A stretch of 48,535 nt of DNA from a virus. The notes beneath the pieces are model-generated. The model saw only the letters and a list, made by a program, of their open reading frames with translations, did no database searches and was not told the DNA's origin. The stretch spans positions 1-48,535 of IMG/VR virus record IMGVR_UViG_3300021389_002246. One strand, 5' to 3'. Below, in pieces: positions 1 to 48,535 of the stretch. The translations under genes were made by a program, and so were the position numbers. Within the stretch, counting starts at the first letter, position 1; each line of letters starts with the position of its first letter.

Positions 1-1
1 A

Positions 2-616
2 AACCCTTGGGGCGATCCTGTTCCAAGTGTAACAACAATATTAAGTGCTACACAACCAGCAGAAAAGCGTCAAGCATTAGCTAACTGGCGCAAGCGTGTT
101 GGTACAGAAGAAGCACAACGTATTACTACAACTGCCGCTAATCGCGGAACAGTTATGCACAATATATTAGAACATTGGGCATTAGGTGAATACGAAACAT
201 ATAACCCAGGAAACAACATAGTACATCAACAAGCCAAGGCAATGGCGCAAGTGGTTGTGGATAACATTGAAAATGATGTTGATGAAATATGGGGTACAGA
301 AGTAAACTTAGTAGCAAAAGAATTGTATGCAGGCACAACAGATTTAGTTGGAGTATACAAAGGCGAAGCTACTATTATGGACTTTAAGCAAACAAATAAA
401 CCTAAAAAGCGTGAATGGATTGATGATTATTTCCTACAAGGAGCCGCATACGCAAACGCACACAACGAGATGTATGGCACTGATATTAGCCGTATTGCTA
501 TCTTTATGTGTAGTGGCGATTGTCAATGGCAACTGTTTGAAAGTGACCCGGAAGATTTCAAAGATTGGGAAATGAAATGGGCTCAAAGGTTAGAAAAATT
601 CTATCGCTTATCATAA
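2..616 (+). CDS. PD-(D/E)XK nuclease-like protein, 5' end outside window
   Basis: The frame is open from the window edge, and the residues before the first in-frame ATG (155) already look conserved (PSVTTIL, WRKRVG, RGTVMH), so the true start lies upstream. These are typical of phage RecB/Cas4-like exonucleases that process DNA ends. Catalytic-type residues visible are an Asp in TDLVG followed by MDFKQ, the D-x18-D-x-K pattern of the PD-(D/E)XK fold, then a YFLQGAAYA helix. A role in phage recombination or replication is inferred. The gene ends just before a late promoter motif and a virion gene, so it closes a transcription unit. Confidence 0.75.
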   Translation, partial: NPWGDPVPSVTTILSATQPAEKRQALANWRKRVGTEEAQRITTTAANRGTVMHNILEHWALGEYETYNPGNNIVHQQAKAMAQVVVDNIENDVDEIWGTEVNLVAKELYAGTTDLVGVYKGEATIMDFKQTNKPKKREWIDDYFLQGAAYANAHNEMYGTDISRIAIFMCSGDCQWQLFESDPEDFKDWEMKWAQRLEKFYRLS

Positions 617-619
617 ATA
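612..619 (+). promoter_or_regulatory. T4-type late promoter motif
   Basis: CATAAATA overlaps the stop region of the nuclease gene and lies 23 nt before the next start, whose leader carries an AAGGAAG ribosome site. It matches the nATAAATA late motif known from T4-like phages and fits a virion gene downstream. Confidence 0.6.
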
Positions 620-642
620 CATTAACATAAGGAAGAAATAAC

Positions 643-1419
643 ATGGCAACAATTACCGCAAGAATGACAGCAAGAAAAGGATTGTCTACTGCTATACCGC
701 AACTATTACCAGGTGAATTAGGATTAGCAACAGATATCCAAAAAACATTTATTGGGCAAGAACCAGTAGTAGGTTCGTGCGATATAACTAATAGTACCAC
801 AACAATTGCAATAGTAGAATTTATGTCAGCAGCAGGTGTTCCTGTTGATTTAGACGAAATTACAACCAGTGATTTATTGTATGGTATTACTGTAACTGAC
901 TCAATAACAAATGCAGTTACAGAAATTTCAGGTGCCAACATTACATTTTCCGATCAAAAAGCAACATTCACACATCCATTAACAGCCGCTGATACAGTTA
1001 CTACAAGACTTCCAGTAAATGGAGATACATTTAGTCTTTGGTATAATAAAGAAGTAGGTTATGTAGCAGAAGCATTTGTAAACCCAACACAGACGCTTAC
1101 ATTTACTGCAACCGCATCTGGTGTAGTACAAGCAACAGGCGTGGAATTTTTATGTGAGAATAAAGAAAGTGTAACAATTGATTATACTTTAAGCACAAGT
1201 TCAGCATCAAGACGTGGTACATTAACCATGCTACTTGATAATGCATCTGGAGTACCTTCAACAAGTTCTATTAAAGATGAATACGATATTAGTACAGGGT
1301 CTATTCCAGTTGAATTCAGTTTAACTGATAACGGCACAGATAAATTTATACTTAATTTTAAAACAACAGATACGGTAAACGCACACACATTTACATACGT
1401 TCAAAAATCATTTAAGTAA
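643..1419 (+). CDS. Tail-fibre-like virion protein
   Basis: This 258-residue protein has near residues 23-40 the motif LLPGELGLATDIQKTFIG, found at the N-terminus of many phage tail-fibre and receptor-binding proteins. The rest is Thr/Ser/Val rich and looks all-beta, with no catalytic motif. A part in the tail fibre or baseplate appendages is inferred from that motif and from the late promoter in front. The start is supported by an AAGGAAG site 8 nt upstream. The next gene follows after 4 nt. Confidence 0.6.
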   Translation: MATITARMTARKGLSTAIPQLLPGELGLATDIQKTFIGQEPVVGSCDITNSTTTIAIVEFMSAAGVPVDLDEITTSDLLYGITVTDSITNAVTEISGANITFSDQKATFTHPLTAADTVTTRLPVNGDTFSLWYNKEVGYVAEAFVNPTQTLTFTATASGVVQATGVEFLCENKESVTIDYTLSTSSASRRGTLTMLLDNASGVPSTSSIKDEYDISTGSIPVEFSLTDNGTDKFILNFKTTDTVNAHTFTYVQKSFK

Positions 1420-1423
1420 TTAA

Positions 1424-1858
1424 ATGAAAGACACATGGCAATTACCGCTGAAACCTAGACTTCGCAGGTGGAGAGAATTAAGAAAAGAAATAGTAGGATT
1501 TTCAGAAAGAAAAAAACAATTAATAGTTGTAAATAATTTTTGGAAAACTACACCTATAGGAACTAGAGTCATTGATCCGTATGATCACAAAACATGGCCT
1601 AACCCTTGGGACTTGCTAAATACAAATCACTACGATGAAAATGTTGTAGGTTTGTGCATAGCATATACTCTGCATTACAGTGATATTCCTTGTAGAATAT
1701 TACATGTACAAAATGTGGAAAACAATGAAATAAAGTTAATAGTTTTAGTTGACAATATGTATATTTTAAACTATAATTATGATAGTATAGACACAACAGA
1801 AGTAATGAATGAATTCAATGTACTTACTAACATAGATGTAAGTACCTTGGTAAAATAG
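1424..1858 (+). CDS. Conserved phage-type hypothetical protein
   Basis: The 144-residue product begins with a basic segment (KPRLRRWRELRKE), followed by WPNPWDLL and GLCIAYTLHY. The Trp/Pro/Cys pattern recalls small globular proteins beside tail genes in T4-like marine phages; a lone Cys in GLCIAYTL could suggest a transglutaminase-like fold, but no full triad can be shown. It follows the fibre-like gene after 4 nt and is probably co-transcribed with it. Function unknown. Confidence 0.6.
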   Translation: MKDTWQLPLKPRLRRWRELRKEIVGFSERKKQLIVVNNFWKTTPIGTRVIDPYDHKTWPNPWDLLNTNHYDENVVGLCIAYTLHYSDIPCRILHVQNVENNEIKLIVLVDNMYILNYNYDSIDTTEVMNEFNVLTNIDVSTLVK

Positions 1859-1897
1859 TTTTTAAAAAAACTATAAACGAAAGAAATTGGATGATGA

Positions 1898-4219
1898 ATG
1901 AGTAAAGATATAACAATAGTAAAGCGTGATGGATCTCGCGAAGAATTAGATCTAGAGAAAATGCATAAAGTAGTATTTTATGCATGTAACGATGTAACAG
2001 GCGTAAGTGCAAGTCAAGTAGAATTAAAAAGTCATTTACAATTCTATAACGGAATTGAAAGTGCAAATATTCAAGAGACACTAATTAAAGCGGCAGCTGA
2101 TCTTATTAGCGAAGAAACTCCAAATTATCAATGGGTAGCAGGTAGATTAATTAACTATCATTTGAGAAAGATAGTTTATCAATCTTTTGAACCTCCTCAT
2201 CTTAAAGATATTGCCCGCAAAAATGTTGACTTAGGTTATTACGACAAAAGTTTTTTCTCCGTTTATAGCGAAGATGAAATTGATACATTAAACAGTTATA
2301 TTAAACACGACAGAGATGAAAACATTACATATGTTGGCATGGAACAGTTTCGTGGAAAGTACTTAGTACAAAATCGTGTTACGGGTGAAATCTTTGAAAC
2401 ACCACAAGTTGCATACATGATGATAGCCGCAACACTATTTGCTAATTATCCAAAAGAAACAAGATTAAAATATGTAAAGGAATATTATGACGCTATCAGT
2501 AACTTTGACATTAGTTTGCCTACTCCTATTATGGCAGGCCTCAGAACACCACAAAGACAATTTTCTAGTTGTGTTCTTATTGAAACCGATGATAGTCTTG
2601 ATAGTATTAACGCAACTTCTAGTGCTATTGTAAAATATGTAAGTCAAAAAGCAGGTATTGGAATTGGTGCAGGAAGTATTCGTTCAATAGGAAGTCCAAT
2701 TAGAAATGGTGACGCATCACATACAGGTGTTATTCCATTTTTTAAACTATTTCAAAGCTCAGTTAAATCCTGCTCACAAGGTGGAGTTAGAGGCGGAGCC
2801 GCAACACTATATTATCCTATTTGGCATATGGAAGCAGAAGAATTACTTGTATTAAAAAACAACAAAGGTACAGAAGACAATCGTGTAAGACACATGGACT
2901 ATGGAGTACAGTTTAATAAACTTATGTACGAGCGTCTACTCACAGGCGGAGATATTAGTTTATTTTCACCAAGTGATGTACCGGGTCTATATGAGGCCTT
3001 TTTTGACGATCAAGACAAATTTAAAGAATTATATGAAGAAGCAGAGCGTACAGTAACACGAAAGAAAGTTATGCCAGCGGCAGAACTATTTGGACAGTTT
3101 ATGGAAGAACGCAAAAATACAGGACGCATTTACTTAATGAATGTGGATCATGCAAATACACATGGAGCGTTTAAACCAGAAGTAGCACCCGTTAAACAAA
3201 GTAATTTATGTTGTGAGATTAACTTGCCTACTAAACCATTATCTTTTTTCAGTGACGAACAGGGTGAAATTAGTTTATGTACATTAAGTGCAATCAATTG
3301 GGGTAATATTAAATCTCCGGTAGACTTTGAACGAGTATGCAGACTTGCAGTGCGTGGATTAGATGAACTATTGGATTATCAAAACTATCCAGTATTGGCT
3401 GCTGAATTAAGCACAATGAAAAGACGCCCATTGGGTGTTGGTATTATTAACTTTGCATTTTGGTTAGCAAAGCATGATTTAAACTATCAAGACATTGATA
3501 AAAAAGGTTTAGCATTAGTTGACGAATGGGCAGAGGCCTGGAGTTATTACTTAATTAAAGCAAGTGCAGATTTGGCTATTGATAAAGGAAACATTGACGG
3601 TATATATGAAACAAAATACGGTGATGGAATTACTCCTAATCAAACATACAAAAAAGAATTAGATGAGCTAGTACCTCACAAAGAACGTCAAGACTGGAAA
3701 GGATTACGTAAACAACTTAAAGAAACAGGTATACGTAATTCAACATTAATGGCACTTATGCCTGCTGAAACATCAGCACAAATTAGTAATAGCACAAACG
3801 GTATTGAACCACCACGTGCATTTGTTAGTGTTAAACAAAGTAAACACGGTGTACTCAAGCAAGTGGTTCCTGGTTATCCACGCTTAAAGAACAAATATGA
3901 CCTACTGTGGGACCAACGTAGTCCAGAAGGTTATTTAAAAATTATGGCAGTATTACAAAAGTATATTGATCAAGGTATCAGTGTTAATACAAGCTATAAC
4001 CCAGAATTTTATGAAGAAGAAAAGATACCAATGAGTGTTATGTTACAGCATCTTGTAATGTTTTACAAGTATGGTGGCAAGCAATTGTATTATTTTAATA
4101 CATTCGACGGTCAAGGCGAAATTGACTTTGACAAGAAAAATAAAGAAGCACTATTAGGAAGAGATAGTTTTGGATCAGATGATGAGTATGACGACTACTG
4201 TGAAAGTTGCACAATTTAA
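1898..4219 (+). CDS. nrdA: Ribonucleoside-diphosphate reductase class Ia, alpha subunit
   Basis: NrdA reduces ribonucleoside diphosphates to deoxynucleotides together with NrdB, feeding phage DNA synthesis. The 773 residues (E. coli NrdA 761) begin with an ATP-cone-like segment (IVKRDGSREELDLEK). Active-site elements are in place: Cys225 in RQFSSCVL, the N436-x-C438-x-E440 cluster, LMPAETSAQIS, and the radical-transfer Tyr pair 731/732. The tail ends in CESCTI, so the redox pair that accepts electrons from glutaredoxin/thioredoxin is CxxC rather than the C-x4-C of E. coli. nrdB and a glutaredoxin gene follow directly, making a complete reduction operon. Confidence 0.97.
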   Translation: MSKDITIVKRDGSREELDLEKMHKVVFYACNDVTGVSASQVELKSHLQFYNGIESANIQETLIKAAADLISEETPNYQWVAGRLINYHLRKIVYQSFEPPHLKDIARKNVDLGYYDKSFFSVYSEDEIDTLNSYIKHDRDENITYVGMEQFRGKYLVQNRVTGEIFETPQVAYMMIAATLFANYPKETRLKYVKEYYDAISNFDISLPTPIMAGLRTPQRQFSSCVLIETDDSLDSINATSSAIVKYVSQKAGIGIGAGSIRSIGSPIRNGDASHTGVIPFFKLFQSSVKSCSQGGVRGGAATLYYPIWHMEAEELLVLKNNKGTEDNRVRHMDYGVQFNKLMYERLLTGGDISLFSPSDVPGLYEAFFDDQDKFKELYEEAERTVTRKKVMPAAELFGQFMEERKNTGRIYLMNVDHANTHGAFKPEVAPVKQSNLCCEINLPTKPLSFFSDEQGEISLCTLSAINWGNIKSPVDFERVCRLAVRGLDELLDYQNYPVLAAELSTMKRRPLGVGIINFAFWLAKHDLNYQDIDKKGLALVDEWAEAWSYYLIKASADLAIDKGNIDGIYETKYGDGITPNQTYKKELDELVPHKERQDWKGLRKQLKETGIRNSTLMALMPAETSAQISNSTNGIEPPRAFVSVKQSKHGVLKQVVPGYPRLKNKYDLLWDQRSPEGYLKIMAVLQKYIDQGISVNTSYNPEFYEEEKIPMSVMLQHLVMFYKYGGKQLYYFNTFDGQGEIDFDKKNKEALLGRDSFGSDDEYDDYCESCTI

Positions 4220-4231
4220 GGAAACACATGA

Positions 4232-5359
4232 ATGACAATTTTAAATACAAAGAATGAAAAATACCACACCGAAGCAAACGCATTTTTAGATGGTCGTTTA
4301 GGCTTTCAAAGATATGATACTGTAAAATATAAGCAATTTGATAAACTAACTGATAAACAGTTGGGTTTCTTTTGGCGCCCCGAAGAAGTAGATGTTAGTA
4401 AAGATTCTCAAGACTTTAAGCATCTTACTGAACATGAACAGCATATCTTTACAAGTAATCTTAAAAGACAAATTCTTTTAGACAGTGTACAAGGTAGAGC
4501 ACCAGTAGAAGCATTTGGTCCTATTACTAGTTTACCAGAACTAGAGAATTGGATTATGACTTGGACATTTAGTGAAACAATTCACTCACGTTCATACACA
4601 CACATTATTCGTAACATTTATTCTAATCCTACTATAGTATTTGACGAACTAACAGACAGTAAAGAAATTACCGACTGTGGTGATGATATCTCAAAATACT
4701 ATGATGAGCTTATTGAACTATCACAATACTATCAATTGTTAGGAACAGGTAAACACAAAGTAAATGGTAAAACAGTTGAAGTAGATGAATATGAATTAAA
4801 GAAAAAGATTTGGTTAACATTAAACAGTGTTAATATTTTAGAAGGAATTCGCTTCTATGTAAGTTTCGCATGCTCTTGGGCATTTGCAGAACTTAAAAAG
4901 ATGGAAGGCAATGCTAAGATTATTAAGTTTATTGCCCGTGACGAAAACGTACACTTAGCAAGTACACAGTATTTGTTAACAAAAGTGTTAACAAAAGAAG
5001 ACCCAGACTTTGTAAAGATTGCAGAAGAATGCAAAGACGAAGTAACACAAATGTTTGTTGATGCAGTTGAGCAAGAAAAAGAATGGGCAAATTATTTGTT
5101 TAAGGATGGATCAATGATTGGTCTTAATGCACAGTTGTTGAGCGATTACATTGAATGGATTTGTTGTAAACGTATGATAGCACTAGGTATGAAGTGTCCT
5201 TATACAACTTCACAAGCAAACCCACTACCATGGACACAAAAATGGATTAGTGGAGCAGAAGTACAAGTAGCACCACAAGAAACAGAGATTAGTTCTTATA
5301 TTATCGGCGGTGTGAAAAAAGATGTAAGTGAAGATACATTTTCAGGGATGAGTTTATGA
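4232..5359 (+). CDS. nrdB: Ribonucleoside-diphosphate reductase class Ia, beta subunit
   Basis: NrdB houses the di-iron/tyrosyl-radical cofactor that activates NrdA. The 375 residues align with E. coli NrdB almost number for number: Glu115, His118 and radical Tyr122 lie in TFSETIHSRSYTHIIRN, and later ligands in FIARDENVHLA. An ATG four bases earlier (4228) opens only a 9-codon frame, so the start at 4232, with AAGGAAA upstream, is chosen. The end overlaps the glutaredoxin start by 4 nt, suggesting translational coupling. The C-terminal tail (DTFSGMSL) would dock on NrdA. Confidence 0.97.
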   Translation: MTILNTKNEKYHTEANAFLDGRLGFQRYDTVKYKQFDKLTDKQLGFFWRPEEVDVSKDSQDFKHLTEHEQHIFTSNLKRQILLDSVQGRAPVEAFGPITSLPELENWIMTWTFSETIHSRSYTHIIRNIYSNPTIVFDELTDSKEITDCGDDISKYYDELIELSQYYQLLGTGKHKVNGKTVEVDEYELKKKIWLTLNSVNILEGIRFYVSFACSWAFAELKKMEGNAKIIKFIARDENVHLASTQYLLTKVLTKEDPDFVKIAEECKDEVTQMFVDAVEQEKEWANYLFKDGSMIGLNAQLLSDYIEWICCKRMIALGMKCPYTTSQANPLPWTQKWISGAEVQVAPQETEISSYIIGGVKKDVSEDTFSGMSL

Positions 5360-5607
5360 TTACAATTTATGGAAAAACACAATGCGGTTATTGTGACGCC
5401 GCTAAAAAGTTATGCGAATCTAGAGGTTTAGAATTTGAATATAAGCAGTTAGATAAAGATTTCACAAGAGAAGTTATGGTAGAAGAGTTTCCAACTGCCA
5501 GAACATTTCCACAGATTGTTGTCAGTGGCAACAAAATAGGTGGGTACGATCAATTAGTCAAGTACATTGAAGATACAAACTACAATGGAACTGGACATTC
5601 ACTATAA
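5356..5607 (+). CDS. Glutaredoxin
   Basis: This 83-residue thiol-disulfide oxidoreductase has the CGYC active site at residues 10-13 after a beta strand (MITIYGKTQ), and the cis-Pro segment RTFPQI followed by GGYDQL, as in glutaredoxins. It most likely re-reduces the C-terminal CxxC of the NrdA encoded upstream, the role of T4 NrdC. Its start overlaps the nrdB stop (ATGA). Confidence 0.93.
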   Translation: MITIYGKTQCGYCDAAKKLCESRGLEFEYKQLDKDFTREVMVEEFPTARTFPQIVVSGNKIGGYDQLVKYIEDTNYNGTGHSL

Positions 5608-5617
5608 AGGATAATAT

Positions 5618-5923
5618 ATGTTAATAGAAGCACAATACAAAGTAGGTGATGTAATAAGTATCAAACTTTCTTCAGGTGAAGAAATGATTGCACGTTTTGA
5701 AGATGAAAACGAAGATGTAGTTACAGTTGCTAAACCTTATATCTTAATCGCAGCACAAAACGGAATGGCATTGGCGCCATATATGTTTACAATTGCACCG
5801 GATACTAAAGTAAAGTTAAAGATAAATAATGTTATATGCGTAGTTAAGTCAGCAAAAGATGCCAGCGATATGTATATTAAACAAAGTACAGGAATAGCAA
5901 TAGCAAGTGCCACAAGTTCATAA
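5618..5923 (+). CDS. Small beta-rich phage protein
   Basis: The 101-residue product looks like a small beta barrel: a YKVGDVISIKLSSGEEMIARF opening similar in rhythm to Sm-like folds, then alternating hydrophobic strands and a Ser/Ala-rich end. An AAAGGAT site precedes the start. The last 17 nt overlap the PAAR gene, which points to coupled expression with tail components. No enzymatic motif; function unknown. Confidence 0.6.
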   Translation: MLIEAQYKVGDVISIKLSSGEEMIARFEDENEDVVTVAKPYILIAAQNGMALAPYMFTIAPDTKVKLKINNVICVVKSAKDASDMYIKQSTGIAIASATSS

Positions 5924-6197
5924 AAATGGAGACTCGCGTAGTTGCGGTGCAACTACAAATGCAGTAGCACATAAAAATGTGTATGTAAACAATCAACCAA
6001 TCAGCGTTGACGGTGATCCAAATAGTCATGGCGGCGGCAACTTAAATGCATCATGTAAAAATGTATTTGTTGGAAGTAAGTTAGTTGTACTTAACGGCAA
6101 CTCGGCAAGTCCAGATAGCCTTTGTCCTATTCCAGGAGGCGCACATTGTGGGCCAGATGCTACATCAGGTAGCCCAAATGTATACATAGGTCAATAA
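5907..6197 (+). CDS. PAAR-domain tail-tip protein
   Basis: PAAR proteins form the sharpened cone on the central spike of contractile phage tails and type VI secretion systems (T4 gp5.4 is the phage example). The 96 residues hold the typical pieces: MPQVHKNGDS at the start, HGGGNL in the middle, conserved His and Cys residues that could bind the tip metal, and SPNVYIGQ at the end. Translation starts at GTG inside the previous gene. The next gene, a large virion-type protein, follows after one base. Confidence 0.88.
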   Translation: MPQVHKNGDSRSCGATTNAVAHKNVYVNNQPISVDGDPNSHGGGNLNASCKNVFVGSKLVVLNGNSASPDSLCPIPGGAHCGPDATSGSPNVYIGQ

Positions 6198-6198
6198 T

Positions 6199-7482
6199 AT
6201 GAGTGATTTTGTAAATGATTTAAAAGATGCTAGTGATTATCTTAATTCTACTAAAGTAGACTTACCTACTGGTAAGTTTGATATTGATCCAGAAACAGGC
6301 ACTGTAACCCCTCAAACACAAGCATACAGCTTAAAAGAAATTATATGTATGCTATTAGCTGGAAACGGCATAAAACTGCCAAATTTACAAATATGCCTAA
6401 AAATAAACTTAGGTAGATTAATACCTGAGATTCCTGCAGGCTTAGAAGATTTAAAAGAGGCATTAGAAGAGGCTGAAAAAGCCCTTGATGAATTTATTGC
6501 TCACACTAATATTGATAATGCGTTAGGCAGACTAAATGCCGCGGTGGCAGAATTTGCCGCAATTGCAAATATGATTAATTTCTGTGGAACACCTGTAGTA
6601 CCACGTGCTATTCCAAATGTATTAAAAGATTCAATGGGAAGTTTTTTAGGTGCTGGTAAGGATATTCTCGATACATTAGGTACTATATCAGATAGCAATA
6701 TAGGTGGATGTATTGGAACTGATGGAAACTTTTCACCAGATTTATTTACAGGTGGATTATTAAAACAATTAGGTGATAATTTTAATAATCTTCTTGGAAT
6801 GCCAGCATCATTGAAGGCAGGTATTATAAGTGACCTAAATGCATTTAAAAGAGATATAGAAAATCTTGTAAAATTTGAGAATAATTTTGCAGGTACAGAA
6901 GTATCAGGTGGTAGTATATTTGCACCAAATGACAGAGTACATACTGGTGTTGGCATGGCAGTTGATCCAAACTTAACACTAGCAAAAAGTCAACAATATG
7001 CAAGTAGTATACAATCATTATACAATAGTTTAAAAGGGTATCCAGTAGATGCAGAAGGCAATGATATTTTCTTCTACTTACTTGAACCAGAAATATTAGC
7101 AAAATTACAAAATACTGGTGACCCAAGTGTACCTCTATCAGAGCGAGAGCCAGTATATGATCATTGTAATAGAATAACTGGTTACACAGAACGCAATATA
7201 CGAACAGTAGCACAATCTAGTACAGGTAGTGAGGTAGCAAATACAACACAACCTGGTATAATTGGGTTAGCAGAAAGTGGAACAGTAATTACGTCACCAC
7301 CAGCTACAACAACAAATTTAAATATATCTAATTCTATAAAAGCAGTACCTAACAGTTCGATAGGCAAAACTGGCGATAAAAAAGGCGATATTGCGACTGA
7401 TAGTAGTTATATATACATAGCTAATGCAGATTATGACGGAACTACTGCTATTTGGCTTAGAGCTTCATTATCTTCCTGGTAA
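6199..7482 (+). CDS. Baseplate/tail-fibre-associated virion protein
   Basis: The 427-residue protein has an acidic helical region near residues 75-100 (DLKEALEEAEKALDEF), a Gly/Asn-rich middle, and a C-terminal module reading KTGDKKGDIATDSSYIYI then TAIWLRA. That terminal module is shared by many tail-fibre proteins of T4-like marine phages. Position behind the PAAR gene supports a baseplate or tail-tip location. The exact role is not known. A promoter follows within 30 nt, so the unit seems to end here, though no strong terminator is visible. Confidence 0.55.
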   Translation: MSDFVNDLKDASDYLNSTKVDLPTGKFDIDPETGTVTPQTQAYSLKEIICMLLAGNGIKLPNLQICLKINLGRLIPEIPAGLEDLKEALEEAEKALDEFIAHTNIDNALGRLNAAVAEFAAIANMINFCGTPVVPRAIPNVLKDSMGSFLGAGKDILDTLGTISDSNIGGCIGTDGNFSPDLFTGGLLKQLGDNFNNLLGMPASLKAGIISDLNAFKRDIENLVKFENNFAGTEVSGGSIFAPNDRVHTGVGMAVDPNLTLAKSQQYASSIQSLYNSLKGYPVDAEGNDIFFYLLEPEILAKLQNTGDPSVPLSEREPVYDHCNRITGYTERNIRTVAQSSTGSEVANTTQPGIIGLAESGTVITSPPATTTNLNISNSIKAVPNSSIGKTGDKKGDIATDSSYIYIANADYDGTTAIWLRASLSSW

Positions 7483-7506
7483 ATCCCAAAAAACAAGACA
7501 TTTCGG

Positions 7507-7535
7507 TTGACAAAACCTTATCTTACTAGTATAGT
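7507..7535 (+). promoter_or_regulatory. Sigma70-type promoter
   Basis: TTGACA (7507-7512) and TATAGT (7530-7535) are separated by exactly 17 nt. The spacer ends in ATCTTACT, like the right half of the operator-like palindrome in the promoters near 16.5 and 17.5 kb, but the left half is missing. It should drive the small genes from 7597. Confidence 0.8.
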
Positions 7536-7596
7536 AGTACTTAATAAGCGTAAAACCTTATTATAAAACAATTAAATATATTAACATGGTAAAAAA

Positions 7597-7878
7597 ATGA
7601 GAGCAACAGAATACAAAGATGGAATAAAACGCATTAAAGCTAAGATTGAAGTTCCTATGAGTGAACTTGATGTAGGCAATTATGTACTAAGTGCTCTTAC
7701 AAGCAACGCAGTTAATTTAACACAGATACAAAGACTCAATAAGCGTGAATTATTACAATTAGCGAAAAATGAAGTTAAAGAAAAAGGTATTAAATCTATT
7801 TCATTAGAATCTGTAGACAACGACACTAACGTTATTGTAAGAAATTATATAAAGCAAATGTTTCCAGAATTACAATAA
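7597..7878 (+). CDS. Hypothetical small protein
   Basis: A 93-residue, mostly helical, charged protein (IKRIKAKIEVPMSELDVGNYV, then LNKRELLQLAKNEV). No family recognised. It is the first gene behind a consensus promoter and its stop overlaps the start of the next small gene by one base, so it is probably an early-expressed accessory gene. Confidence 0.6.
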   Translation: MRATEYKDGIKRIKAKIEVPMSELDVGNYVLSALTSNAVNLTQIQRLNKRELLQLAKNEVKEKGIKSISLESVDNDTNVIVRNYIKQMFPELQ

Positions 7879-8042
7879 TGGGACATGATTATTACGATAA
7901 AGATGCAATCTTTAATTCGTATATAAAAGATCTAGCCCATGAATGGGAAGATGATACTGCTGAAATAATTGATGAATCAACACTCGGACCAGATGTATTA
8001 TTAAAAGTTGAAAAAATACAAGAGCAACTATCAACATCATAA
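7878..8042 (+). CDS. Hypothetical acidic small protein
   Basis: This 54-codon frame (MGHDYYDKDAIFNS...) starts on the last base of the previous stop and ends just before a tRNA. It is acidic and helical, with HEWEDDTAEIIDES in the middle. One-base stop/start overlap with the preceding gene is the main support. Function unknown. Confidence 0.55.
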   Translation: MGHDYYDKDAIFNSYIKDLAHEWEDDTAEIIDESTLGPDVLLKVEKIQEQLSTS

Positions 8043-8045
8043 ATA
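8038..8045 (+). promoter_or_regulatory. Late promoter motif before tRNA-Thr
   Basis: CATAAATA overlaps the preceding stop codon and lies 19 nt before the tRNA. It fits the late consensus, but this single AT-rich match could be chance. Confidence 0.4.
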
Positions 8046-8064
8046 AAGTAGTAGTTAATCCTAT

Positions 8065-8140
8065 GCCGGTTTAGCTCAGTTGGTAGAGCAACTGATTTGT
8101 AATCAGTAGGTCCGCAGTTCGAATCTGTGAATCGGCACCA
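8065..8140 (+). tRNA. tRNA-Thr (TGT)
   Basis: Full cloverleaf of 76 nt with encoded CCA: D-arm TAGCTCAGTTGGTAGAGC, anticodon stem ACTGA/TCAGT around loop TTTGTAA, T-loop TTCGAAT. Reads ACA, a frequent Thr codon in these AT-rich genes. Confidence 0.95.
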
Positions 8141-8248
8141 TATAAAAAAGAAAATAAAGAATAATACGAGAGAGAGGCACAGGACGCCCAACTGAAACAT
8201 GTTGCAATCGGACATACATATAAAAGAATAAAAAAGAAAGATATATAA

Positions 8249-8464
8249 ATGAAACTTAGAAATGAGATGTTAACAACAGCTATACAACACGCAGACAGTG
8301 AAATTCAATTACATAAAATGAATGTTGAAGTTTATTTAACTAACCCTGCAGGTATAGGCGAACACAGTGATGTAATGGAATCCATTCAAGTTGAACTTGA
8401 TAAAATGGCATCAGCACATGATCGCAAAGAAATGCTTACTAAGTATTTTAAACAGGGGGATTAG
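8249..8464 (+). CDS. Hypothetical protein whose stop lies inside a tRNA gene
   Basis: The 71-residue helical product (MKLRNEMLTTAIQHADSEIQ... then HDRKEMLTKYFKQGD) has no recognised family. Its TAG stop (8462-8464) is formed by bases 8-10 of the following tRNA-Ala, so the two genes overlap by 10 nt. Ribosomes finishing here and maturation of the tRNA 5' end compete for the same transcript. The ribosome site is weak (AAGAAAG). Confidence 0.6.
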   Translation: MKLRNEMLTTAIQHADSEIQLHKMNVEVYLTNPAGIGEHSDVMESIQVELDKMASAHDRKEMLTKYFKQGD

Positions 8465-8530
8465 CTCAGCTGGGAGAGCGTCTGGTTTGCATCCAGAAGG
8501 TCAGCAGTTCGATCCTGCTATCCTCCACCA
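8455..8530 (+). tRNA. tRNA-Ala (TGC)
   Basis: Acceptor GGGGGAT pairs with ATCCTCC, the anticodon loop is TTTGCAT, and CCA is encoded; 76 nt. It overlaps the end of the preceding coding gene and is followed by an intrinsic terminator. Confidence 0.95.
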
Positions 8531-8536
8531 AAATTT

Positions 8537-8560
8537 AACCCAGCCTTAGTGCTGGGTTTT
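8537..8560 (+). terminator. Rho-independent terminator
   Basis: An 8-bp stem AACCCAGC/GCTGGGTT with loop CTTAGT ends in TTTT. It closes the unit carrying tRNA-Thr, the small gene and tRNA-Ala. Confidence 0.85.
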
Positions 8561-8580
8561 CACTAACTAGGAAATAATTT

Positions 8581-9447
8581 ATGGACATAGCAATTTATCA
8601 AAATGACACAGGAAGTGCACCAGCTATACACTGGTGGCTTTCGCAAGAAACTAATATAGGACCTGAAGTATATGATTTTAATACAGGTTACTGTACACCA
8701 AGCGGGCATCATGTAGGTGCTATTGTTATTGAAAATGAACAATCAAAACATCATAATTTACATACACAATCAATTCAATTATTAGACGAACCATCAAAAG
8801 ATATCATTAATGTTATGTCTCCTTTTGATGATATAAGAAACGAATATGAGCATATTGTATGGAGTAATTATACAGGTAATTTAAATAATCCAGATAACAT
8901 TATTAAAGCAGACAAGACTATTCTTGTTGATAATAGTCCAGAAGAGCAATTATTTTTTTACATCAGTCAATACGCATTTGCATGGTTAGAATCTATAACA
9001 GATGTTGAACAACAAACAACTAATTGGGCAAACGAACATAACATTGAACACTGGAAAGAAGTATGGGATAATAAGTATTCTAAAACCTTTAAGCAAGCAT
9101 TTACTGATGGAAAATTAAAATACATGTGGCAACTTAATTTTGCACACCATGATTTAATGGATCAACTAGCAAAGGGTAAAGATGATATAACGTTAGTTGA
9201 TGCAGATGACCATGCTAGATTATTTGATAAGCAAAAAGAAGATTTTACAGATACATTGTTTGCATATGCTAATTCAGAAGTAGACTATCTGGTAGTAGGT
9301 GACAATTGGTTTGAAGATTATGAGAATATAATTGATTATTTAGAAATAGAAAGTTCTTTTAGATTAAAAAAGTTTAGAATTGATTATATGAAATTGTATA
9401 AACGCAAAAAGCAATTATACGCAGATACATTTTCAAAATACCTATGA
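8581..9447 (+). CDS. Unknown phage protein, copy 1 of a tandem paralogue pair
   Basis: The 288-residue product opens with MDIAIYQNDTGSAPAIHWWL and contains the block YMWQLNFAHHDL near residues 182-193; both recur in the next gene (APAIHWWLAQ; YMWQLNFAHWDL), and FYISQYAF matches FYITQYAF there. The genes therefore arose by duplication. The layout, an N-terminal alpha/beta start and a C-terminal acidic helical part with VDYLVVGDNWF, faintly recalls nucleotide-binding transferases, but no Walker or transferase signature can be shown. It ends overlapping the second copy by 4 nt. Function unknown. Confidence 0.7.
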   Translation: MDIAIYQNDTGSAPAIHWWLSQETNIGPEVYDFNTGYCTPSGHHVGAIVIENEQSKHHNLHTQSIQLLDEPSKDIINVMSPFDDIRNEYEHIVWSNYTGNLNNPDNIIKADKTILVDNSPEEQLFFYISQYAFAWLESITDVEQQTTNWANEHNIEHWKEVWDNKYSKTFKQAFTDGKLKYMWQLNFAHHDLMDQLAKGKDDITLVDADDHARLFDKQKEDFTDTLFAYANSEVDYLVVGDNWFEDYENIIDYLEIESSFRLKKFRIDYMKLYKRKKQLYADTFSKYL

Positions 9448-10388
9448 ACATAGCAATATATCAAACTGTAAATGCACATGCACCAGCTATACATTGGTGG
9501 CTTGCACAAGATAAACGTTTTGGTCCACAATTATATCAAGGTATGGCACCTATTTGTAATGGCGAGCAAATTGGTAGTATTGTACAAGAAATACGAAATG
9601 AAGATATTGATGCTGATGCATATGACATTCACCAAGAAAGTCTTAGAGAAATGGAAAATAAAGAAGCAATAAATGGAATAGTTGATTGTACATCTAGATA
9701 CTTTAATGCTATGAAAGGACATTGGGGCAATGATGAAGATCCCATTGTAGGATATCAGTATCCAGTGTGGAGCAACTATTTTGGTTGTACAAGATATCCC
9801 AATTCAGTACCTTTAGGTGATAAACTTTTATTTGCTAAGTCAACTACAAATGATGATGCTATGTTTTATATAACACAGTACGCATTTATTAAACTAACTA
9901 TTGATGAAATTAACGACCATAGTAAAATATGGTGGGAAGATCATAAACTAATGGCTGGCAAAGTTTTAGATGACTGGAAAGAAACTTGGTATAGAGATTA
10001 TCATGATCAATGTATAGCAGACTTTCATAATGGTAAATTGCAATACATGTGGCAACTTAATTTTGCACATTGGGATTTGCATAATATGTTAGCAGAAAAT
10101 AAAAGTAAATTTACATTAGATTATTCAATAGAAAGATTGTTTAAGGAAAAACATAAAACTGATGATTTTAACGCAGAGCAAAATGCAATAAAATCAATGA
10201 CTGATAATAATGTAGATCATTTGTTAGTTGATATAGAATGGTTTAACAATACTGATGTTATACTTGATTATTTAGGTATTAAAAATAGCAAAGCATTAGA
10301 TGATGCGGCATTACTATACAAAGAGCGTTATAAAATTGTTTGTAAATCCTACGAAGAATTATCTAATAAATACTACAAAGGAAATTAA
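9444..10388 (+). CDS. Unknown phage protein, copy 2 of a tandem paralogue pair
   Basis: At 314 residues this copy is slightly longer than the gene before it and shares its N-terminal IAIYQ...APAIHWWL, the central WSNY and FYITQYAF segments, YMWQLNFAHWDL, and a C-terminal VDHLLVDIEWF block. The two copies are clearly diverged, suggesting different substrates or partners rather than a recent duplication. Translation is coupled to copy 1 through an ATGA overlap. A secreted nuclease and radical SAM genes follow on the same strand. Function unknown. Confidence 0.7.
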   Translation: MNIAIYQTVNAHAPAIHWWLAQDKRFGPQLYQGMAPICNGEQIGSIVQEIRNEDIDADAYDIHQESLREMENKEAINGIVDCTSRYFNAMKGHWGNDEDPIVGYQYPVWSNYFGCTRYPNSVPLGDKLLFAKSTTNDDAMFYITQYAFIKLTIDEINDHSKIWWEDHKLMAGKVLDDWKETWYRDYHDQCIADFHNGKLQYMWQLNFAHWDLHNMLAENKSKFTLDYSIERLFKEKHKTDDFNAEQNAIKSMTDNNVDHLLVDIEWFNNTDVILDYLGIKNSKALDDAALLYKERYKIVCKSYEELSNKYYKGN

Positions 10389-10391
10389 ATT

Positions 10392-10874
10392 ATGAATAGA
10401 AATATAGGTAGAGGTTTAATAGTAATAGGAATGCTAATGTTAGGATTCCTTTTTGCAAACACAAGTTTAGCTTCAGAAAGAAAATCTTCAGGAAAAGAAG
10501 TTGATATGGTCGTTTACGACTTTGAGATAACTAGAGTAATTGATGGAGATACTGTAGCCTTTAGAGCAGACTTTTTGCCAGAGCCACTTAAACAAGAACT
10601 AAGCATTCGTGTTTATGGTGTTGACACACCTGAAAAGAGTTGGAGAGCAGAATGCGAATCTGAAGCAGCATGGGGCGAACAAGCAAGCCAATTTACAAAA
10701 GATCAATTAAACAACGCTAATACCATACAAGTAGCCATTTACAAATGGGATAAGTTTGGTGGGCGAGTATTAGGTGATATTATTATTGACGGGAATAGTC
10801 TAAGACATATGCTCATTGACAATGGATTTGCACGTGAATATTATGGTGACAAAAAAGAATCCTGGTGTGAATGA
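10392..10874 (+). CDS. Secreted or membrane-anchored thermonuclease-like protein
   Basis: Staphylococcal nuclease (SNase/TNase) family, cleaving DNA or RNA phosphodiester bonds with calcium. The N-terminal hydrophobic stretch (residues 8-25, LIVIGMLMLGFLFANTS) is a signal peptide or anchor, so the enzyme would act outside the cytoplasm or at the membrane. Family motifs follow: VIDGDT, RVYGVDTPEK (catalytic Arg and Glu) and KFGGRVLG (second Arg). Acting on host or competing DNA in the periplasm is a guess. A second SNase gene lies near 22.6 kb. Confidence 0.85.
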   Translation: MNRNIGRGLIVIGMLMLGFLFANTSLASERKSSGKEVDMVVYDFEITRVIDGDTVAFRADFLPEPLKQELSIRVYGVDTPEKSWRAECESEAAWGEQASQFTKDQLNNANTIQVAIYKWDKFGGRVLGDIIIDGNSLRHMLIDNGFAREYYGDKKESWCE

Positions 10875-11517
10875 TTATTCTAATCAAATAGACTTTGCAA
10901 TAACAACATATTGCCAAGCAAAATGCCGTAGTTGTGCTAGAACTAACTTAGAAACAGGAGAGAAAGAATCCTGGCTCGAGTTAAAGCACATGGATCTAAA
11001 TGTATTTAAGAATACACTTAACAATTCTCCTGATGTAAATCTTAATGAAATTGAATTTTGTGGAGAATTTGGTGATCCAATGATGCATCCTCAAATTGAT
11101 AACTTTATAGAAACTGCATTAGAGTTTACACCGGAAGTTCGAATATCAACTAATGGTGGCCTACGTACACCTGACTGGTATGAAAAAATTGCAAAAAAGT
11201 ATGGCGATAGCTTAGAAATAAATTTTTCTATTGATGGAGCATCGCATGATGTTAATTGGAAATATAGAGAAGGTGTTGATTGGCATCGAGCCATGGACAA
11301 CATGACTAGCTATATTAAAGCGAGTGGACGTGGTAATTGGTGGTTTATAATATTTGAATGGAATCATCATCAATTATTAGAAGCATCTAAACTGGCAAAA
11401 GATATTAACATCGAGATGGTATTTAAATATAATGATAGATTATTTGGATTAATAACGCCAGAATCAAAAATAAAAGCAGATGCAATAATTAAAGAAAATG
11501 GGCTATTATTAAAATGA
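10867..11517 (+). CDS. Radical SAM core protein lacking its own SPASM domain
   Basis: Radical SAM enzymes use a [4Fe-4S] cluster and S-adenosylmethionine to generate a radical. The cluster motif is CQAKCRSC (CX3CX2C), followed by EFCGEFGDPMMHP, ISTNGGL and FSIDGA, the usual strands of the barrel. The frame can start at TTG 10816, ATG 10843 or GTG 10867; GTG is chosen because it keeps the overlap with the nuclease gene to 8 nt. The protein stops where its full-length relative at 13141 continues into a SPASM domain; that domain is the next gene, joined by an ATGA overlap. Confidence 0.85.
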   Translation: MNDYSNQIDFAITTYCQAKCRSCARTNLETGEKESWLELKHMDLNVFKNTLNNSPDVNLNEIEFCGEFGDPMMHPQIDNFIETALEFTPEVRISTNGGLRTPDWYEKIAKKYGDSLEINFSIDGASHDVNWKYREGVDWHRAMDNMTSYIKASGRGNWWFIIFEWNHHQLLEASKLAKDINIEMVFKYNDRLFGLITPESKIKADAIIKENGLLLK

Positions 11518-11867
11518 GCAAGTATAATATAAAATGTTTTGCTTTTGAAAATAGTCAAAGAATGTGGGAAGTTACTTCAGAAGGAAGAGTTTGGCCTTGC
11601 TGTAATTTTAGTAATGCATGGGATAAAAGGCATAATAAAGATTCAGATGGTAACGTTAATGATGAATCAGCCAGACTATTTAACGATGAAAAAATAGAAA
11701 AATTATTAAAAGATAATCCAAATTGGAATCATTTGGAACACAATACACTAAAAGAAATAATAAATCACGATATATACAAAACATACATTTTTAATGAGGG
11801 ATGGGAAAGTGACAATCCTCCATTATTATGTAAATTTAACTGTTGCTTGACAACTAGCAAAAAATAG
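11514..11867 (+). CDS. Stand-alone SPASM-like domain, partner of the upstream radical SAM core
   Basis: The 117 residues align with the C-terminal part of the radical SAM/SPASM protein at 13141: a Cys near the start (IKCFAFE), GRVWPCCNFSNAWD matching GYIYPCCMFSSASYD, and CKFNCC near the end matching CIQQCG. These cysteines would bind auxiliary Fe-S clusters. Alone it has no catalytic motif, so it most likely assembles with the radical SAM core encoded just upstream. Start and upstream stop overlap as ATGA, typical of coupled subunits. Confidence 0.75.
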   Translation: MSKYNIKCFAFENSQRMWEVTSEGRVWPCCNFSNAWDKRHNKDSDGNVNDESARLFNDEKIEKLLKDNPNWNHLEHNTLKEIINHDIYKTYIFNEGWESDNPPLLCKFNCCLTTSKK

Positions 11868-11875
11868 TTTATAAT
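11847..11875 (+). promoter_or_regulatory. Perfect consensus sigma70 promoter for tRNAs
   Basis: TTGACA (11847-11852), 17-nt spacer, TATAAT (11870-11875). The -35 lies inside the last codons of the SPASM gene. Transcription would start just before tRNA-Asp. Confidence 0.88.
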
Positions 11876-11889
11876 ATAATCTGTATTTG

Positions 11890-11966
11890 GGGGGTGTAGC
11901 TCAGTTGGTTAGAGCACCTGCCTGTCACGCAGGGGGCCGAGGGTTCGAGTCCCTTCACTCCCGCCA
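11890..11966 (+). tRNA. tRNA-Asp (GTC)
   Basis: Acceptor GGGGGTG/CACTCCC, anticodon stem CCTGC/GCAGG with loop CTGTCAC, T-loop TTCGAGT, encoded CCA; 77 nt. Confidence 0.95.
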
Positions 11967-11969
11967 AAT

Positions 11970-12044
11970 GCTCCGTTCGTCTATCGGTTAGGACATCGGG
12001 TTTTCATCCCGAAAAGAGGGGTTCGACTCCCCTACGGAGTACCA
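11970..12044 (+). tRNA. tRNA-Glu (TTC)
   Basis: Acceptor GCTCCGT/ACGGAGT, anticodon loop TTTTCAT, T-loop TTCGACT, encoded CCA; 75 nt. It follows tRNA-Asp after 3 nt, so both come from one transcript. Confidence 0.95.
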
Positions 12045-12059
12045 ACAGAAAGGAAGTAC

Positions 12060-12302
12060 ATGAAGATTAGATACTATAAAGATATCGACGGAATGCGTTG
12101 GTTAGGCTTTGTACTAGCAATGATGAGTGCATACTTGTTAAGCGGCGGTGAAGTTGAATATCAATACATAGGTTGGGGAGTAGCCTGTTTTAGTTGTAGT
12201 ATATGGCTATACATGGGTTACAAAGACAAAGACATTCCAAGAGCATTAATGGAATTAATGTATCTAGCATTGGCAATACGAGGTGTTATTAATTGGTTAT
12301 AG
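12060..12302 (+). CDS. Small integral membrane protein
   Basis: The 80-residue product has two to three hydrophobic segments (WLGFVLAMMSAYLL; IGWGVACFSCSIWLYMGY; LMELMYLALAIRGVINWL). The W-G...W-Y-G...N/R-G...W rhythm resembles PnuC/SWEET-like half transporters, but that is only resemblance. It starts behind a good AAGGAAG site directly after tRNA-Glu and is read from the tRNA promoter. Function unknown. Confidence 0.65.
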   Translation: MKIRYYKDIDGMRWLGFVLAMMSAYLLSGGEVEYQYIGWGVACFSCSIWLYMGYKDKDIPRALMELMYLALAIRGVINWL

Positions 12303-12316
12303 TTTCCTTGGTTTCT

Positions 12317-12324
12317 AATAAATA
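12317..12324 (+). promoter_or_regulatory. Late promoter motif before ferredoxin reductase
   Basis: AATAAATA lies 27 nt before the fpr-like start, followed by an AGGAAA ribosome site. It fits the nATAAATA series elsewhere in the window. A TATAAT also occurs at 12332 but without a good -35. Confidence 0.45.
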
Positions 12325-12351
12325 ATTGTATTATAATAGGAAATAATAAGC

Positions 12352-13134
12352 ATGGCAGCACACAAAGAAACAGTTTTATCAGTAACACATTACACAGACA
12401 CATTATTTCATATTACAACTACTCGAGATAGTAGTGTAAGGTTTAGAGATGGTGAGTTTATGATGATTGGTTTAGACAACTGGTCAGAAAAACTACAAAA
12501 GAATAAACCTATAATGAGAGCTTATTCAGTAGCAAGTCCTAACCATCAAGAAACACTAGAATTTTATAGTATCAAAGTACAAGACGGACCACTTACAAGT
12601 AAGCTACAACATGTTAAAGTAGGTGATGAAATACTAATTAATCCTAAAGCAGTAGGCACGCTAGTACACGCAAATTTAAAGCCTGGACGCAATCTCTACT
12701 TACTGGCTACTGGAACAGGAATCGCCCCTTTTATGAGTATTATACGCGGCGTAGACACGTATGAACACTATGATAATGTTATTGTAGTATGGGGTACTAG
12801 AATAGCCAAGGAACTAGCGTTTAAAGAGCTCATAGACGGGTTAAACGGCGATGAAATATACAGTCAAGTAACAGAAGGTAAACTTAAAACATACTTTACT
12901 TGCACACGTGAAGATTACGAAAATACAGGTCGTGTAACAACTGCAATGTATAATGGTGATGTTCAAAAGAAATTAGGACTAGTAGATTTATCACCAATGC
13001 ACGACAGAGTAATGATATGCGGTTCAATGCCAATGAATGAAGAACTAATTAAGTACTTAGAAGATCAAGGATTTACAGAAGGCGACAGTAAAACACCTGG
13101 TGAATATGTAGTAGAGAAAGCATTTGTAGGTTAA
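12352..13134 (+). CDS. fpr: Ferredoxin/flavodoxin-NADP+ reductase
   Basis: This 260-residue FAD enzyme moves electrons between NADPH and ferredoxin or flavodoxin. The FAD-binding RAYSVASPN, the segment FYSIKVQDGPLTSKLQ, the NADP-site GTGIAPFMSIIR, and MICGSMPMNE are all present, and the C-terminus EYVVEKAFVG is of the bacterial type without a terminal aromatic residue. Length matches Fpr (about 250-260). It sits between two radical SAM systems, which need reduced ferredoxin or flavodoxin; supplying those electrons is the simplest role. The gene is rarely seen in phages. Confidence 0.92.
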   Translation: MAAHKETVLSVTHYTDTLFHITTTRDSSVRFRDGEFMMIGLDNWSEKLQKNKPIMRAYSVASPNHQETLEFYSIKVQDGPLTSKLQHVKVGDEILINPKAVGTLVHANLKPGRNLYLLATGTGIAPFMSIIRGVDTYEHYDNVIVVWGTRIAKELAFKELIDGLNGDEIYSQVTEGKLKTYFTCTREDYENTGRVTTAMYNGDVQKKLGLVDLSPMHDRVMICGSMPMNEELIKYLEDQGFTEGDSKTPGEYVVEKAFVG

Positions 13135-13140
13135 CAATTA

Positions 13141-14211
13141 ATGAGATATAAGTCAGTTAAAGTTATAGAATTTGAAAACACAACAACATGTAATAGTTTT
13201 TGTCCTGTATGTGTTAGGTTTCAATCAGATGATAACAATGCATTATATCTAAATCCATTAGTTGATTTTAATAAACATTTAAGTACTGAAAATATAATAA
13301 AGATACTTTCTGATCCGTGTGTTGACGATAACGTATTAATAGAATTTATAGGTACCGCAGGTGATCCACTTGCTCATCCAAACTTTTTAGAATTATTAGA
13401 AGTATCTATAAAGTTAAAACCAAACGCAAGTTTTAATATACATACTAATGGAGGATTAAAAAATCCTGACTATTATGAAAAGTTAGGTAAATTATTAAGC
13501 ACTACAAAATGGTATGATTTCCAATTTAGTATAGATGGATTAGAAGATACAAATCACATTTATCGTATTGGAGTACAATGGAACAAGATAATGGAAAACT
13601 TACGTGCATTTATAAAAAGTGGCGGAATTCCAACATGGCAAATGGTAGTATTTCCGTGGAATAAACATCAAGTAGAAGAAGCAAGAAAATTTGCAAAAAA
13701 AATAGGATGTAAAAGTTTTAATACAAGACAAAATATTTTTAGCGGAGATTTAGACACATTAATGTTAAATGCTAAAACTAATTTTAATAAGAAAGAGTTT
13801 TTACCAAAAAGCAAAAAAAGTTTAAATGACCAATCTTTATTACATGACATGCACAAAAAAGAATTGCAACAAATGGTTAATAGTTATACATACGTTGATG
13901 ATCAATGCTTTAGTAAAGAAGCTATTTTTGTAAGACCAGAAGGATACATATATCCTTGTTGTATGTTTAGTTCAGCTTCATATGATAAGTTAAACTTATC
14001 GTTATTAGAAGAAGCATACTTTACTCCATATGAAAAAGGATGGAATGAAATAGATAAACATAGTTTAAGTAAAATTATGAGTCACCAATGGTGGACAGAT
14101 TTAAAAAATGGATTAGATGATAATAATCCATGTGACTTGTGTATTCAACAATGTGGAGTGATGGAAAACACAGCTAGGCACGATATAGAAACACAAAGGA
14201 CATCTTTATAA
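13141..14211 (+). CDS. Radical SAM/SPASM-like protein
   Basis: Full-length (356-residue) relative of the split system at 10867-11867. The cluster motif is CNSFCPVC (CX3CX2C, residues 18-25), then EFIGTAGDPLAHP, IHTNGGL and FSIDGLED. The C-terminal region has QCFSKEAIFVRPEGYIYPCC and CDLCIQQCG, cysteines suited to auxiliary clusters as in SPASM maturases of peptides. The substrate is unknown. The gene begins 6 nt after fpr and its stop overlaps an oxygenase gene by one base, so the three probably act in one pathway. Confidence 0.85.
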   Translation: MRYKSVKVIEFENTTTCNSFCPVCVRFQSDDNNALYLNPLVDFNKHLSTENIIKILSDPCVDDNVLIEFIGTAGDPLAHPNFLELLEVSIKLKPNASFNIHTNGGLKNPDYYEKLGKLLSTTKWYDFQFSIDGLEDTNHIYRIGVQWNKIMENLRAFIKSGGIPTWQMVVFPWNKHQVEEARKFAKKIGCKSFNTRQNIFSGDLDTLMLNAKTNFNKKEFLPKSKKSLNDQSLLHDMHKKELQQMVNSYTYVDDQCFSKEAIFVRPEGYIYPCCMFSSASYDKLNLSLLEEAYFTPYEKGWNEIDKHSLSKIMSHQWWTDLKNGLDDNNPCDLCIQQCGVMENTARHDIETQRTSL

Positions 14212-14906
14212 TGAGAACAGCCGCACAAAGGAAAACAATTACTGATAGGTACGAAAGTGCAACATTACATAAAAATATTGTAAATCAAGGTTTTATTGAT
14301 TACTTACTTAATCAATTTCGCAATACAGAACATATAAAAAAGAGTACAGGACCAGTTGTAATGAATTATAGTCCAGATAGAGATGGTTACGAAGAATGGT
14401 TTGAGCCTGTACAGAAATTTGTTAATAATCTAATTGGCGAAAGTCTAGTAGCTGCCAGTAATATATTTAAAGTAGAAAAGCCACATATGGTACACAATGA
14501 TGATTATTATGAGAAAATATATGACATATATAAAACAGTAGTAATTCCTTTAGAAATATCCAAGCCTACTAACTTTATAGTATTTGACCAATACTATTTA
14601 GACGGGCCTATTAAATGTTTCAAAGGATTTCCTAAATTACCAGAAACTTATTATAATAAACCTTTAACAGATTATAGTGATATTGTAAATATTACAAATA
14701 AACCATTTAATAAACAAATTTATAACGAATATTTGACTCACCTTCCATACGAATCTTTACATGGGCTTACAGTTGAATCAATTGTAAGATGGCAACCGGG
14801 AGATGCTATTACGTTTGACATGGGAAAATTGCACTCTGCTACTAACTTTAAAGCACAAAATATAGACTATAAAATTGGTTATAGTATTTTTACTGCTAAA
14901 TACTAG
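14211..14906 (+). CDS. Probable 2-oxoglutarate/Fe(II)-dependent oxygenase
   Basis: The 231-residue product shows the facial-triad pattern of this family: HND within PHMVHNDDYYEK (near residue 98), then WQPGDAITFDMGKLHSATNF with the distal His, and IGYSIFTAKY after it. PGDAITFD before the second His is typical. It would hydroxylate or otherwise oxidise a substrate, and its overlap with the radical SAM/SPASM gene suggests the same substrate or pathway. Assignment rests on motif spacing only. Confidence 0.6.
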   Translation: MRTAAQRKTITDRYESATLHKNIVNQGFIDYLLNQFRNTEHIKKSTGPVVMNYSPDRDGYEEWFEPVQKFVNNLIGESLVAASNIFKVEKPHMVHNDDYYEKIYDIYKTVVIPLEISKPTNFIVFDQYYLDGPIKCFKGFPKLPETYYNKPLTDYSDIVNITNKPFNKQIYNEYLTHLPYESLHGLTVESIVRWQPGDAITFDMGKLHSATNFKAQNIDYKIGYSIFTAKY

Positions 14907-15002
14907 TAAGTAAAAAATACTTTGGCCCAGTAAATGTTCAGAGTTTACTATAGGACAGTGCCAGCGGACATATTTTTTATGTAATACTAAAAGGAGTTTT
15001 GT

Positions 15003-15260
15003 ATGTCAGACTTATTTGGTCACAATAGTGGAGATAAAAAATTTATTATTAACATCAGCGATCTTTACGATGAAAAAGAACGCAAACAAAAAGAACTTGA
15101 GTTTTACACAGAAGAACTTAATAAGTTAATGCTTAGACTAGGAATGTTACAACACGAAATAGGAGTTACTGAAACTATCATAAATATGATAGAAGGTGAA
15201 TATTTAGTAGACCTCAAACAAGCTATTGAACAAAGGAAGAGAATAAAAGGAATAAAATGA
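15003..15260 (+). CDS. Small coiled-coil protein
   Basis: An 85-residue protein, largely a charged heptad-like helix (YDEKERKQKELEFYTEELNK), behind a strong AAAGGAGT site. It overlaps the next gene by 4 nt (ATGA). No family recognised; an oligomerising adaptor is plausible. The 96 nt before it hold a weak stem AGTAAA/TTTACT and no clear promoter. Confidence 0.6.
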   Translation: MSDLFGHNSGDKKFIINISDLYDEKERKQKELEFYTEELNKLMLRLGMLQHEIGVTETIINMIEGEYLVDLKQAIEQRKRIKGIK

Positions 15261-16024
15261 ACACATTGTATTTAATATGTAGTCACAGTTGTTTAAGTCA
15301 AATGGAAGTTCCATACTTGCTTAATAACAGCCCTATGCTACATGGTGAAAGCCAAGCAGGCGAACATTGGGCAACATATGAGTTAGATGGAAAAGAAATA
15401 GATCACGAACCAGGTCAATTGGGTAAAATTCGTGTACATGATGATTACTGGAATATTTCAGATGAAGATAGAGAATGGTATAACTATAATGTTAGAAATA
15501 CTATGGAAATATCTACAGAGCAATTAGATGGATTATTAAATTTAATTAAAGATAAAAGCATATCAGTTTTGCTACATGCACAAAATTATCAAGATATTTG
15601 GAAATGGAGTAGAAACTTACCAGTATTATTAATCAAAACATCAGTTGATAATTGGGACGGAGATATTGTTAGTTGGGCAGCACGTGAATATAATTACTTG
15701 ATGGAAGATGATAGAAACGCTAATTACAGCGATGATGATCATAGTTGGCCAGGAATAGAAACGATTGTTGATAACTTTATAGCTAAAAAGAAGTTCAACA
15801 ACGGAATATATAATGAAACAGAGCCATACAATCACGGTGATATTTCATTATATCAAAGCCAATGGTCAACAATAACTGGATTAAAGACGCTATGGGATAG
15901 TGTAGGAATTGAAGCACCAGATCAAGAGTGGATACACAAATATTACGACGACTTTCAATCTCATCAAGAAATAGATCGAGCACTAGCCAAGGAATTAACA
16001 GATGCCTACAATAAAAGACGATAA
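15257..16024 (+). CDS. Unknown phage protein, possible distant relative of the 8.6-10.4 kb pair
   Basis: The 255-residue product starts with MNTLYLICSHSCLSQMEVPYL, has a central LPVLLIKTSVDNWDGDIVSW and a C-terminal LKTLWDSVGIEAPDQEWI. The central strand-then-AAREYNYL block recalls ILVDNSPEEQ...QYAFAWL of the gene at 8581, so the three may share a fold, but the similarity is too weak to claim homology. The C-terminal pattern is also reminiscent of sulfotransferase-like phage proteins. It overlaps the next gene by 23 nt. Function unknown. Confidence 0.55.
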   Translation: MNTLYLICSHSCLSQMEVPYLLNNSPMLHGESQAGEHWATYELDGKEIDHEPGQLGKIRVHDDYWNISDEDREWYNYNVRNTMEISTEQLDGLLNLIKDKSISVLLHAQNYQDIWKWSRNLPVLLIKTSVDNWDGDIVSWAAREYNYLMEDDRNANYSDDDHSWPGIETIVDNFIAKKKFNNGIYNETEPYNHGDISLYQSQWSTITGLKTLWDSVGIEAPDQEWIHKYYDDFQSHQEIDRALAKELTDAYNKRR

Positions 16025-16385
16025 TAACGTAGTACTATTTTCAGACCCATTTAAAGTATATCTTTTTAAAGATAAACAAAGAGTAAAACTTTCATTTAAA
16101 ATAACTGATTATGTGGTTATTAACAGAGAATTCAAACAGGAAGATTTTGAATATATTTTAGCTCATTGGAAAGAAGAAGATGGTGTAGAAGGAAATATAA
16201 GAGATATAGATAATAATAAAATATGGTGGTATCACAGTGAATGTACTCCTAGACCCGAATGTGCACCGGCAGATTTTGTAGGTATTAACTTTAATAGATA
16301 TAGTTTTAGATTCTCAGTAAAAGACATGGAATCCTTAGAAAATACGTATTTTCACCAAAAAAACAACAAAATGCATTGGGATTAA
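16002..16385 (+). CDS. Hypothetical protein
   Basis: 127 residues, mixed alpha/beta, with KIWWYHSECTPRPECAPADF near the middle; two Cys and two Pro there hint at a structural loop. It starts inside the previous gene behind AAGGAATT and is the last gene before a strong terminator. No family recognised. Confidence 0.55.
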   Translation: MPTIKDDNNVVLFSDPFKVYLFKDKQRVKLSFKITDYVVINREFKQEDFEYILAHWKEEDGVEGNIRDIDNNKIWWYHSECTPRPECAPADFVGINFNRYSFRFSVKDMESLENTYFHQKNNKMHWD

Positions 16386-16410
16386 TTAAAAAAATAATTA
16401 AAAAACTTAT

Positions 16411-16437
16411 AAACCCTTGTTTTACAAGGGTTTTTTT
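16411..16437 (+). terminator. Rho-independent terminator, copy 1 of a repeated cassette
   Basis: Stem AAACCCTTG/CAAGGGTTT (9 bp), loop TTTTA, then a T run. Stem and downstream ATGGCT recur almost base for base at 19217, each time followed by a promoter. Confidence 0.92.
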
Positions 16438-16460
16438 ATGGCTTTTTTATGCTCTAACGG

Positions 16461-16489
16461 TTGACAAGTAAGACATCTTACTGTATACT
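16461..16489 (+). promoter_or_regulatory. Sigma70 promoter with palindromic spacer operator
   Basis: TTGACA (16461-16466), 17 nt, TATACT (16484-16489). The spacer contains GTAAGACATCTTAC, an inverted repeat with 2-nt centre, and the -10 overlaps a second one, TATACT-ATA-AGTATA. The element is repeated with only downstream differences at 17514 and in variant form at 19257. Confidence 0.9.
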
Positions 16490-16524
16490 ATAAGTATAGT
16501 TAATAAAAAAAGGAGTTAATAAAG

Positions 16525-16944
16525 ATGGCATATATTAGAACAAACGAAGTAGCAGAAATTAGAAAAGCACTAAAAGAGAAGTTTGGTAAATCACTAAAAT
16601 TTAGTGTAAGACGCCAGCACTATTCAAGTGTTGATGTTTCAATTGTATCCGGTAATGTTGACTTCTACGATGGAAGTATGGATAGCACAGACAAATATAA
16701 TGGACAAGTTCATAAGTTTGATGGGCATTCACAAATTAACGAATACTACCCAGAATATTATGGAAAACACAAACAGTTATTCACAGACATTGTTAAAATT
16801 ATGAAAACTGCTCCTGCTTTAGCAGAAGGTGGTAGAGCTTGGTATGATAATTCAGATGCAATGACTGACTATTTTGATACTGCTTATTACACTCATGTTA
16901 GTGTTGGTAAGTGGAATAAACCTTATAATTACACAGGAGCGTAA
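16525..16944 (+). CDS. LPD29-like hypothetical protein
   Basis: The 139-residue product begins VAEIRKALKEKFGKSLKFSVRR followed by SVDVSI, resembling the LPD29 polyvalent-protein domain found in phage and plasmid proteins. The second half is Tyr/His/Asp rich (EYYPEYYGKHK). It heads the first cassette-controlled unit behind an AAAAAGGAG site. Its molecular role is not established. Confidence 0.6.
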   Translation: MAYIRTNEVAEIRKALKEKFGKSLKFSVRRQHYSSVDVSIVSGNVDFYDGSMDSTDKYNGQVHKFDGHSQINEYYPEYYGKHKQLFTDIVKIMKTAPALAEGGRAWYDNSDAMTDYFDTAYYTHVSVGKWNKPYNYTGA

Positions 16945-16945
16945 T

Positions 16946-17155
16946 ATGAAAACAGCAATAAAATTTAAAGAAGTAACAAACATAGAACTAGGTGGGGTTG
17001 ATATGAACGACTATCCAGATTTCTGTGATGCATATGTAGAAAGTGCAGAAAAGTTAGATGGTACGCCACTAACTGATGTTGAACTAGAAGCGTTTAGCGA
17101 ACTAGATGAAACAGCATCTTATATTAATGAAAATGCATACGAAAGTTTATTTTAA
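16946..17155 (+). CDS. Hypothetical acidic protein
   Basis: 69 residues, very acidic, starting MKTAIKFKEVTNIELGG. The ATG at 16946 is chosen because AGGAG stands just ahead of it; the frame is also open upstream to 16874, inside the previous gene. The start falls one base after the previous stop. Function unknown; acidic early phage proteins can act as inhibitors or DNA mimics, but nothing here proves that. Confidence 0.6.
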   Translation: MKTAIKFKEVTNIELGGVDMNDYPDFCDAYVESAEKLDGTPLTDVELEAFSELDETASYINENAYESLF

Positions 17156-17166
17156 GAAAGGAAACA

Positions 17167-17517
17167 ATGATAGAATACAAAAAAGACAATCCACACCAAG
17201 ATATAGGAAAGCAGAAATTTAGAGTTAAAAAATACTTTTCTGCGTGGGTTGAATATGATGTAATTGCTGATTCAAAAGACGAAGCCGAGAATAAAGTTAT
17301 TGAACACGGTGGAATTGATAGAATTGAATGGCAAGATGGTTGTTTAGGTGATGCAGAAGTTTATGCATGTGATCATAATTTTGAAGACTCAGGTGATACA
17401 GTAAAAGTAGAAGAATGTGTACCATATGAAGATACAGACATTGACACAGGCGAAGACATGCTAAATTATGAAGATCCAGACTGGACTTCAGATGAATTTA
17501 GATGGAAAAAAGGTTGA
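17167..17517 (+). CDS. Hypothetical acidic protein
   Basis: 116 residues. The first half is a small alpha/beta domain (KFRVKKYFSAWVEYDVIADSK then DEAENKVIEHGG), similar in rhythm to small phage proteins that rework a DpnD/PcfM-like fold; the second half is strongly acidic. Its TGA stop lies within the TTGACA of the next promoter, so the two units abut without a terminator. Confidence 0.6.
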   Translation: MIEYKKDNPHQDIGKQKFRVKKYFSAWVEYDVIADSKDEAENKVIEHGGIDRIEWQDGCLGDAEVYACDHNFEDSGDTVKVEECVPYEDTDIDTGEDMLNYEDPDWTSDEFRWKKG

Positions 17518-17542
17518 CAAGTAAGACATCTTACTGTATACT
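17514..17542 (+). promoter_or_regulatory. Sigma70 promoter with palindromic spacer operator, second copy
   Basis: TTGACA (17514-17519), 17 nt, TATACT (17537-17542). It is identical to the promoter at 16461 from before the -35 to past the -10, including GTAAGACATCTTAC. The -35 overlaps a stop codon. Confidence 0.9.
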
Positions 17543-17582
17543 ATAAGTATAAACAATAAAAACTTAACTACTGGAGAATAAT

Positions 17583-17930
17583 ATGAATTTAGACTATGAT
17601 GTAAATGAAATTAAAACAATTGTTGCTCAAGCTAAAAAGGCAGCATATGAGGCCGCTGGTGATTATCTTGTTGAAAAACTAGATGGCAAAGACAATTATC
17701 CGTGTGGATTTGCATGGGTTAACATTCACGGTATTAAAGGTAATACTAAACTAGGTCGTGCAATGAAGGCCGCTGGTATTGAAAAATCATACAGTGGGTC
17801 ACACCAAATTTGGAACCCTGCTGGAGTTAACGTGCAAAACGTTGATGTTAAAGAAGCAGGTGCAGAAGCGGCAGCTGATGTATTTGAATCGTTTGGTTTT
17901 AAAGCATATGCTGGTTCGAGGTTAGACTAA
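17583..17930 (+). CDS. Conserved phage-type hypothetical protein
   Basis: 115 residues, with CGFAWVNIHGIKGNTKLGRA near residues 38-57 and a helical Ala-rich end (EAGAEAAADVFESFGFKAY). Composition and low complexity resemble a small protein common in T4-like marine phages. It is the first gene behind the second operator promoter, with TGGAG before the start. Function unknown. Confidence 0.6.
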   Translation: MNLDYDVNEIKTIVAQAKKAAYEAAGDYLVEKLDGKDNYPCGFAWVNIHGIKGNTKLGRAMKAAGIEKSYSGSHQIWNPAGVNVQNVDVKEAGAEAAADVFESFGFKAYAGSRLD

Positions 17931-17931
17931 G

Positions 17932-18093
17932 TTGGACCAAGCAACTATAAAATTGTACGAACACAGAATTGATAATTGTGTTCGTACTGCAAAACAAAAT
18001 CCCAAAGACAGTTGGGCATATAATTTTTGGATGACAACTGCCGGAACACTTTTAAGAAAACTAACTAGGAGTACAAATGAAAAACTTAATTAA
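17932..18093 (+). CDS. Possible small protein with TTG start
   Basis: A 53-codon frame (MDQATIKLYEHRIDNCVRTA..., then SWAYNFWMTTAGTLLRKL) fills the space between two genes and overlaps the ligase start by 17 nt. The helical, aromatic composition looks protein-like rather than random. There is no ATG and only a weak ribosome site, so it needs confirmation. Confidence 0.45.
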   Translation: MDQATIKLYEHRIDNCVRTAKQNPKDSWAYNFWMTTAGTLLRKLTRSTNEKLN

Positions 18094-19201
18094 ATTACCA
18101 ACTCTATTTAAACGTGATACAACTGGCAAGATTCGTATGTGGGAAGTAGAGTACGGTGAAGAAAATGGTTCAGCTGGTACAAGAACTATTAGTGGATTAA
18201 CTGATGGACAAAAAGTCATTAGTGAATGGAATCTAAGTACTCCAAAAAATGTTGGTAAAGTAAATGAAACTACAAGTTTAAGTCAAGCACAGGCCGAAGC
18301 CCAGGCATTATGGGATAAGCGTTCTGAAAAAGAGTATTTTGAAAACGTAGGGGATGTTGACTCTTATGAACAATTTAAGCCAATGCTTGCACATGATTAT
18401 ACTAAGCGTCCACAAAGTGAAGGTTGGAGTCAACCTAAGCTAGATGGAATTCGTTGTGTGGTTGATAGTAGAGGTATGTGGACACGGGCTGGTAAGCCTA
18501 TTACAAGTTGTCCTCATATTTGGGAATCATTAAAAGGTTATATGGAACAAAATCCACATCACATTTTAGATGGCGAACTTTACAATCATGAACTAAAAGC
18601 AAACTTCAATAAAATTACAAGTTTGGTTCGTAAGTTAAAAAGCACACCAGAAGATATTGCTGAAGCAAAAACTCTAGTTGAATATCATGTTTATGATATG
18701 TATGATAAATCAGCAACAGACATGAAGTTTACTAATCGTGTTAAACAAGCATATTGGACAAATAACGATTATGTAAAAATTGTAAAAACTGATTACTGTG
18801 AATCACAAGATCAACTAGATGCATTGTACAGTGAATACATGGAACAAGGCTATGAAGGTCAAATGGTGCGTAATGATGCAACATATGATAACAAACGTAG
18901 CAAGAATTTGCTAAAACGTAAAGAGTTTAAAACTGAAGAATTTGATGTTATCCAAGTACTAGAAGGTAAAGGTAATTGGAGTGGATATGCTAAACGTTTT
19001 ATTTTACGTGATAAAGATGGCAAAGAATTTGGTAGTGGAGTTAGAGGTCAACAAGCACAATTAAAAGAATTGTGGGAAATGCTTAATACTGCAAAAGGTA
19101 TGCCAAATTGGGCTACTTGTAGATACTTTGATTTAACACCAGACGGAGTTCCACGTTTTCCAGTAATTATTGACTATGGGCATGGAATTAGGCAAGATTA
19201 A
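18077..19201 (+). CDS. ATP-dependent DNA ligase
   Basis: Seals nicks in DNA during phage replication and repair. The nucleotidyl-transfer motif KLDGIR (Lys near residue 121) is followed by ILDGELYNHE, YHVYDMYD, EGQMVRN and LLKRKEF, the ordered motifs of ATP ligases. About 100 N-terminal residues (RMWEVEYGEENG... TISGLTDGQ) form an extra domain resembling the WGR-type start seen in marine phage ligases. It lies in the operon of the second operator promoter and is closed by a terminator. A catalytically degenerate ligase relative lies at 31818. Confidence 0.93.
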   Translation: MKNLIKLPTLFKRDTTGKIRMWEVEYGEENGSAGTRTISGLTDGQKVISEWNLSTPKNVGKVNETTSLSQAQAEAQALWDKRSEKEYFENVGDVDSYEQFKPMLAHDYTKRPQSEGWSQPKLDGIRCVVDSRGMWTRAGKPITSCPHIWESLKGYMEQNPHHILDGELYNHELKANFNKITSLVRKLKSTPEDIAEAKTLVEYHVYDMYDKSATDMKFTNRVKQAYWTNNDYVKIVKTDYCESQDQLDALYSEYMEQGYEGQMVRNDATYDNKRSKNLLKRKEFKTEEFDVIQVLEGKGNWSGYAKRFILRDKDGKEFGSGVRGQQAQLKELWEMLNTAKGMPNWATCRYFDLTPDGVPRFPVIIDYGHGIRQD

Positions 19202-19216
19202 TTTAAATTAATTTAA

Positions 19217-19243
19217 AAACCCTTGTTTTTCAAGGGTTTTTTT
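19217..19243 (+). terminator. Rho-independent terminator, copy 2 of a repeated cassette
   Basis: Stem AAACCCTTG/CAAGGGTTT, loop TTTTT, then T run. One base of the loop differs from the copy at 16411. Confidence 0.92.
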
Positions 19244-19256
19244 ATGGCTATAAAGG

Positions 19257-19285
19257 TTGACAACCAAGACATCTTATCGTATACT
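19257..19285 (+). promoter_or_regulatory. Sigma70 promoter, variant of the operator family
   Basis: TTGACA (19257-19262), 17 nt, TATACT (19280-19285). The spacer keeps the palindrome core AAGACATCTT but not the outer bases of the copies at 16461 and 17514. It is followed by the same TAGTTAATAAAA leader as the first copy. Confidence 0.88.
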
Positions 19286-19316
19286 ATATGTATAGTTAAT
19301 AAAAAAGGAGATAAAA

Positions 19317-19667
19317 ATGCAAACACAAATAGAAACATTAAAAGGTAAAATTAAAGCAGATTACATTAGATGGACTACTAAAGGTGGTACAGAAGAACTG
19401 TCAGGTTACTTTAAAGAAACTGTTGATAAGTTTGATGATAGTATAACTGTTAAAGCTGGTAAAAAATATACAAAGATCATTAGAGATAATGGTGTTTGGG
19501 GTTTTATTGCCAATGATGATTTTGTAACGTCAAACGGTAAAGCATTTAAGAAAGGCGATATTCTTAAAGCAGCTGGTTGGCAAGCACCTGCACTAAACAG
19601 TGCAAGAGGAAACATTTTTGATGATGATTATTCCATCGCATGGACTGGTCCTCATTACTTAAAATAG
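19317..19667 (+). CDS. Conserved phage-type hypothetical protein
   Basis: 116 residues, beta-rich, with AGKKYTKIIRDNGVWGFIAN and FKKGDILKAAGWQAPALN, a pattern resembling small SH3-like barrels. It is first in the third cassette-controlled unit behind AAAAGGAG. No enzymatic motif; function unknown. Confidence 0.6.
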   Translation: MQTQIETLKGKIKADYIRWTTKGGTEELSGYFKETVDKFDDSITVKAGKKYTKIIRDNGVWGFIANDDFVTSNGKAFKKGDILKAAGWQAPALNSARGNIFDDDYSIAWTGPHYLK

Positions 19668-19676
19668 GAAATAAAA

Positions 19677-20189
19677 ATGGACGTTATTCAAAAAGCAGAT
19701 TTGTTCGCTAGTGTGGCTCATGCCGCAATTGGACAAAAACGCAAATACAGTGGAGTGGACTACATAGTTCACCCACGTAGAGTATCTAAAATTGTTGCTG
19801 ATTACGATGGCACAAACGAAATGATAGCGGCCGCATTGTTGCATGACGTGTTGGAAGATACATATGTAACCAGTGAAATGATTGCAGAGGAGTTTGGTTG
19901 GAAGATCCACAAGTTGGTTGTTGAGCTTACTGATACTAGCAAGCCAGAAGATGGAAACCGTGCAAAGCGTAAGGCAATTGACGCAGAGCGTTTGAGTCAT
20001 GCAAGTTACGAAGCACAAATTGTTAAACTTGCAGATCTCATAGACAACAGTGATGATATTGAAGCAAATGATCCAAGTTTTGCTAAAGTATTCTTAAAAG
20101 AAAAAGCACACCTTATTAATGTTATGGATAAAGTACATTTGCATCCTTTATATCCTATAGCAGTTGGTGTAGTTAACGGAGGTAAATAG
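19677..20189 (+). CDS. HD-domain hydrolase of the SpoT/MESH1 type
   Basis: The 170 residues match the stand-alone (p)ppGpp hydrolase domain: AHAAIGQKRKYSGVDYIVHP with the first metal His, ALLHDVLEDT holding the HD and ED pairs, and VKLADLIDN in place of the SpoT KLADRLHN. There is no synthetase domain. Such enzymes remove the 3' pyrophosphate of (p)ppGpp, so this protein could relieve the host stringent response during infection. The alternative is hydrolysis of another nucleotide, because LIDN differs from the usual sequence. Confidence 0.75.
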   Translation: MDVIQKADLFASVAHAAIGQKRKYSGVDYIVHPRRVSKIVADYDGTNEMIAAALLHDVLEDTYVTSEMIAEEFGWKIHKLVVELTDTSKPEDGNRAKRKAIDAERLSHASYEAQIVKLADLIDNSDDIEANDPSFAKVFLKEKAHLINVMDKVHLHPLYPIAVGVVNGGK

Positions 20190-20193
20190 TATT

Positions 20194-20409
20194 ATGATAG
20201 GATTAGATTTAATGATTATATTGGGCATTTTTACAATGGCCTGTGCATACTTTAGTCAACGAACTGGATATAGACAGGGCGTAAATGAAGGTATGGAATC
20301 GACTCTACAACTACTTGAAAACGGAGGCTATATTAAAATAGTCGAAGACAAATCAACTGGTATACAAGAAATACAGAAGGTACCAAATGGAAACAACACC
20401 AACACATAA
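20194..20409 (+). CDS. Small single-pass membrane protein
   Basis: 71 residues with one N-terminal hydrophobic segment (LDLMIILGIFTMACAYF) and a soluble acidic tail, so probably N-out or N-in single pass. It overlaps the next gene by 23 nt. Function unknown. Confidence 0.6.
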   Translation: MIGLDLMIILGIFTMACAYFSQRTGYRQGVNEGMESTLQLLENGGYIKIVEDKSTGIQEIQKVPNGNNTNT

Positions 20410-21238
20410 ACTATTCACTTTAGAACAATTACAAGATTATCAGCAAGCAGGTAAATGGCCACTTGCTGATTCTACATTGTTGTCTACAAAATATGCAGAC
20501 CGATGGGAAATGTCTAAGAAACTACATGATAAAATTGATTTAGATTTTTTTAAAAAACATAATACTAAACATGAGCTTGAAGAATGGAGCGACAACGATA
20601 TCCCTAATAAGATTTATTCAAATCTACATTCAGGAAATGCTATTGGGTGGGATCAAGATTTTATAGCAGGTCCAGAGTCATTTGGATGGGACAATGATAA
20701 TATTAAATCTGATGAAACTGTACAAAGAAGTAAAGTATATTTTTATCAATGGACCGAGGAAGAACTTACTTCCCCTGCACCAGAAGAATTTAGTTATTTT
20801 ATAGAAATGCATAAAGATTTTAAATCAGTGGCAGAACATTACTTGTATGAAAACTACTCAGATCAAGCAGATCAATGGGAGAAATTAGTTCTTTACAAAT
20901 TAATGATTATCAAGTATAATACTCCTAGTGCTACAGAAAAAAATCGTACAGAACATAGAAAACATAATTCTAAACGATTTGGCCAACATCATTGCGATGA
21001 AACATTAGGTGGGTTACACTTAGGTGAAAACTATTCAGAGTTTTGGGCAGAAAATACTAAAACAAAAGAACGAGATATGATTACAGAACTAGCAGAGAAT
21101 AAAATGTTATGGATGCATGGAGAACATGCAGAACAAAGCGGGTGGATCCCGACATATCATGGAATGCAACATAATCCACAAGAAGACCTAGGAGATAGGT
21201 ATAGTATAATTATGGATTTACAAGTAAGATATAAATAG
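20387..21238 (+). CDS. Putative 2OG-Fe(II) oxygenase-like protein
   Basis: 283 residues. The second half contains [17 protein letters not shown] with an HxD-like pair, then [12 protein letters not shown], and finally [20 protein letters not shown], where a distal His and Arg could complete the facial triad and 2-oxoglutarate site. The N-terminal half is helical and unrecognised. The gene stands directly before clpP. Family assignment is tentative and based on motif order. Confidence 0.45.
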
Positions 21239-21246
21239 GAGATAAT

Positions 21247-21834
21247 ATGTTAATACCAACAGTAATTGAGACAACAGGCAGAGGCGAACGTGCATACGAC
21301 ATTTACAGTCGTTTGCTTAAAGATCGTATTGTAATGCTTAACGGAGAAGTTAACGACCATACAGCAAATTTAGTAGTTGCACAAATGCTATTTTTGGAAT
21401 CACAAAATAGTGCAGAAGATATTAATTTTTACATTAATAGTCCAGGTGGTGCAGTAACTTCGGGACTAGGTATATATGACACAATGCAATTTATTAAATC
21501 TCCAGTAAGCACAATTGTAATGGGTCAAGCATGTAGCATGGGTAGTTTCCTTGCTATGGCAGGTGAGCCGGGCAAACGTTTAGTATTGCCAAATTCACGT
21601 ACAATGATTCACCAACCAAGCGGTGGTGCAGGCGGACAAGCAACTGATATGCAAATTCAAGTTGAAGAGATTCTTAAAATGAAAAAGAACCTAACAGAAA
21701 TTTATGTTAAACATAATAGTGTAGGTAAAACATATGAAGAATTGGCATCAGCTATGGAACGTGATAATTTTATGTCAGCACAAGAAGCCGTAGATTTTGG
21801 CCTAGCAGATAAGGTTATTGTTCGAAAAGCATAA
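21247..21834 (+). CDS. clpP: ClpP protease subunit
   Basis: ClpP forms the barrel-shaped serine protease that degrades proteins fed in by ClpX or ClpA. The catalytic triad is visible: Ser97 in GQACSMGSF, His122 in [10 protein letters not shown] and Asp173 in MERDNFMSA. Length (195) equals the bacterial enzyme after short propeptide loss, so it should be active. Both matching unfoldases (24911 and 45452) and the adaptor ClpS (27489) are in this window. AGGAG precedes the start. Confidence 0.96.
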
Positions 21835-21856
21835 TATAATTGTAATACTGTATTTG

Positions 21857-21864
21857 CATAAATA
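21857..21864 (+). promoter_or_regulatory. Late promoter motif, leaderless arrangement
   Basis: CATAAATA ends only 5 nt before the next ATG, so a transcript starting at the usual distance would have almost no leader. Confidence 0.55.
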
Positions 21865-21869
21865 ATAGT

Positions 21870-22559
21870 ATGAAGATACACGATATATTAGAAACAGAAC
21901 AAGTACTCGAAGGTCCAAACGATCCTCACATATTTAAAGCAGTATTCCTAGCAGGTGGTCCTGGTTCGGGTAAAAGCTATGTGGCTCAGAAACTATTAAC
22001 TGGCGGCGGTTTAAGACCTCTTAATAGTGATGACGTCTATGAGTATCTTGCTAAAAAACACAATATTGATTTAAGTGACCCTGATGTTATTGGAAGCGAT
22101 AAAGGACAAGAACTCCGTAGCCGTGCTAAAGAGATTACTAAAACAAGAGAAGACTTATATTTAGATGGTCGTCTAGGTTTAGTTATTGATGGCACAGGTA
22201 AAGATGTATCTAAAGTATCACAAGCTAAATCCCAATTGGGGCAGTTAGGATACGACACTATGATGTTATTTGTTAACACAAGTGAAGAGGTAGCACAAGA
22301 ACGTAATCTACAAAGAACCAGAGTATTATCAAATGATATGGTAAAGATTATGTGGCAACGTGTACAACAAAATATAATGAAATTCCAACAAGTCTTTGGA
22401 GCTGCAAAGTTCCACGTAATAGACAACAGTGGTGGGTTAGAAGACCCCGATCGTAAAGAAAACTTTGATACGGTATATAGAGAAGTACAAAAGTTTTTAA
22501 ATGATCCTCCATCTAAAAGAGCCGCCAAGGCATGGTTAGCCAAGAATACTAAAACATAG
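21870..22559 (+). CDS. P-loop kinase of the zeta-toxin/AAA type
   Basis: The 229-residue product has Walker A GGPGSGKSY (near residues 30-38), a following NSDDVYEYLAKK segment, and LVIDGTGKD, as in zeta-toxin-like and polynucleotide-kinase-like small P-loop kinases. The C-terminal part is helical and basic (SKRAAKAWLAKN). Relatives occur in T4-like marine phages without a proven substrate. No antitoxin is seen beside it, so a toxin role is not supported. Confidence 0.65.
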   Translation: MKIHDILETEQVLEGPNDPHIFKAVFLAGGPGSGKSYVAQKLLTGGGLRPLNSDDVYEYLAKKHNIDLSDPDVIGSDKGQELRSRAKEITKTREDLYLDGRLGLVIDGTGKDVSKVSQAKSQLGQLGYDTMMLFVNTSEEVAQERNLQRTRVLSNDMVKIMWQRVQQNIMKFQQVFGAAKFHVIDNSGGLEDPDRKENFDTVYREVQKFLNDPPSKRAAKAWLAKNTKT

Positions 22560-22582
22560 TATTTAAGTACCACCAAAAATAG

Positions 22583-22590
22583 CATAAATA
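22583..22590 (+). promoter_or_regulatory. Late promoter motif before nuclease gene
   Basis: CATAAATA lies 47 nt before the start at 22638. Just downstream (22593-22616) a weak stem AAGCAGTT/AACTGTTT is followed by T residues; it could be a leader hairpin or weak terminator. Confidence 0.5.
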
Positions 22591-22637
22591 TTAAGCAGTT
22601 CAAATATTAACTGTTTTTATATTAGATAAGGAATTTT

Positions 22638-22991
22638 ATGTATACATATAAAGCAAAATTAGTAAGAGTAATAAACGGTGATACTTTGGACATTGAAATC
22701 GATCTAGGTTTTGATATTATAATCAAACAACGATTAAAATTGTATGGAATTGATACTCCTGACAGTAGATCAACGAATACAGAAATTAAACAAAAAGGGC
22801 TTGACGTAAAGCAACGCCTTATGGATTTATTAACAAAAGAATTTAAAGTAGAAACTATGCTTAACAAACGTGGAAAGTATGGTCGTATACTTGGCAATAT
22901 ATATGTTACTGATAATAAAAGTAACGAGATTTGTATAAACGAATTGTTAGTCTCTGAGGGACTAGCAGTGCGTTATAACATCGGGAAATAA
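22638..22991 (+). CDS. Cytoplasmic thermonuclease-like protein with DTPD variant
   Basis: SNase-family protein of 117 residues without signal peptide. Motifs are VINGDT, RLKLYGIDTPDSR and KYGRILGNIY. The usual catalytic Glu in DTPE is Asp here, while both Arg positions are kept, so activity may be altered. It differs from the secreted copy at 10392. The start of the following membrane gene is one base after its stop. Confidence 0.82.
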   Translation: MYTYKAKLVRVINGDTLDIEIDLGFDIIIKQRLKLYGIDTPDSRSTNTEIKQKGLDVKQRLMDLLTKEFKVETMLNKRGKYGRILGNIYVTDNKSNEICINELLVSEGLAVRYNIGK

Positions 22992-22992
22992 T

Positions 22993-24471
22993 ATGAAGTT
23001 ATTCAGCATCTGGACAATATTTGTAGCCTTATCTATAAGTGCTGTGGCGGCCTACTACAGCATTGTTGGACTTGTGGCTATTTTTGCTAGTGCTGTAATA
23101 CCGATTATTATCATGGGGTCTGTGCTAGAAGTAGGCAAGCTAACATCAGCTGTTTGGTTGCACATGAACTGGAAATCAGCTCCATTTTTAATTAAGACGT
23201 ATCTCACTATAGCCGTCGTTATGCTTATGTTTATTACGAGCATGGGTATCTTTGGATTTTTATCAAAAGCACACATTGAACAAACTAGTGCGGCTAGTGA
23301 GAACGTTGCCCAAATTGAACGAATTGAAGAAAGCATAGTAAGAAATAAATTAATTATTACCAAATCAGAAGATAAAATTATTAAATTAGAAGCAGTTGAT
23401 GTTTCTTTAGATGATGGAATACAAGATAAAATACGTATAGAGCAACAAAGAATTGAAAACGCATACACAGGTGTACAACCATCAATAGACGAACAGAATG
23501 CAATTATAGTTGCAGAAACTAAATCTAAAGCAAATGCTATAGCACCGTTTGAAACAGAATTAGCTAACATTATTAAAAAACTAGCATTAATGGATGAGTA
23601 TTCTGTTAATGGCGAGATTGAAAAAATGCAAGGACTATTGGGTGTTAGACAAGATGGTATACTTGGTTGGAATACTAGAGAAGCATTAAAGAAATTTAAA
23701 GAAGATAATAATAAAGCAAAAGGACTAGCAGGTTATCAGCTAAATAAAGTTAGAGAAGAATTTGATAATTCTGTTATCAAAGATGCTAGAGCTGAGATTA
23801 AAAGAATTAGAATGTTAGCAGAGCAACAGATTGCAGACTCTAATGCATTAATTACTAGGTTAAGAGCACAACTTGGACAAGGACAACAAGAAGATAATTC
23901 AGCGTTAATTACTTCACAACGTAATTTAATTACTGATTCTGAAGACAAGTTGGAATCACTTTACACTACAAAATATACACTAGAAGGTGAAAGTAGAAAA
24001 CTAGAAGCAGAAGTTGGACCTGTAAAATATATTGCAGAACTAATTTATGGTCAAGATCCAACCAGAAATGTCTTGGAAGAAACAGTAAGATATGTTATAC
24101 TAGTACTTGTATTTGTATTTGATCCTTTAGCAGTTGTACTTGTTCTTGCAGGAATATCTGGATTAGGATTACGCAAACCAATAAAGGAAATATATGAGCC
24201 AAAAAAAGAACCCAAAAAAAATGAAATTAGTACAGATACCAAAAATGTCGCCAGTATTAAGAAAAATGATTTGGGTACTAAAAAGGACAACAAGTCTACC
24301 AAAAAACCTGTTGTTCAAAATGAAGTACATGAAGAAGATATAATCCATGTTGATTCAAAAGGTAAGGAATATACAATTGATAAACATGGAAATAGAAAGT
24401 ATCTCATTGAACAACTACAATACGACCTCAACGACATATCAAAAAAATTACAACAACAAAAGAAAAATTAA
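22993..24471 (+). CDS. Large membrane protein with coiled coil and peptidoglycan-binding-like segment
   Basis: 492 residues. Three N-terminal hydrophobic segments (about 5-25, 27-50, 69-92), a long charged coiled coil (about 100-330) and another hydrophobic stretch near 355-385 before a Lys-rich tail. Inside the coil, GLLGVRQDGILGWNTREALK resembles the D-G-x-x-G-x-x-T core of PG_binding_1 domains, so the loop may touch cell wall material. It could act in envelope remodelling or host takeover; no specific family is known to me. Confidence 0.6.
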   Translation: MKLFSIWTIFVALSISAVAAYYSIVGLVAIFASAVIPIIIMGSVLEVGKLTSAVWLHMNWKSAPFLIKTYLTIAVVMLMFITSMGIFGFLSKAHIEQTSAASENVAQIERIEESIVRNKLIITKSEDKIIKLEAVDVSLDDGIQDKIRIEQQRIENAYTGVQPSIDEQNAIIVAETKSKANAIAPFETELANIIKKLALMDEYSVNGEIEKMQGLLGVRQDGILGWNTREALKKFKEDNNKAKGLAGYQLNKVREEFDNSVIKDARAEIKRIRMLAEQQIADSNALITRLRAQLGQGQQEDNSALITSQRNLITDSEDKLESLYTTKYTLEGESRKLEAEVGPVKYIAELIYGQDPTRNVLEETVRYVILVLVFVFDPLAVVLVLAGISGLGLRKPIKEIYEPKKEPKKNEISTDTKNVASIKKNDLGTKKDNKSTKKPVVQNEVHEEDIIHVDSKGKEYTIDKHGNRKYLIEQLQYDLNDISKKLQQQKKN

Positions 24472-24921
24472 ATGAAAATTGATAACAGTAGTTACACTGT
24501 AACACCCCCAGACCTTTATATGACAGAACATGGAATAAGTATTCTTATTTCAAGTACTAACAACGAACTAATTATACCAGTAAAAGAATTATTTGAAAAA
24601 TTTATAGCAACAAGCATTGTATTTCTTGTTCAAAACAAAAAAACAAATTCAGAAACATTACCATGGATGTGGAATGTATCTAAAACATGTGATTTTATGA
24701 TCATTGACGTAGATACTTGTGCATGGGAAGACATAATGGCAGGACTTTTAAAGTCAAAAGAAGAAGAAAATACTGTCCTATTTTACAGCGATAAATATAA
24801 GAGAAGAGAAACTGTAAAATTAATAAATGCTACAGGCACTAATCTAGTTGTGAGATCATTAGCTGATATAAACAACTATATAAAACTACAAATGAGCCCA
24901 GAATATTTTAATGAATCCTAG
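24472..24921 (+). CDS. Hypothetical protein
   Basis: 149 residues with an alpha/beta look (FMIIDVDTCAWEDIMAGLL; ENTVLFYSDKYKRR) that recalls receiver-like or Rossmann-type folds, but no motif is decisive. It begins directly after the membrane gene and overlaps clpX by 11 nt. Function unknown. Confidence 0.55.
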   Translation: MKIDNSSYTVTPPDLYMTEHGISILISSTNNELIIPVKELFEKFIATSIVFLVQNKKTNSETLPWMWNVSKTCDFMIIDVDTCAWEDIMAGLLKSKEEENTVLFYSDKYKRRETVKLINATGTNLVVRSLADINNYIKLQMSPEYFNES

Positions 24922-26125
24922 TAACACCATATGTAATTTTTGTAATAAAGACACAACGCAAGTAAAAAAACTACTAGCGGGTGAGAATGGCACCCACATA
25001 TGTAGTGACTGTGTGGTGCTTTGTTATGGTATTGTTAAAGATGCTACAACAAATGCTATACAAAAAGATCGCAGTAAAAAACTCGAAGTACTTACCCCTA
25101 GACAAATACATAACGATCTAAACAAGCATGTAATTAGTCAAGATCGTGCAAAAAAGACTTTGAGTGTAGCAATATATAATCATTATAAAAGAATATCATC
25201 AAATACAAAAACAAAATTACAAAAAAGCAATGTATTATTAGCAGGACCTACAGGAACTGGTAAAACACTAATGGCTCAAACACTTGCAGATTTTTTAGGA
25301 GTACCAATGGTAGTCACTGATGCAACAGTTCTTACTGAAAGTGGATATGCAGGTGACGATGCAGAAGTTCTAATACACAAATTATTTCAGGCAGCAGACC
25401 ATAAAAAAGAACGTGCTGAACATGGTATTATATATGTAGATGAAATTGACAAAAAAGCAAAGCGTAATGACTATGTTAGTTTAAGCAGAGACGTATCTGG
25501 AGAAGGTGTGCAACAGAGCCTTTTAAAGCTCATGGAAGGTACTATAGTACCGGTTCCGAACAAACCGCAACATAACCCGGAGAAGGTGGATATTGATACC
25601 CGTAACATACTATTTGTAGTAGGTGGAGCCTTTGTTGGCCTACAAGATGTTGTGGTTAACAGGCTTGGTAAAGCAAAGATAGGATTTAACGACGATTTAG
25701 ACGCCGATGTAGAACAGTGGGAAAAGCACTTACAAACACGTGATTTAGTGAAATATGGACTTATACCCGAATTTGTGGGTAGATTACCGTCTGTAAACGT
25801 CCTTAGCCCCTTAAATAAGAACGATCTTGTACGCATACTAACTGAACCTGTTGATAGTATTATAGACCAAATAAAAGAGCTTTTTCTACTTGACAAAATA
25901 CAAATAGAGTTTACAATAACAGCATTGGAAGAAATAGCTAATATTGCCATAGAAGAAGAATTAGGTGCTAGAGGATTACGCAAGATATTAGATCAAGCAC
26001 TATTAGAAACGCAATATCAGTTACCAGAATTATATAAAAATGGAGTACGTAAAATTATTATAAATGAACAAGTTATATCTAGAAACGCTAAGCCACAGTA
26101 CATTAAAGGTGACAATGCAGAATAG
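24911..26125 (+). CDS. clpX: ClpX unfoldase
   Basis: Hexameric AAA+ unfoldase that recognises tagged proteins, including ssrA-tagged ones, and threads them into ClpP. The 404 residues start with the zinc-binding domain (CNFCNKD ... CSDC), then Walker A AGPTGTGKT, pore loop GYAGDDAE, Walker B IIYVDEID, a KIGFND docking loop for ClpP, IPEFVGRLP and sensor 2 GARGLRKI. E. coli ClpX has 424 residues. The first bases overlap the previous gene and the last 11 overlap infC. Confidence 0.97.
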   Translation: MNPSNTICNFCNKDTTQVKKLLAGENGTHICSDCVVLCYGIVKDATTNAIQKDRSKKLEVLTPRQIHNDLNKHVISQDRAKKTLSVAIYNHYKRISSNTKTKLQKSNVLLAGPTGTGKTLMAQTLADFLGVPMVVTDATVLTESGYAGDDAEVLIHKLFQAADHKKERAEHGIIYVDEIDKKAKRNDYVSLSRDVSGEGVQQSLLKLMEGTIVPVPNKPQHNPEKVDIDTRNILFVVGGAFVGLQDVVVNRLGKAKIGFNDDLDADVEQWEKHLQTRDLVKYGLIPEFVGRLPSVNVLSPLNKNDLVRILTEPVDSIIDQIKELFLLDKIQIEFTITALEEIANIAIEEELGARGLRKILDQALLETQYQLPELYKNGVRKIIINEQVISRNAKPQYIKGDNAE

Positions 26126-26663
26126 AAATAAAGGATATAAACAACGTAATAAAGGACCGTTTGTAATCTCAAACGAACGTATAAGAGCAAAAGAAGTTAG
26201 AGTAAACTTTCCAGACGGTGAAAGCCAGGTACTGTCTTTGAAAGATGCTTTAGATGAAGCAAAGTCACTGTATTTAGATTTAGTGTTGATAGCTGAAAAG
26301 GCAGATCCACCAGTTTGTAAAATAATTGATCTAAACAAACATTTGTACTCATTAAAGCAAAAAGAAAAACTGGCTAAAAAGAAACAACGTGAAAGCGTTG
26401 TAGAGACCAAAGAAATACGTATGGGACTAAATATTGATTCGCATGATTTAGAAACTAAGGCTAAAGCAGCTCGTAAATTTTTGGATAAAAATAACAAAGT
26501 AACAGTTACAGTTGTTTTACGTGGTAGAGAACGTGGAAGGCAAGATCTTGCAAGAGAGTTGCTAAATACATTTGCATACTTGTTAGAAGTAGAATATGAA
26601 CAAATCTCATCGCAGAACAATCGTGTATCTAGAAAAATAGAAGGAAAAAATGGGAAACTATAA
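26115..26663 (+). CDS. infC: Translation initiation factor IF-3
   Basis: IF-3 binds the 30S subunit, blocks premature 50S joining and checks the start codon. Both domains are present: N-terminal ISNERIRAKEVRVNFPDGES to EKADPPVCKIIDLNKHLYS, a Lys-rich linker, and C-terminal KEIRMGLNIDSHDLETK with RGRERGRQDLARELL. At 182 residues it is full length (E. coli 180). ATG 26115 with AAAGGT is chosen over an upstream extension at 26064 inside clpX. It overlaps clpX and rpsU, placing three host-machinery genes in one transcript. Confidence 0.95.
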   Translation: MQNRNKGYKQRNKGPFVISNERIRAKEVRVNFPDGESQVLSLKDALDEAKSLYLDLVLIAEKADPPVCKIIDLNKHLYSLKQKEKLAKKKQRESVVETKEIRMGLNIDSHDLETKAKAARKFLDKNNKVTVTVVLRGRERGRQDLARELLNTFAYLLEVEYEQISSQNNRVSRKIEGKNGKL

Positions 26664-26925
26664 CAACAATAGAACTAATAATAAACGTAACGACAAACCT
26701 CAGTTTGGTAATGGACTATCTGTAGAAGTTAGAAATGGCAATGTAGAACAAGCTATTAGAAAACTTAAGAAGCTAGTTATGAAAACTGGACTCATGAATG
26801 AAGTACGCGAACGCAGATATTTTGTTAGTAATACTGAAAAAAGACTTAAAGCAGAGGCGGCAGGCCGAGCTAGAAGACGTAGAGAAATAGCCAAAGATTC
26901 TGTAGAGAAGAAAAGGCTATACTAA
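26650..26925 (+). CDS. rpsU: Ribosomal protein bS21
   Basis: bS21 sits near the mRNA/anti-Shine-Dalgarno region of the 30S subunit and affects initiation. The core VEVRNGNVEQAIRKLKKLV ... VRERRYFV ... RRRREIAKDSVEKKRLY matches the family, including the terminal RLY. The 91 residues carry an extra Asn/Arg-rich head of about 22 residues. Phage-borne bS21 is known in pelagiphages. Placed beside IF-3, it suggests replacement of host initiation factors on the ribosome. Confidence 0.95.
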   Translation: MGNYNNNRTNNKRNDKPQFGNGLSVEVRNGNVEQAIRKLKKLVMKTGLMNEVRERRYFVSNTEKRLKAEAAGRARRRREIAKDSVEKKRLY

Positions 26926-26955
26926 TACGTTTAACCGAATTTGTCTACAAATGTA

Positions 26956-26963
26956 GATAAATA
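26956..26963 (+). promoter_or_regulatory. Late promoter motif before hsp20 leader
   Basis: GATAAATA. A start about 5 nt downstream would place the transcript end at the first leader hairpin (26968). A further palindrome, TCTACA-AA-TGTAGA (26944-26957), overlaps its upstream edge and may be an operator. Confidence 0.55.
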
Positions 26964-26967
26964 ACAA

Positions 26968-27052
26968 TGTATACAACAGGACTGATTCCTACCGTATACA
27001 TAGAACGCCGAAAGGGTTCTAAATAATCTTGCTTAATATAAGGAGAAAAGAT
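26968..27052 (+). promoter_or_regulatory. Probable ROSE-like RNA thermometer in hsp20 leader
   Basis: Three stem-loops precede the heat-shock gene: TGTATAC/GTATACA enclosing AGGA/TCCT (26968-27000); TAGAAC/GTTCTA with CC/GG and a GAAA tetraloop (27001-27021); and CTTGCT (27028-27033) opposite AGGAG (27041-27045) around a 7-nt loop. In the last, UGCU/AGGA would pair with an internal G-G mismatch, the hallmark of ROSE thermometers that hide the ribosome site of small heat-shock genes until warmed. The order, with the anti-Shine-Dalgarno hairpin last, also fits ROSE. Confidence 0.65.
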
Positions 27053-27475
27053 ATGACTAGATTAACAACACTAAATCTTCCAGATTTTTATAAAACTACA
27101 ATAGGATTTGATAGTATGTTTGATGAGATGCAAAATGCATTTGCAACAAACACAGGCGGTTACCCACCTTACAATATTGTAAAGGAAAGTGACACTAGCT
27201 ATTCAATTAGCCTAGCAGTAGCAGGTTTTAACAAAGACGAAATAAAAATCGAACAAGACGGTAATACACTTTCAATTAATGCTGAAAAGAAACCAATCGA
27301 GGAAGAGATTGAATATTTACACAAAGGCATTGGAACTAGAAACTTTACAAAAGAATTTAGTTTAGCTGATTATGTAGAAGTAACATCGTCAAAACTAGAT
27401 AATGGTATCTTAGTAGTTACATTGGAACAAAATATTCCAGACGAAAAGAAACCACGTACTATTAACATCGACTAA
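27053..27475 (+). CDS. Small heat-shock protein, Hsp20/IbpA family
   Basis: ATP-independent chaperone that holds unfolding proteins for later refolding or degradation. The 140 residues show YPPYNI, the alpha-crystallin core (SLAVAGFNKDEIKIEQ), YLHKGIGTRNF, FSLADYVEV, LDNGILVV and IPDEKKPRTI, matching alphaproteobacterial IbpA closely. ATG 27053 is chosen because AGGAG lies 7 nt upstream; the frame is open to 27029 but that would include the ribosome site. It is preceded by a likely RNA thermometer and followed by clpS. Confidence 0.95.
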   Translation: MTRLTTLNLPDFYKTTIGFDSMFDEMQNAFATNTGGYPPYNIVKESDTSYSISLAVAGFNKDEIKIEQDGNTLSINAEKKPIEEEIEYLHKGIGTRNFTKEFSLADYVEVTSSKLDNGILVVTLEQNIPDEKKPRTINID

Positions 27476-27488
27476 TATAAGGTAAAAA

Positions 27489-27791
27489 ATGACTCAAGCA
27501 TCAACAAGTAGCGTAGCAGATATTGTTAAATTAAAAACACCATCACGATACAATGTAGTATTGTTAAATGATGATTCTACTCCGCAGGAGTTTGTAGTAA
27601 ATATCTTACAGACGATTTTTAATAGATCGACAGAACAGGCAAACTCTGTGATGCTTGAGGTACACGAAAAAGGCCGAGGCATAGCAGGCACATACAGTTA
27701 CGAAGTAGCTGAACAAAAATGTGTAGAAACAATAACTAACGCAAGACAAAGTCAATATCCGTTAGATGTTACAATAGAAAAAGCAGAATAA
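27489..27791 (+). CDS. clpS: ClpS adaptor
   Basis: ClpS binds the N-domain of ClpA and delivers proteins with destabilising N-terminal residues (N-end rule). The 100 residues include YNVVLLNDDSTPQEFVV, where NDD and the following hydrophobics form the N-degron pocket, MLEVHEKGRG with the conserved His, and a C-terminal strand LDVTIEKAE. The N-terminal 17 residues are the flexible arm. Its partner ClpA is encoded at 45452. Confidence 0.95.
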   Translation: MTQASTSSVADIVKLKTPSRYNVVLLNDDSTPQEFVVNILQTIFNRSTEQANSVMLEVHEKGRGIAGTYSYEVAEQKCVETITNARQSQYPLDVTIEKAE

Positions 27792-27799
27792 ACAATTAA

Positions 27800-28369
27800 A
27801 TGAAAATAGCAATCACGCAACGTGTGATTGAATTTCGAAACGGACCTTACGATAGCATAGATCATGGATTCTATGAAATGTTTTCAGGTCATACATTGTT
27901 ACCAATACCAAACCATTTAGAACATTATAGAACAGATACAATAGTCGATAGCGACTTAGTAGTGTTTACAGGCGGCAATAGTATGATGCCAGATAATTGG
28001 CAATACAATGAAAATCGTTTACGAGTTGAGAAACACACGTTAGATCTAGCAAAACTATATAATAAGCCAATATTAGGAATTAGCAGAGGCTGTCAGTTTC
28101 TGACAGTTGCCCATGGCGGATCTTTAGAAAAAAACGGTAGACATCACATCAATCATAGTGTAAACTATAAGGGTAGTAATGTAGAAGTATGCAGTAGGCA
28201 TGAAGAAATTTTAAAAACTATACCCGCTGGTGCAACATGTTTAGCTACAGATGATTATGGATGTTGTGAAAGTTGGAAGTTAGATAATATGATTACTGTA
28301 TTATGGCATCCAGAAAGAATGAAAACACACTGGCTTCCATATGAAGCATACGGAATTTTAGGATTATAA
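27800..28369 (+). CDS. Class I glutamine amidotransferase-like protein with Ser at the nucleophile site
   Basis: Family resembles peptidase C26/PuuD-type amidotransferases: TGGNSMMPDN, the nucleophile elbow GISRGCQFLTVAHGG, and WHPERM carrying the His-x-Glu of the triad. In the usual elbow GxCxGxQ the central residue is Cys; here it is Ser, with a Cys three positions later. The enzyme may be a serine variant, inactive for ammonia release, or specialised in hydrolysing gamma-glutamyl compounds. The next gene overlaps by one base. Confidence 0.75.
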   Translation: MKIAITQRVIEFRNGPYDSIDHGFYEMFSGHTLLPIPNHLEHYRTDTIVDSDLVVFTGGNSMMPDNWQYNENRLRVEKHTLDLAKLYNKPILGISRGCQFLTVAHGGSLEKNGRHHINHSVNYKGSNVEVCSRHEEILKTIPAGATCLATDDYGCCESWKLDNMITVLWHPERMKTHWLPYEAYGILGL

Positions 28370-28764
28370 TGACAAAAGTAGAAGAAATAAGACAAGAAGT
28401 TAAAGAAGAGTACAAAGATAGTCAGATGACCAAAGCTGGTAAACTGGCAATGGAACTGGGTGCTGAGCGTAAACGTCTTAAAAAAGAATTGTCTGAATTA
28501 CAATCCGAGGTAGAAGATTTAACACCTACTACACCAGTTGGTACAGTTGACTGGTATGTAAAATGGGCAGCAATGGCCTTTGCAGTTTGCGGTGTATTTT
28601 TAATTAGTGCAGGATTAGTGTTTTGGGGCCAAGTAGCATATATGATTAGTAGTGTTGGTTGGATATTTGTAGGAATGGCTTGGGGTGATAGAGCCATTAT
28701 GATTGGTAGTGCGATTACAGGTACAGCAGTCGCAATGAATTTTGTTCAAGGATTATTAATATGA
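28369..28764 (+). CDS. Membrane protein with N-terminal coiled coil
   Basis: 131 residues: a charged helix (ERKRLKKELSELQSEVEDL) followed by about three hydrophobic segments (WAAMAFAVCGVFLISAGLVF; VAYMISSVGWIFVGMAW; IMIGSAITGTAVAMNF). It overlaps the GATase-like and sufE genes by 1 and 4 nt. Function unknown; a membrane anchor for a complex is possible. Confidence 0.6.
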   Translation: MTKVEEIRQEVKEEYKDSQMTKAGKLAMELGAERKRLKKELSELQSEVEDLTPTTPVGTVDWYVKWAAMAFAVCGVFLISAGLVFWGQVAYMISSVGWIFVGMAWGDRAIMIGSAITGTAVAMNFVQGLLI

Positions 28765-29156
28765 AAATAAATGAATGGGCAGATAACTTAAACATGTTTG
28801 AAGATGGAACAGAAAGACTTGCCTATTTAGTTGAACTTGCAAAAAAGTCAACAACACTACCTAAAGAACTACGTACAGATGATAGACTTGTAGGTGGATG
28901 TATGTCAAAGATTTGGATTGATGTAGGAGTTGTAGAAGACAAAGTAAAAGTATACTATGACAGTGATGCAATGATTACTAAAGGTATTACTAGTATTGTT
29001 GCTGATTGTTTTACAGATATTCTGATTGATGAAGCAAAACAAATCAAACACGAAGATTTTCAAAGTTTAAACATTGCACAACTACTTACACAACAACGCA
29101 GAAACGGATTAGGAAACTTAATTGAAACTATAAGACAAAAGGTATATGTATTATGA
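28761..29156 (+). CDS. sufE: SufE-type sulfur acceptor protein
   Basis: SufE accepts persulfide sulfur from a cysteine desulfurase and passes it to Fe-S cluster assembly. Family residues are clear: RLAYLVELAKKS, LVGGCMSKIW with the acceptor Cys47, YYDSDAMITKGI, and RRNGLGNLIETI at the C-terminus. At 131 residues it is close to the usual length (about 138). No desulfurase (SufS/IscS) appears in the window, so it would draw on the host enzyme. The scaffold IscU is encoded at 35001. Confidence 0.93.
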   Translation: MKINEWADNLNMFEDGTERLAYLVELAKKSTTLPKELRTDDRLVGGCMSKIWIDVGVVEDKVKVYYDSDAMITKGITSIVADCFTDILIDEAKQIKHEDFQSLNIAQLLTQQRRNGLGNLIETIRQKVYVL

Positions 29157-29563
29157 AAATAGGATTTACATGCAGTACATTTGATTTATTACATGCAGGA
29201 CATGTACAAATGTTAAGAGAAGCAAAAGAACAATGCGATTATTTAATATGTGGATTACAGATGGACCCAAGTATTGACAGAGATACTAAAAATCCACCAA
29301 TACAATCAGTTGTAGAACGTTATACACAACTTAATGCAGTACAGTATGTAGACGAAATTATTCCATACGCATTAGAAAAAGATTTAGAAGATATCCTAGA
29401 AATGTATCATATTGATGTACGGATACTAGGTGAAGAATACAGAGAAAAAGATTTTACAGGAAAAGACATTTGTAAAAGACGAGATATTGATCTACACTTT
29501 AATAAAAGAGATCACAGATTTAGTACAACAGATTTAAGAAAAAGGGTATGCAACACTGACTGA
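29153..29563 (+). CDS. Cytidylyltransferase-like nucleotidyltransferase
   Basis: The N-terminal FTCSTFDLLHAGHVQML contains the HxGH nucleotide-binding motif (residues 14-17) and the C-terminal HRFSTTDLRKRV matches the second signature of glycerol-3-phosphate cytidylyltransferase (TagD) and relatives. The 136 residues equal TagD in length. It would activate a phosphorylated small alcohol or sugar with CTP or ATP; the substrate is not identifiable. It overlaps sufE by 4 nt. Confidence 0.85.
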   Translation: MKIGFTCSTFDLLHAGHVQMLREAKEQCDYLICGLQMDPSIDRDTKNPPIQSVVERYTQLNAVQYVDEIIPYALEKDLEDILEMYHIDVRILGEEYREKDFTGKDICKRRDIDLHFNKRDHRFSTTDLRKRVCNTD

Positions 29564-29708
29564 GAATCAAGTAAGAAACGAATATAGAGAACATAGAAAA
29601 GACCCAGTATTTGCTGAGCTTTGGCCAGACACAAATAGAGCTTTTTATGAATGGTGTTCGCAATATTTAGATTACATGCACATAAAGGATAAAAGAGATG
29701 AGAATTGA
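29556..29708 (+). CDS. Probable small protein with CTG start
   Basis: A frame of 50 codons ([20 protein letters not shown]... then [20 protein letters not shown]) fills an otherwise empty 134 nt and looks like real protein. Upstream of CTG 29556 a stop in the same frame leaves no ATG, GTG or TTG, while AAGGG (29543-29547) stands at ribosome-site distance. It overlaps guaC by 11 nt. The alternative is +1 frameshifting from the previous gene. Confidence 0.45.
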
Positions 29709-30867
29709 AACAGAAACTAAACTAGATTATACAGATGTATTGATTAGACCAAAGCGTAGTGTATTAGGCTCACGCAAGGATGTAGACTTAGCTCGTGGAT
29801 TTACTTTTAGAAATTATGAAGGTGATACGTTAGATGGATATAGACATTATAAAGGTGTACCAATTATAGCCGCTAATATGGATGGAGTAGGAACATTTCA
29901 AATAGCAGATAAAATTGCACAACAAAGAATGTTTACATGCTTGGTTAAAACATATGCAGTAAGTGAATTAATTGAATACTTTGATTATGCAGAATGGACA
30001 TTACCACCAGAAGATAAAAATTTAAGAAAAGAACATGTAGCAATGAGTATTGGTATTACTGATACAGACGCAGCAAAGTTCAATGCAGTATATAAAATGA
30101 CAAAAGGTAATTTAAAGTATGTTTGCATTGATGTAGCAAATGGATACAGTGAACGTTTTGGAAACTTTGTAAGAAAGTTTAGAAAACAATATCCGAATGT
30201 AGTAATTATAGCAGGTAACGTGGTTACCGGAGAGATGACAGAGGAGTTAATTTTAAATGGAGCAGATATTGTTAAAGTCGGAATTGGACCAGGAAGCGTG
30301 TGTACAACACGAATCCAAACAGGAGTCGGGTATCCGCAACTTAGTGCAGTCATTGAGTGTGCAGATGCGGCACATGGACTTGGTGGACATATTATCGCTG
30401 ATGGGGGCTGTAACTCTAGTGGTGATGTGGCTAAAGCATTTGCTGGCGGGGCCGATTTTGTAATGCTAGGCGGAATGCTTGCAGGACATGATGAAGGCGG
30501 CGGCAATATTATTACCAAACATTATAAAACAAACGAATTAGAATACGAAGTAGGCGAACACTTGGATAATCAGAAATGTAAAATTGAAGAAAAAAAGTTT
30601 GTACAATTTTATGGAATGAGCAGTGATGCAGCCAACACAAAACATTTTGGTGGACTAAAAGACTATCGTGCAAGCGAAGGACGAGAAGTATTAGTTCCAT
30701 ACAGAGGTGAAGTACAATACACCGTACAAGCAATCCTAGGTGGGTTGCGTAGTACTTGTACATACGCAGGTGCAAGTAGATTAAAGCACTTGATGAGATG
30801 TGCAACATTTGTAATGGTTAATAATCAATTTAACCGTACATACGAAAGCACAACAACAAAACTCTAG
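29698..30867 (+). CDS. guaC: GMP reductase
   Basis: Converts GMP to IMP with NADPH in purine salvage. Similarity to E. coli GuaC is strong throughout: [56 protein letters not shown] with the catalytic Cys, [14 protein letters not shown] and [17 protein letters not shown]. It lacks the CBS pair of IMP dehydrogenase. At 389 residues it exceeds the usual 347, mainly through an insert after the GGMLAGH loop and an extended [13 protein letters not shown] region. Rebalancing purine pools for AT-rich DNA synthesis is inferred. Confidence 0.95.
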
Positions 30868-30927
30868 CTATGTTGTACACGCATAGCGTCTTTGCAGCAG
30901 ATAAGTAAGTGATTCTGCGGTATTATA

Positions 30928-30935
30928 GATAAATA
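30928..30935 (+). promoter_or_regulatory. Late promoter motif before structured RNA
   Basis: GATAAATA in the 311-nt space after guaC. A perfect palindrome ACACAACGTTGTGT (30953-30966) follows about 17 nt later, possibly a leader hairpin or protein site. Confidence 0.5.
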
Positions 30936-30990
30936 GATGTGTAATAAAAATGACACAACGTTGTGTTATAGTTACATGTACAAAGTAGTA

Positions 30991-31155
30991 CAGAGCGACC
31001 TCGGCTCAGAAAAAAAGAGCGGCAGTTAGTGCCACGCTAACTGACTCTGGGAAAGACCAGGGCATAACCCATGCCTTACAAGCGACACATTATGAGGTGT
31101 CGTGGTAGCAGCCAGGAGAGACTGGCAAAACGGATGCTTTCCCAAAAACATCCAC
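30991..31155 (+). ncRNA. Unidentified highly structured RNA or leader
   Basis: Consecutive perfect stems: CAGTTAG/CTAACTG (31023-31043), GGCAT/ATGCC (31061-31075), CGACAC/GTGTCG (31083-31102), GCCAG/CTGGC (31111-31126). The last three are enclosed by GGGAAAG (31049-31055) pairing with CTTTCCC (31137-31143), giving a four-way, tRNA-like junction. Alternatives exist: GAGC at 30993 and at 31017 compete for GCTC 31004, and GGATG/CATCC (31132/31149) competes with the closing helix. GC is higher than around it and no frame is open. It could be a riboswitch-like leader for the small genes from 31179 or a stand-alone RNA. Confidence 0.6.
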
Positions 31156-31178
31156 ATAAAATATAAACGGAGAATAAA

Positions 31179-31382
31179 ATGACTACGACATTTTTTAATG
31201 CATGGTCAAGGTTGTTCAACGGTCGCCGTCGAAGTGTGGCCTATAACAAGAACCTAATGACATATGCGAAAACAGAGTATGGTACTGATTGGCAATATGC
31301 CTACAACTATATGCTAGAACACGATGGTACTGCCCCAAAAAGCTACCATTTAAAGAACTTGATAAGGGTAACAATAAAATGA
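31179..31382 (+). CDS. Small basic hypothetical protein
   Basis: 67 residues, basic and aromatic (FFNAWSRLFNGRRRSVAYNK...), behind a clean CGGAG site. It opens a run of three short overlapping genes downstream of the structured RNA. The sequence is loosely like DUF1127-type small helical proteins in its basic head but lacks their signature. Function unknown. Confidence 0.6.
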   Translation: MTTTFFNAWSRLFNGRRRSVAYNKNLMTYAKTEYGTDWQYAYNYMLEHDGTAPKSYHLKNLIRVTIK

Positions 31383-31570
31383 CAGCAACATTAATATATA
31401 AACAAACATGCGAAGTTTGTGAAAAGATTAAAAACGCAACTCTAACAGTGCTATTAGCACTTTGGGGATTTGGTGAAGCAGTTGGACGTGCTAAAGCAGC
31501 CGCACAGTTGCACCGTGATGGGTTTCACGAAGAAGCAAAAAGTTTATACATGGATAATAAAAATGATTAA
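31379..31570 (+). CDS. Small hypothetical protein
   Basis: 63 residues starting MTATLIYKQTCEVCEKIKNA; the ATG at 31379 overlaps the previous stop (ATGA), so it is preferred to the in-frame ATG at 31289. It has a CEVC pair, a hydrophobic middle and a helical GRAKAAAQLHRDGFHEEAKS end that looks repeat-like. It overlaps the DUF1127 gene by 8 nt. Function unknown. Confidence 0.6.
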   Translation: MTATLIYKQTCEVCEKIKNATLTVLLALWGFGEAVGRAKAAAQLHRDGFHEEAKSLYMDNKND

Positions 31571-31748
31571 TACTATAGCAAATAAACTAAGTTGGGTAAA
31601 ACGTGCATACACACGCAGTCAAGGTCGCAAAGCAACTGAACAGGCTTTGTCAGAATTAAACGACTTTGAATTGAATGATATTGGCTTATGCAGAGGCGAT
31701 ATTAAATCAGTTGCACGTGGCGAAAAAGTTTATAGAAAGACATACTAA
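31563..31748 (+). CDS. DUF1127 (YjiS-like) small protein
   Basis: The C-terminal LSELNDFELNDIGLCRGDIK followed by SVARG is the DUF1127 signature, common in alphaproteobacteria, where members bind RNA or respond to phosphate and stress. The start at ATG 31563 gives 61 residues with a basic helix (WVKRAYTRSQGRKA) in front; the frame is open to 31470 but that lies inside the previous gene. Finding it downstream of a structured RNA is suggestive. A phage use of a host small regulatory protein is inferred. Confidence 0.85.
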   Translation: MINTIANKLSWVKRAYTRSQGRKATEQALSELNDFELNDIGLCRGDIKSVARGEKVYRKTY

Positions 31749-31793
31749 ATGTGGCCTTATACTGAAGAAGAATTAGACTTTATTAATAAGTAG
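31749..31793 (+). CDS. Possible 14-residue micropeptide
   Basis: ATG directly after the DUF1127 stop opens MWPYTEEELDFINK then stop. Compact composition and position suggest translation by restart, but a frame this short can be chance. Confidence 0.3.
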   Translation: MWPYTEEELDFINK

Positions 31794-31804
31794 AGTTTTA
31801 ATTG

Positions 31805-31812
31805 TATAAATA
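31805..31812 (+). promoter_or_regulatory. Late promoter motif, leaderless arrangement
   Basis: TATAAATA, the exact T4 late consensus, ends 5 nt before ATG 31818. No ribosome site is visible. Confidence 0.65.
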
Positions 31813-31817
31813 GCTGT

Positions 31818-32795
31818 ATGAGTAAAGTACATCTATTATCAGAAATAATAACAAAGTTGCAGAACTTTAGTACTCAGGATGAGAAACTAGAGCTTCTGCA
31901 CACCTATCATAAAGAACCTATATTAAAACGAATAATAACTATAGCATATAACCCATGGATTGATTTTGGAATGCAAGATTTTGTTCCAAGACGACATGGC
32001 AAACAATTTGGTATGGGTTTAACAAAGTTCTTACATCTTCTAACAGACATCATAGATGAAAAATATGATGAAAAAGAAAAGAATTTTTCTTGTCAAATGG
32101 CAATGAATCACATAGACGAACGTGATGCTGGACTATTTCTTAGTTTGCTAAAACAAGAGTTAGACTTAGGACTAGAACCCGAAACAATTAATGCAGTATG
32201 GCCAGGATTAATTATGGTGTATCCACTAAGTACACCAACTGTAGCAGATTATAAAACATTTCACAAATACCCAGCAGCAGTACAGCCTATTAGTAGAGGA
32301 CTTCGAGTTAATGTAATTGTACATAAAGGCATAGTAAGTTACAAAGATAAAGAAGGTAATGATATTGAAGGTTGGAATATATATGACGAACAATTTGTTA
32401 ATTTAGCACAAAACAATAGTACAGTATTTGACGGTCATGCAGTTGTGGCCAATGGAATAACCATCGTAGAAACTGATAATCAAAAAGTATTAGAAGCAGA
32501 CTCAGAAAATATTAAGTTTGTATTTTGGGATATTATACGTTATGATGGATTCGTAAAAGGTGAAGATACACGTATAGGTTACAACTGGAGGCATAATGGT
32601 CTTGAGCATATGATTATTCTTGCATTTGATAAAAACAAAACACCTTGTTATGACATAGTTAAAGCTGATTTAGTAGGAAGTGATGAACAGTTAGAATTAA
32701 CTGTTAAAAAGTTTGCAAATAAATGTGTTATAAAACGGTTAGATGGAACATGGATACGTGGAGAAGATCCAACCCAAGTTATTTACGAGTCTTAA
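31818..32795 (+). CDS. DNA-ligase-like protein lacking the catalytic lysine
   Basis: The 325-residue protein follows the layout of T4-type ATP ligases: a helical N-terminal domain (LLSEIITKLQNFSTQDEKLEL; LKRIITIAYNPWIDFG), then adenylation-like strands. At the position of KxDGxR stands PISRGLRVNVIV without Lys; VFDGHAVV replaces the LDGE motif, and FVFWDII and CVIKRLDG occupy later motif positions. It is probably a non-enzymatic ligase relative used in binding DNA or as regulator. The true ligase is at 18077. Homology is by pattern and needs structural confirmation. The last 17 nt overlap the reverse-strand lipase gene. Confidence 0.55.
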   Translation: MSKVHLLSEIITKLQNFSTQDEKLELLHTYHKEPILKRIITIAYNPWIDFGMQDFVPRRHGKQFGMGLTKFLHLLTDIIDEKYDEKEKNFSCQMAMNHIDERDAGLFLSLLKQELDLGLEPETINAVWPGLIMVYPLSTPTVADYKTFHKYPAAVQPISRGLRVNVIVHKGIVSYKDKEGNDIEGWNIYDEQFVNLAQNNSTVFDGHAVVANGITIVETDNQKVLEADSENIKFVFWDIIRYDGFVKGEDTRIGYNWRHNGLEHMIILAFDKNKTPCYDIVKADLVGSDEQLELTVKKFANKCVIKRLDGTWIRGEDPTQVIYES

Positions 32796-33543
32796 TTTTT
32801 TTAATATATTGATTTCCAAAGTGGTCATATAATCCATCAAAGAACTGAAACTTACTAAATGCTTTACCAGTTCCTTTCATTCTATCTTTAAATCGTTGCC
32901 ACCATGTTACTTTGGTTTTGATATGTACATCATATGTAATATATTCTATTTGCCCAACGTGTTTATAATATCCAAAGAATGGAACTCTAGTAACAAGATC
33001 ATTATTATTAACAAAACGATATGCCGCAATATCTTTAAACTGTTCGCCCCATATTCTATCACCTACTTTTGGTGATCCATATGTATATAATTCTAAATCT
33101 GCACCCAATTGGTGAAATCTACTAGCACATATAGTTGCCATTGCAGCTCCCAAACTATGTCCAGTAATTACTATTTTTTTAGTAGTCAGTTTTTTACCTA
33201 ACCACTTAATAATTTCAGGATATAGTTTATCTAGTTCATGCTTAAATCCAGAATGTACTGTACCTGTTGTATCAGCACCTGCTGGCCAAGCCTTAATATC
33301 TGCTATTAAGTCGCCTATTTGAGCGCCTTCAGTACCTCTAAAAGCAACGATCACATAGTCATGCATAACAATGCCGTATCCTTGTGCATTTTCGTTTTCA
33401 AAAAACTTAACACTAGAATGTTTTATTTTATTATCTTTTAAAAACTTAACTACTTCGGATTTTTCTTCATATACTATCTTTGATACATCTATACATAATT
33501 CTGCTAGATTCCAATTTATGTTATTTTTTGTGTGCTTTGCCAA
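32779..33543 (-). CDS. Lipase class 3-like hydrolase
   Basis: Alpha/beta hydrolase of 254 residues. The serine elbow is VITGHSLGAAMA, preceded by VIVAFRGTEGAQ (oxyanion region) and VHSGFKHEL; NNDLVTRVP supplies the Asp and LYDHFGNQYI the His of a Lipase_3 triad. It would cleave acyl esters, so membrane lipids at lysis or during entry are likely targets. No signal peptide is seen. It overlaps the upstream MscS-like gene by 23 nt on the reverse strand. Confidence 0.88.
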   Translation of the reverse strand: MAKHTKNNINWNLAELCIDVSKIVYEEKSEVVKFLKDNKIKHSSVKFFENENAQGYGIVMHDYVIVAFRGTEGAQIGDLIADIKAWPAGADTTGTVHSGFKHELDKLYPEIIKWLGKKLTTKKIVITGHSLGAAMATICASRFHQLGADLELYTYGSPKVGDRIWGEQFKDIAAYRFVNNNDLVTRVPFFGYYKHVGQIEYITYDVHIKTKVTWWQRFKDRMKGTGKAFSKFQFFDGLYDHFGNQYIKKIKTRK

Positions 33544-33841
33544 TTACCTTCTCCAGTCTATGTGTTGGTATGCGGGTATTATAGATATATCTCCATACTT
33601 TACCTCGACCATTGTCAATTTCAAATATAGTTTCTCGCATACCTATACTGATAATAGTGGCTTTTTCTCCGTCCAAATATACTACATCACCTGGCTCAAA
33701 ACCCGGTTTCATCTTCCAACGTATACTTGCTACAAAGTCACCCACAGCTTCTTTAAACCATAGGACTATTATCGCAGTGATTCCCAGCCCTATTAGTGGT
33801 TCTAAAAACTGTGAAAATTCTAATGCTTCTTGTTCTAACAT
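33521..33841 (-). CDS. Mini MscS-like membrane protein
   Basis: 106 residues with one N-terminal transmembrane segment (LEPLIGLGITAIIVLWF) and a beta domain reading FEPGDVVYLDGEKATIISIG, then WRYIYNTRI and RLEKVI, the Sm-like middle domain of MscS channels. The pore helix and C-terminal vestibule are absent, so it may form a small channel or merely use the domain for assembly. A minus-strand late motif lies 8 nt before the start. Confidence 0.7.
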   Translation of the reverse strand: MLEQEALEFSQFLEPLIGLGITAIIVLWFKEAVGDFVASIRWKMKPGFEPGDVVYLDGEKATIISIGMRETIFEIDNGRGKVWRYIYNTRIPTHRLEKVIGKAHKK

Positions 33842-33849
33842 ACTATAAC

Positions 33850-33857
33850 TATTTATG
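33850..33857 (-). promoter_or_regulatory. Late promoter motif on the minus strand
   Basis: Reads CATAAATA on the reverse strand, ending 8 nt before the MscS-like start; it would drive that gene and the lipase. Confidence 0.55.
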
Positions 33858-33885
33858 TGATTTATTTAAAATACTACTAAAACTG

Positions 33886-33914
33886 TTGACAAATACAATA
33901 TAATATACTATAAT
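33886..33914 (+). promoter_or_regulatory. Perfect consensus sigma70 promoter
   Basis: TTGACA (33886-33891), 17 nt, TATAAT (33909-33914); no palindrome in the spacer. It faces the peroxiredoxin gene. Confidence 0.9.
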
Positions 33915-33941
33915 TACACTAACGAAATAAAGGAGTCTACA

Positions 33942-34478
33942 ATGACCAAAGAAAATAGCAATGTACCAGCGGTTACATTTAAAGTACGAGTACAAGACAA
34001 ATCTAGCAGTGAAACAAATTCATGTGAGATTGTACCTTCAAAGTGGGCAACTTTAACTACAGATGAAATATTTAAAGATAAGTTAATAGTAGTGTTTAGT
34101 TTACCCGGTGCATTTACACCAACGTGTAGTACATTCCAGTTACCTGGATTTGAACAAAAAGCACAAGATTTTTATGATGTAGGAGTAAGCGACATTTATT
34201 GTATAAGTGTTAATGATTCATTTGTAATGAATGCATGGCGTGATGCAAACAATCTTAAAAATATTAAAGTACTACCAGACGGTAATGGAACATTTACAGA
34301 AGGTATGGGTCAATTAATTGACATGAGTGTCGTAGGATTCAATAAGCGTAGCAGACGCTATGCAATGATTGTTGAGAACGGTGTAGTTCTTAAAATGTTT
34401 ATTGAACCTGATAGTTCAGCAGAAGATCCAGATCCATATGGTGAAACAACACCAGAAAATGTTTTTGCATCATTATAG
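33942..34478 (+). CDS. Peroxiredoxin, Prx5 type
   Basis: Thiol peroxidase of 178 residues that reduces hydrogen peroxide and organic hydroperoxides. The active site PGAFTPTCS carries peroxidatic Cys62; VYCIS-like strand (DIYCISVND), FVMNAW and ending match Prx5. Electrons would come from glutaredoxin or glutathione. It stands behind a consensus host promoter and so is probably expressed early, protecting Fe-S enzymes from oxidation. AAGGAGT precedes the start. Confidence 0.93.
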   Translation: MTKENSNVPAVTFKVRVQDKSSSETNSCEIVPSKWATLTTDEIFKDKLIVVFSLPGAFTPTCSTFQLPGFEQKAQDFYDVGVSDIYCISVNDSFVMNAWRDANNLKNIKVLPDGNGTFTEGMGQLIDMSVVGFNKRSRRYAMIVENGVVLKMFIEPDSSAEDPDPYGETTPENVFASL

Positions 34479-34487
34479 GAGTGAGTA

Positions 34488-34979
34488 TTGAAAATATTTA
34501 AATCATCAATTGATAACTTCTTTAGGTGGGTTAACTCTAGCGAATTAGTAGAATTAACTGACATTGATGTAAGTGAAGATCCAGTAAGACCTAACTTGGA
34601 CTTAGAATTTAGAACAAGTTATGGTAGAAAAATTTATGGATTAAAATACAAAGATAATATAGAAGGTATTATCTGTGTAGCGTTTTGTAATGATTTACCA
34701 CAAAGTGAAAGAGAGCTTGGGTTAATTAGTCAAAATGCACATTTACTTGATAACGCCAATATTGCGGTTGCATACACTGTATGGTCACGCAAACGAGGTG
34801 CAGGTAAAGAAATAGTAGCAAAACTAAAGCAACATATAATAGAAAAAACAGATATTGAACGAGTAGTTACATTATCGCCATTAACACCAATGGCAGCACA
34901 TTTTCATATAAGTAACGGTGCTAAGTTAGTACAGTATAATGCAACTACTCAGAATTTTGAGTATAAGTTAGATAAATAG
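34488..34979 (+). CDS. GNAT-like acetyltransferase-fold protein
   Basis: 163 residues with TTG start behind AGGAGTGAG. The region AYTVWSRKRGAGKEIVAKLK resembles the acetyl-CoA loop (R/Q-x-x-G-x-G/A) of GNAT enzymes, followed by VVTLSPLTPMAAHFHISNGA, a typical late GNAT helix-strand. The substrate is unknown. It lies between peroxiredoxin and iscU in one unit; the stop overlaps a late motif. Confidence 0.6.
   Translation: MKIFKSSIDNFFRWVNSSELVELTDIDVSEDPVRPNLDLEFRTSYGRKIYGLKYKDNIEGIICVAFCNDLPQSERELGLISQNAHLLDNANIAVAYTVWSRKRGAGKEIVAKLKQHIIEKTDIERVVTLSPLTPMAAHFHISNGAKLVQYNATTQNFEYKLDK
34971..34978 (+). promoter_or_regulatory. Late promoter motif before iscU
   Basis: GATAAATA overlaps the end of the GNAT-like gene and stands 22 nt before the iscU start, whose leader has AGGAAG. 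Confidence 0.5.
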
Positions 34980-35000
34980 TATTTCATATAGGAAGAAATT

Positions 35001-35411
35001 ATGGCATATAGCGAAAAAGTGCTAGACCATTACAATAATCCAAGAAATGTAGGTAAGTTTGACCCCAAGGAAGATAATATCGGAACTGGAATGGTAGGCG
35101 CACCTGCATGTGGTGACGTAATGCGTTTGCAAATTAAAGTCACGGAAGATGGCATTATTGAAGATGCAAAATTTAAAACATACGGTTGTGGAAGTGCAAT
35201 TGCTAGTTCAAGTATGGTAACAACCATGCTTAAAGGTATGACGCTAGACGAAGCACAGGAAATTAAAAACACAACAATTGTTGAAGAATTAGCATTACCA
35301 CCAGTAAAAATCCACTGTAGCGTATTGGCAGAAGATGCCATAAAAGCCGCAGTTAGAGATTACGGCGATAAAAAACAAAAAATAAACGCAAAACCGGTTG
35401 ACATAACTTAG
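35001..35411 (+). CDS. iscU: IscU Fe-S cluster scaffold
   Basis: IscU builds [2Fe-2S] and [4Fe-4S] clusters and hands them to target enzymes. The three ligand cysteines match the family numbering exactly: Cys37 (GAPACGDVM, with the neighbouring Asp), Cys63 (YGCGSAIASSS) and Cys106 (KIHCSVLAEDAI). The N-terminal LDHYNNPRNVGKF is typical. Length 136 compares with 128 in E. coli. With sufE at 28761 the phage carries a scaffold and a sulfur carrier but no desulfurase. Its last codons contain a -35 box for the tmRNA promoter. Confidence 0.96.
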   Translation: MAYSEKVLDHYNNPRNVGKFDPKEDNIGTGMVGAPACGDVMRLQIKVTEDGIIEDAKFKTYGCGSAIASSSMVTTMLKGMTLDEAQEIKNTTIVEELALPPVKIHCSVLAEDAIKAAVRDYGDKKQKINAKPVDIT

Positions 35412-35430
35412 TTTTGTGTTATCATAAATA
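35398..35430 (+). promoter_or_regulatory. Overlapping sigma70 and late promoters for tmRNA
   Basis: TTGACA (35398-35403), 16 nt, TATCAT (35420-35425), overlapped by late motif CATAAATA (35423-35430). Both would start transcription near 35432-35436, where the tmRNA sequence begins. The pairing suggests expression early and late. Confidence 0.65.
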
Positions 35431-35435
35431 ACATA

Positions 35436-35735
35436 TAACGTTGAAACTTGACTCAACGCATTTCAGGACCTCGGGGCAGTACCGAGCAGCTCCACCATAA
35501 ACACATTTAGATGAGATATTGAATCACTGCATGGGTGTGTTTATGATGGGGCTGAACTAGGATCGACTGGGTGTTAATAGGTAAGCGGAGTTATCGGGAT
35601 CTAAGCACCGTTATCGCGAAGAAAATTTATAATTGCAAATGACAATTATTCGCCAGAAATGGCATTAGCGGCTTAGTTTAACTAAGCACGTAGGGGTTTT
35701 GCAAGTTGAGCCTGGCAACAGAATTCAACTTGCAC
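35436..35735 (+). ncRNA. ssrA: tmRNA, circularly permuted two-piece form
   Basis: The acceptor piece comes first and ends CAGCTCC-A-CCA at 35497, with T-arm CTCGG/CCGAG. An intervening segment is flanked by ATAAACACA/TGTGTTTAT, a 9-bp pair that brings the ends together. The coding piece starts GGGGCTGA at 35548, and GGGGCTG pairs fully with CAGCTCC. The tag frame from GCA 35635 reads ANDNYSPEMALAA then TAG (35674-35676). This permuted order is known from alphaproteobacteria. The product rescues stalled ribosomes with host SmpB and marks peptides for ClpXP/ClpAP. The 3' end is set at the GCAAGTTGA/TTCAACTTGC stem. Confidence 0.93.
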
Positions 35736-35787
35736 TAGATTATAATTAATATATTTTAGTATAAAAATAAAAATAATAGGAATAATT

Positions 35788-36372
35788 ATGAAAAAGACTA
35801 TAATTGCAGCGGCTTTACTTGTCGCTTTAACTGGTACGGCACAAGCCGATAACTATGACAATACATCTATCTCAATGGCAGCCGAATCGGCAACTATGGG
35901 TATTTCTTTGTCAACTAACGACACATCAAGATCAATTGATGTTTATACAATGGGCAGAGCTTTAGACTTTGGAGCAGGAGTAAGTGATAACGGAACTAAC
36001 CGTGATTATAGCCTTTCTGCTGGAAGAACTATGGATATCGTAAACGTAGGTCCAGTAGGAACATACGTTGATGGCGAAGTTGAATACAATTGGGGAGATA
36101 CATTTACTAAATCAGAAATGCATTTCACTCCAACTGTTGGTGGTAAAATGGACTTAGGTCTTATTGCCCCATATGCTGAAGTTAACTATTTGTTAAAATC
36201 AGTAGAAGGTGACTTCACAAGTATTGATAAAGTAACACCAACAATGACTTTTGGTACAAAAGTTGCGTTAGGTACTAGTACTTCATTGAACGCTAAATTA
36301 ACTAATTCACTTAACAGTGATTGGGAATCTACGGATAAAGAAGTTAGTGTAGGACTTACAGTTAAGTTTTAA
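35788..36372 (+). CDS. Outer-membrane beta-barrel protein
   Basis: The 194-residue protein starts with a clear signal peptide (MKKTIIAAALLVALTGTAQA, cut after AQA) and continues with alternating polar/hydrophobic strands separated by Asp/Asn/Ser turns, ending in VGLTVKF, whose terminal Phe is the BAM recognition signal. It would insert in the host outer membrane as a small barrel. Blocking receptors for rival phages, or permeability change, are possible roles. No ordinary phage virion function fits. A strong terminator follows. Confidence 0.85.
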   Translation: MKKTIIAAALLVALTGTAQADNYDNTSISMAAESATMGISLSTNDTSRSIDVYTMGRALDFGAGVSDNGTNRDYSLSAGRTMDIVNVGPVGTYVDGEVEYNWGDTFTKSEMHFTPTVGGKMDLGLIAPYAEVNYLLKSVEGDFTSIDKVTPTMTFGTKVALGTSTSLNAKLTNSLNSDWESTDKEVSVGLTVKF

Positions 36373-36390
36373 ATTTAACAAAAGTAGGTT

Positions 36391-36419
36391 AAAAAGGTCG
36401 CTTTATGCGGCCTTTTTTT
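36391..36419 (+). terminator. Rho-independent terminator
   Basis: Stem AAAAAGGTCGC/GCGGCCTTTTT (11 bp, one G-T), loop TTTAT, ending in T run. It closes the beta-barrel gene. Confidence 0.92.
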
Positions 36420-36423
36420 ATGG

Positions 36424-36452
36424 TTGACTAATAGGGTTAAATGTTATATATT
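36424..36452 (+). promoter_or_regulatory. Sigma70 promoter for tRNA-Arg
   Basis: TTGACT (36424-36429), 17 nt, TATATT (36447-36452), right behind the terminator and 8 nt before the tRNA. Confidence 0.8.
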
Positions 36453-36459
36453 AATGAAT

Positions 36460-36536
36460 GGACCCGTAGCTCAGTTGGATAGAGCGTTGGTTTGCGGAAC
36501 CAAAGGCCAGAGGTTCGAATCCTCTCGGGTCCGCCA
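36460..36536 (+). tRNA. tRNA-Arg (GCG)
   Basis: Acceptor GGACCCG/CGGGTCC, anticodon stem TTGGT/ACCAA with loop TTGCGGA, T-loop TTCGAAT, encoded CCA; 77 nt. Reads CGC and CGT, the latter common in these genes. Confidence 0.94.
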
Positions 36537-36554
36537 AAAAAATTAAATTAGGTA

Positions 36555-36583
36555 TTGACTTAATTATCCGTTTATCGTATAAT
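36555..36583 (+). promoter_or_regulatory. Sigma70 promoter
   Basis: TTGACT (36555-36560), 17 nt, TATAAT (36578-36583). About 110 nt without a gene follow before the next promoter. Confidence 0.82.
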
Positions 36584-36676
36584 GTATATATTGTTGTTGG
36601 AAATAATTGATTTCATAAACATAGTATATTACTAATTTAGTATAAGACTAAACAGTATATATAAGATAAAAAATAG

Positions 36677-36706
36677 TTGACAGTGATGTGACTATTGTGT
36701 TATACT
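36677..36706 (+). promoter_or_regulatory. Sigma70 promoter
   Basis: TTGACA (36677-36682), 18 nt, TATACT (36701-36706), directly before the small gene at 36735. Confidence 0.78.
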
Positions 36707-36734
36707 AATAACACTAAAACAAGGAAGAGCGGAT

Positions 36735-36968
36735 ATGATTAGTAGTAGACAAATTGTGGAAATCATCAAAGATGAAATGAACAAAAAAGAGAACAGCCAA
36801 GAAATCCGTATGGCACTTAAAAAAGTTAAGGAACGTATAGAAATTTTGGAAGAAATTGATTATGTAAATACAGTTAAACAACCTTATTTAGAAGAACCAA
36901 TTAGTAAACAAAGCAAAGAAAAACAAACAGCAGCACAGGCCTTTGAAGAACTATTTGGATTAAAATAA
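36735..36968 (+). CDS. Small helical hypothetical protein
   Basis: 77 residues, mainly one charged helix (MALKKVKERIEILEEIDYVN) with a conserved-looking end AAQAFEELFGLK. AAGGAAGAG lies ahead of the start. It is probably early expressed and its stop overlaps the next start by one base. Function unknown. Confidence 0.6.
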   Translation: MISSRQIVEIIKDEMNKKENSQEIRMALKKVKERIEILEEIDYVNTVKQPYLEEPISKQSKEKQTAAQAFEELFGLK

Positions 36969-37138
36969 TGGTAGAGTTTAGCGAAATAACTAATAAAATA
37001 GAAGTTTCAAAAGAATTAATAGAGGTGTTCAAAAGCCGTATCAAGCCAAGTGCTACTGGACACCTTTATACCACAATTGATACGCTCGAACAATATATAG
37101 AAGAACTTGAAAAACAACTAGACGTAATAGAGAAGTAA
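36968..37138 (+). CDS. Small coiled-coil hypothetical protein
   Basis: 56 residues (MVEFSEITNKIEVSKELIEV... ending YIEELEKQLDVIEK), with heptad-like leucines at the end. It starts on the last base of the previous stop and ends one base before the next start. Function unknown. Confidence 0.55.
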   Translation: MVEFSEITNKIEVSKELIEVFKSRIKPSATGHLYTTIDTLEQYIEELEKQLDVIEK

Positions 37139-37139
37139 A

Positions 37140-37445
37140 ATGCGATTCAAAGACATAAAAATGTTAGACCAAGGTAAGCCTCACGTAAACGGTAAGCAGG
37201 CAATTATTGACTTTGGCAAATATAAACTAAGCATAATCTGTAATGACATGTCATATGGTGGAAAATCAGGCATGTACGAAGTAGGTGTGTTTAAAGACTG
37301 GGGAACAGAAGAAGAAAAACTATGTGAACTCCCAGGCATCACAACAGAAGGCGACACAGTCGCTGGATATCTAACTGCATCAAATCTAGATGCAATACTC
37401 CAAAAAATGTATTTAATTACAGCAAAGGAACCAATACAAATTTAA
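37140..37445 (+). CDS. Hypothetical protein
   Basis: 101 residues, beta-rich, with YKLSIICNDMSYGGKSGMYE and PGITTEGDTVAGYLTASNLD, a pattern common in small conserved T4-like phage proteins. Third gene of the unit starting at 36735; a tRNA begins 9 nt after it. Function unknown. Confidence 0.6.
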   Translation: MRFKDIKMLDQGKPHVNGKQAIIDFGKYKLSIICNDMSYGGKSGMYEVGVFKDWGTEEEKLCELPGITTEGDTVAGYLTASNLDAILQKMYLITAKEPIQI

Positions 37446-37454
37446 ACAGTTTTG

Positions 37455-37531
37455 GTCTCCTTAGCTCAGCTGGATAGAGCAACGGCCTTCTAAGCCGTAG
37501 GTCACAGGTTCGAATCCTGTAGGGGACGCCA
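37455..37531 (+). tRNA. tRNA-Arg (TCT)
   Basis: Acceptor GTCTCCT/AGGGGAC, anticodon stem ACGGC/GCCGT with loop CTTCTAA, encoded CCA; 77 nt. Reads AGA, a frequent codon here. Confidence 0.95.
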
Positions 37532-37535
37532 ATTT

Positions 37536-37619
37536 GCTCGCATGGTGGAATAGGTAGACACAACAGACTTAAAATCTGTCGCTTATGGCGTCCCGGTTCG
37601 ACTCCGGGTGTGAGCACCA
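37536..37619 (+). tRNA. tRNA-Leu (TAA)
   Basis: 84 nt with a long variable arm (CGCTTATGGCGTC), acceptor GCTCGCA/TGTGAGC, anticodon stem ACAGA/TCTGT, loop CTTAAAA, encoded CCA. Reads TTA, the main Leu codon here. Confidence 0.95.
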
Positions 37620-37623
37620 AAAT

Positions 37624-37698
37624 ATGGGTGTGGTGATAATGGCAACACGACGGTCTCCAAAACCGTAAATGGGGGTTCGAATCCCTCCACCTATGCCA
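37624..37698 (+). tRNA. tRNA-Trp (CCA), unusual D-arm
   Basis: Acceptor ATGGGTG/CACCTAT, anticodon stem ACGGT/ACCGT with loop CTCCAAA, T-loop TTCGAAT, encoded CCA; 75 nt. The D region (GTGATAATGGCAAC) lacks the usual AGCTCAG sequence and is poorly paired, so function or processing may be atypical. Confidence 0.85.
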
Positions 37699-37703
37699 AA
37701 TTC

Positions 37704-37779
37704 GGTCTTGTAGCTTAGTGGTTAAAGCCGCCCGCTCATAACGGGTTGACCGTAGGTTCGAATCCTACCGGGACCACCA
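37704..37779 (+). tRNA. tRNA with CAT anticodon: tRNA-Ile2 or elongator tRNA-Met
   Basis: Acceptor GGTCTTG/CGGGACC, anticodon stem GCCCG/CGGGT with loop CTCATAA, encoded CCA; 76 nt. The D-arm AGTGGTTAAAGC and variable TTGACCG resemble E. coli ileX, whose C34 becomes lysidine to read ATA, more than metT. ATA is abundant in these genes, so Ile2 is favoured but unproven. Confidence 0.9.
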
Positions 37780-37790
37780 ATTCTTAGTTT

Positions 37791-37798
37791 GATAAATA
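37791..37798 (+). promoter_or_regulatory. Late promoter motif
   Basis: GATAAATA just after the tRNA block and 43 nt before the small gene at 37842. Confidence 0.5.
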
Positions 37799-37841
37799 AC
37801 TATCAAAAAGATTGCATTAGTAGTCTTAACGATGGAGGGTT

Positions 37842-37985
37842 ATGAAATTATACAAAAATTTTATAGCACACGAATCACAACCAAAAAAGACAAGTATAGG
37901 AAATACACATTCACGAACAAAATTTAGTTCTATGAACAAAAGCAAAAAGCGTTCTTATAAAAAATATAAAGGTCAAGGTAAATAA
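37842..37985 (+). CDS. Small basic conserved phage protein
   Basis: 47 residues; the basic tail MNKSKKRSYKKYKGQGK resembles the end of small proteins conserved in T4-like cyanophages. GGAGGG stands 5 nt before the start. Rich in Lys, it may bind nucleic acid. Function unknown. Confidence 0.6.
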   Translation: MKLYKNFIAHESQPKKTSIGNTHSRTKFSSMNKSKKRSYKKYKGQGK

Positions 37986-37987
37986 TT

Positions 37988-38188
37988 ATGGGATTTAAAC
38001 CAGCAAGTAGTGTATTAAAACCTAAAGATTATAAACGTTGCATAGATGGAATTGTAATAAAACCTACCTTATTTGTATCAAAAAGTGGTAAACAAATGAT
38101 GGCAGGTAGCATAGATGGTGAAATAATTGTGGATAAAGATGGTAAAGTACTACCTTTACATCATGTAAAGCACAACGGAATACTATAA
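37988..38188 (+). CDS. Small hypothetical protein
   Basis: 66 residues, two short beta hairpins (GIVIKPTLFVSKSGKQMMAG; GEIIVDKDGKVLPLHHV). It begins two bases after the previous stop. Probably a partner of that gene; function unknown. Confidence 0.55.
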   Translation: MGFKPASSVLKPKDYKRCIDGIVIKPTLFVSKSGKQMMAGSIDGEIIVDKDGKVLPLHHVKHNGIL

Positions 38189-38195
38189 TAAATAC

Positions 38196-38224
38196 TTGAC
38201 ACATGCACTATTCCAGTGTAAACT
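38196..38224 (+). promoter_or_regulatory. Sigma70-like promoter with adjoining late motif, lysis unit
   Basis: TTGACA (38196-38201), 17 nt, TAAACT (38219-38224), the -10 being weak. Late-type AATAAATA motifs flank it (38187-38194 and 38225-38232). The spacer contains CACT-ATTCC-AGTG. The unit downstream holds a leader peptide, holin-like gene and endolysin. Confidence 0.6.
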
Positions 38225-38259
38225 AATAAATAATATAGTAATATCACTAGGAGATTCCT

Positions 38260-38301
38260 ATGAATCTGCTATATTACAATGTGAGAAGATTCTCACAATA
38301 G
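38260..38301 (+). CDS. Probable leader peptide before lysis genes
   Basis: A 13-codon frame (MNLLYYNVRRFSQ) has a full AGGAG site 6 nt before its ATG. Its start is inside a hairpin, AGATTC-CTAT-GAATCT (38252-38267), and its end inside a second palindrome (38280-38297). That layout fits translation-controlled regulation of the genes that follow. Confidence 0.45.
   Translation: MNLLYYNVRRFSQ
38280..38297 (+). promoter_or_regulatory. Palindrome in lysis-gene leader
   Basis: TGTGAGAA-GA-TTCTCACA, a perfect 8+8 inverted repeat. As RNA the 2-nt centre would open to a small loop; as DNA it could be an operator. No T run follows, so it is not a simple terminator. Confidence 0.6.
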
Positions 38302-38328
38302 ACTATATAATATAAAAAGGAGATCAAT

Positions 38329-38496
38329 ATGATTGAATGGATTAAAGATAGACTAAGCGAACGTACATCTTGGGATGGCGGCGCTCTAATTGCCGTAGGA
38401 GTTATTACACTTTTCTTTAGTGCAATTATTCCAGTTAACTTATTAGCCTGGGCAGCCATTGTATATGGTGCTTGGACATTGCTTAAAAGCGAATAA
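38329..38496 (+). CDS. Small membrane protein, holin candidate
   Basis: 55 residues: an amphipathic head (MIEWIKDRLSERTSWDGG) then two short hydrophobic segments (ALIAVGVITLFFSAII and NLLAWAAIVYGAWTLL). AAAGGAG precedes the start. Size, topology and position 5 nt before the endolysin gene suggest a holin or pinholin that releases or activates the lysin, though there is no sequence signature. Confidence 0.55.
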   Translation: MIEWIKDRLSERTSWDGGALIAVGVITLFFSAIIPVNLLAWAAIVYGAWTLLKSE

Positions 38497-38501
38497 GTTT
38501 A

Positions 38502-39326
38502 ATGCAATTTGATTTTAAAGTAGAGCAAGTCGCAGAACTACTGCCACGTGTTAATGGCCTTTTATGGCATGACGCAATGCAAAGAGTTTTGCCCAAATGG
38601 AATATCAATACAGTTGATAGAGTTGCAGGGTTTATTGCCCAAACATCTCATGAATCGGCTGGATATACCGTTCTAACAGAGAATCTAAACTACAGTGCTG
38701 AAGCACTGGATAAGATTTTTCCAAAGTATTTTAAACGAGCAGGACGAGATGCAAAAGATTATCATAGGCAACCTGAAAAGATTGCTAACATAATTTATGC
38801 AAATCGTATGGATAATGGTGACACTGATAGTGGGGATGGCTGGCGCTTTAGAGGTGGTGGTATTCTTCAACTAACTGGTAAATACAATTATACACAATTT
38901 GGTAAGGCAGAAGATATGAGTGCAGAAGAAGCCACAGAGTTTGTTCGCAGTCCTATTGGAGCTTTAGCAAGTGCATGCTGGTTTTGGGATACAAATAACA
39001 TTAATAAGTATTGCGATGCTCAGGATATAACTGGTATGACAAAACGTATTAATGGTGGAACTATCGGGCTAGAAGATCGCAAAAAACATTACGCACATGC
39101 TTTAGAAGTTTTAGGTGGACATTATACTCCACGTGAAACGTTTGAAACAGTGCGTCTTGGATCTCGAGGCCCAACTGTAGCAAAATTACAAGAAACACTT
39201 GGACTTACTGCAGATGGTATCTTTGGAAAAGGTACAGAAGCAAAACTTAAAGGCTGGCAATCTCTTAGAGGATTAACACCGGATGGTATTGCAGGACCCA
39301 ACACACTAGGAATCTTATTTAAATAA
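38502..39326 (+). CDS. Endolysin, GH19 domain plus peptidoglycan-binding domain
   Basis: Cleaves peptidoglycan at the end of infection. Residues 1 to about 200 form a glycoside hydrolase family 19 domain: FIAQTSHESAGY with catalytic Glu, NRMDNGDTDSGDGWRFRGGG and ILQLTGKYNY. The C-terminal 65 residues (VRLGSRGPTVAKLQETLG ... TADGIFGKGT ... TPDGIAGPNT) are a PG_binding_1 domain. There is no signal peptide, so release needs a holin, for which the gene upstream is the candidate. Confidence 0.93.
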   Translation: MQFDFKVEQVAELLPRVNGLLWHDAMQRVLPKWNINTVDRVAGFIAQTSHESAGYTVLTENLNYSAEALDKIFPKYFKRAGRDAKDYHRQPEKIANIIYANRMDNGDTDSGDGWRFRGGGILQLTGKYNYTQFGKAEDMSAEEATEFVRSPIGALASACWFWDTNNINKYCDAQDITGMTKRINGGTIGLEDRKKHYAHALEVLGGHYTPRETFETVRLGSRGPTVAKLQETLGLTADGIFGKGTEAKLKGWQSLRGLTPDGIAGPNTLGILFK

Positions 39327-39328
39327 TA

Positions 39329-40567
39329 ATGGATAAAACCACTAAGCCAGTTAATAAACATAGCGATACTTGGTGTCCAATTCCATTTAACGCTATTAGC
39401 TTTCACCCCACAGGTGCATTTACTCGTTGTATGATGAGTGACACTCCAATGGGTGAAAGTTATGATAGCGAACAAATGAAAAAACTACGTCAAGATATGC
39501 TTGACGGCAAGTGGGATAAAACAGGGTGTGAAACCTGTTATAAAAAAGAACAACATGGAAATATTAGTCAAAGACAAAAATGGCTATTGCGTAACCCACA
39601 TGATTTTAAAAGTCAAGAAGGATATAATAATCCACAAGTAACAGGAAATCCAGTAAATCATATGTTTATTAATTACAGTAATATCTGTAATTTTAAATGT
39701 AGAATGTGTAGTCCTTTGTTTAGTAATAGTCTTATACCAGAACATAAACATTTAGCAGCCATTGATAACATTGTTCCTAAATCTAAACTCGATAATAACT
39801 TAATTAAAAATAGAAATTTTATAAATGATACTTTGCGAAATGATCCAAGTAAGTTAGATAGTGTAACAAGTATTTGGATAACAGGCGGTGAACCTTTTAT
39901 AGATAATAATGTTTATGATCTTGTAGGCATATTAGATCAACATGATAAATCATTTGAGACAGATTTAGTTGTTACAACAAATGGATCAAAGTTAGATTTA
40001 GACAGATTACAAAGTTTTGAAACATTAAAAAGTTTTGAACTTGATTTAAGTTTAGATGCACCTAGTACTATGTTTGAATATATGCGTAGTGCAGGAGTAT
40101 TTACTTGGGCAGAAATGGAAAAAGTATTAGCTGATTTAAAGTATTTTGCACAAGTAAATAGTAGTTGGTTTAATTTTTCATTAAATGCTAGTATACAAGC
40201 ATATAATTTTGATACTATACTGCAACTTAATAATTTAGCTATAGAATGCGGTGCTAGTAATAATTCAAGACAATTACTAAGTCCAAGAGTATTTAGAACA
40301 GATGTATTACCGTTAGAAATGAGACAAGAAGAATTAAAAAAATTAAAAAACTATAAAGTTGTAGATCAGATAAGTTCGCAAAGATTACAAAGAACAATTG
40401 ACGATGCTTATTTAAATTTATCAAAACCACAAGCAGATCGTGATGCGGTTAGAAAGTTTGTAAGAAGAACAATAGAAACAGACAAGTATAGAAATATGTA
40501 CCTATATGATTACAATAAGCAATTAGGTGACTGGGTTTATAGCACTTATGACCATTACTTTACTTGA
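39329..40567 (+). CDS. Radical SAM protein with N-terminal twitch domain
   Basis: 412 residues. The N-terminus carries a twitch/SPASM-type cysteine set (WCPIPFNAISFHPTGAFTRC ... GCETCYKKE), the core has CNFKCRMC (CX3CX2C), WITGGEPF and LVVTTNGSKL. The auxiliary-cluster domain precedes the core, the reverse order of the protein at 13141. Proteins of this kind occur in marine phages and in surface-polysaccharide clusters without known substrate. It is the third radical SAM system here. The endolysin gene ends 2 nt before it. Confidence 0.85.
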   Translation: MDKTTKPVNKHSDTWCPIPFNAISFHPTGAFTRCMMSDTPMGESYDSEQMKKLRQDMLDGKWDKTGCETCYKKEQHGNISQRQKWLLRNPHDFKSQEGYNNPQVTGNPVNHMFINYSNICNFKCRMCSPLFSNSLIPEHKHLAAIDNIVPKSKLDNNLIKNRNFINDTLRNDPSKLDSVTSIWITGGEPFIDNNVYDLVGILDQHDKSFETDLVVTTNGSKLDLDRLQSFETLKSFELDLSLDAPSTMFEYMRSAGVFTWAEMEKVLADLKYFAQVNSSWFNFSLNASIQAYNFDTILQLNNLAIECGASNNSRQLLSPRVFRTDVLPLEMRQEELKKLKNYKVVDQISSQRLQRTIDDAYLNLSKPQADRDAVRKFVRRTIETDKYRNMYLYDYNKQLGDWVYSTYDHYFT

Positions 40568-40592
40568 CAAATAGCATAATTTACGCTATAAT
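40564..40592 (+). promoter_or_regulatory. Perfect consensus sigma70 promoter
   Basis: TTGACA (40564-40569), 17 nt, TATAAT (40587-40592). The -35 overlaps the stop codon of the radical SAM gene. Confidence 0.9.
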
Positions 40593-40625
40593 GTAAATGT
40601 AACAAATTTACTATGGAGCGTAAAT

Positions 40626-41063
40626 ATGACAATGCATCTTCTAGGACCAGAAATGTCCACTACTCAATACAGTCGTAAGAAAAGCAAAAAGGCTTTGAGT
40701 CCAGCAAAACTAGAAAAACTAAAAGTACAATGGCGACAACACAATAAAGATTGTCGTAGGCGGCATATACATGCGGCACAATTTGCAAAGTTTGAAGACT
40801 TTGTTGCATATGTAAGTGGTACATACAAAGCACCAAAAACTACAACAAGACGCCAAGCATATGAACCTCCAAAGGTACGTGAAACACAAAACTATCCAAG
40901 TCTTAGTAACAATGTCATTGGTAATGGCACACGCAAAGAACCAATGCAATACACAGGTGAGCGTAAGTTACTAGGCATTGCTACAATGCATAAAAGTAAT
41001 ATGGTACCTATCTTTGAAGATCAAAAAGAACAAGCAGTTGAAATTGCACAAATGAGGCGTTAA
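40626..41063 (+). CDS. Conserved T4-like phage protein
   Basis: 145 residues, basic. The start MTMHLLGPEMSTTQYSRKKS and end LLGIATMHKSNMVPIF ... EIAQMRR match a protein kept in many T4-like marine phages, always without known function. Its basic middle (CRRRHIHAAQF) may touch nucleic acid. ATGGAG precedes the start; the next gene overlaps by one base. Confidence 0.7.
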   Translation: MTMHLLGPEMSTTQYSRKKSKKALSPAKLEKLKVQWRQHNKDCRRRHIHAAQFAKFEDFVAYVSGTYKAPKTTTRRQAYEPPKVRETQNYPSLSNNVIGNGTRKEPMQYTGERKLLGIATMHKSNMVPIFEDQKEQAVEIAQMRR

Positions 41064-41362
41064 TGACAAAAGTCTGGAGTGTTACTATCAAAGGCAAAAA
41101 CGATACAGTTGTAATGACTGATGAACAAGCAATGATAGTTAAAATGAAGTTCTCCCCAAATATTGATATGCATGATTTAACTACACTGCATGGACTAACA
41201 CCAGAATACTTACACAAGATAGAACGAAATAAATCCTTTGAAGGCAAAGATAAAAGTCTACTTTGGATGAAAAACAGTTTAGAGATGGGAGTATATGGTG
41301 GATGGCCAGGTGAATTTGAGAAAGCAGTTTGGGAATATCAAGACCTAATTGACATGAAATAG
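41063..41362 (+). CDS. Hypothetical protein
   Basis: 99 residues: a short beta hairpin (VWSVTIKGKNDTVVMTDEQA) followed by helices (YLHKIERNKSFEGKDKSLLW). It ends directly before the next promoter. No family recognised. Confidence 0.6.
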   Translation: MTKVWSVTIKGKNDTVVMTDEQAMIVKMKFSPNIDMHDLTTLHGLTPEYLHKIERNKSFEGKDKSLLWMKNSLEMGVYGGWPGEFEKAVWEYQDLIDMK

Positions 41363-41363
41363 G

Positions 41364-41392
41364 TTGACAAAAGCAAGAACTCTTGCTATAAT
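41364..41392 (+). promoter_or_regulatory. Perfect sigma70 promoter with a spacer palindrome
   Basis: TTGACA (41364-41369), 17 nt, TATAAT (41387-41392). The spacer holds GCAAGA-AC-TCTTGC, the same geometry as the operator family at 16.5-19.3 kb (core AAGA-NN-TCTT) but with other outer bases. The -35 overlaps the preceding stop region. Confidence 0.9.
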
Positions 41393-41425
41393 ATACACAT
41401 AATGTTAGAAAAAAGAGGATTAAAG

Positions 41426-42007
41426 TTGAAAGATAAAATTATACTTACAGATTGCGATGGTGTACTACTAGATTGGGAAAGTGCATTTCATAAATGGATG
41501 GAATCACATGGACATGTTAAAGTAGCACATGGAATGTACGATATAAGCCAGCAGTACGGATTTGAAAAGTCCGAAGGCAAACAGTTAATTAAAATATTTA
41601 ATGAAAGTGCATGGATGGGTTATTTAAAAGCATTCCGTGATGCACGAAGCGGTGTTGCTAAATTATACGAGCATGGATATAGGTTTCATTGTATTACTAG
41701 TTTAAGTTTAGATAAGAAAGCAATACGTTTAAGGAAGTACAACTTAGAAAATGTATTTGGTAAAGGTACATTTAAAGAAGTATTATGTTTGGATACAGGT
41801 GCTGATAAAGATGAAGCACTAGCTCCATATGTCGGAAGTGATGCATTTTGGATCGAGGACAAACTCGAAAATGCAGAAAGTGGTGCAAAAATAGGATTAA
41901 AAAGTATTCTATTAAAACACGATCATAATAAAAATGAAGTCTTAATGGACGGAATAATAATGGCAGGCAATTGGGCAGATATAGTTGACATTATTGTCAA
42001 CAGTTAA
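41426..42007 (+). CDS. HAD-superfamily phosphatase
   Basis: The nucleophile motif is DCDGVLLDW near the N-terminus, with CITSLSLD (motif II) and FWIEDKLENAESG (motif IV) following. TTG 41426 is preferred because GAGG lies 7 nt upstream; ATG 41402 would fall within a few bases of the expected transcript start and have no ribosome site. Phage HAD enzymes of this size often act on nucleotides or on 5'/3' phosphates, but the substrate is not evident. Its end meets the reverse-strand phoH gene. Confidence 0.8.
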   Translation: MKDKIILTDCDGVLLDWESAFHKWMESHGHVKVAHGMYDISQQYGFEKSEGKQLIKIFNESAWMGYLKAFRDARSGVAKLYEHGYRFHCITSLSLDKKAIRLRKYNLENVFGKGTFKEVLCLDTGADKDEALAPYVGSDAFWIEDKLENAESGAKIGLKSILLKHDHNKNEVLMDGIIMAGNWADIVDIIVNS

Positions 42008-42008
42008 A

Positions 42009-42743
42009 TTATTCTTCGTCTCCGTAAATAGTTAGAACTTCAGTAACAGCGACATGTCGTTCAACATCACCTTTGGTAAAGCTGACAACTCCAATTATAT
42101 CACTACCTCTTTGTTCTAGTAGTTTTACGAAATTTTTAAGACCGTTGTCTTCGAATCCACGGTCGTGTTGTGCTAAGTCTCCTGTTACAATAATTTTAGA
42201 ATTCTCGCCAATGCGTGTTAATAACATCTTCATTTGAGATGGTGTCGCATTTTGCATTTCGTCTGCTATAATCCAAGAATTCTTAAAAGTTCTACCACGC
42301 ATATATGCCAGTGGTGCAATCTCGATAATGTTCTCATTAATCATATGTTCGATTGTGCTTGGTGACCAATATTCTTCCATTACGTCAAATATAGGTCTTG
42401 TCCATGGTGCCATTTTTTCTACTAGTGTTCCTGGTAGAAATCCATGTTGTTCATCAACACTGACAGCAGGTCGTGTAATTACAATTTTACTACATAAGTT
42501 TGAATTGTATGCGTCAATAGCCGCTAACACGCCTAGCAATGTTTTACCTGTACCAGCAGGCCCCATTGCAAACACAATGTTACGTTTTTCATCGTCAAGA
42601 AGTTCCACATAATCTTCTTGTGCAAGATTTCGTGGTACAATTTGTACGTGTCTTTTTCTGTGTGCGTTAAGTTGGACTATCTTATCCTGTGAATGTTCTT
42701 GTTGATATTGTTGTTTTTTGGTTTTTCGAGCTCGTTTAGCCAT
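42009..42743 (-). CDS. phoH: PhoH-like ATPase
   Basis: The 244-residue protein has Walker A MGPAGTGKT, VITRPAVSV, PWTRPIFDVM, Walker B WIIADEMQNATPSQMKMLLTR and VTGDLAQHD, all typical of PhoH, a ring ATPase widespread in marine phages and possibly tied to RNA handling or phosphate stress. It is one of few reverse-strand genes here. The start follows an AGGAG site. The N-terminal 40 residues are basic and probably flexible. Confidence 0.93.
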   Translation of the reverse strand: MAKRARKTKKQQYQQEHSQDKIVQLNAHRKRHVQIVPRNLAQEDYVELLDDEKRNIVFAMGPAGTGKTLLGVLAAIDAYNSNLCSKIVITRPAVSVDEQHGFLPGTLVEKMAPWTRPIFDVMEEYWSPSTIEHMINENIIEIAPLAYMRGRTFKNSWIIADEMQNATPSQMKMLLTRIGENSKIIVTGDLAQHDRGFEDNGLKNFVKLLEQRGSDIIGVVSFTKGDVERHVAVTEVLTIYGDEE

Positions 42744-42861
42744 GTGTTCTCCTATTTGGATGTTGGGCCCTTTACTGCCTGCTCATAAGTATTTAATAGT
42801 TTAACGAATAAGTTAACTTAGTATAAAAAGAATAAAAAGGTAGACACTAAGAACTAACTGT

Positions 42862-42869
42862 CATAAATA
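42862..42869 (+). promoter_or_regulatory. Late promoter motif
   Basis: CATAAATA lies 24 nt before the next virion-associated gene, which has AAAGGAAA as ribosome site. The region between phoH and here (about 115 nt) holds no other clear signal. Confidence 0.6.
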
Positions 42870-42893
42870 AGTATATATTAAAGGAAATTCACA

Positions 42894-43421
42894 ATGGATC
42901 AAAATTATATTTTAAACAACCTAAGAGCAAACACTAGTAGAGATAGTGCATTAGAAACACTAATGGACTTTGAACGTGTAATGGATACTGCCAACATTTA
43001 TGCATATAAAAACTGGATGGAAGGCGAAATTGTCGAAGGTCCACATATTGATAGATACTGGGTAACAGTTACATTAATGTATTATAAAAATCAAATGCCA
43101 GATCCAGAAGGTGCAATGAGATTAACAAGAAATGGTTGTAAGGTATATTATGCGGAAGAAGAATATATTACGGCTGCAAAACTAAAAAGTCCAGACGACA
43201 GTGAGGGACCAGACGGAGCGGACGGTAAAAGACCAGGCCAATCACGTGCTAAAAGAGTTATTAAGCCTATTTGGTTAGTAACAATAGTAATGCCTAGAAA
43301 ATATATGAATGATGTAGAAGCAGCTAGATTGCGTGTTGATGATCAAGATATTAACAGTAACGCAGTTGAACAAGCATACACAGATGAAATATCTGCGGCA
43401 GATGAGGGATTAGACTTATGA
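42894..43421 (+). CDS. Conserved phage protein, probably virion-associated
   Basis: 175 residues with IDRYWVTVTLMYYKNQMPDP then TRNGCKVYYAEEEYI, an acidic Gly-rich loop (DDSEGPDGADGKRPGQ) and VTIVMPRKYM. The pattern recurs in T4-like marine phages next to structural genes. The late promoter before it supports a virion or assembly role. Overlaps the next gene by 4 nt. Confidence 0.6.
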   Translation: MDQNYILNNLRANTSRDSALETLMDFERVMDTANIYAYKNWMEGEIVEGPHIDRYWVTVTLMYYKNQMPDPEGAMRLTRNGCKVYYAEEEYITAAKLKSPDDSEGPDGADGKRPGQSRAKRVIKPIWLVTIVMPRKYMNDVEAARLRVDDQDINSNAVEQAYTDEISAADEGLDL

Positions 43422-43885
43422 GCATACAAAACAATGATTTAATAGATTTAGTACAATCAACATTTAGTGTAGATCAATACAAAAGTAAAATAGGCGATGA
43501 TAAGAATGTTGTAGTATTAGCATTTGAAGTCAAAGATGCCGACCCAGCAAAAGATTTAAGCCAATTTATAGAAACAGGACATGATACAATAGATGTAGAC
43601 GTATCACCAGGTCCAAACAAAGACGGAAATTACAAAGTTTTTGTTGAGTTACAACGAAACAGTAAGTTATTTGATTCAATTGATGCTATCCTAAAAGATA
43701 TTACTCGTATAGACGAATCAGCAAACAACTTTATGTTTAATGCATATAAGAGCGACATGCCTTCAAATTGGAATAGACAAAACTTTGAAAGTAGTGTATA
43801 CTCAAGTAGTTACGATTATGAAATGGCCACTAACCCAAAGGCACAAGAAATATCGGAACGCATTAAATTTTTAAACAAGTATTAA
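43418..43885 (+). CDS. Conserved phage protein, probably virion-associated
   Basis: 155 residues. VVVLAFEVKDADPAKDLSQF and DVDVSPGPNKDGNYKVFVEL form a beta domain and the C-terminal half is helical and Asn/Ser rich. It is coupled to the previous gene by ATGA and expressed with it. No enzymatic motif. Confidence 0.55.
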   Translation: MSIQNNDLIDLVQSTFSVDQYKSKIGDDKNVVVLAFEVKDADPAKDLSQFIETGHDTIDVDVSPGPNKDGNYKVFVELQRNSKLFDSIDAILKDITRIDESANNFMFNAYKSDMPSNWNRQNFESSVYSSSYDYEMATNPKAQEISERIKFLNKY

Positions 43886-43889
43886 TATT

Positions 43890-44363
43890 ATGATCTTAGG
43901 AAAATTAAAATTACTTCTTATCCTGACCGCGGTAATAGGTGCCGTTGGGTTTGGTGCGTGGAAGTATTACACATACACACAAGAACAGATTCGTGTATAT
44001 GCTACAAATGCCGCGAATGCTGAACAGGCCGCTGCTGCATCTGAGGCAGCATTTGAATCAGTACAAAAAGATCTAGCAGAAGTACAAAAACAATATAATG
44101 AAGTAAGCAAAGAATTTGCATCAGCACAATCACGTGTTGATACACTTGAAGAAAAACTAAGCGAACATGACTTAGGTCAACTTGCACAAGCAAGACCTGG
44201 ATTAGTTGAAAAAATAATTGACAAAGCCAGCAACAACGTAGCAAGATGTATAGAGATACTAAGCGGTTCACCATTAACGGAGAAAGAAATCAATGTTACA
44301 CAAAAATCAAAAGCCAATACTGAATGTCCTGGCATTGCTAATCCTAACTATATTCCTAAGTAG
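43890..44363 (+). CDS. Inner-membrane coiled-coil protein, i-spanin candidate
   Basis: 157 residues: an N-terminal anchor (LKLLLILTAVIGAVGFGAW), a long coiled coil (AFESVQKDLAEVQKQYNEVS) and a C-terminal part with HDLGQLAQARPGLVEK. The lipoprotein gene begins inside its 3' end in another frame, the overlapping layout of Rz/Rz1 spanins, which link inner and outer membranes at lysis. Function is inferred from topology and arrangement. Confidence 0.6.
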   Translation: MILGKLKLLLILTAVIGAVGFGAWKYYTYTQEQIRVYATNAANAEQAAAASEAAFESVQKDLAEVQKQYNEVSKEFASAQSRVDTLEEKLSEHDLGQLAQARPGLVEKIIDKASNNVARCIEILSGSPLTEKEINVTQKSKANTECPGIANPNYIPK

Positions 44364-44742
44364 TTGTGCAACTGCACCACAGGTAATTTCATACAAAGCA
44401 GAACCTATTGAAAAACCAGCACTAGTATTACCTGCCGCAGGCACACTAGAATTAAGAGATGCTGATTGGGATATTATTACACCAGAAGCATTAGGAACAA
44501 TATTTGATAAGTTAAAAGAAGATGGCGAACCTGTAGTTATATATGCATTAACAACAGAAGGCTACGAGCAACTTGCATTAAATATGGCAGATGTAATTAA
44601 ATTGTTATCAGAACAAAAAGCAATTATTGAAGCATACAAAGAATATTACGAACAAACAGAAAAAAATATAGATGACCACAACAGTAAAACACTACAAGTT
44701 CCTGTTGAAAAAACAGGAATACTCGACAAATTTCTTAATTAA
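44293..44742 (+). CDS. Lipoprotein, o-spanin candidate
   Basis: 149 residues with a lipoprotein signal: basic head, VLALLILTIFLSSC, with the LSSC lipobox placing lipidated Cys near residue 25. The mature part is acidic and has a helical segment (LLSEQKAIIEAYKEYYEQTE). It overlaps the upstream coiled-coil gene by 71 nt in a different frame. It would sit in the outer membrane and pair with that protein. It is longer than classical Rz1. Confidence 0.6.
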   Translation: MLHKNQKPILNVLALLILTIFLSSCATAPQVISYKAEPIEKPALVLPAAGTLELRDADWDIITPEALGTIFDKLKEDGEPVVIYALTTEGYEQLALNMADVIKLLSEQKAIIEAYKEYYEQTEKNIDDHNSKTLQVPVEKTGILDKFLN

Positions 44743-44769
44743 AAACACTAACGTTTAAGGCTCTTCATA

Positions 44770-45459
44770 ATGTCAATAAATACTACGATGAAGAAAATGA
44801 ACAACCCTTGGTTTATTCTTGGCCTAGAACCAGGTGCTACATTAAAAGAGGTCAAAACAGCATACAAAAAATTAGCTCTAAAAAATCATCCAGACAAGGG
44901 CGGTACTATCGCCGACTGGTTGGCTATAAGTGATGCATACGATAATATAACAGAAAAGAAACATATTCCTATTGTAAAATCACCAGATGTACAAATGGTA
45001 GATTTAGCATTAACAATAGAACAACAAATTAATGGAATAAATGATTATATTCAAATTGATGATTTATATTTAAAAGTAAACATTCCAGCTGGTGTATTAG
45101 TAGGTGATAAATTCAAAGTAACCGATAAAAGAAAGAAATATATAATAAATGTAAAAGAAAAGGCAAATAAAGTCTTTACAAGATCAGGAAATAATATTAT
45201 AATGTATAAGACATTAGATGTTATTGATGTAATGAAACTAAATTCATTTATGATAATAACACCAACAGGTGAGCGTTGTGAAATTGATATTCCAACGGAC
45301 ACAGTAACAGGAAGTATAATAGTGCTAAAGGGACATGGGTTATACAACAGAAAGAGCAAAAGAAAAGGAAATTTAAGGATACATATAAAGGTGGACATAC
45401 CTTACTTAAATAGTACTAACATGGAAGAATTTATAACGAGGTTAAGGACAAATGACTGA
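44770..45459 (+). CDS. DnaJ-like co-chaperone
   Basis: The N-terminal J domain (PWFILGLEPGATLKEVKTAYK ending NHPDKGG) has the HPD motif needed to stimulate DnaK. The Gly/Phe and zinc-finger regions of DnaJ are absent; the rest (LTIEQQINGINDYIQID ... PTGERCEIDIPTDTVTG) matches the beta-sandwich substrate-binding domains, with a final helix. At 229 residues it is a shortened type-II-like J protein. It directly precedes clpA with an 8-nt overlap, so folding and degradation functions are coupled. Confidence 0.88.
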   Translation: MSINTTMKKMNNPWFILGLEPGATLKEVKTAYKKLALKNHPDKGGTIADWLAISDAYDNITEKKHIPIVKSPDVQMVDLALTIEQQINGINDYIQIDDLYLKVNIPAGVLVGDKFKVTDKRKKYIINVKEKANKVFTRSGNNIIMYKTLDVIDVMKLNSFMIITPTGERCEIDIPTDTVTGSIIVLKGHGLYNRKSKRKGNLRIHIKVDIPYLNSTNMEEFITRLRTND

Positions 45460-47707
45460 TATTGAAAAAATTGTAATAACTGCTATCAATTTAGCAAAAA
45501 AATTAAAACACGAATATGTAACAATAGAACATATAGCCGCAGTTATATTAGATGATCCACAAGTGCAAGCAATGTGTTTTGAAGTAAATGCAGATTTTGA
45601 AAGTTTGCAAATTGCATTAGTAGAATATTTAGAAAAAGAATGTGTTGAATTAGTTAAGAATGATGCTCAAGAACCAAACCCTTTTAAAACACAAATGCTT
45701 GAACGAGTATTTAATAGAGCATTAACACAAGCATTATTTCAAGGTAAGAAACATCTTAACCAACTAGATTTAGTATTAAGTATACTAGGTGAAGAAAATA
45801 GTATAGCGGCACAGTACGCAGAACAGTTAGGTCTTAGTAAAAATAAAGTTATAAAATGGATGCAAGAAACACAAGCACAAGAAAATGAGCAAATATTTGG
45901 CCCAGTTGATGGATTAGGTGATCCTCGTAGACCTCAAGGTGCAATGACACCTAGAGATGTATTAGCACAGTTTTGTACTAACATGAATGAAGCATATGAT
46001 GAATATGATGATTTAATTGGTCGCAGACATGAATTAAAAGAATTAGTACAAACAGTTGCACGTAAGAAAAAATCTAATGCTATTCTAACTGGTGGTAGTG
46101 GTGTTGGTAAAACAGCAGTCGTACAAGGACTAGCAAAACTTATAGTTGAAGGAAATGTTCCTGATATTATTAAAGATAAAGTTGTATGGGAATTAGATAT
46201 GACTAAGTTAGTTGCTGGTACAAAATACAGAGGCGACTTTGAAGAACGTATGAAACAATTAGGCGAAGCACTAATACAAGAACCTAATATTATTTTATTT
46301 GTAGACGAAATACATACAATTATTGGTGCAGGCAGTACAAATGGTACTATGGACGCAGGTAATATGTTAAAGCCGGCATTAAGCAATGGTAAACTAAAAG
46401 TAATAGGTGCTACAACAGATGAAGAATATAGAAAAGTATTTGAAAAAGAAACAGCACTAGCACGTAGGTTTACAAAAGTTGTAGTAGACGAACCTAACAC
46501 AAAAGACGCAAAAGAAGTTGTATATAACTCTTTAATATCATATGAAGCATTTCATGATGTTACTATTAGACCAGAAGCAGCAGATCTTTCAGTAGAATTA
46601 AGTAACCAATATATTTTTAATAAAAAACTACCAGACAAAGCATTTGATATTATTGATAGAGCATGTGCATTTAATAAAATATTACCAGTTGAAGAACGCT
46701 TAGACATATTAGGCGAAGATGAAATTAAAGCAGAGGTGGCAAGACTAACTGGCATTCCAAAAGAACATTTAGGAAAAGCAGAAGATGAAGCAACAAATAA
46801 AAAGCACTCAGAAGTTAGAGAGTTTTTAGAAAGCACAGTATTTGGGCAACAATCAGCAATTGATTGTGTAGTTGATAGTATTACAGTTAGTATGGCAGGA
46901 CTTAAAGATCCTATTAAACCTATTGGAAGTTATCTACTTACAGGACCAACAGGTGTTGGTAAAACAGAACTTGCCAAACGTTTAGCACAGTCAATGAGCA
47001 TGAAACTATGTAGATACGATATGGCAGAATATCAAGAGCGCCACACAGTATCAAAACTAATTGGTTCACCTCCAGGATATGTAGGACATGGTGATGGTAA
47101 AGCAGGTGATGGTTTACTTATTAATCAATTAGAAGATAATCCAAATTGTGTACTATTATTAGACGAAGTAGAAAAAGCACACCCAGATTTAATGAGCGTA
47201 TTATTAAGTTTATTAGATGAAGGTACAATTACATCAAGTACAGGTAAAGTAGTAAGTGCCAAGAACGCTATTGTTATTATGACTAGTAACCTTGGAGCCA
47301 GAGACGCGGCAGTTAAAAGTATTGGCTTTAATGAAGAAACATATAATGCAAAAGCAGTAGATGACGCAGTAAACAATTACTTTGCACCAGAGTTCCGTAA
47401 CAGACTAGACGGTATTGTTAAGTTTAATTCTTTAACAAGAAACGATATGAAGCGTATTGTTATTAAGTTCTTAGGTGAGCTTGAAACATATGTGGAAGGC
47501 AGACACATTGTAATTAATTGGGGACCCGAGCTATTAGCAATGCTAGAAGACAAAGGATATGATCCTACAATGGGTGCAAGGCCACTTGCAAGATTAATTA
47601 ATGAAAGTGTTAAACTTCCGTTAGCAAAACATTTACTAGATCATAACAAAGACTTTACATTAGATTTAGACTGGAAAAAAGACGCACTAACTATTAATGG
47701 AAAATAA
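45452..47707 (+). CDS. clpA: ClpA-type unfoldase
   Basis: Double-ring AAA+ unfoldase feeding ClpP. The 751 residues (E. coli ClpA 758) have the Clp N-domain (ITAINLAKKLKHEYVTIEHI), a first AAA module with Walker A GGSGVGKT and VDEIHTIIGAG, and a second with GPTGVGKT and LLDEVEKAHPD. There is no ClpB middle coiled-coil domain between them. The ClpP-docking loop KSIGFN is present. It could also bind ClpS (27489). Start is inside the dnaJ-like gene. Confidence 0.95.
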   Translation: MTDIEKIVITAINLAKKLKHEYVTIEHIAAVILDDPQVQAMCFEVNADFESLQIALVEYLEKECVELVKNDAQEPNPFKTQMLERVFNRALTQALFQGKKHLNQLDLVLSILGEENSIAAQYAEQLGLSKNKVIKWMQETQAQENEQIFGPVDGLGDPRRPQGAMTPRDVLAQFCTNMNEAYDEYDDLIGRRHELKELVQTVARKKKSNAILTGGSGVGKTAVVQGLAKLIVEGNVPDIIKDKVVWELDMTKLVAGTKYRGDFEERMKQLGEALIQEPNIILFVDEIHTIIGAGSTNGTMDAGNMLKPALSNGKLKVIGATTDEEYRKVFEKETALARRFTKVVVDEPNTKDAKEVVYNSLISYEAFHDVTIRPEAADLSVELSNQYIFNKKLPDKAFDIIDRACAFNKILPVEERLDILGEDEIKAEVARLTGIPKEHLGKAEDEATNKKHSEVREFLESTVFGQQSAIDCVVDSITVSMAGLKDPIKPIGSYLLTGPTGVGKTELAKRLAQSMSMKLCRYDMAEYQERHTVSKLIGSPPGYVGHGDGKAGDGLLINQLEDNPNCVLLLDEVEKAHPDLMSVLLSLLDEGTITSSTGKVVSAKNAIVIMTSNLGARDAAVKSIGFNEETYNAKAVDDAVNNYFAPEFRNRLDGIVKFNSLTRNDMKRIVIKFLGELETYVEGRHIVINWGPELLAMLEDKGYDPTMGARPLARLINESVKLPLAKHLLDHNKDFTLDLDWKKDALTINGK

Positions 47708-48311
47708 TATAACAGTACTGCCCACAGAAACTGTATTTTATAGATACTTTGATACACGACTTAAAATAGTAAAAATACCACGCAACTTTCATTTCAAATA
47801 TGATAAATTTGATTCTCGAGCAAGACTACAATACAGAGTAGTAAAAATATACAGAAGCAAGCATGAATATGATTGTAACTTATACACATCAAATACAGAA
47901 ATTGTACAAGATGTGTTAGATAACTTCGAAGTAGAAGAAATAACGCAACCATTAAATGAGACACACAGAGAACTATTACATAAGCGTGACAGAAAAGTAG
48001 TTATCCGCAACAAGTTATGGTTTAACAGATACAAGCATAAAATATCTGCATGGCATAATTGGGATAGGAATACTAGTCGTGAAGAAAGCATAAAGATGAT
48101 TCATTGGGTATATGAACACTTTCCTAAAGGTGAAAATAGAGTTGTATCCACCTCATATGGTTCCTATTTTGGAACAGTCAATAGATTAGCACAACCACCC
48201 ACTATATTCACAAACAGTGAAGAAACTATGATGTTATACAAGTTAGCATACAGTGATATGCTTAAAATGACTATGGAAACCTGTATCACGCTTCAAGAAC
48301 TCGATAATTGA
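47697..48311 (+). CDS. Hypothetical phage protein
   Basis: 204 residues, basic and aromatic (FRNFH-like start; WFNRYKHKISAWHNWDR in the middle). It overlaps clpA by 11 nt and is probably expressed with it. Sequence rhythm resembles proteins of T4-like phage tails but no family is recognised. Confidence 0.55.
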   Translation: MENNITVLPTETVFYRYFDTRLKIVKIPRNFHFKYDKFDSRARLQYRVVKIYRSKHEYDCNLYTSNTEIVQDVLDNFEVEEITQPLNETHRELLHKRDRKVVIRNKLWFNRYKHKISAWHNWDRNTSREESIKMIHWVYEHFPKGENRVVSTSYGSYFGTVNRLAQPPTIFTNSEETMMLYKLAYSDMLKMTMETCITLQELDN

Positions 48312-48317
48312 TAAATA
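48310..48317 (+). promoter_or_regulatory. Late promoter motif
   Basis: GATAAATA overlaps the previous stop and lies 25 nt before the last gene, which has AAAGGAG as ribosome site. Confidence 0.6.
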
Positions 48318-48342
48318 CTTGTAAGATTAAAGGAGATTATTA

Positions 48343-48535
48343 ATGGCTAGTTCTAACATAGTTCTAACAAATAAAAACGAACTTACATATACAAGTGACC
48401 CTGTAAAAGGTGATGGTTACTATGGATTTGCTGACGGTTTACATACAATGAGTTTCCATGTAAGTAACTTTACTGGAAGAATTCACTTAGAAGCAACAAT
48501 TGTAGAACAACCAACAGAAAACGATTGGTTTCCTA
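48343..48535 (+). CDS. Virion protein, 3' end outside window
   Basis: The first 64 residues (MASSNIVLTNKNELTYTSDP ... HLEATIVEQPTENDWF) are beta-rich and resemble the N-terminal module of tail-fibre-type proteins of T4-like marine phages (Arg/Leu-rich strand then PTENDWFP). The late promoter supports a structural role. The gene continues beyond the window. Confidence 0.6.
   Translation, partial: MASSNIVLTNKNELTYTSDPVKGDGYYGFADGLHTMSFHVSNFTGRIHLEATIVEQPTENDWFP

Follow-up and report, generated by a model that had tools for sequence, protein, structure and literature searches.

Does a virus that carries both a tmRNA and a set of Clp proteins destroy with its own machines the products that it tags itself? 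The question is raised by a 48.5-kb virus record (the window, i.e. the whole stretch of 48,535 nucleotides that was analysed; G+C about 34%), in which ClpP, ClpX, ClpS, ClpA and a two-piece tmRNA are encoded on one strand within a span of 26 kb. The preliminary description had named these five, and profiles, motifs and ARAGORN/Rfam confirm them; the near-complete parts list for tagging and degradation that it saw in them is genuine, as the set co-occurs in relatives and the docking and catalytic motifs are intact. According to profile searches, the same strand also encodes IF-3, bS21, Hsp20 and DnaJ, and besides IF-3 and bS21 the island holds tRNAs.

21247..21834, plus strand: ClpP serine peptidase subunit, 195 aa (Pfam CLP_protease, 266 bits; triad; PDB match)
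24911..26125, plus strand: ClpX unfoldase, 404 aa (profiles; zinc finger, Walker A/B motifs and IGF loop preserved, elements for tag reading changed)
26064..26663, plus strand: translation initiation factor IF-3 (infC, 141 bits, cut-off 60; phrog_9787)
26650..26925, plus strand: ribosomal protein bS21 (TIGR00030, 45.8 bits, cut-off 28.95)
27029..27475, plus strand: Hsp20/IbpA-like small heat shock protein (phrog_432; NCBIfam IbpA 119.7 bits, under the cut-off of 212)
27489..27791, plus strand: ClpS N-degron adaptor, 100 aa (retains NDD at 27-29 and His59; Gln33 stands in place of the gatekeeper Met)
35402..35767, plus strand: permuted two-piece tmRNA (ssrA) of alphaproteobacterial type (ARAGORN; Rfam)
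44770..45459, plus strand: DnaJ-like co-chaperone, J domain and C-terminal domain (profiles; overlaps the clpA start)
45452..47707, plus strand: ClpA double-ring unfoldase, 751 aa (TIGR02639; pore loops KYRG in D1 and GYVG in D2, and IGF, intact)

By inspection, a start of IF-3 at 26115, slightly inside the end of clpX, is likelier than the one at 26064.

The peptidase combines an S14 peptidase profile with a Ser-His-Asp triad, found at Ser97, His122 and Asp173 as first described, and its N-terminus coincides with the start of mature E. coli ClpP. It scores 302 bits against NF001368, above the cut-off of 249, and 285 bits against TIGR00493, under the equivalog cut-off of 308.6; dN/dS is 0.05-0.13 in comparisons with the 14 listed relatives of highest similarity. 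The protein also matches PHROG head-maturation proteases, which would suit a role in virion assembly, in which ClpX and ClpA would unfold proteins as chaperones of capsid or tail assembly and ClpP would be the head maturation protease. The excerpts of PMC6102473 and PMC7824862 suggest replication, assembly or translocase roles in jumbo phages, and the record of the Pseudomonas jumbo phage PA5oct marks ClpP as detected by ESI-MS/MS. However, I consider this explanation improbable: the true-ClpP models score far better than those of the head proteases, and two long records (G010 and G028) each contain a second, weaker ClpP-like gene which could be the head protease. The MS note is no marker of virion proteins, as RNR and thymidylate synthase of PA5oct bear it too.

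Two further observations on clpP were set aside. The hydrophobic docking pocket, whose positions I take to include position 60, was rejected as evidence on docking, as the position-60 equivalent is uninformative (Asn in 25/25 phage ClpP, varying among the 21 alphaproteobacterial ClpP located next to 30 ClpX loci). The motif TATAAATA, presumably the T4-type late promoter, was rejected as timing evidence with 2 matches vs 11.2 expected by chance; one match ends 9 bases upstream of the clpP start.

ClpA possesses an N domain, two AAA+ rings and the IGF-type ClpP-docking loop attributed to it earlier (residues 624-626). It matches positions 4-720 of the 734 of TIGR02639 with 746 bits, below the cut-off of 993, and ClpA is the best-scoring model; E. 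coli ClpA is the best PDB match (E 1e-163), and N-domain structures match weakly (E about 2e-6). Among the relatives, KYRG is present in 12/13 ClpA, and [KR]YRG, GYVG and IGF in 13/13. All eight NCBIfam models matched by ClpS are ClpS models, each hit staying under its cut-off (at best 105.6 of 149 and 100.5 of 112 bits), and the best PDB match is 3dnj (E 1e-24), which I take to be a Caulobacter-type ClpS. The gatekeeper is Met in 29/29 alphaproteobacterial ClpS (30 best-scoring ones given, 29 parsed), and in 34 phage ClpS it is Gln 17 times, Met 15 times, and Val and Phe once each.

The preliminary description had suggested looking for the five loci in related phage genomes. All five occur in 12 of the 15 records with a full-length ClpA, the window counted, where ClpS is present by construction of the search and the contig end truncates ClpP in one record (G009); the window's set is not an isolated case. 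Measured from ClpP in 11 records, ClpX lies at 3.2-4.5 kb, the tmRNA at 12.0-16.2 kb and ClpA at 23.7-28.6 kb. Purifying selection acts on all four Clp genes, with dN/dS of 0.05-0.25 in the pairs listed save three, all of at least 95% identity (ClpX of L001, 0.55; ClpS of L002, 2.0; ClpS of L003, 0.37). A clade of uncultured phages akin to PA5oct and other jumbo phages shares the island together with its gene order, and with co-occurrence and order both conserved, the set exceeds chance. This leaves hardly any room for neutral cargo or an attachment-site remnant acquired by chance: genomic islands often integrate at tmRNA genes (PMC11915505, in excerpt), but low dN/dS and conserved order speak against it, as do acceptor, CCA and tag, which are intact across diverged tmRNA genes, and an integrase was not found among the profiled window genes (about half of them).

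The tmRNA carries the following elements.

35487..35497, plus strand: 3' acceptor strand with encoded CCA (CAGCTCC-A-CCA); U70 faces G3
35548..35554, plus strand: 5' acceptor strand GGGGCTG
35635..35676, plus strand: tag reading frame ANDNYSPEMALAA-stop, resume codon GCA (ARAGORN)

The tag does end in ALAA, as had been noticed; new is that the gene has the two-piece, circularly permuted form. It scores 115.1 bits against alpha_tmRNA (gathering 50) and 114.5 against tmRNA_permuted (gathering 47), and shows the tRNA-like domain, G3-U70 pair, CCA and Ala-Ala tag end of a permuted alpha tmRNA. G3-U70 and CCA are present in 24/24 parsed tmRNA genes (22 from the phage set, one from Phosso and one bacterial; 28 loci given, four not parsed), and all 25 phage-set tags read end in A-[LIM]-A-A (nine distinct tags, 26 loci given). 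At Rfam gathering scores the window contains no glutamine riboswitch. DNA similarity to named phages is nil for the tmRNA and limited to short pieces for the ClpP-ClpS block. In a quick FastTree, with support values disregarded and the Phosso tmRNA (L168, no tag read there) left out, the marine-style phage genes form one group with no clear host sister. A 20-base segment of the 5' tRNA-like part matches 39 stretches in genome contigs, 38 of them titled as Sphingomonadales or as genera of that order and one Micavibrio; a Sphingomonadales host was rejected, the motif being short and the window having about 34% G+C. The tag end EMALAA recurs in two alphaproteobacterial genomes of 1.4 Mb, whose tag is ANDNEMALAA and whose G+C at the tmRNA locus is about 34%; this is a hint only.

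SmpB was found neither in the window by profile search, nor in any of 50 viral records (2.84 Mb, most of them fragments) or six named jumbo phage records; SspB was found neither in the window nor in any of 23 phage records, and positive controls were included in both searches. This agrees with the preliminary description, which had named both as absent from the set. Neither a complete phage trans-translation system with its SmpB gene nor ClpXP with SspB delivery was found in these records, and since SmpB was not found, ribosome rescue would have to use host SmpB. Conceivably, the tmRNA is selected for ribosome rescue alone, against defence nucleases or host mRNA decay, with the tag using any protease and the Clp genes unrelated. 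The translation theme of the island (IF-3, bS21, tRNAs) would fit, and one record (G035) keeps the Clp genes with no tmRNA found there. However, diverged tmRNAs keep the tag frame, and every tag that was read closes with A-[LIM]-A-A; as a protease-relevant end of this kind would be superfluous for rescue alone, this explanation seems unlikely.

ClpX lies above both ClpX cut-offs (NF003745, 484 against 359 bits; TIGR00382, 434 against 371) and has the zinc finger, the Walker motifs and, as described before, the IGF-type ClpP-docking loop. The elements that bear on tag reading and docking are:

25343..25354, plus strand: pore-1 loop GYAG (GYVG in 49/49 alphaproteobacterial ClpX)
25475..25495, plus strand: pore-2 segment VSLSRDV, Ser replacing Thr199
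25553..25582, plus strand: segment VPNKPQHNPE, replacing the RKH loop (GGRKHP), three residues shorter
25679..25687, plus strand: IGF ClpP-docking loop, residues 257-259 (IGF kept in 28/28 clade ClpX)

The six degron-contact residues of ClpX and their importance are described in the excerpt of PMC7652416. In the alignment, four of these E. coli ssrA-reading residues are changed in 28/28 clade ClpX (V154 to A or I, T199 to S, R228 and H230 lost along with the RKH motif), which keep Y153 and V202 only, whereas all six are kept in 49/49 alphaproteobacterial ClpX, a control picked by motifs including the Val202 stretch and consisting mostly of high scorers. The entrance is largely conserved within the clade: GYAG, SRDV and VPNKPxxNPE stand against GYVG, TRDV and GGRKHP. 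Of 147 columns invariant in the controls, at least 27 of the 28 clade members retain 96, and 22 differ in every member; the comparison of changed columns without RKH gives p 0.017, a descriptive value, as the region limits were set once the alignment had been inspected. A His one place off the His230 column occurs in 13/28 clade ClpX, the window included, and one HMMER alignment equates that of the window with His230. Branches in the ClpX tree are long and its bootstrap values unsettled, and conclusions rest on the 28-member clade (support 100/100, stem 1.81) and the pair L044-L040 (100/95) only. The AlphaFold2 model (mean pLDDT 81, below 50 at residues 186-193 around pore 2 and 256-262 around IGF) contributes only the shortness of the RKH-equivalent loop, which joins strands 212-216 and 225-229.

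The closed loop implied by the preliminary description, in which phage tmRNA tags and phage ClpXP and ClpAP destroy, so that proteolysis is redirected and amino acids are recycled, fares poorly against these data and the missing SmpB. All parts save SmpB and SspB do recur together, the tag ends in ALAA, the docking loops are intact, and amino-acid recycling has been published for phage Melnitz (PMC9004378, in excerpt). However, with four of six tag-reading residues changed, a loop from phage tmRNA to phage ClpXP is doubtful, and the ClpX that retains GYVG and RKH, that of a distant relative (L054), is encoded in a record in which no tmRNA was detected (G045, 105 kb, possibly a fragment). Neither does the loop change depend on owning a tmRNA, as the ClpX of PA5oct is also altered and that of G035 rebuilt, with no permuted tmRNA found in PA5oct and no tmRNA in G035; one lineage or more can apparently do without a tmRNA. 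Phage ClpX may still read the tag weakly, since Tyr153 and Val202 are kept and T199S alone raised KM of E. coli ClpX only about 4-fold (PMC7652416, in excerpt), and tag and ClpX could be co-adapted via other contacts. The prediction from sequence is that phage ClpX reads the tag of the phage tmRNA poorly or no longer.

The reading I prefer, at about even odds (probability roughly 0.5), is that of a long-resident, virus-borne island for protein quality control and translation, which would join rescue by tmRNA, removal by ClpAP or host ClpXP, and a re-aimed phage ClpXP. Infection would yield broken or stop-less mRNAs that stall ribosomes. The phage tmRNA would be charged with alanine by virtue of its G3-U70 identity pair and, with host SmpB and EF-Tu as carriers, would free these for phage translation and append a tag ending in A-x-A-A. 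Clearance of the tagged products would fall to phage ClpAP, in which both the KYR pore loop and the loop for ClpP docking are intact, to host ClpXP, or to both. Phage ClpXP may be an active ClpP-docking machine with a rebuilt entrance, selecting other substrates and no longer mainly ssrA tags; ClpS would deliver N-degron substrates to ClpAP, with its gatekeeper altered in the window's subclade. Somewhat more tentatively, tagging may be uncoupled from phage ClpXP, with ClpX a virus-specific unfoldase for a non-ssrA degron that shares one viral ClpP with a quality-control branch of ClpAP, ClpS and tmRNA. If true, one virus would run two differently aimed degradation branches on a single peptidase.

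What appears new here, on alignment evidence, is the change of ssrA-reading residues in a whole ClpX clade with the ClpP-docking loop intact. The literature excerpts mention tmRNAs and Clp proteins of phages together or separately but do not treat them as a single system; in the present records, Clp genes and tmRNA make up one conserved, ordered island. No open-access paper was found by the exact phrase phage-encoded ClpX, which is not proof of absence. The sharp prediction that phage ClpX reads the phage tag poorly or not at all makes the general question of how viruses use the protein-quality-control genes they carry directly testable, and the clade is a source of naturally occurring ClpX variants whose degron choice is presumably altered.

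Bacterial trans-translation and Clp proteolysis in E. coli and Caulobacter use the same parts with the same catalytic and docking motifs, but differ in that here SmpB and SspB were not found, the tag-reading loops of ClpX are changed, and the ClpS gatekeeper has gone from Met to Gln. The lytic marine methylophage Melnitz likewise has a two-piece tmRNA of alphaproteobacterial kinship, which, however, bears a glutamine riboswitch (PMC9004378, in excerpt). The Agrobacterium phage Atu_ph07 resembles the window in ClpX-IF-3, Hsp20, ClpS, a 66% identical ClpP, and ClpA (gp292) and DnaJ (gp293) as neighbours by gene number, but no tmRNA was found with the permuted model or appears in Table 1 of PMC11242549, and an additional ClpB is reported (PMC6102473; both sources in excerpt). 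For the Sinorhizobium jumbo phage AP-J-162, the excerpt of PMC11242549 gives six Clp ORFs, one tmRNA, IF-3, S21, Hsp20 and DnaJ. In the Sinorhizobium jumbo phage Phosso (PV764938), ClpX adjoins IF-3, bS21, Hsp20 and ClpS, the tmRNA is permuted, ClpP is 67% identical, DnaJ lies near ClpA with a deformylase gene between, and neither SmpB nor SspB was found; its ClpX, however, keeps Val154, Thr199 and the length of the RKH loop, with Asn replacing His230. Both Sinorhizobium phages differ in coming from soil and in having genomes of about 470 kb with the parts spread genome-wide. PA5oct (Arenbergviridae) has a region RNR-PAAR-ClpX-bS21-Hsp20-ClpS, followed further on by ClpP and by PhoH-structural-DnaJ-ClpA. 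It differs in that no permuted tmRNA was found (permuted model only, stricter filters), IF-3 was unmatched in the two PA5oct stretches compared, and ClpX is 40% identical with an RKH loop degenerate in another way. Yet 14 of the 67 tested window proteins have matches within its 162-198 kb stretch, collinear save for ClpP, and PA5oct also keeps the PhoH gene on the minus strand and the pair DnaJ-ClpA, with DnaJ directly before ClpA. As the gene order of PA5oct is largely followed and all five parts are present in Phosso, the gene set is a variant of an already known jumbo-phage gene set.

The tmRNA and the four Clp proteins named in the preliminary description are all present in the window: ARAGORN calls a permuted tmRNA, which Rfam places in the alphaproteobacterial two-piece type, and profile searches find ClpP, ClpX, ClpS and ClpA each within the given stretch, with the catalytic and ClpP-docking (IGF) residues that had been read from the sequence. 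With NCBIfam, ClpX lies above both ClpX cut-offs, ClpP over one cut-off and under another, and ClpA and ClpS are both under theirs. The same stretch encodes IF-3, bS21, Hsp20, IscU and a DnaJ-like protein, and nine tRNAs were also called by ARAGORN. The record of 48,535 bases has no end repeats, often the sign of a fragment.

Features of the window (strand given for the Clp genes and the lipase)
10816-11517, radical SAM domain protein (Pfam, above cut-off)
12352-13134, NAD-binding oxidoreductase domain protein
13141-14211, radical SAM domain protein (Pfam, above cut-off)
21247-21834, plus, ClpP
22993-24471, 492-residue protein between clpP and clpX, which by eye seems to contain membrane and coiled-coil segments; no match in Pfam or PHROG
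24911-26125, plus, ClpX
27489-27791, plus, ClpS
28761-29156, SufE-like sulfur acceptor (profile match below cut-off)
29698-30867, IMP dehydrogenase/GMP reductase domain protein
32779-33543, minus, Class 3 lipase domain protein (the rest of the fragment is mostly plus-strand)
33942-34478, redoxin
35001-35411, IscU scaffold (profile match above cut-off)
35402-35767, permuted tmRNA with tag ANDNYSPEMALAA (ARAGORN)
39329-40567, radical SAM domain protein (Pfam, above cut-off)
45452-47707, plus, ClpA

The SufE-like protein and IscU are parts of iron-sulfur cluster assembly, and the IscU frame overlaps the start of the tmRNA gene by 10 bases. The motif TATAAATA, the T4 late-promoter box, occurs only twice in the window (21230-21237 and 31805-31812) versus 11 times expected by chance, both sites a few bases upstream of an open reading frame.

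A ClpS scan found 58 viral loci, and the whole records behind 49 of them were searched together with the window (n = 50; nine contigs shorter than 7 kb were omitted), so that ClpS is present in all 50 by construction and many records are short fragments. ClpX-profile matches are observed in 47 of these records (44 over the cut-off), ClpP-family matches in 37 (including two, G047 and G048, with a weak match alone), a tmRNA in 27 (26 over the cut-off) and a full-length ClpA in 15. All five parts occur together in 12 of these 15, the window counted, and the set thus recurs in related phages. In the record G012 ClpP was not seen, and this record starts less than 2 kb upstream of clpX; in G035 and G045 no tmRNA was seen. 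Reading G035 through between its Clp genes gave two tRNAs and no tmRNA, and as its ClpX (L044) forms a pair in the tree with L040, from a phage that has a tmRNA, this lineage looks like one that lost its tmRNA. Spacing and order are kept in the 11 records measured, three of them 184-222 kb long, and the run ClpP-ClpX-IF3-bS21-Hsp20-ClpS recurs even at loci with a ClpS identity of only about 50%; at some loci not every member was detected. In the alignment, ClpP at five loci (L030, L040, L043, L044 and L052) has another version of the C-terminal half (HRVSSGT..., with 10 extra residues) and an N-terminal half similar to the others, as if by recombination.

The IGF docking loop is kept in all ClpX sequences of the clade (28/28) and in all 13 ClpA, and dN/dS is 0.05-0.25 among the pairs listed, barring three pairs of at least 95% identity with few changes (0.55 for ClpX L001, 2.0 for ClpS L002 and 0.37 for ClpS L003), so the Clp machines are maintained. 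G3-U70 and an encoded CCA are found in all 24 script-parsed tmRNA genes (28 given). Nine distinct tags occur across lineages, e.g. ANDNYSPEMALAA, ANNNYEPEMAMAA, ANYEPEMAIAA and AEDNFAIAA, and all 25 tags read (26 loci) share the terminus Ala-[Leu, Ile or Met]-Ala-Ala. Against RF01849, phage tmRNAs that match over the full length reach 91-132 bits and bacterial ones, among the stronger matches listed, 195-313 bits, so the phage genes have diverged. The tag AEDNFAIAA, of 9 residues versus 13, belongs to one sublineage (L072, L075 and L083).

E. coli ClpX reads the ssrA tag by six side chains, Tyr153, Val154, Thr199, Val202, Arg228 and His230; KM is greatly raised in H230A and V202A and about 4-fold in T199S, the specificity changes in R228A, and human ClpX, which carries Leu at both 199 and 230, fails to degrade ssrA substrates (PMC7652416). 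All six residues are invariant in 49 of 49 alphaproteobacterial ClpX (50 loci given, one unparsed, picked by motifs including the Val202 stretch), whereas four are altered in the clade (28 of 30 unique sequences with the window's; the distant L053 and L054 were set apart): Val154 is replaced by Ala in 27 and by Ile in one, Thr199 is Ser in all 28, and Arg228 and His230 are, as aligned, missing in all 28, the loop equivalent to RKH being three residues shorter in 27. Against the loss of His230 counts a His one position beyond its column in 13 of the 28, which one HMMER alignment pairs with His230. Of 22 columns changed clade-wide, 15 fall in three tag-reading regions, which contain 28 of the 147 invariant columns (p = 2.7e-8, or 0.017 with RKH left out, with region limits fixed after viewing the alignment). 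On these alignments the ClpX entrance is rebuilt, and conservation of the substitute segment VPNKPxxNPE in most members is better explained by a new function than by decay; phage ClpX may take new substrates. Among jumbo-size relatives, RKN is found in the ClpX of Phosso, Atu_ph07 and L116, and PA5oct ClpX has neither RKH nor RKN; RKH is kept in the ClpX of L117 and L054.

SmpB was found in none of the 50 viral records searched, which may be incomplete, nor in six named jumbo phage records, with bacterial controls positive; the Phosso record, which carries a tmRNA and is described as a complete genome, has none. SspB was found in none of 23 phage records. The phage tmRNA would presumably use the SmpB of the host. 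In contrast to clade ClpX, ClpA retains its KYR and GYVG pore loops. PMC12493166 describes E. coli ClpAP as also degrading ssrA-tagged proteins and reading the Ala-Leu-Ala end, and the role of Met40 as gatekeeper in ClpS. The window tag ANDNYSPEMALAA has an Ala-Leu-Ala end, and the phage ClpS keep NDD and the His; their gatekeeper Met is replaced by Gln in 17 of 34, and is Met in all 29 parsed alphaproteobacterial ClpS (best-scoring 30 loci given).

The five parts are present and conserved, in a kept order, the Clp genes are under selection and have intact catalytic and docking motifs, and to this extent the tag-and-degrade set of the preliminary description stands. The closed loop from phage tmRNA to phage ClpXP that it implied is possible but now the less likely form, given the rebuilt ClpX entrance and the SmpB search. 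Tags could be read by ClpAP or by host ClpXP, and the set may give a benefit during infection.

Annotated jumbo phages hold portions of the window's block. In PA5oct, RNR and PAAR are followed by ClpX-bS21-Hsp20-ClpS, with PhoH-structural-DnaJ-ClpA also present. Of the window's proteins, 67 were compared with the 162-198 kb stretch of PA5oct; 14 match there, and their order is kept save for ClpP. Atu_ph07 has ClpX-IF3 and Hsp20-TK-ClpS, GAP32 and XbC2 have IF3-ClpS, and Vibrio phage 2.275.O has IF3-bS21 and then a protein named L7/L12/ClpS-like. Phosso (ClpX-IF3, bS21, Hsp20-TK-ClpS, DnaJ-deformylase-ClpA) shares all of ClpP, ClpX, ClpA and ClpS and a permuted tmRNA. Relatives of the structural protein at 42894-43421 occur in 57 phage records; 14 of the 15 listed are 284-322 kb in length. 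In the literature, a Clp set is reported in Atu_ph07 (PMC6102473), tmRNA, IF-3, S21, Hsp20 and DnaJ alongside Clp genes in AP-J-162 (PMC11242549), ClpP, ClpS, ClpA or ClpX in various jumbo phages (PMC7824862), and two-piece tmRNAs, proposed to tag host proteins, in marine phages (PMC9004378). The set in the window is therefore a new variant on a gene set already known.
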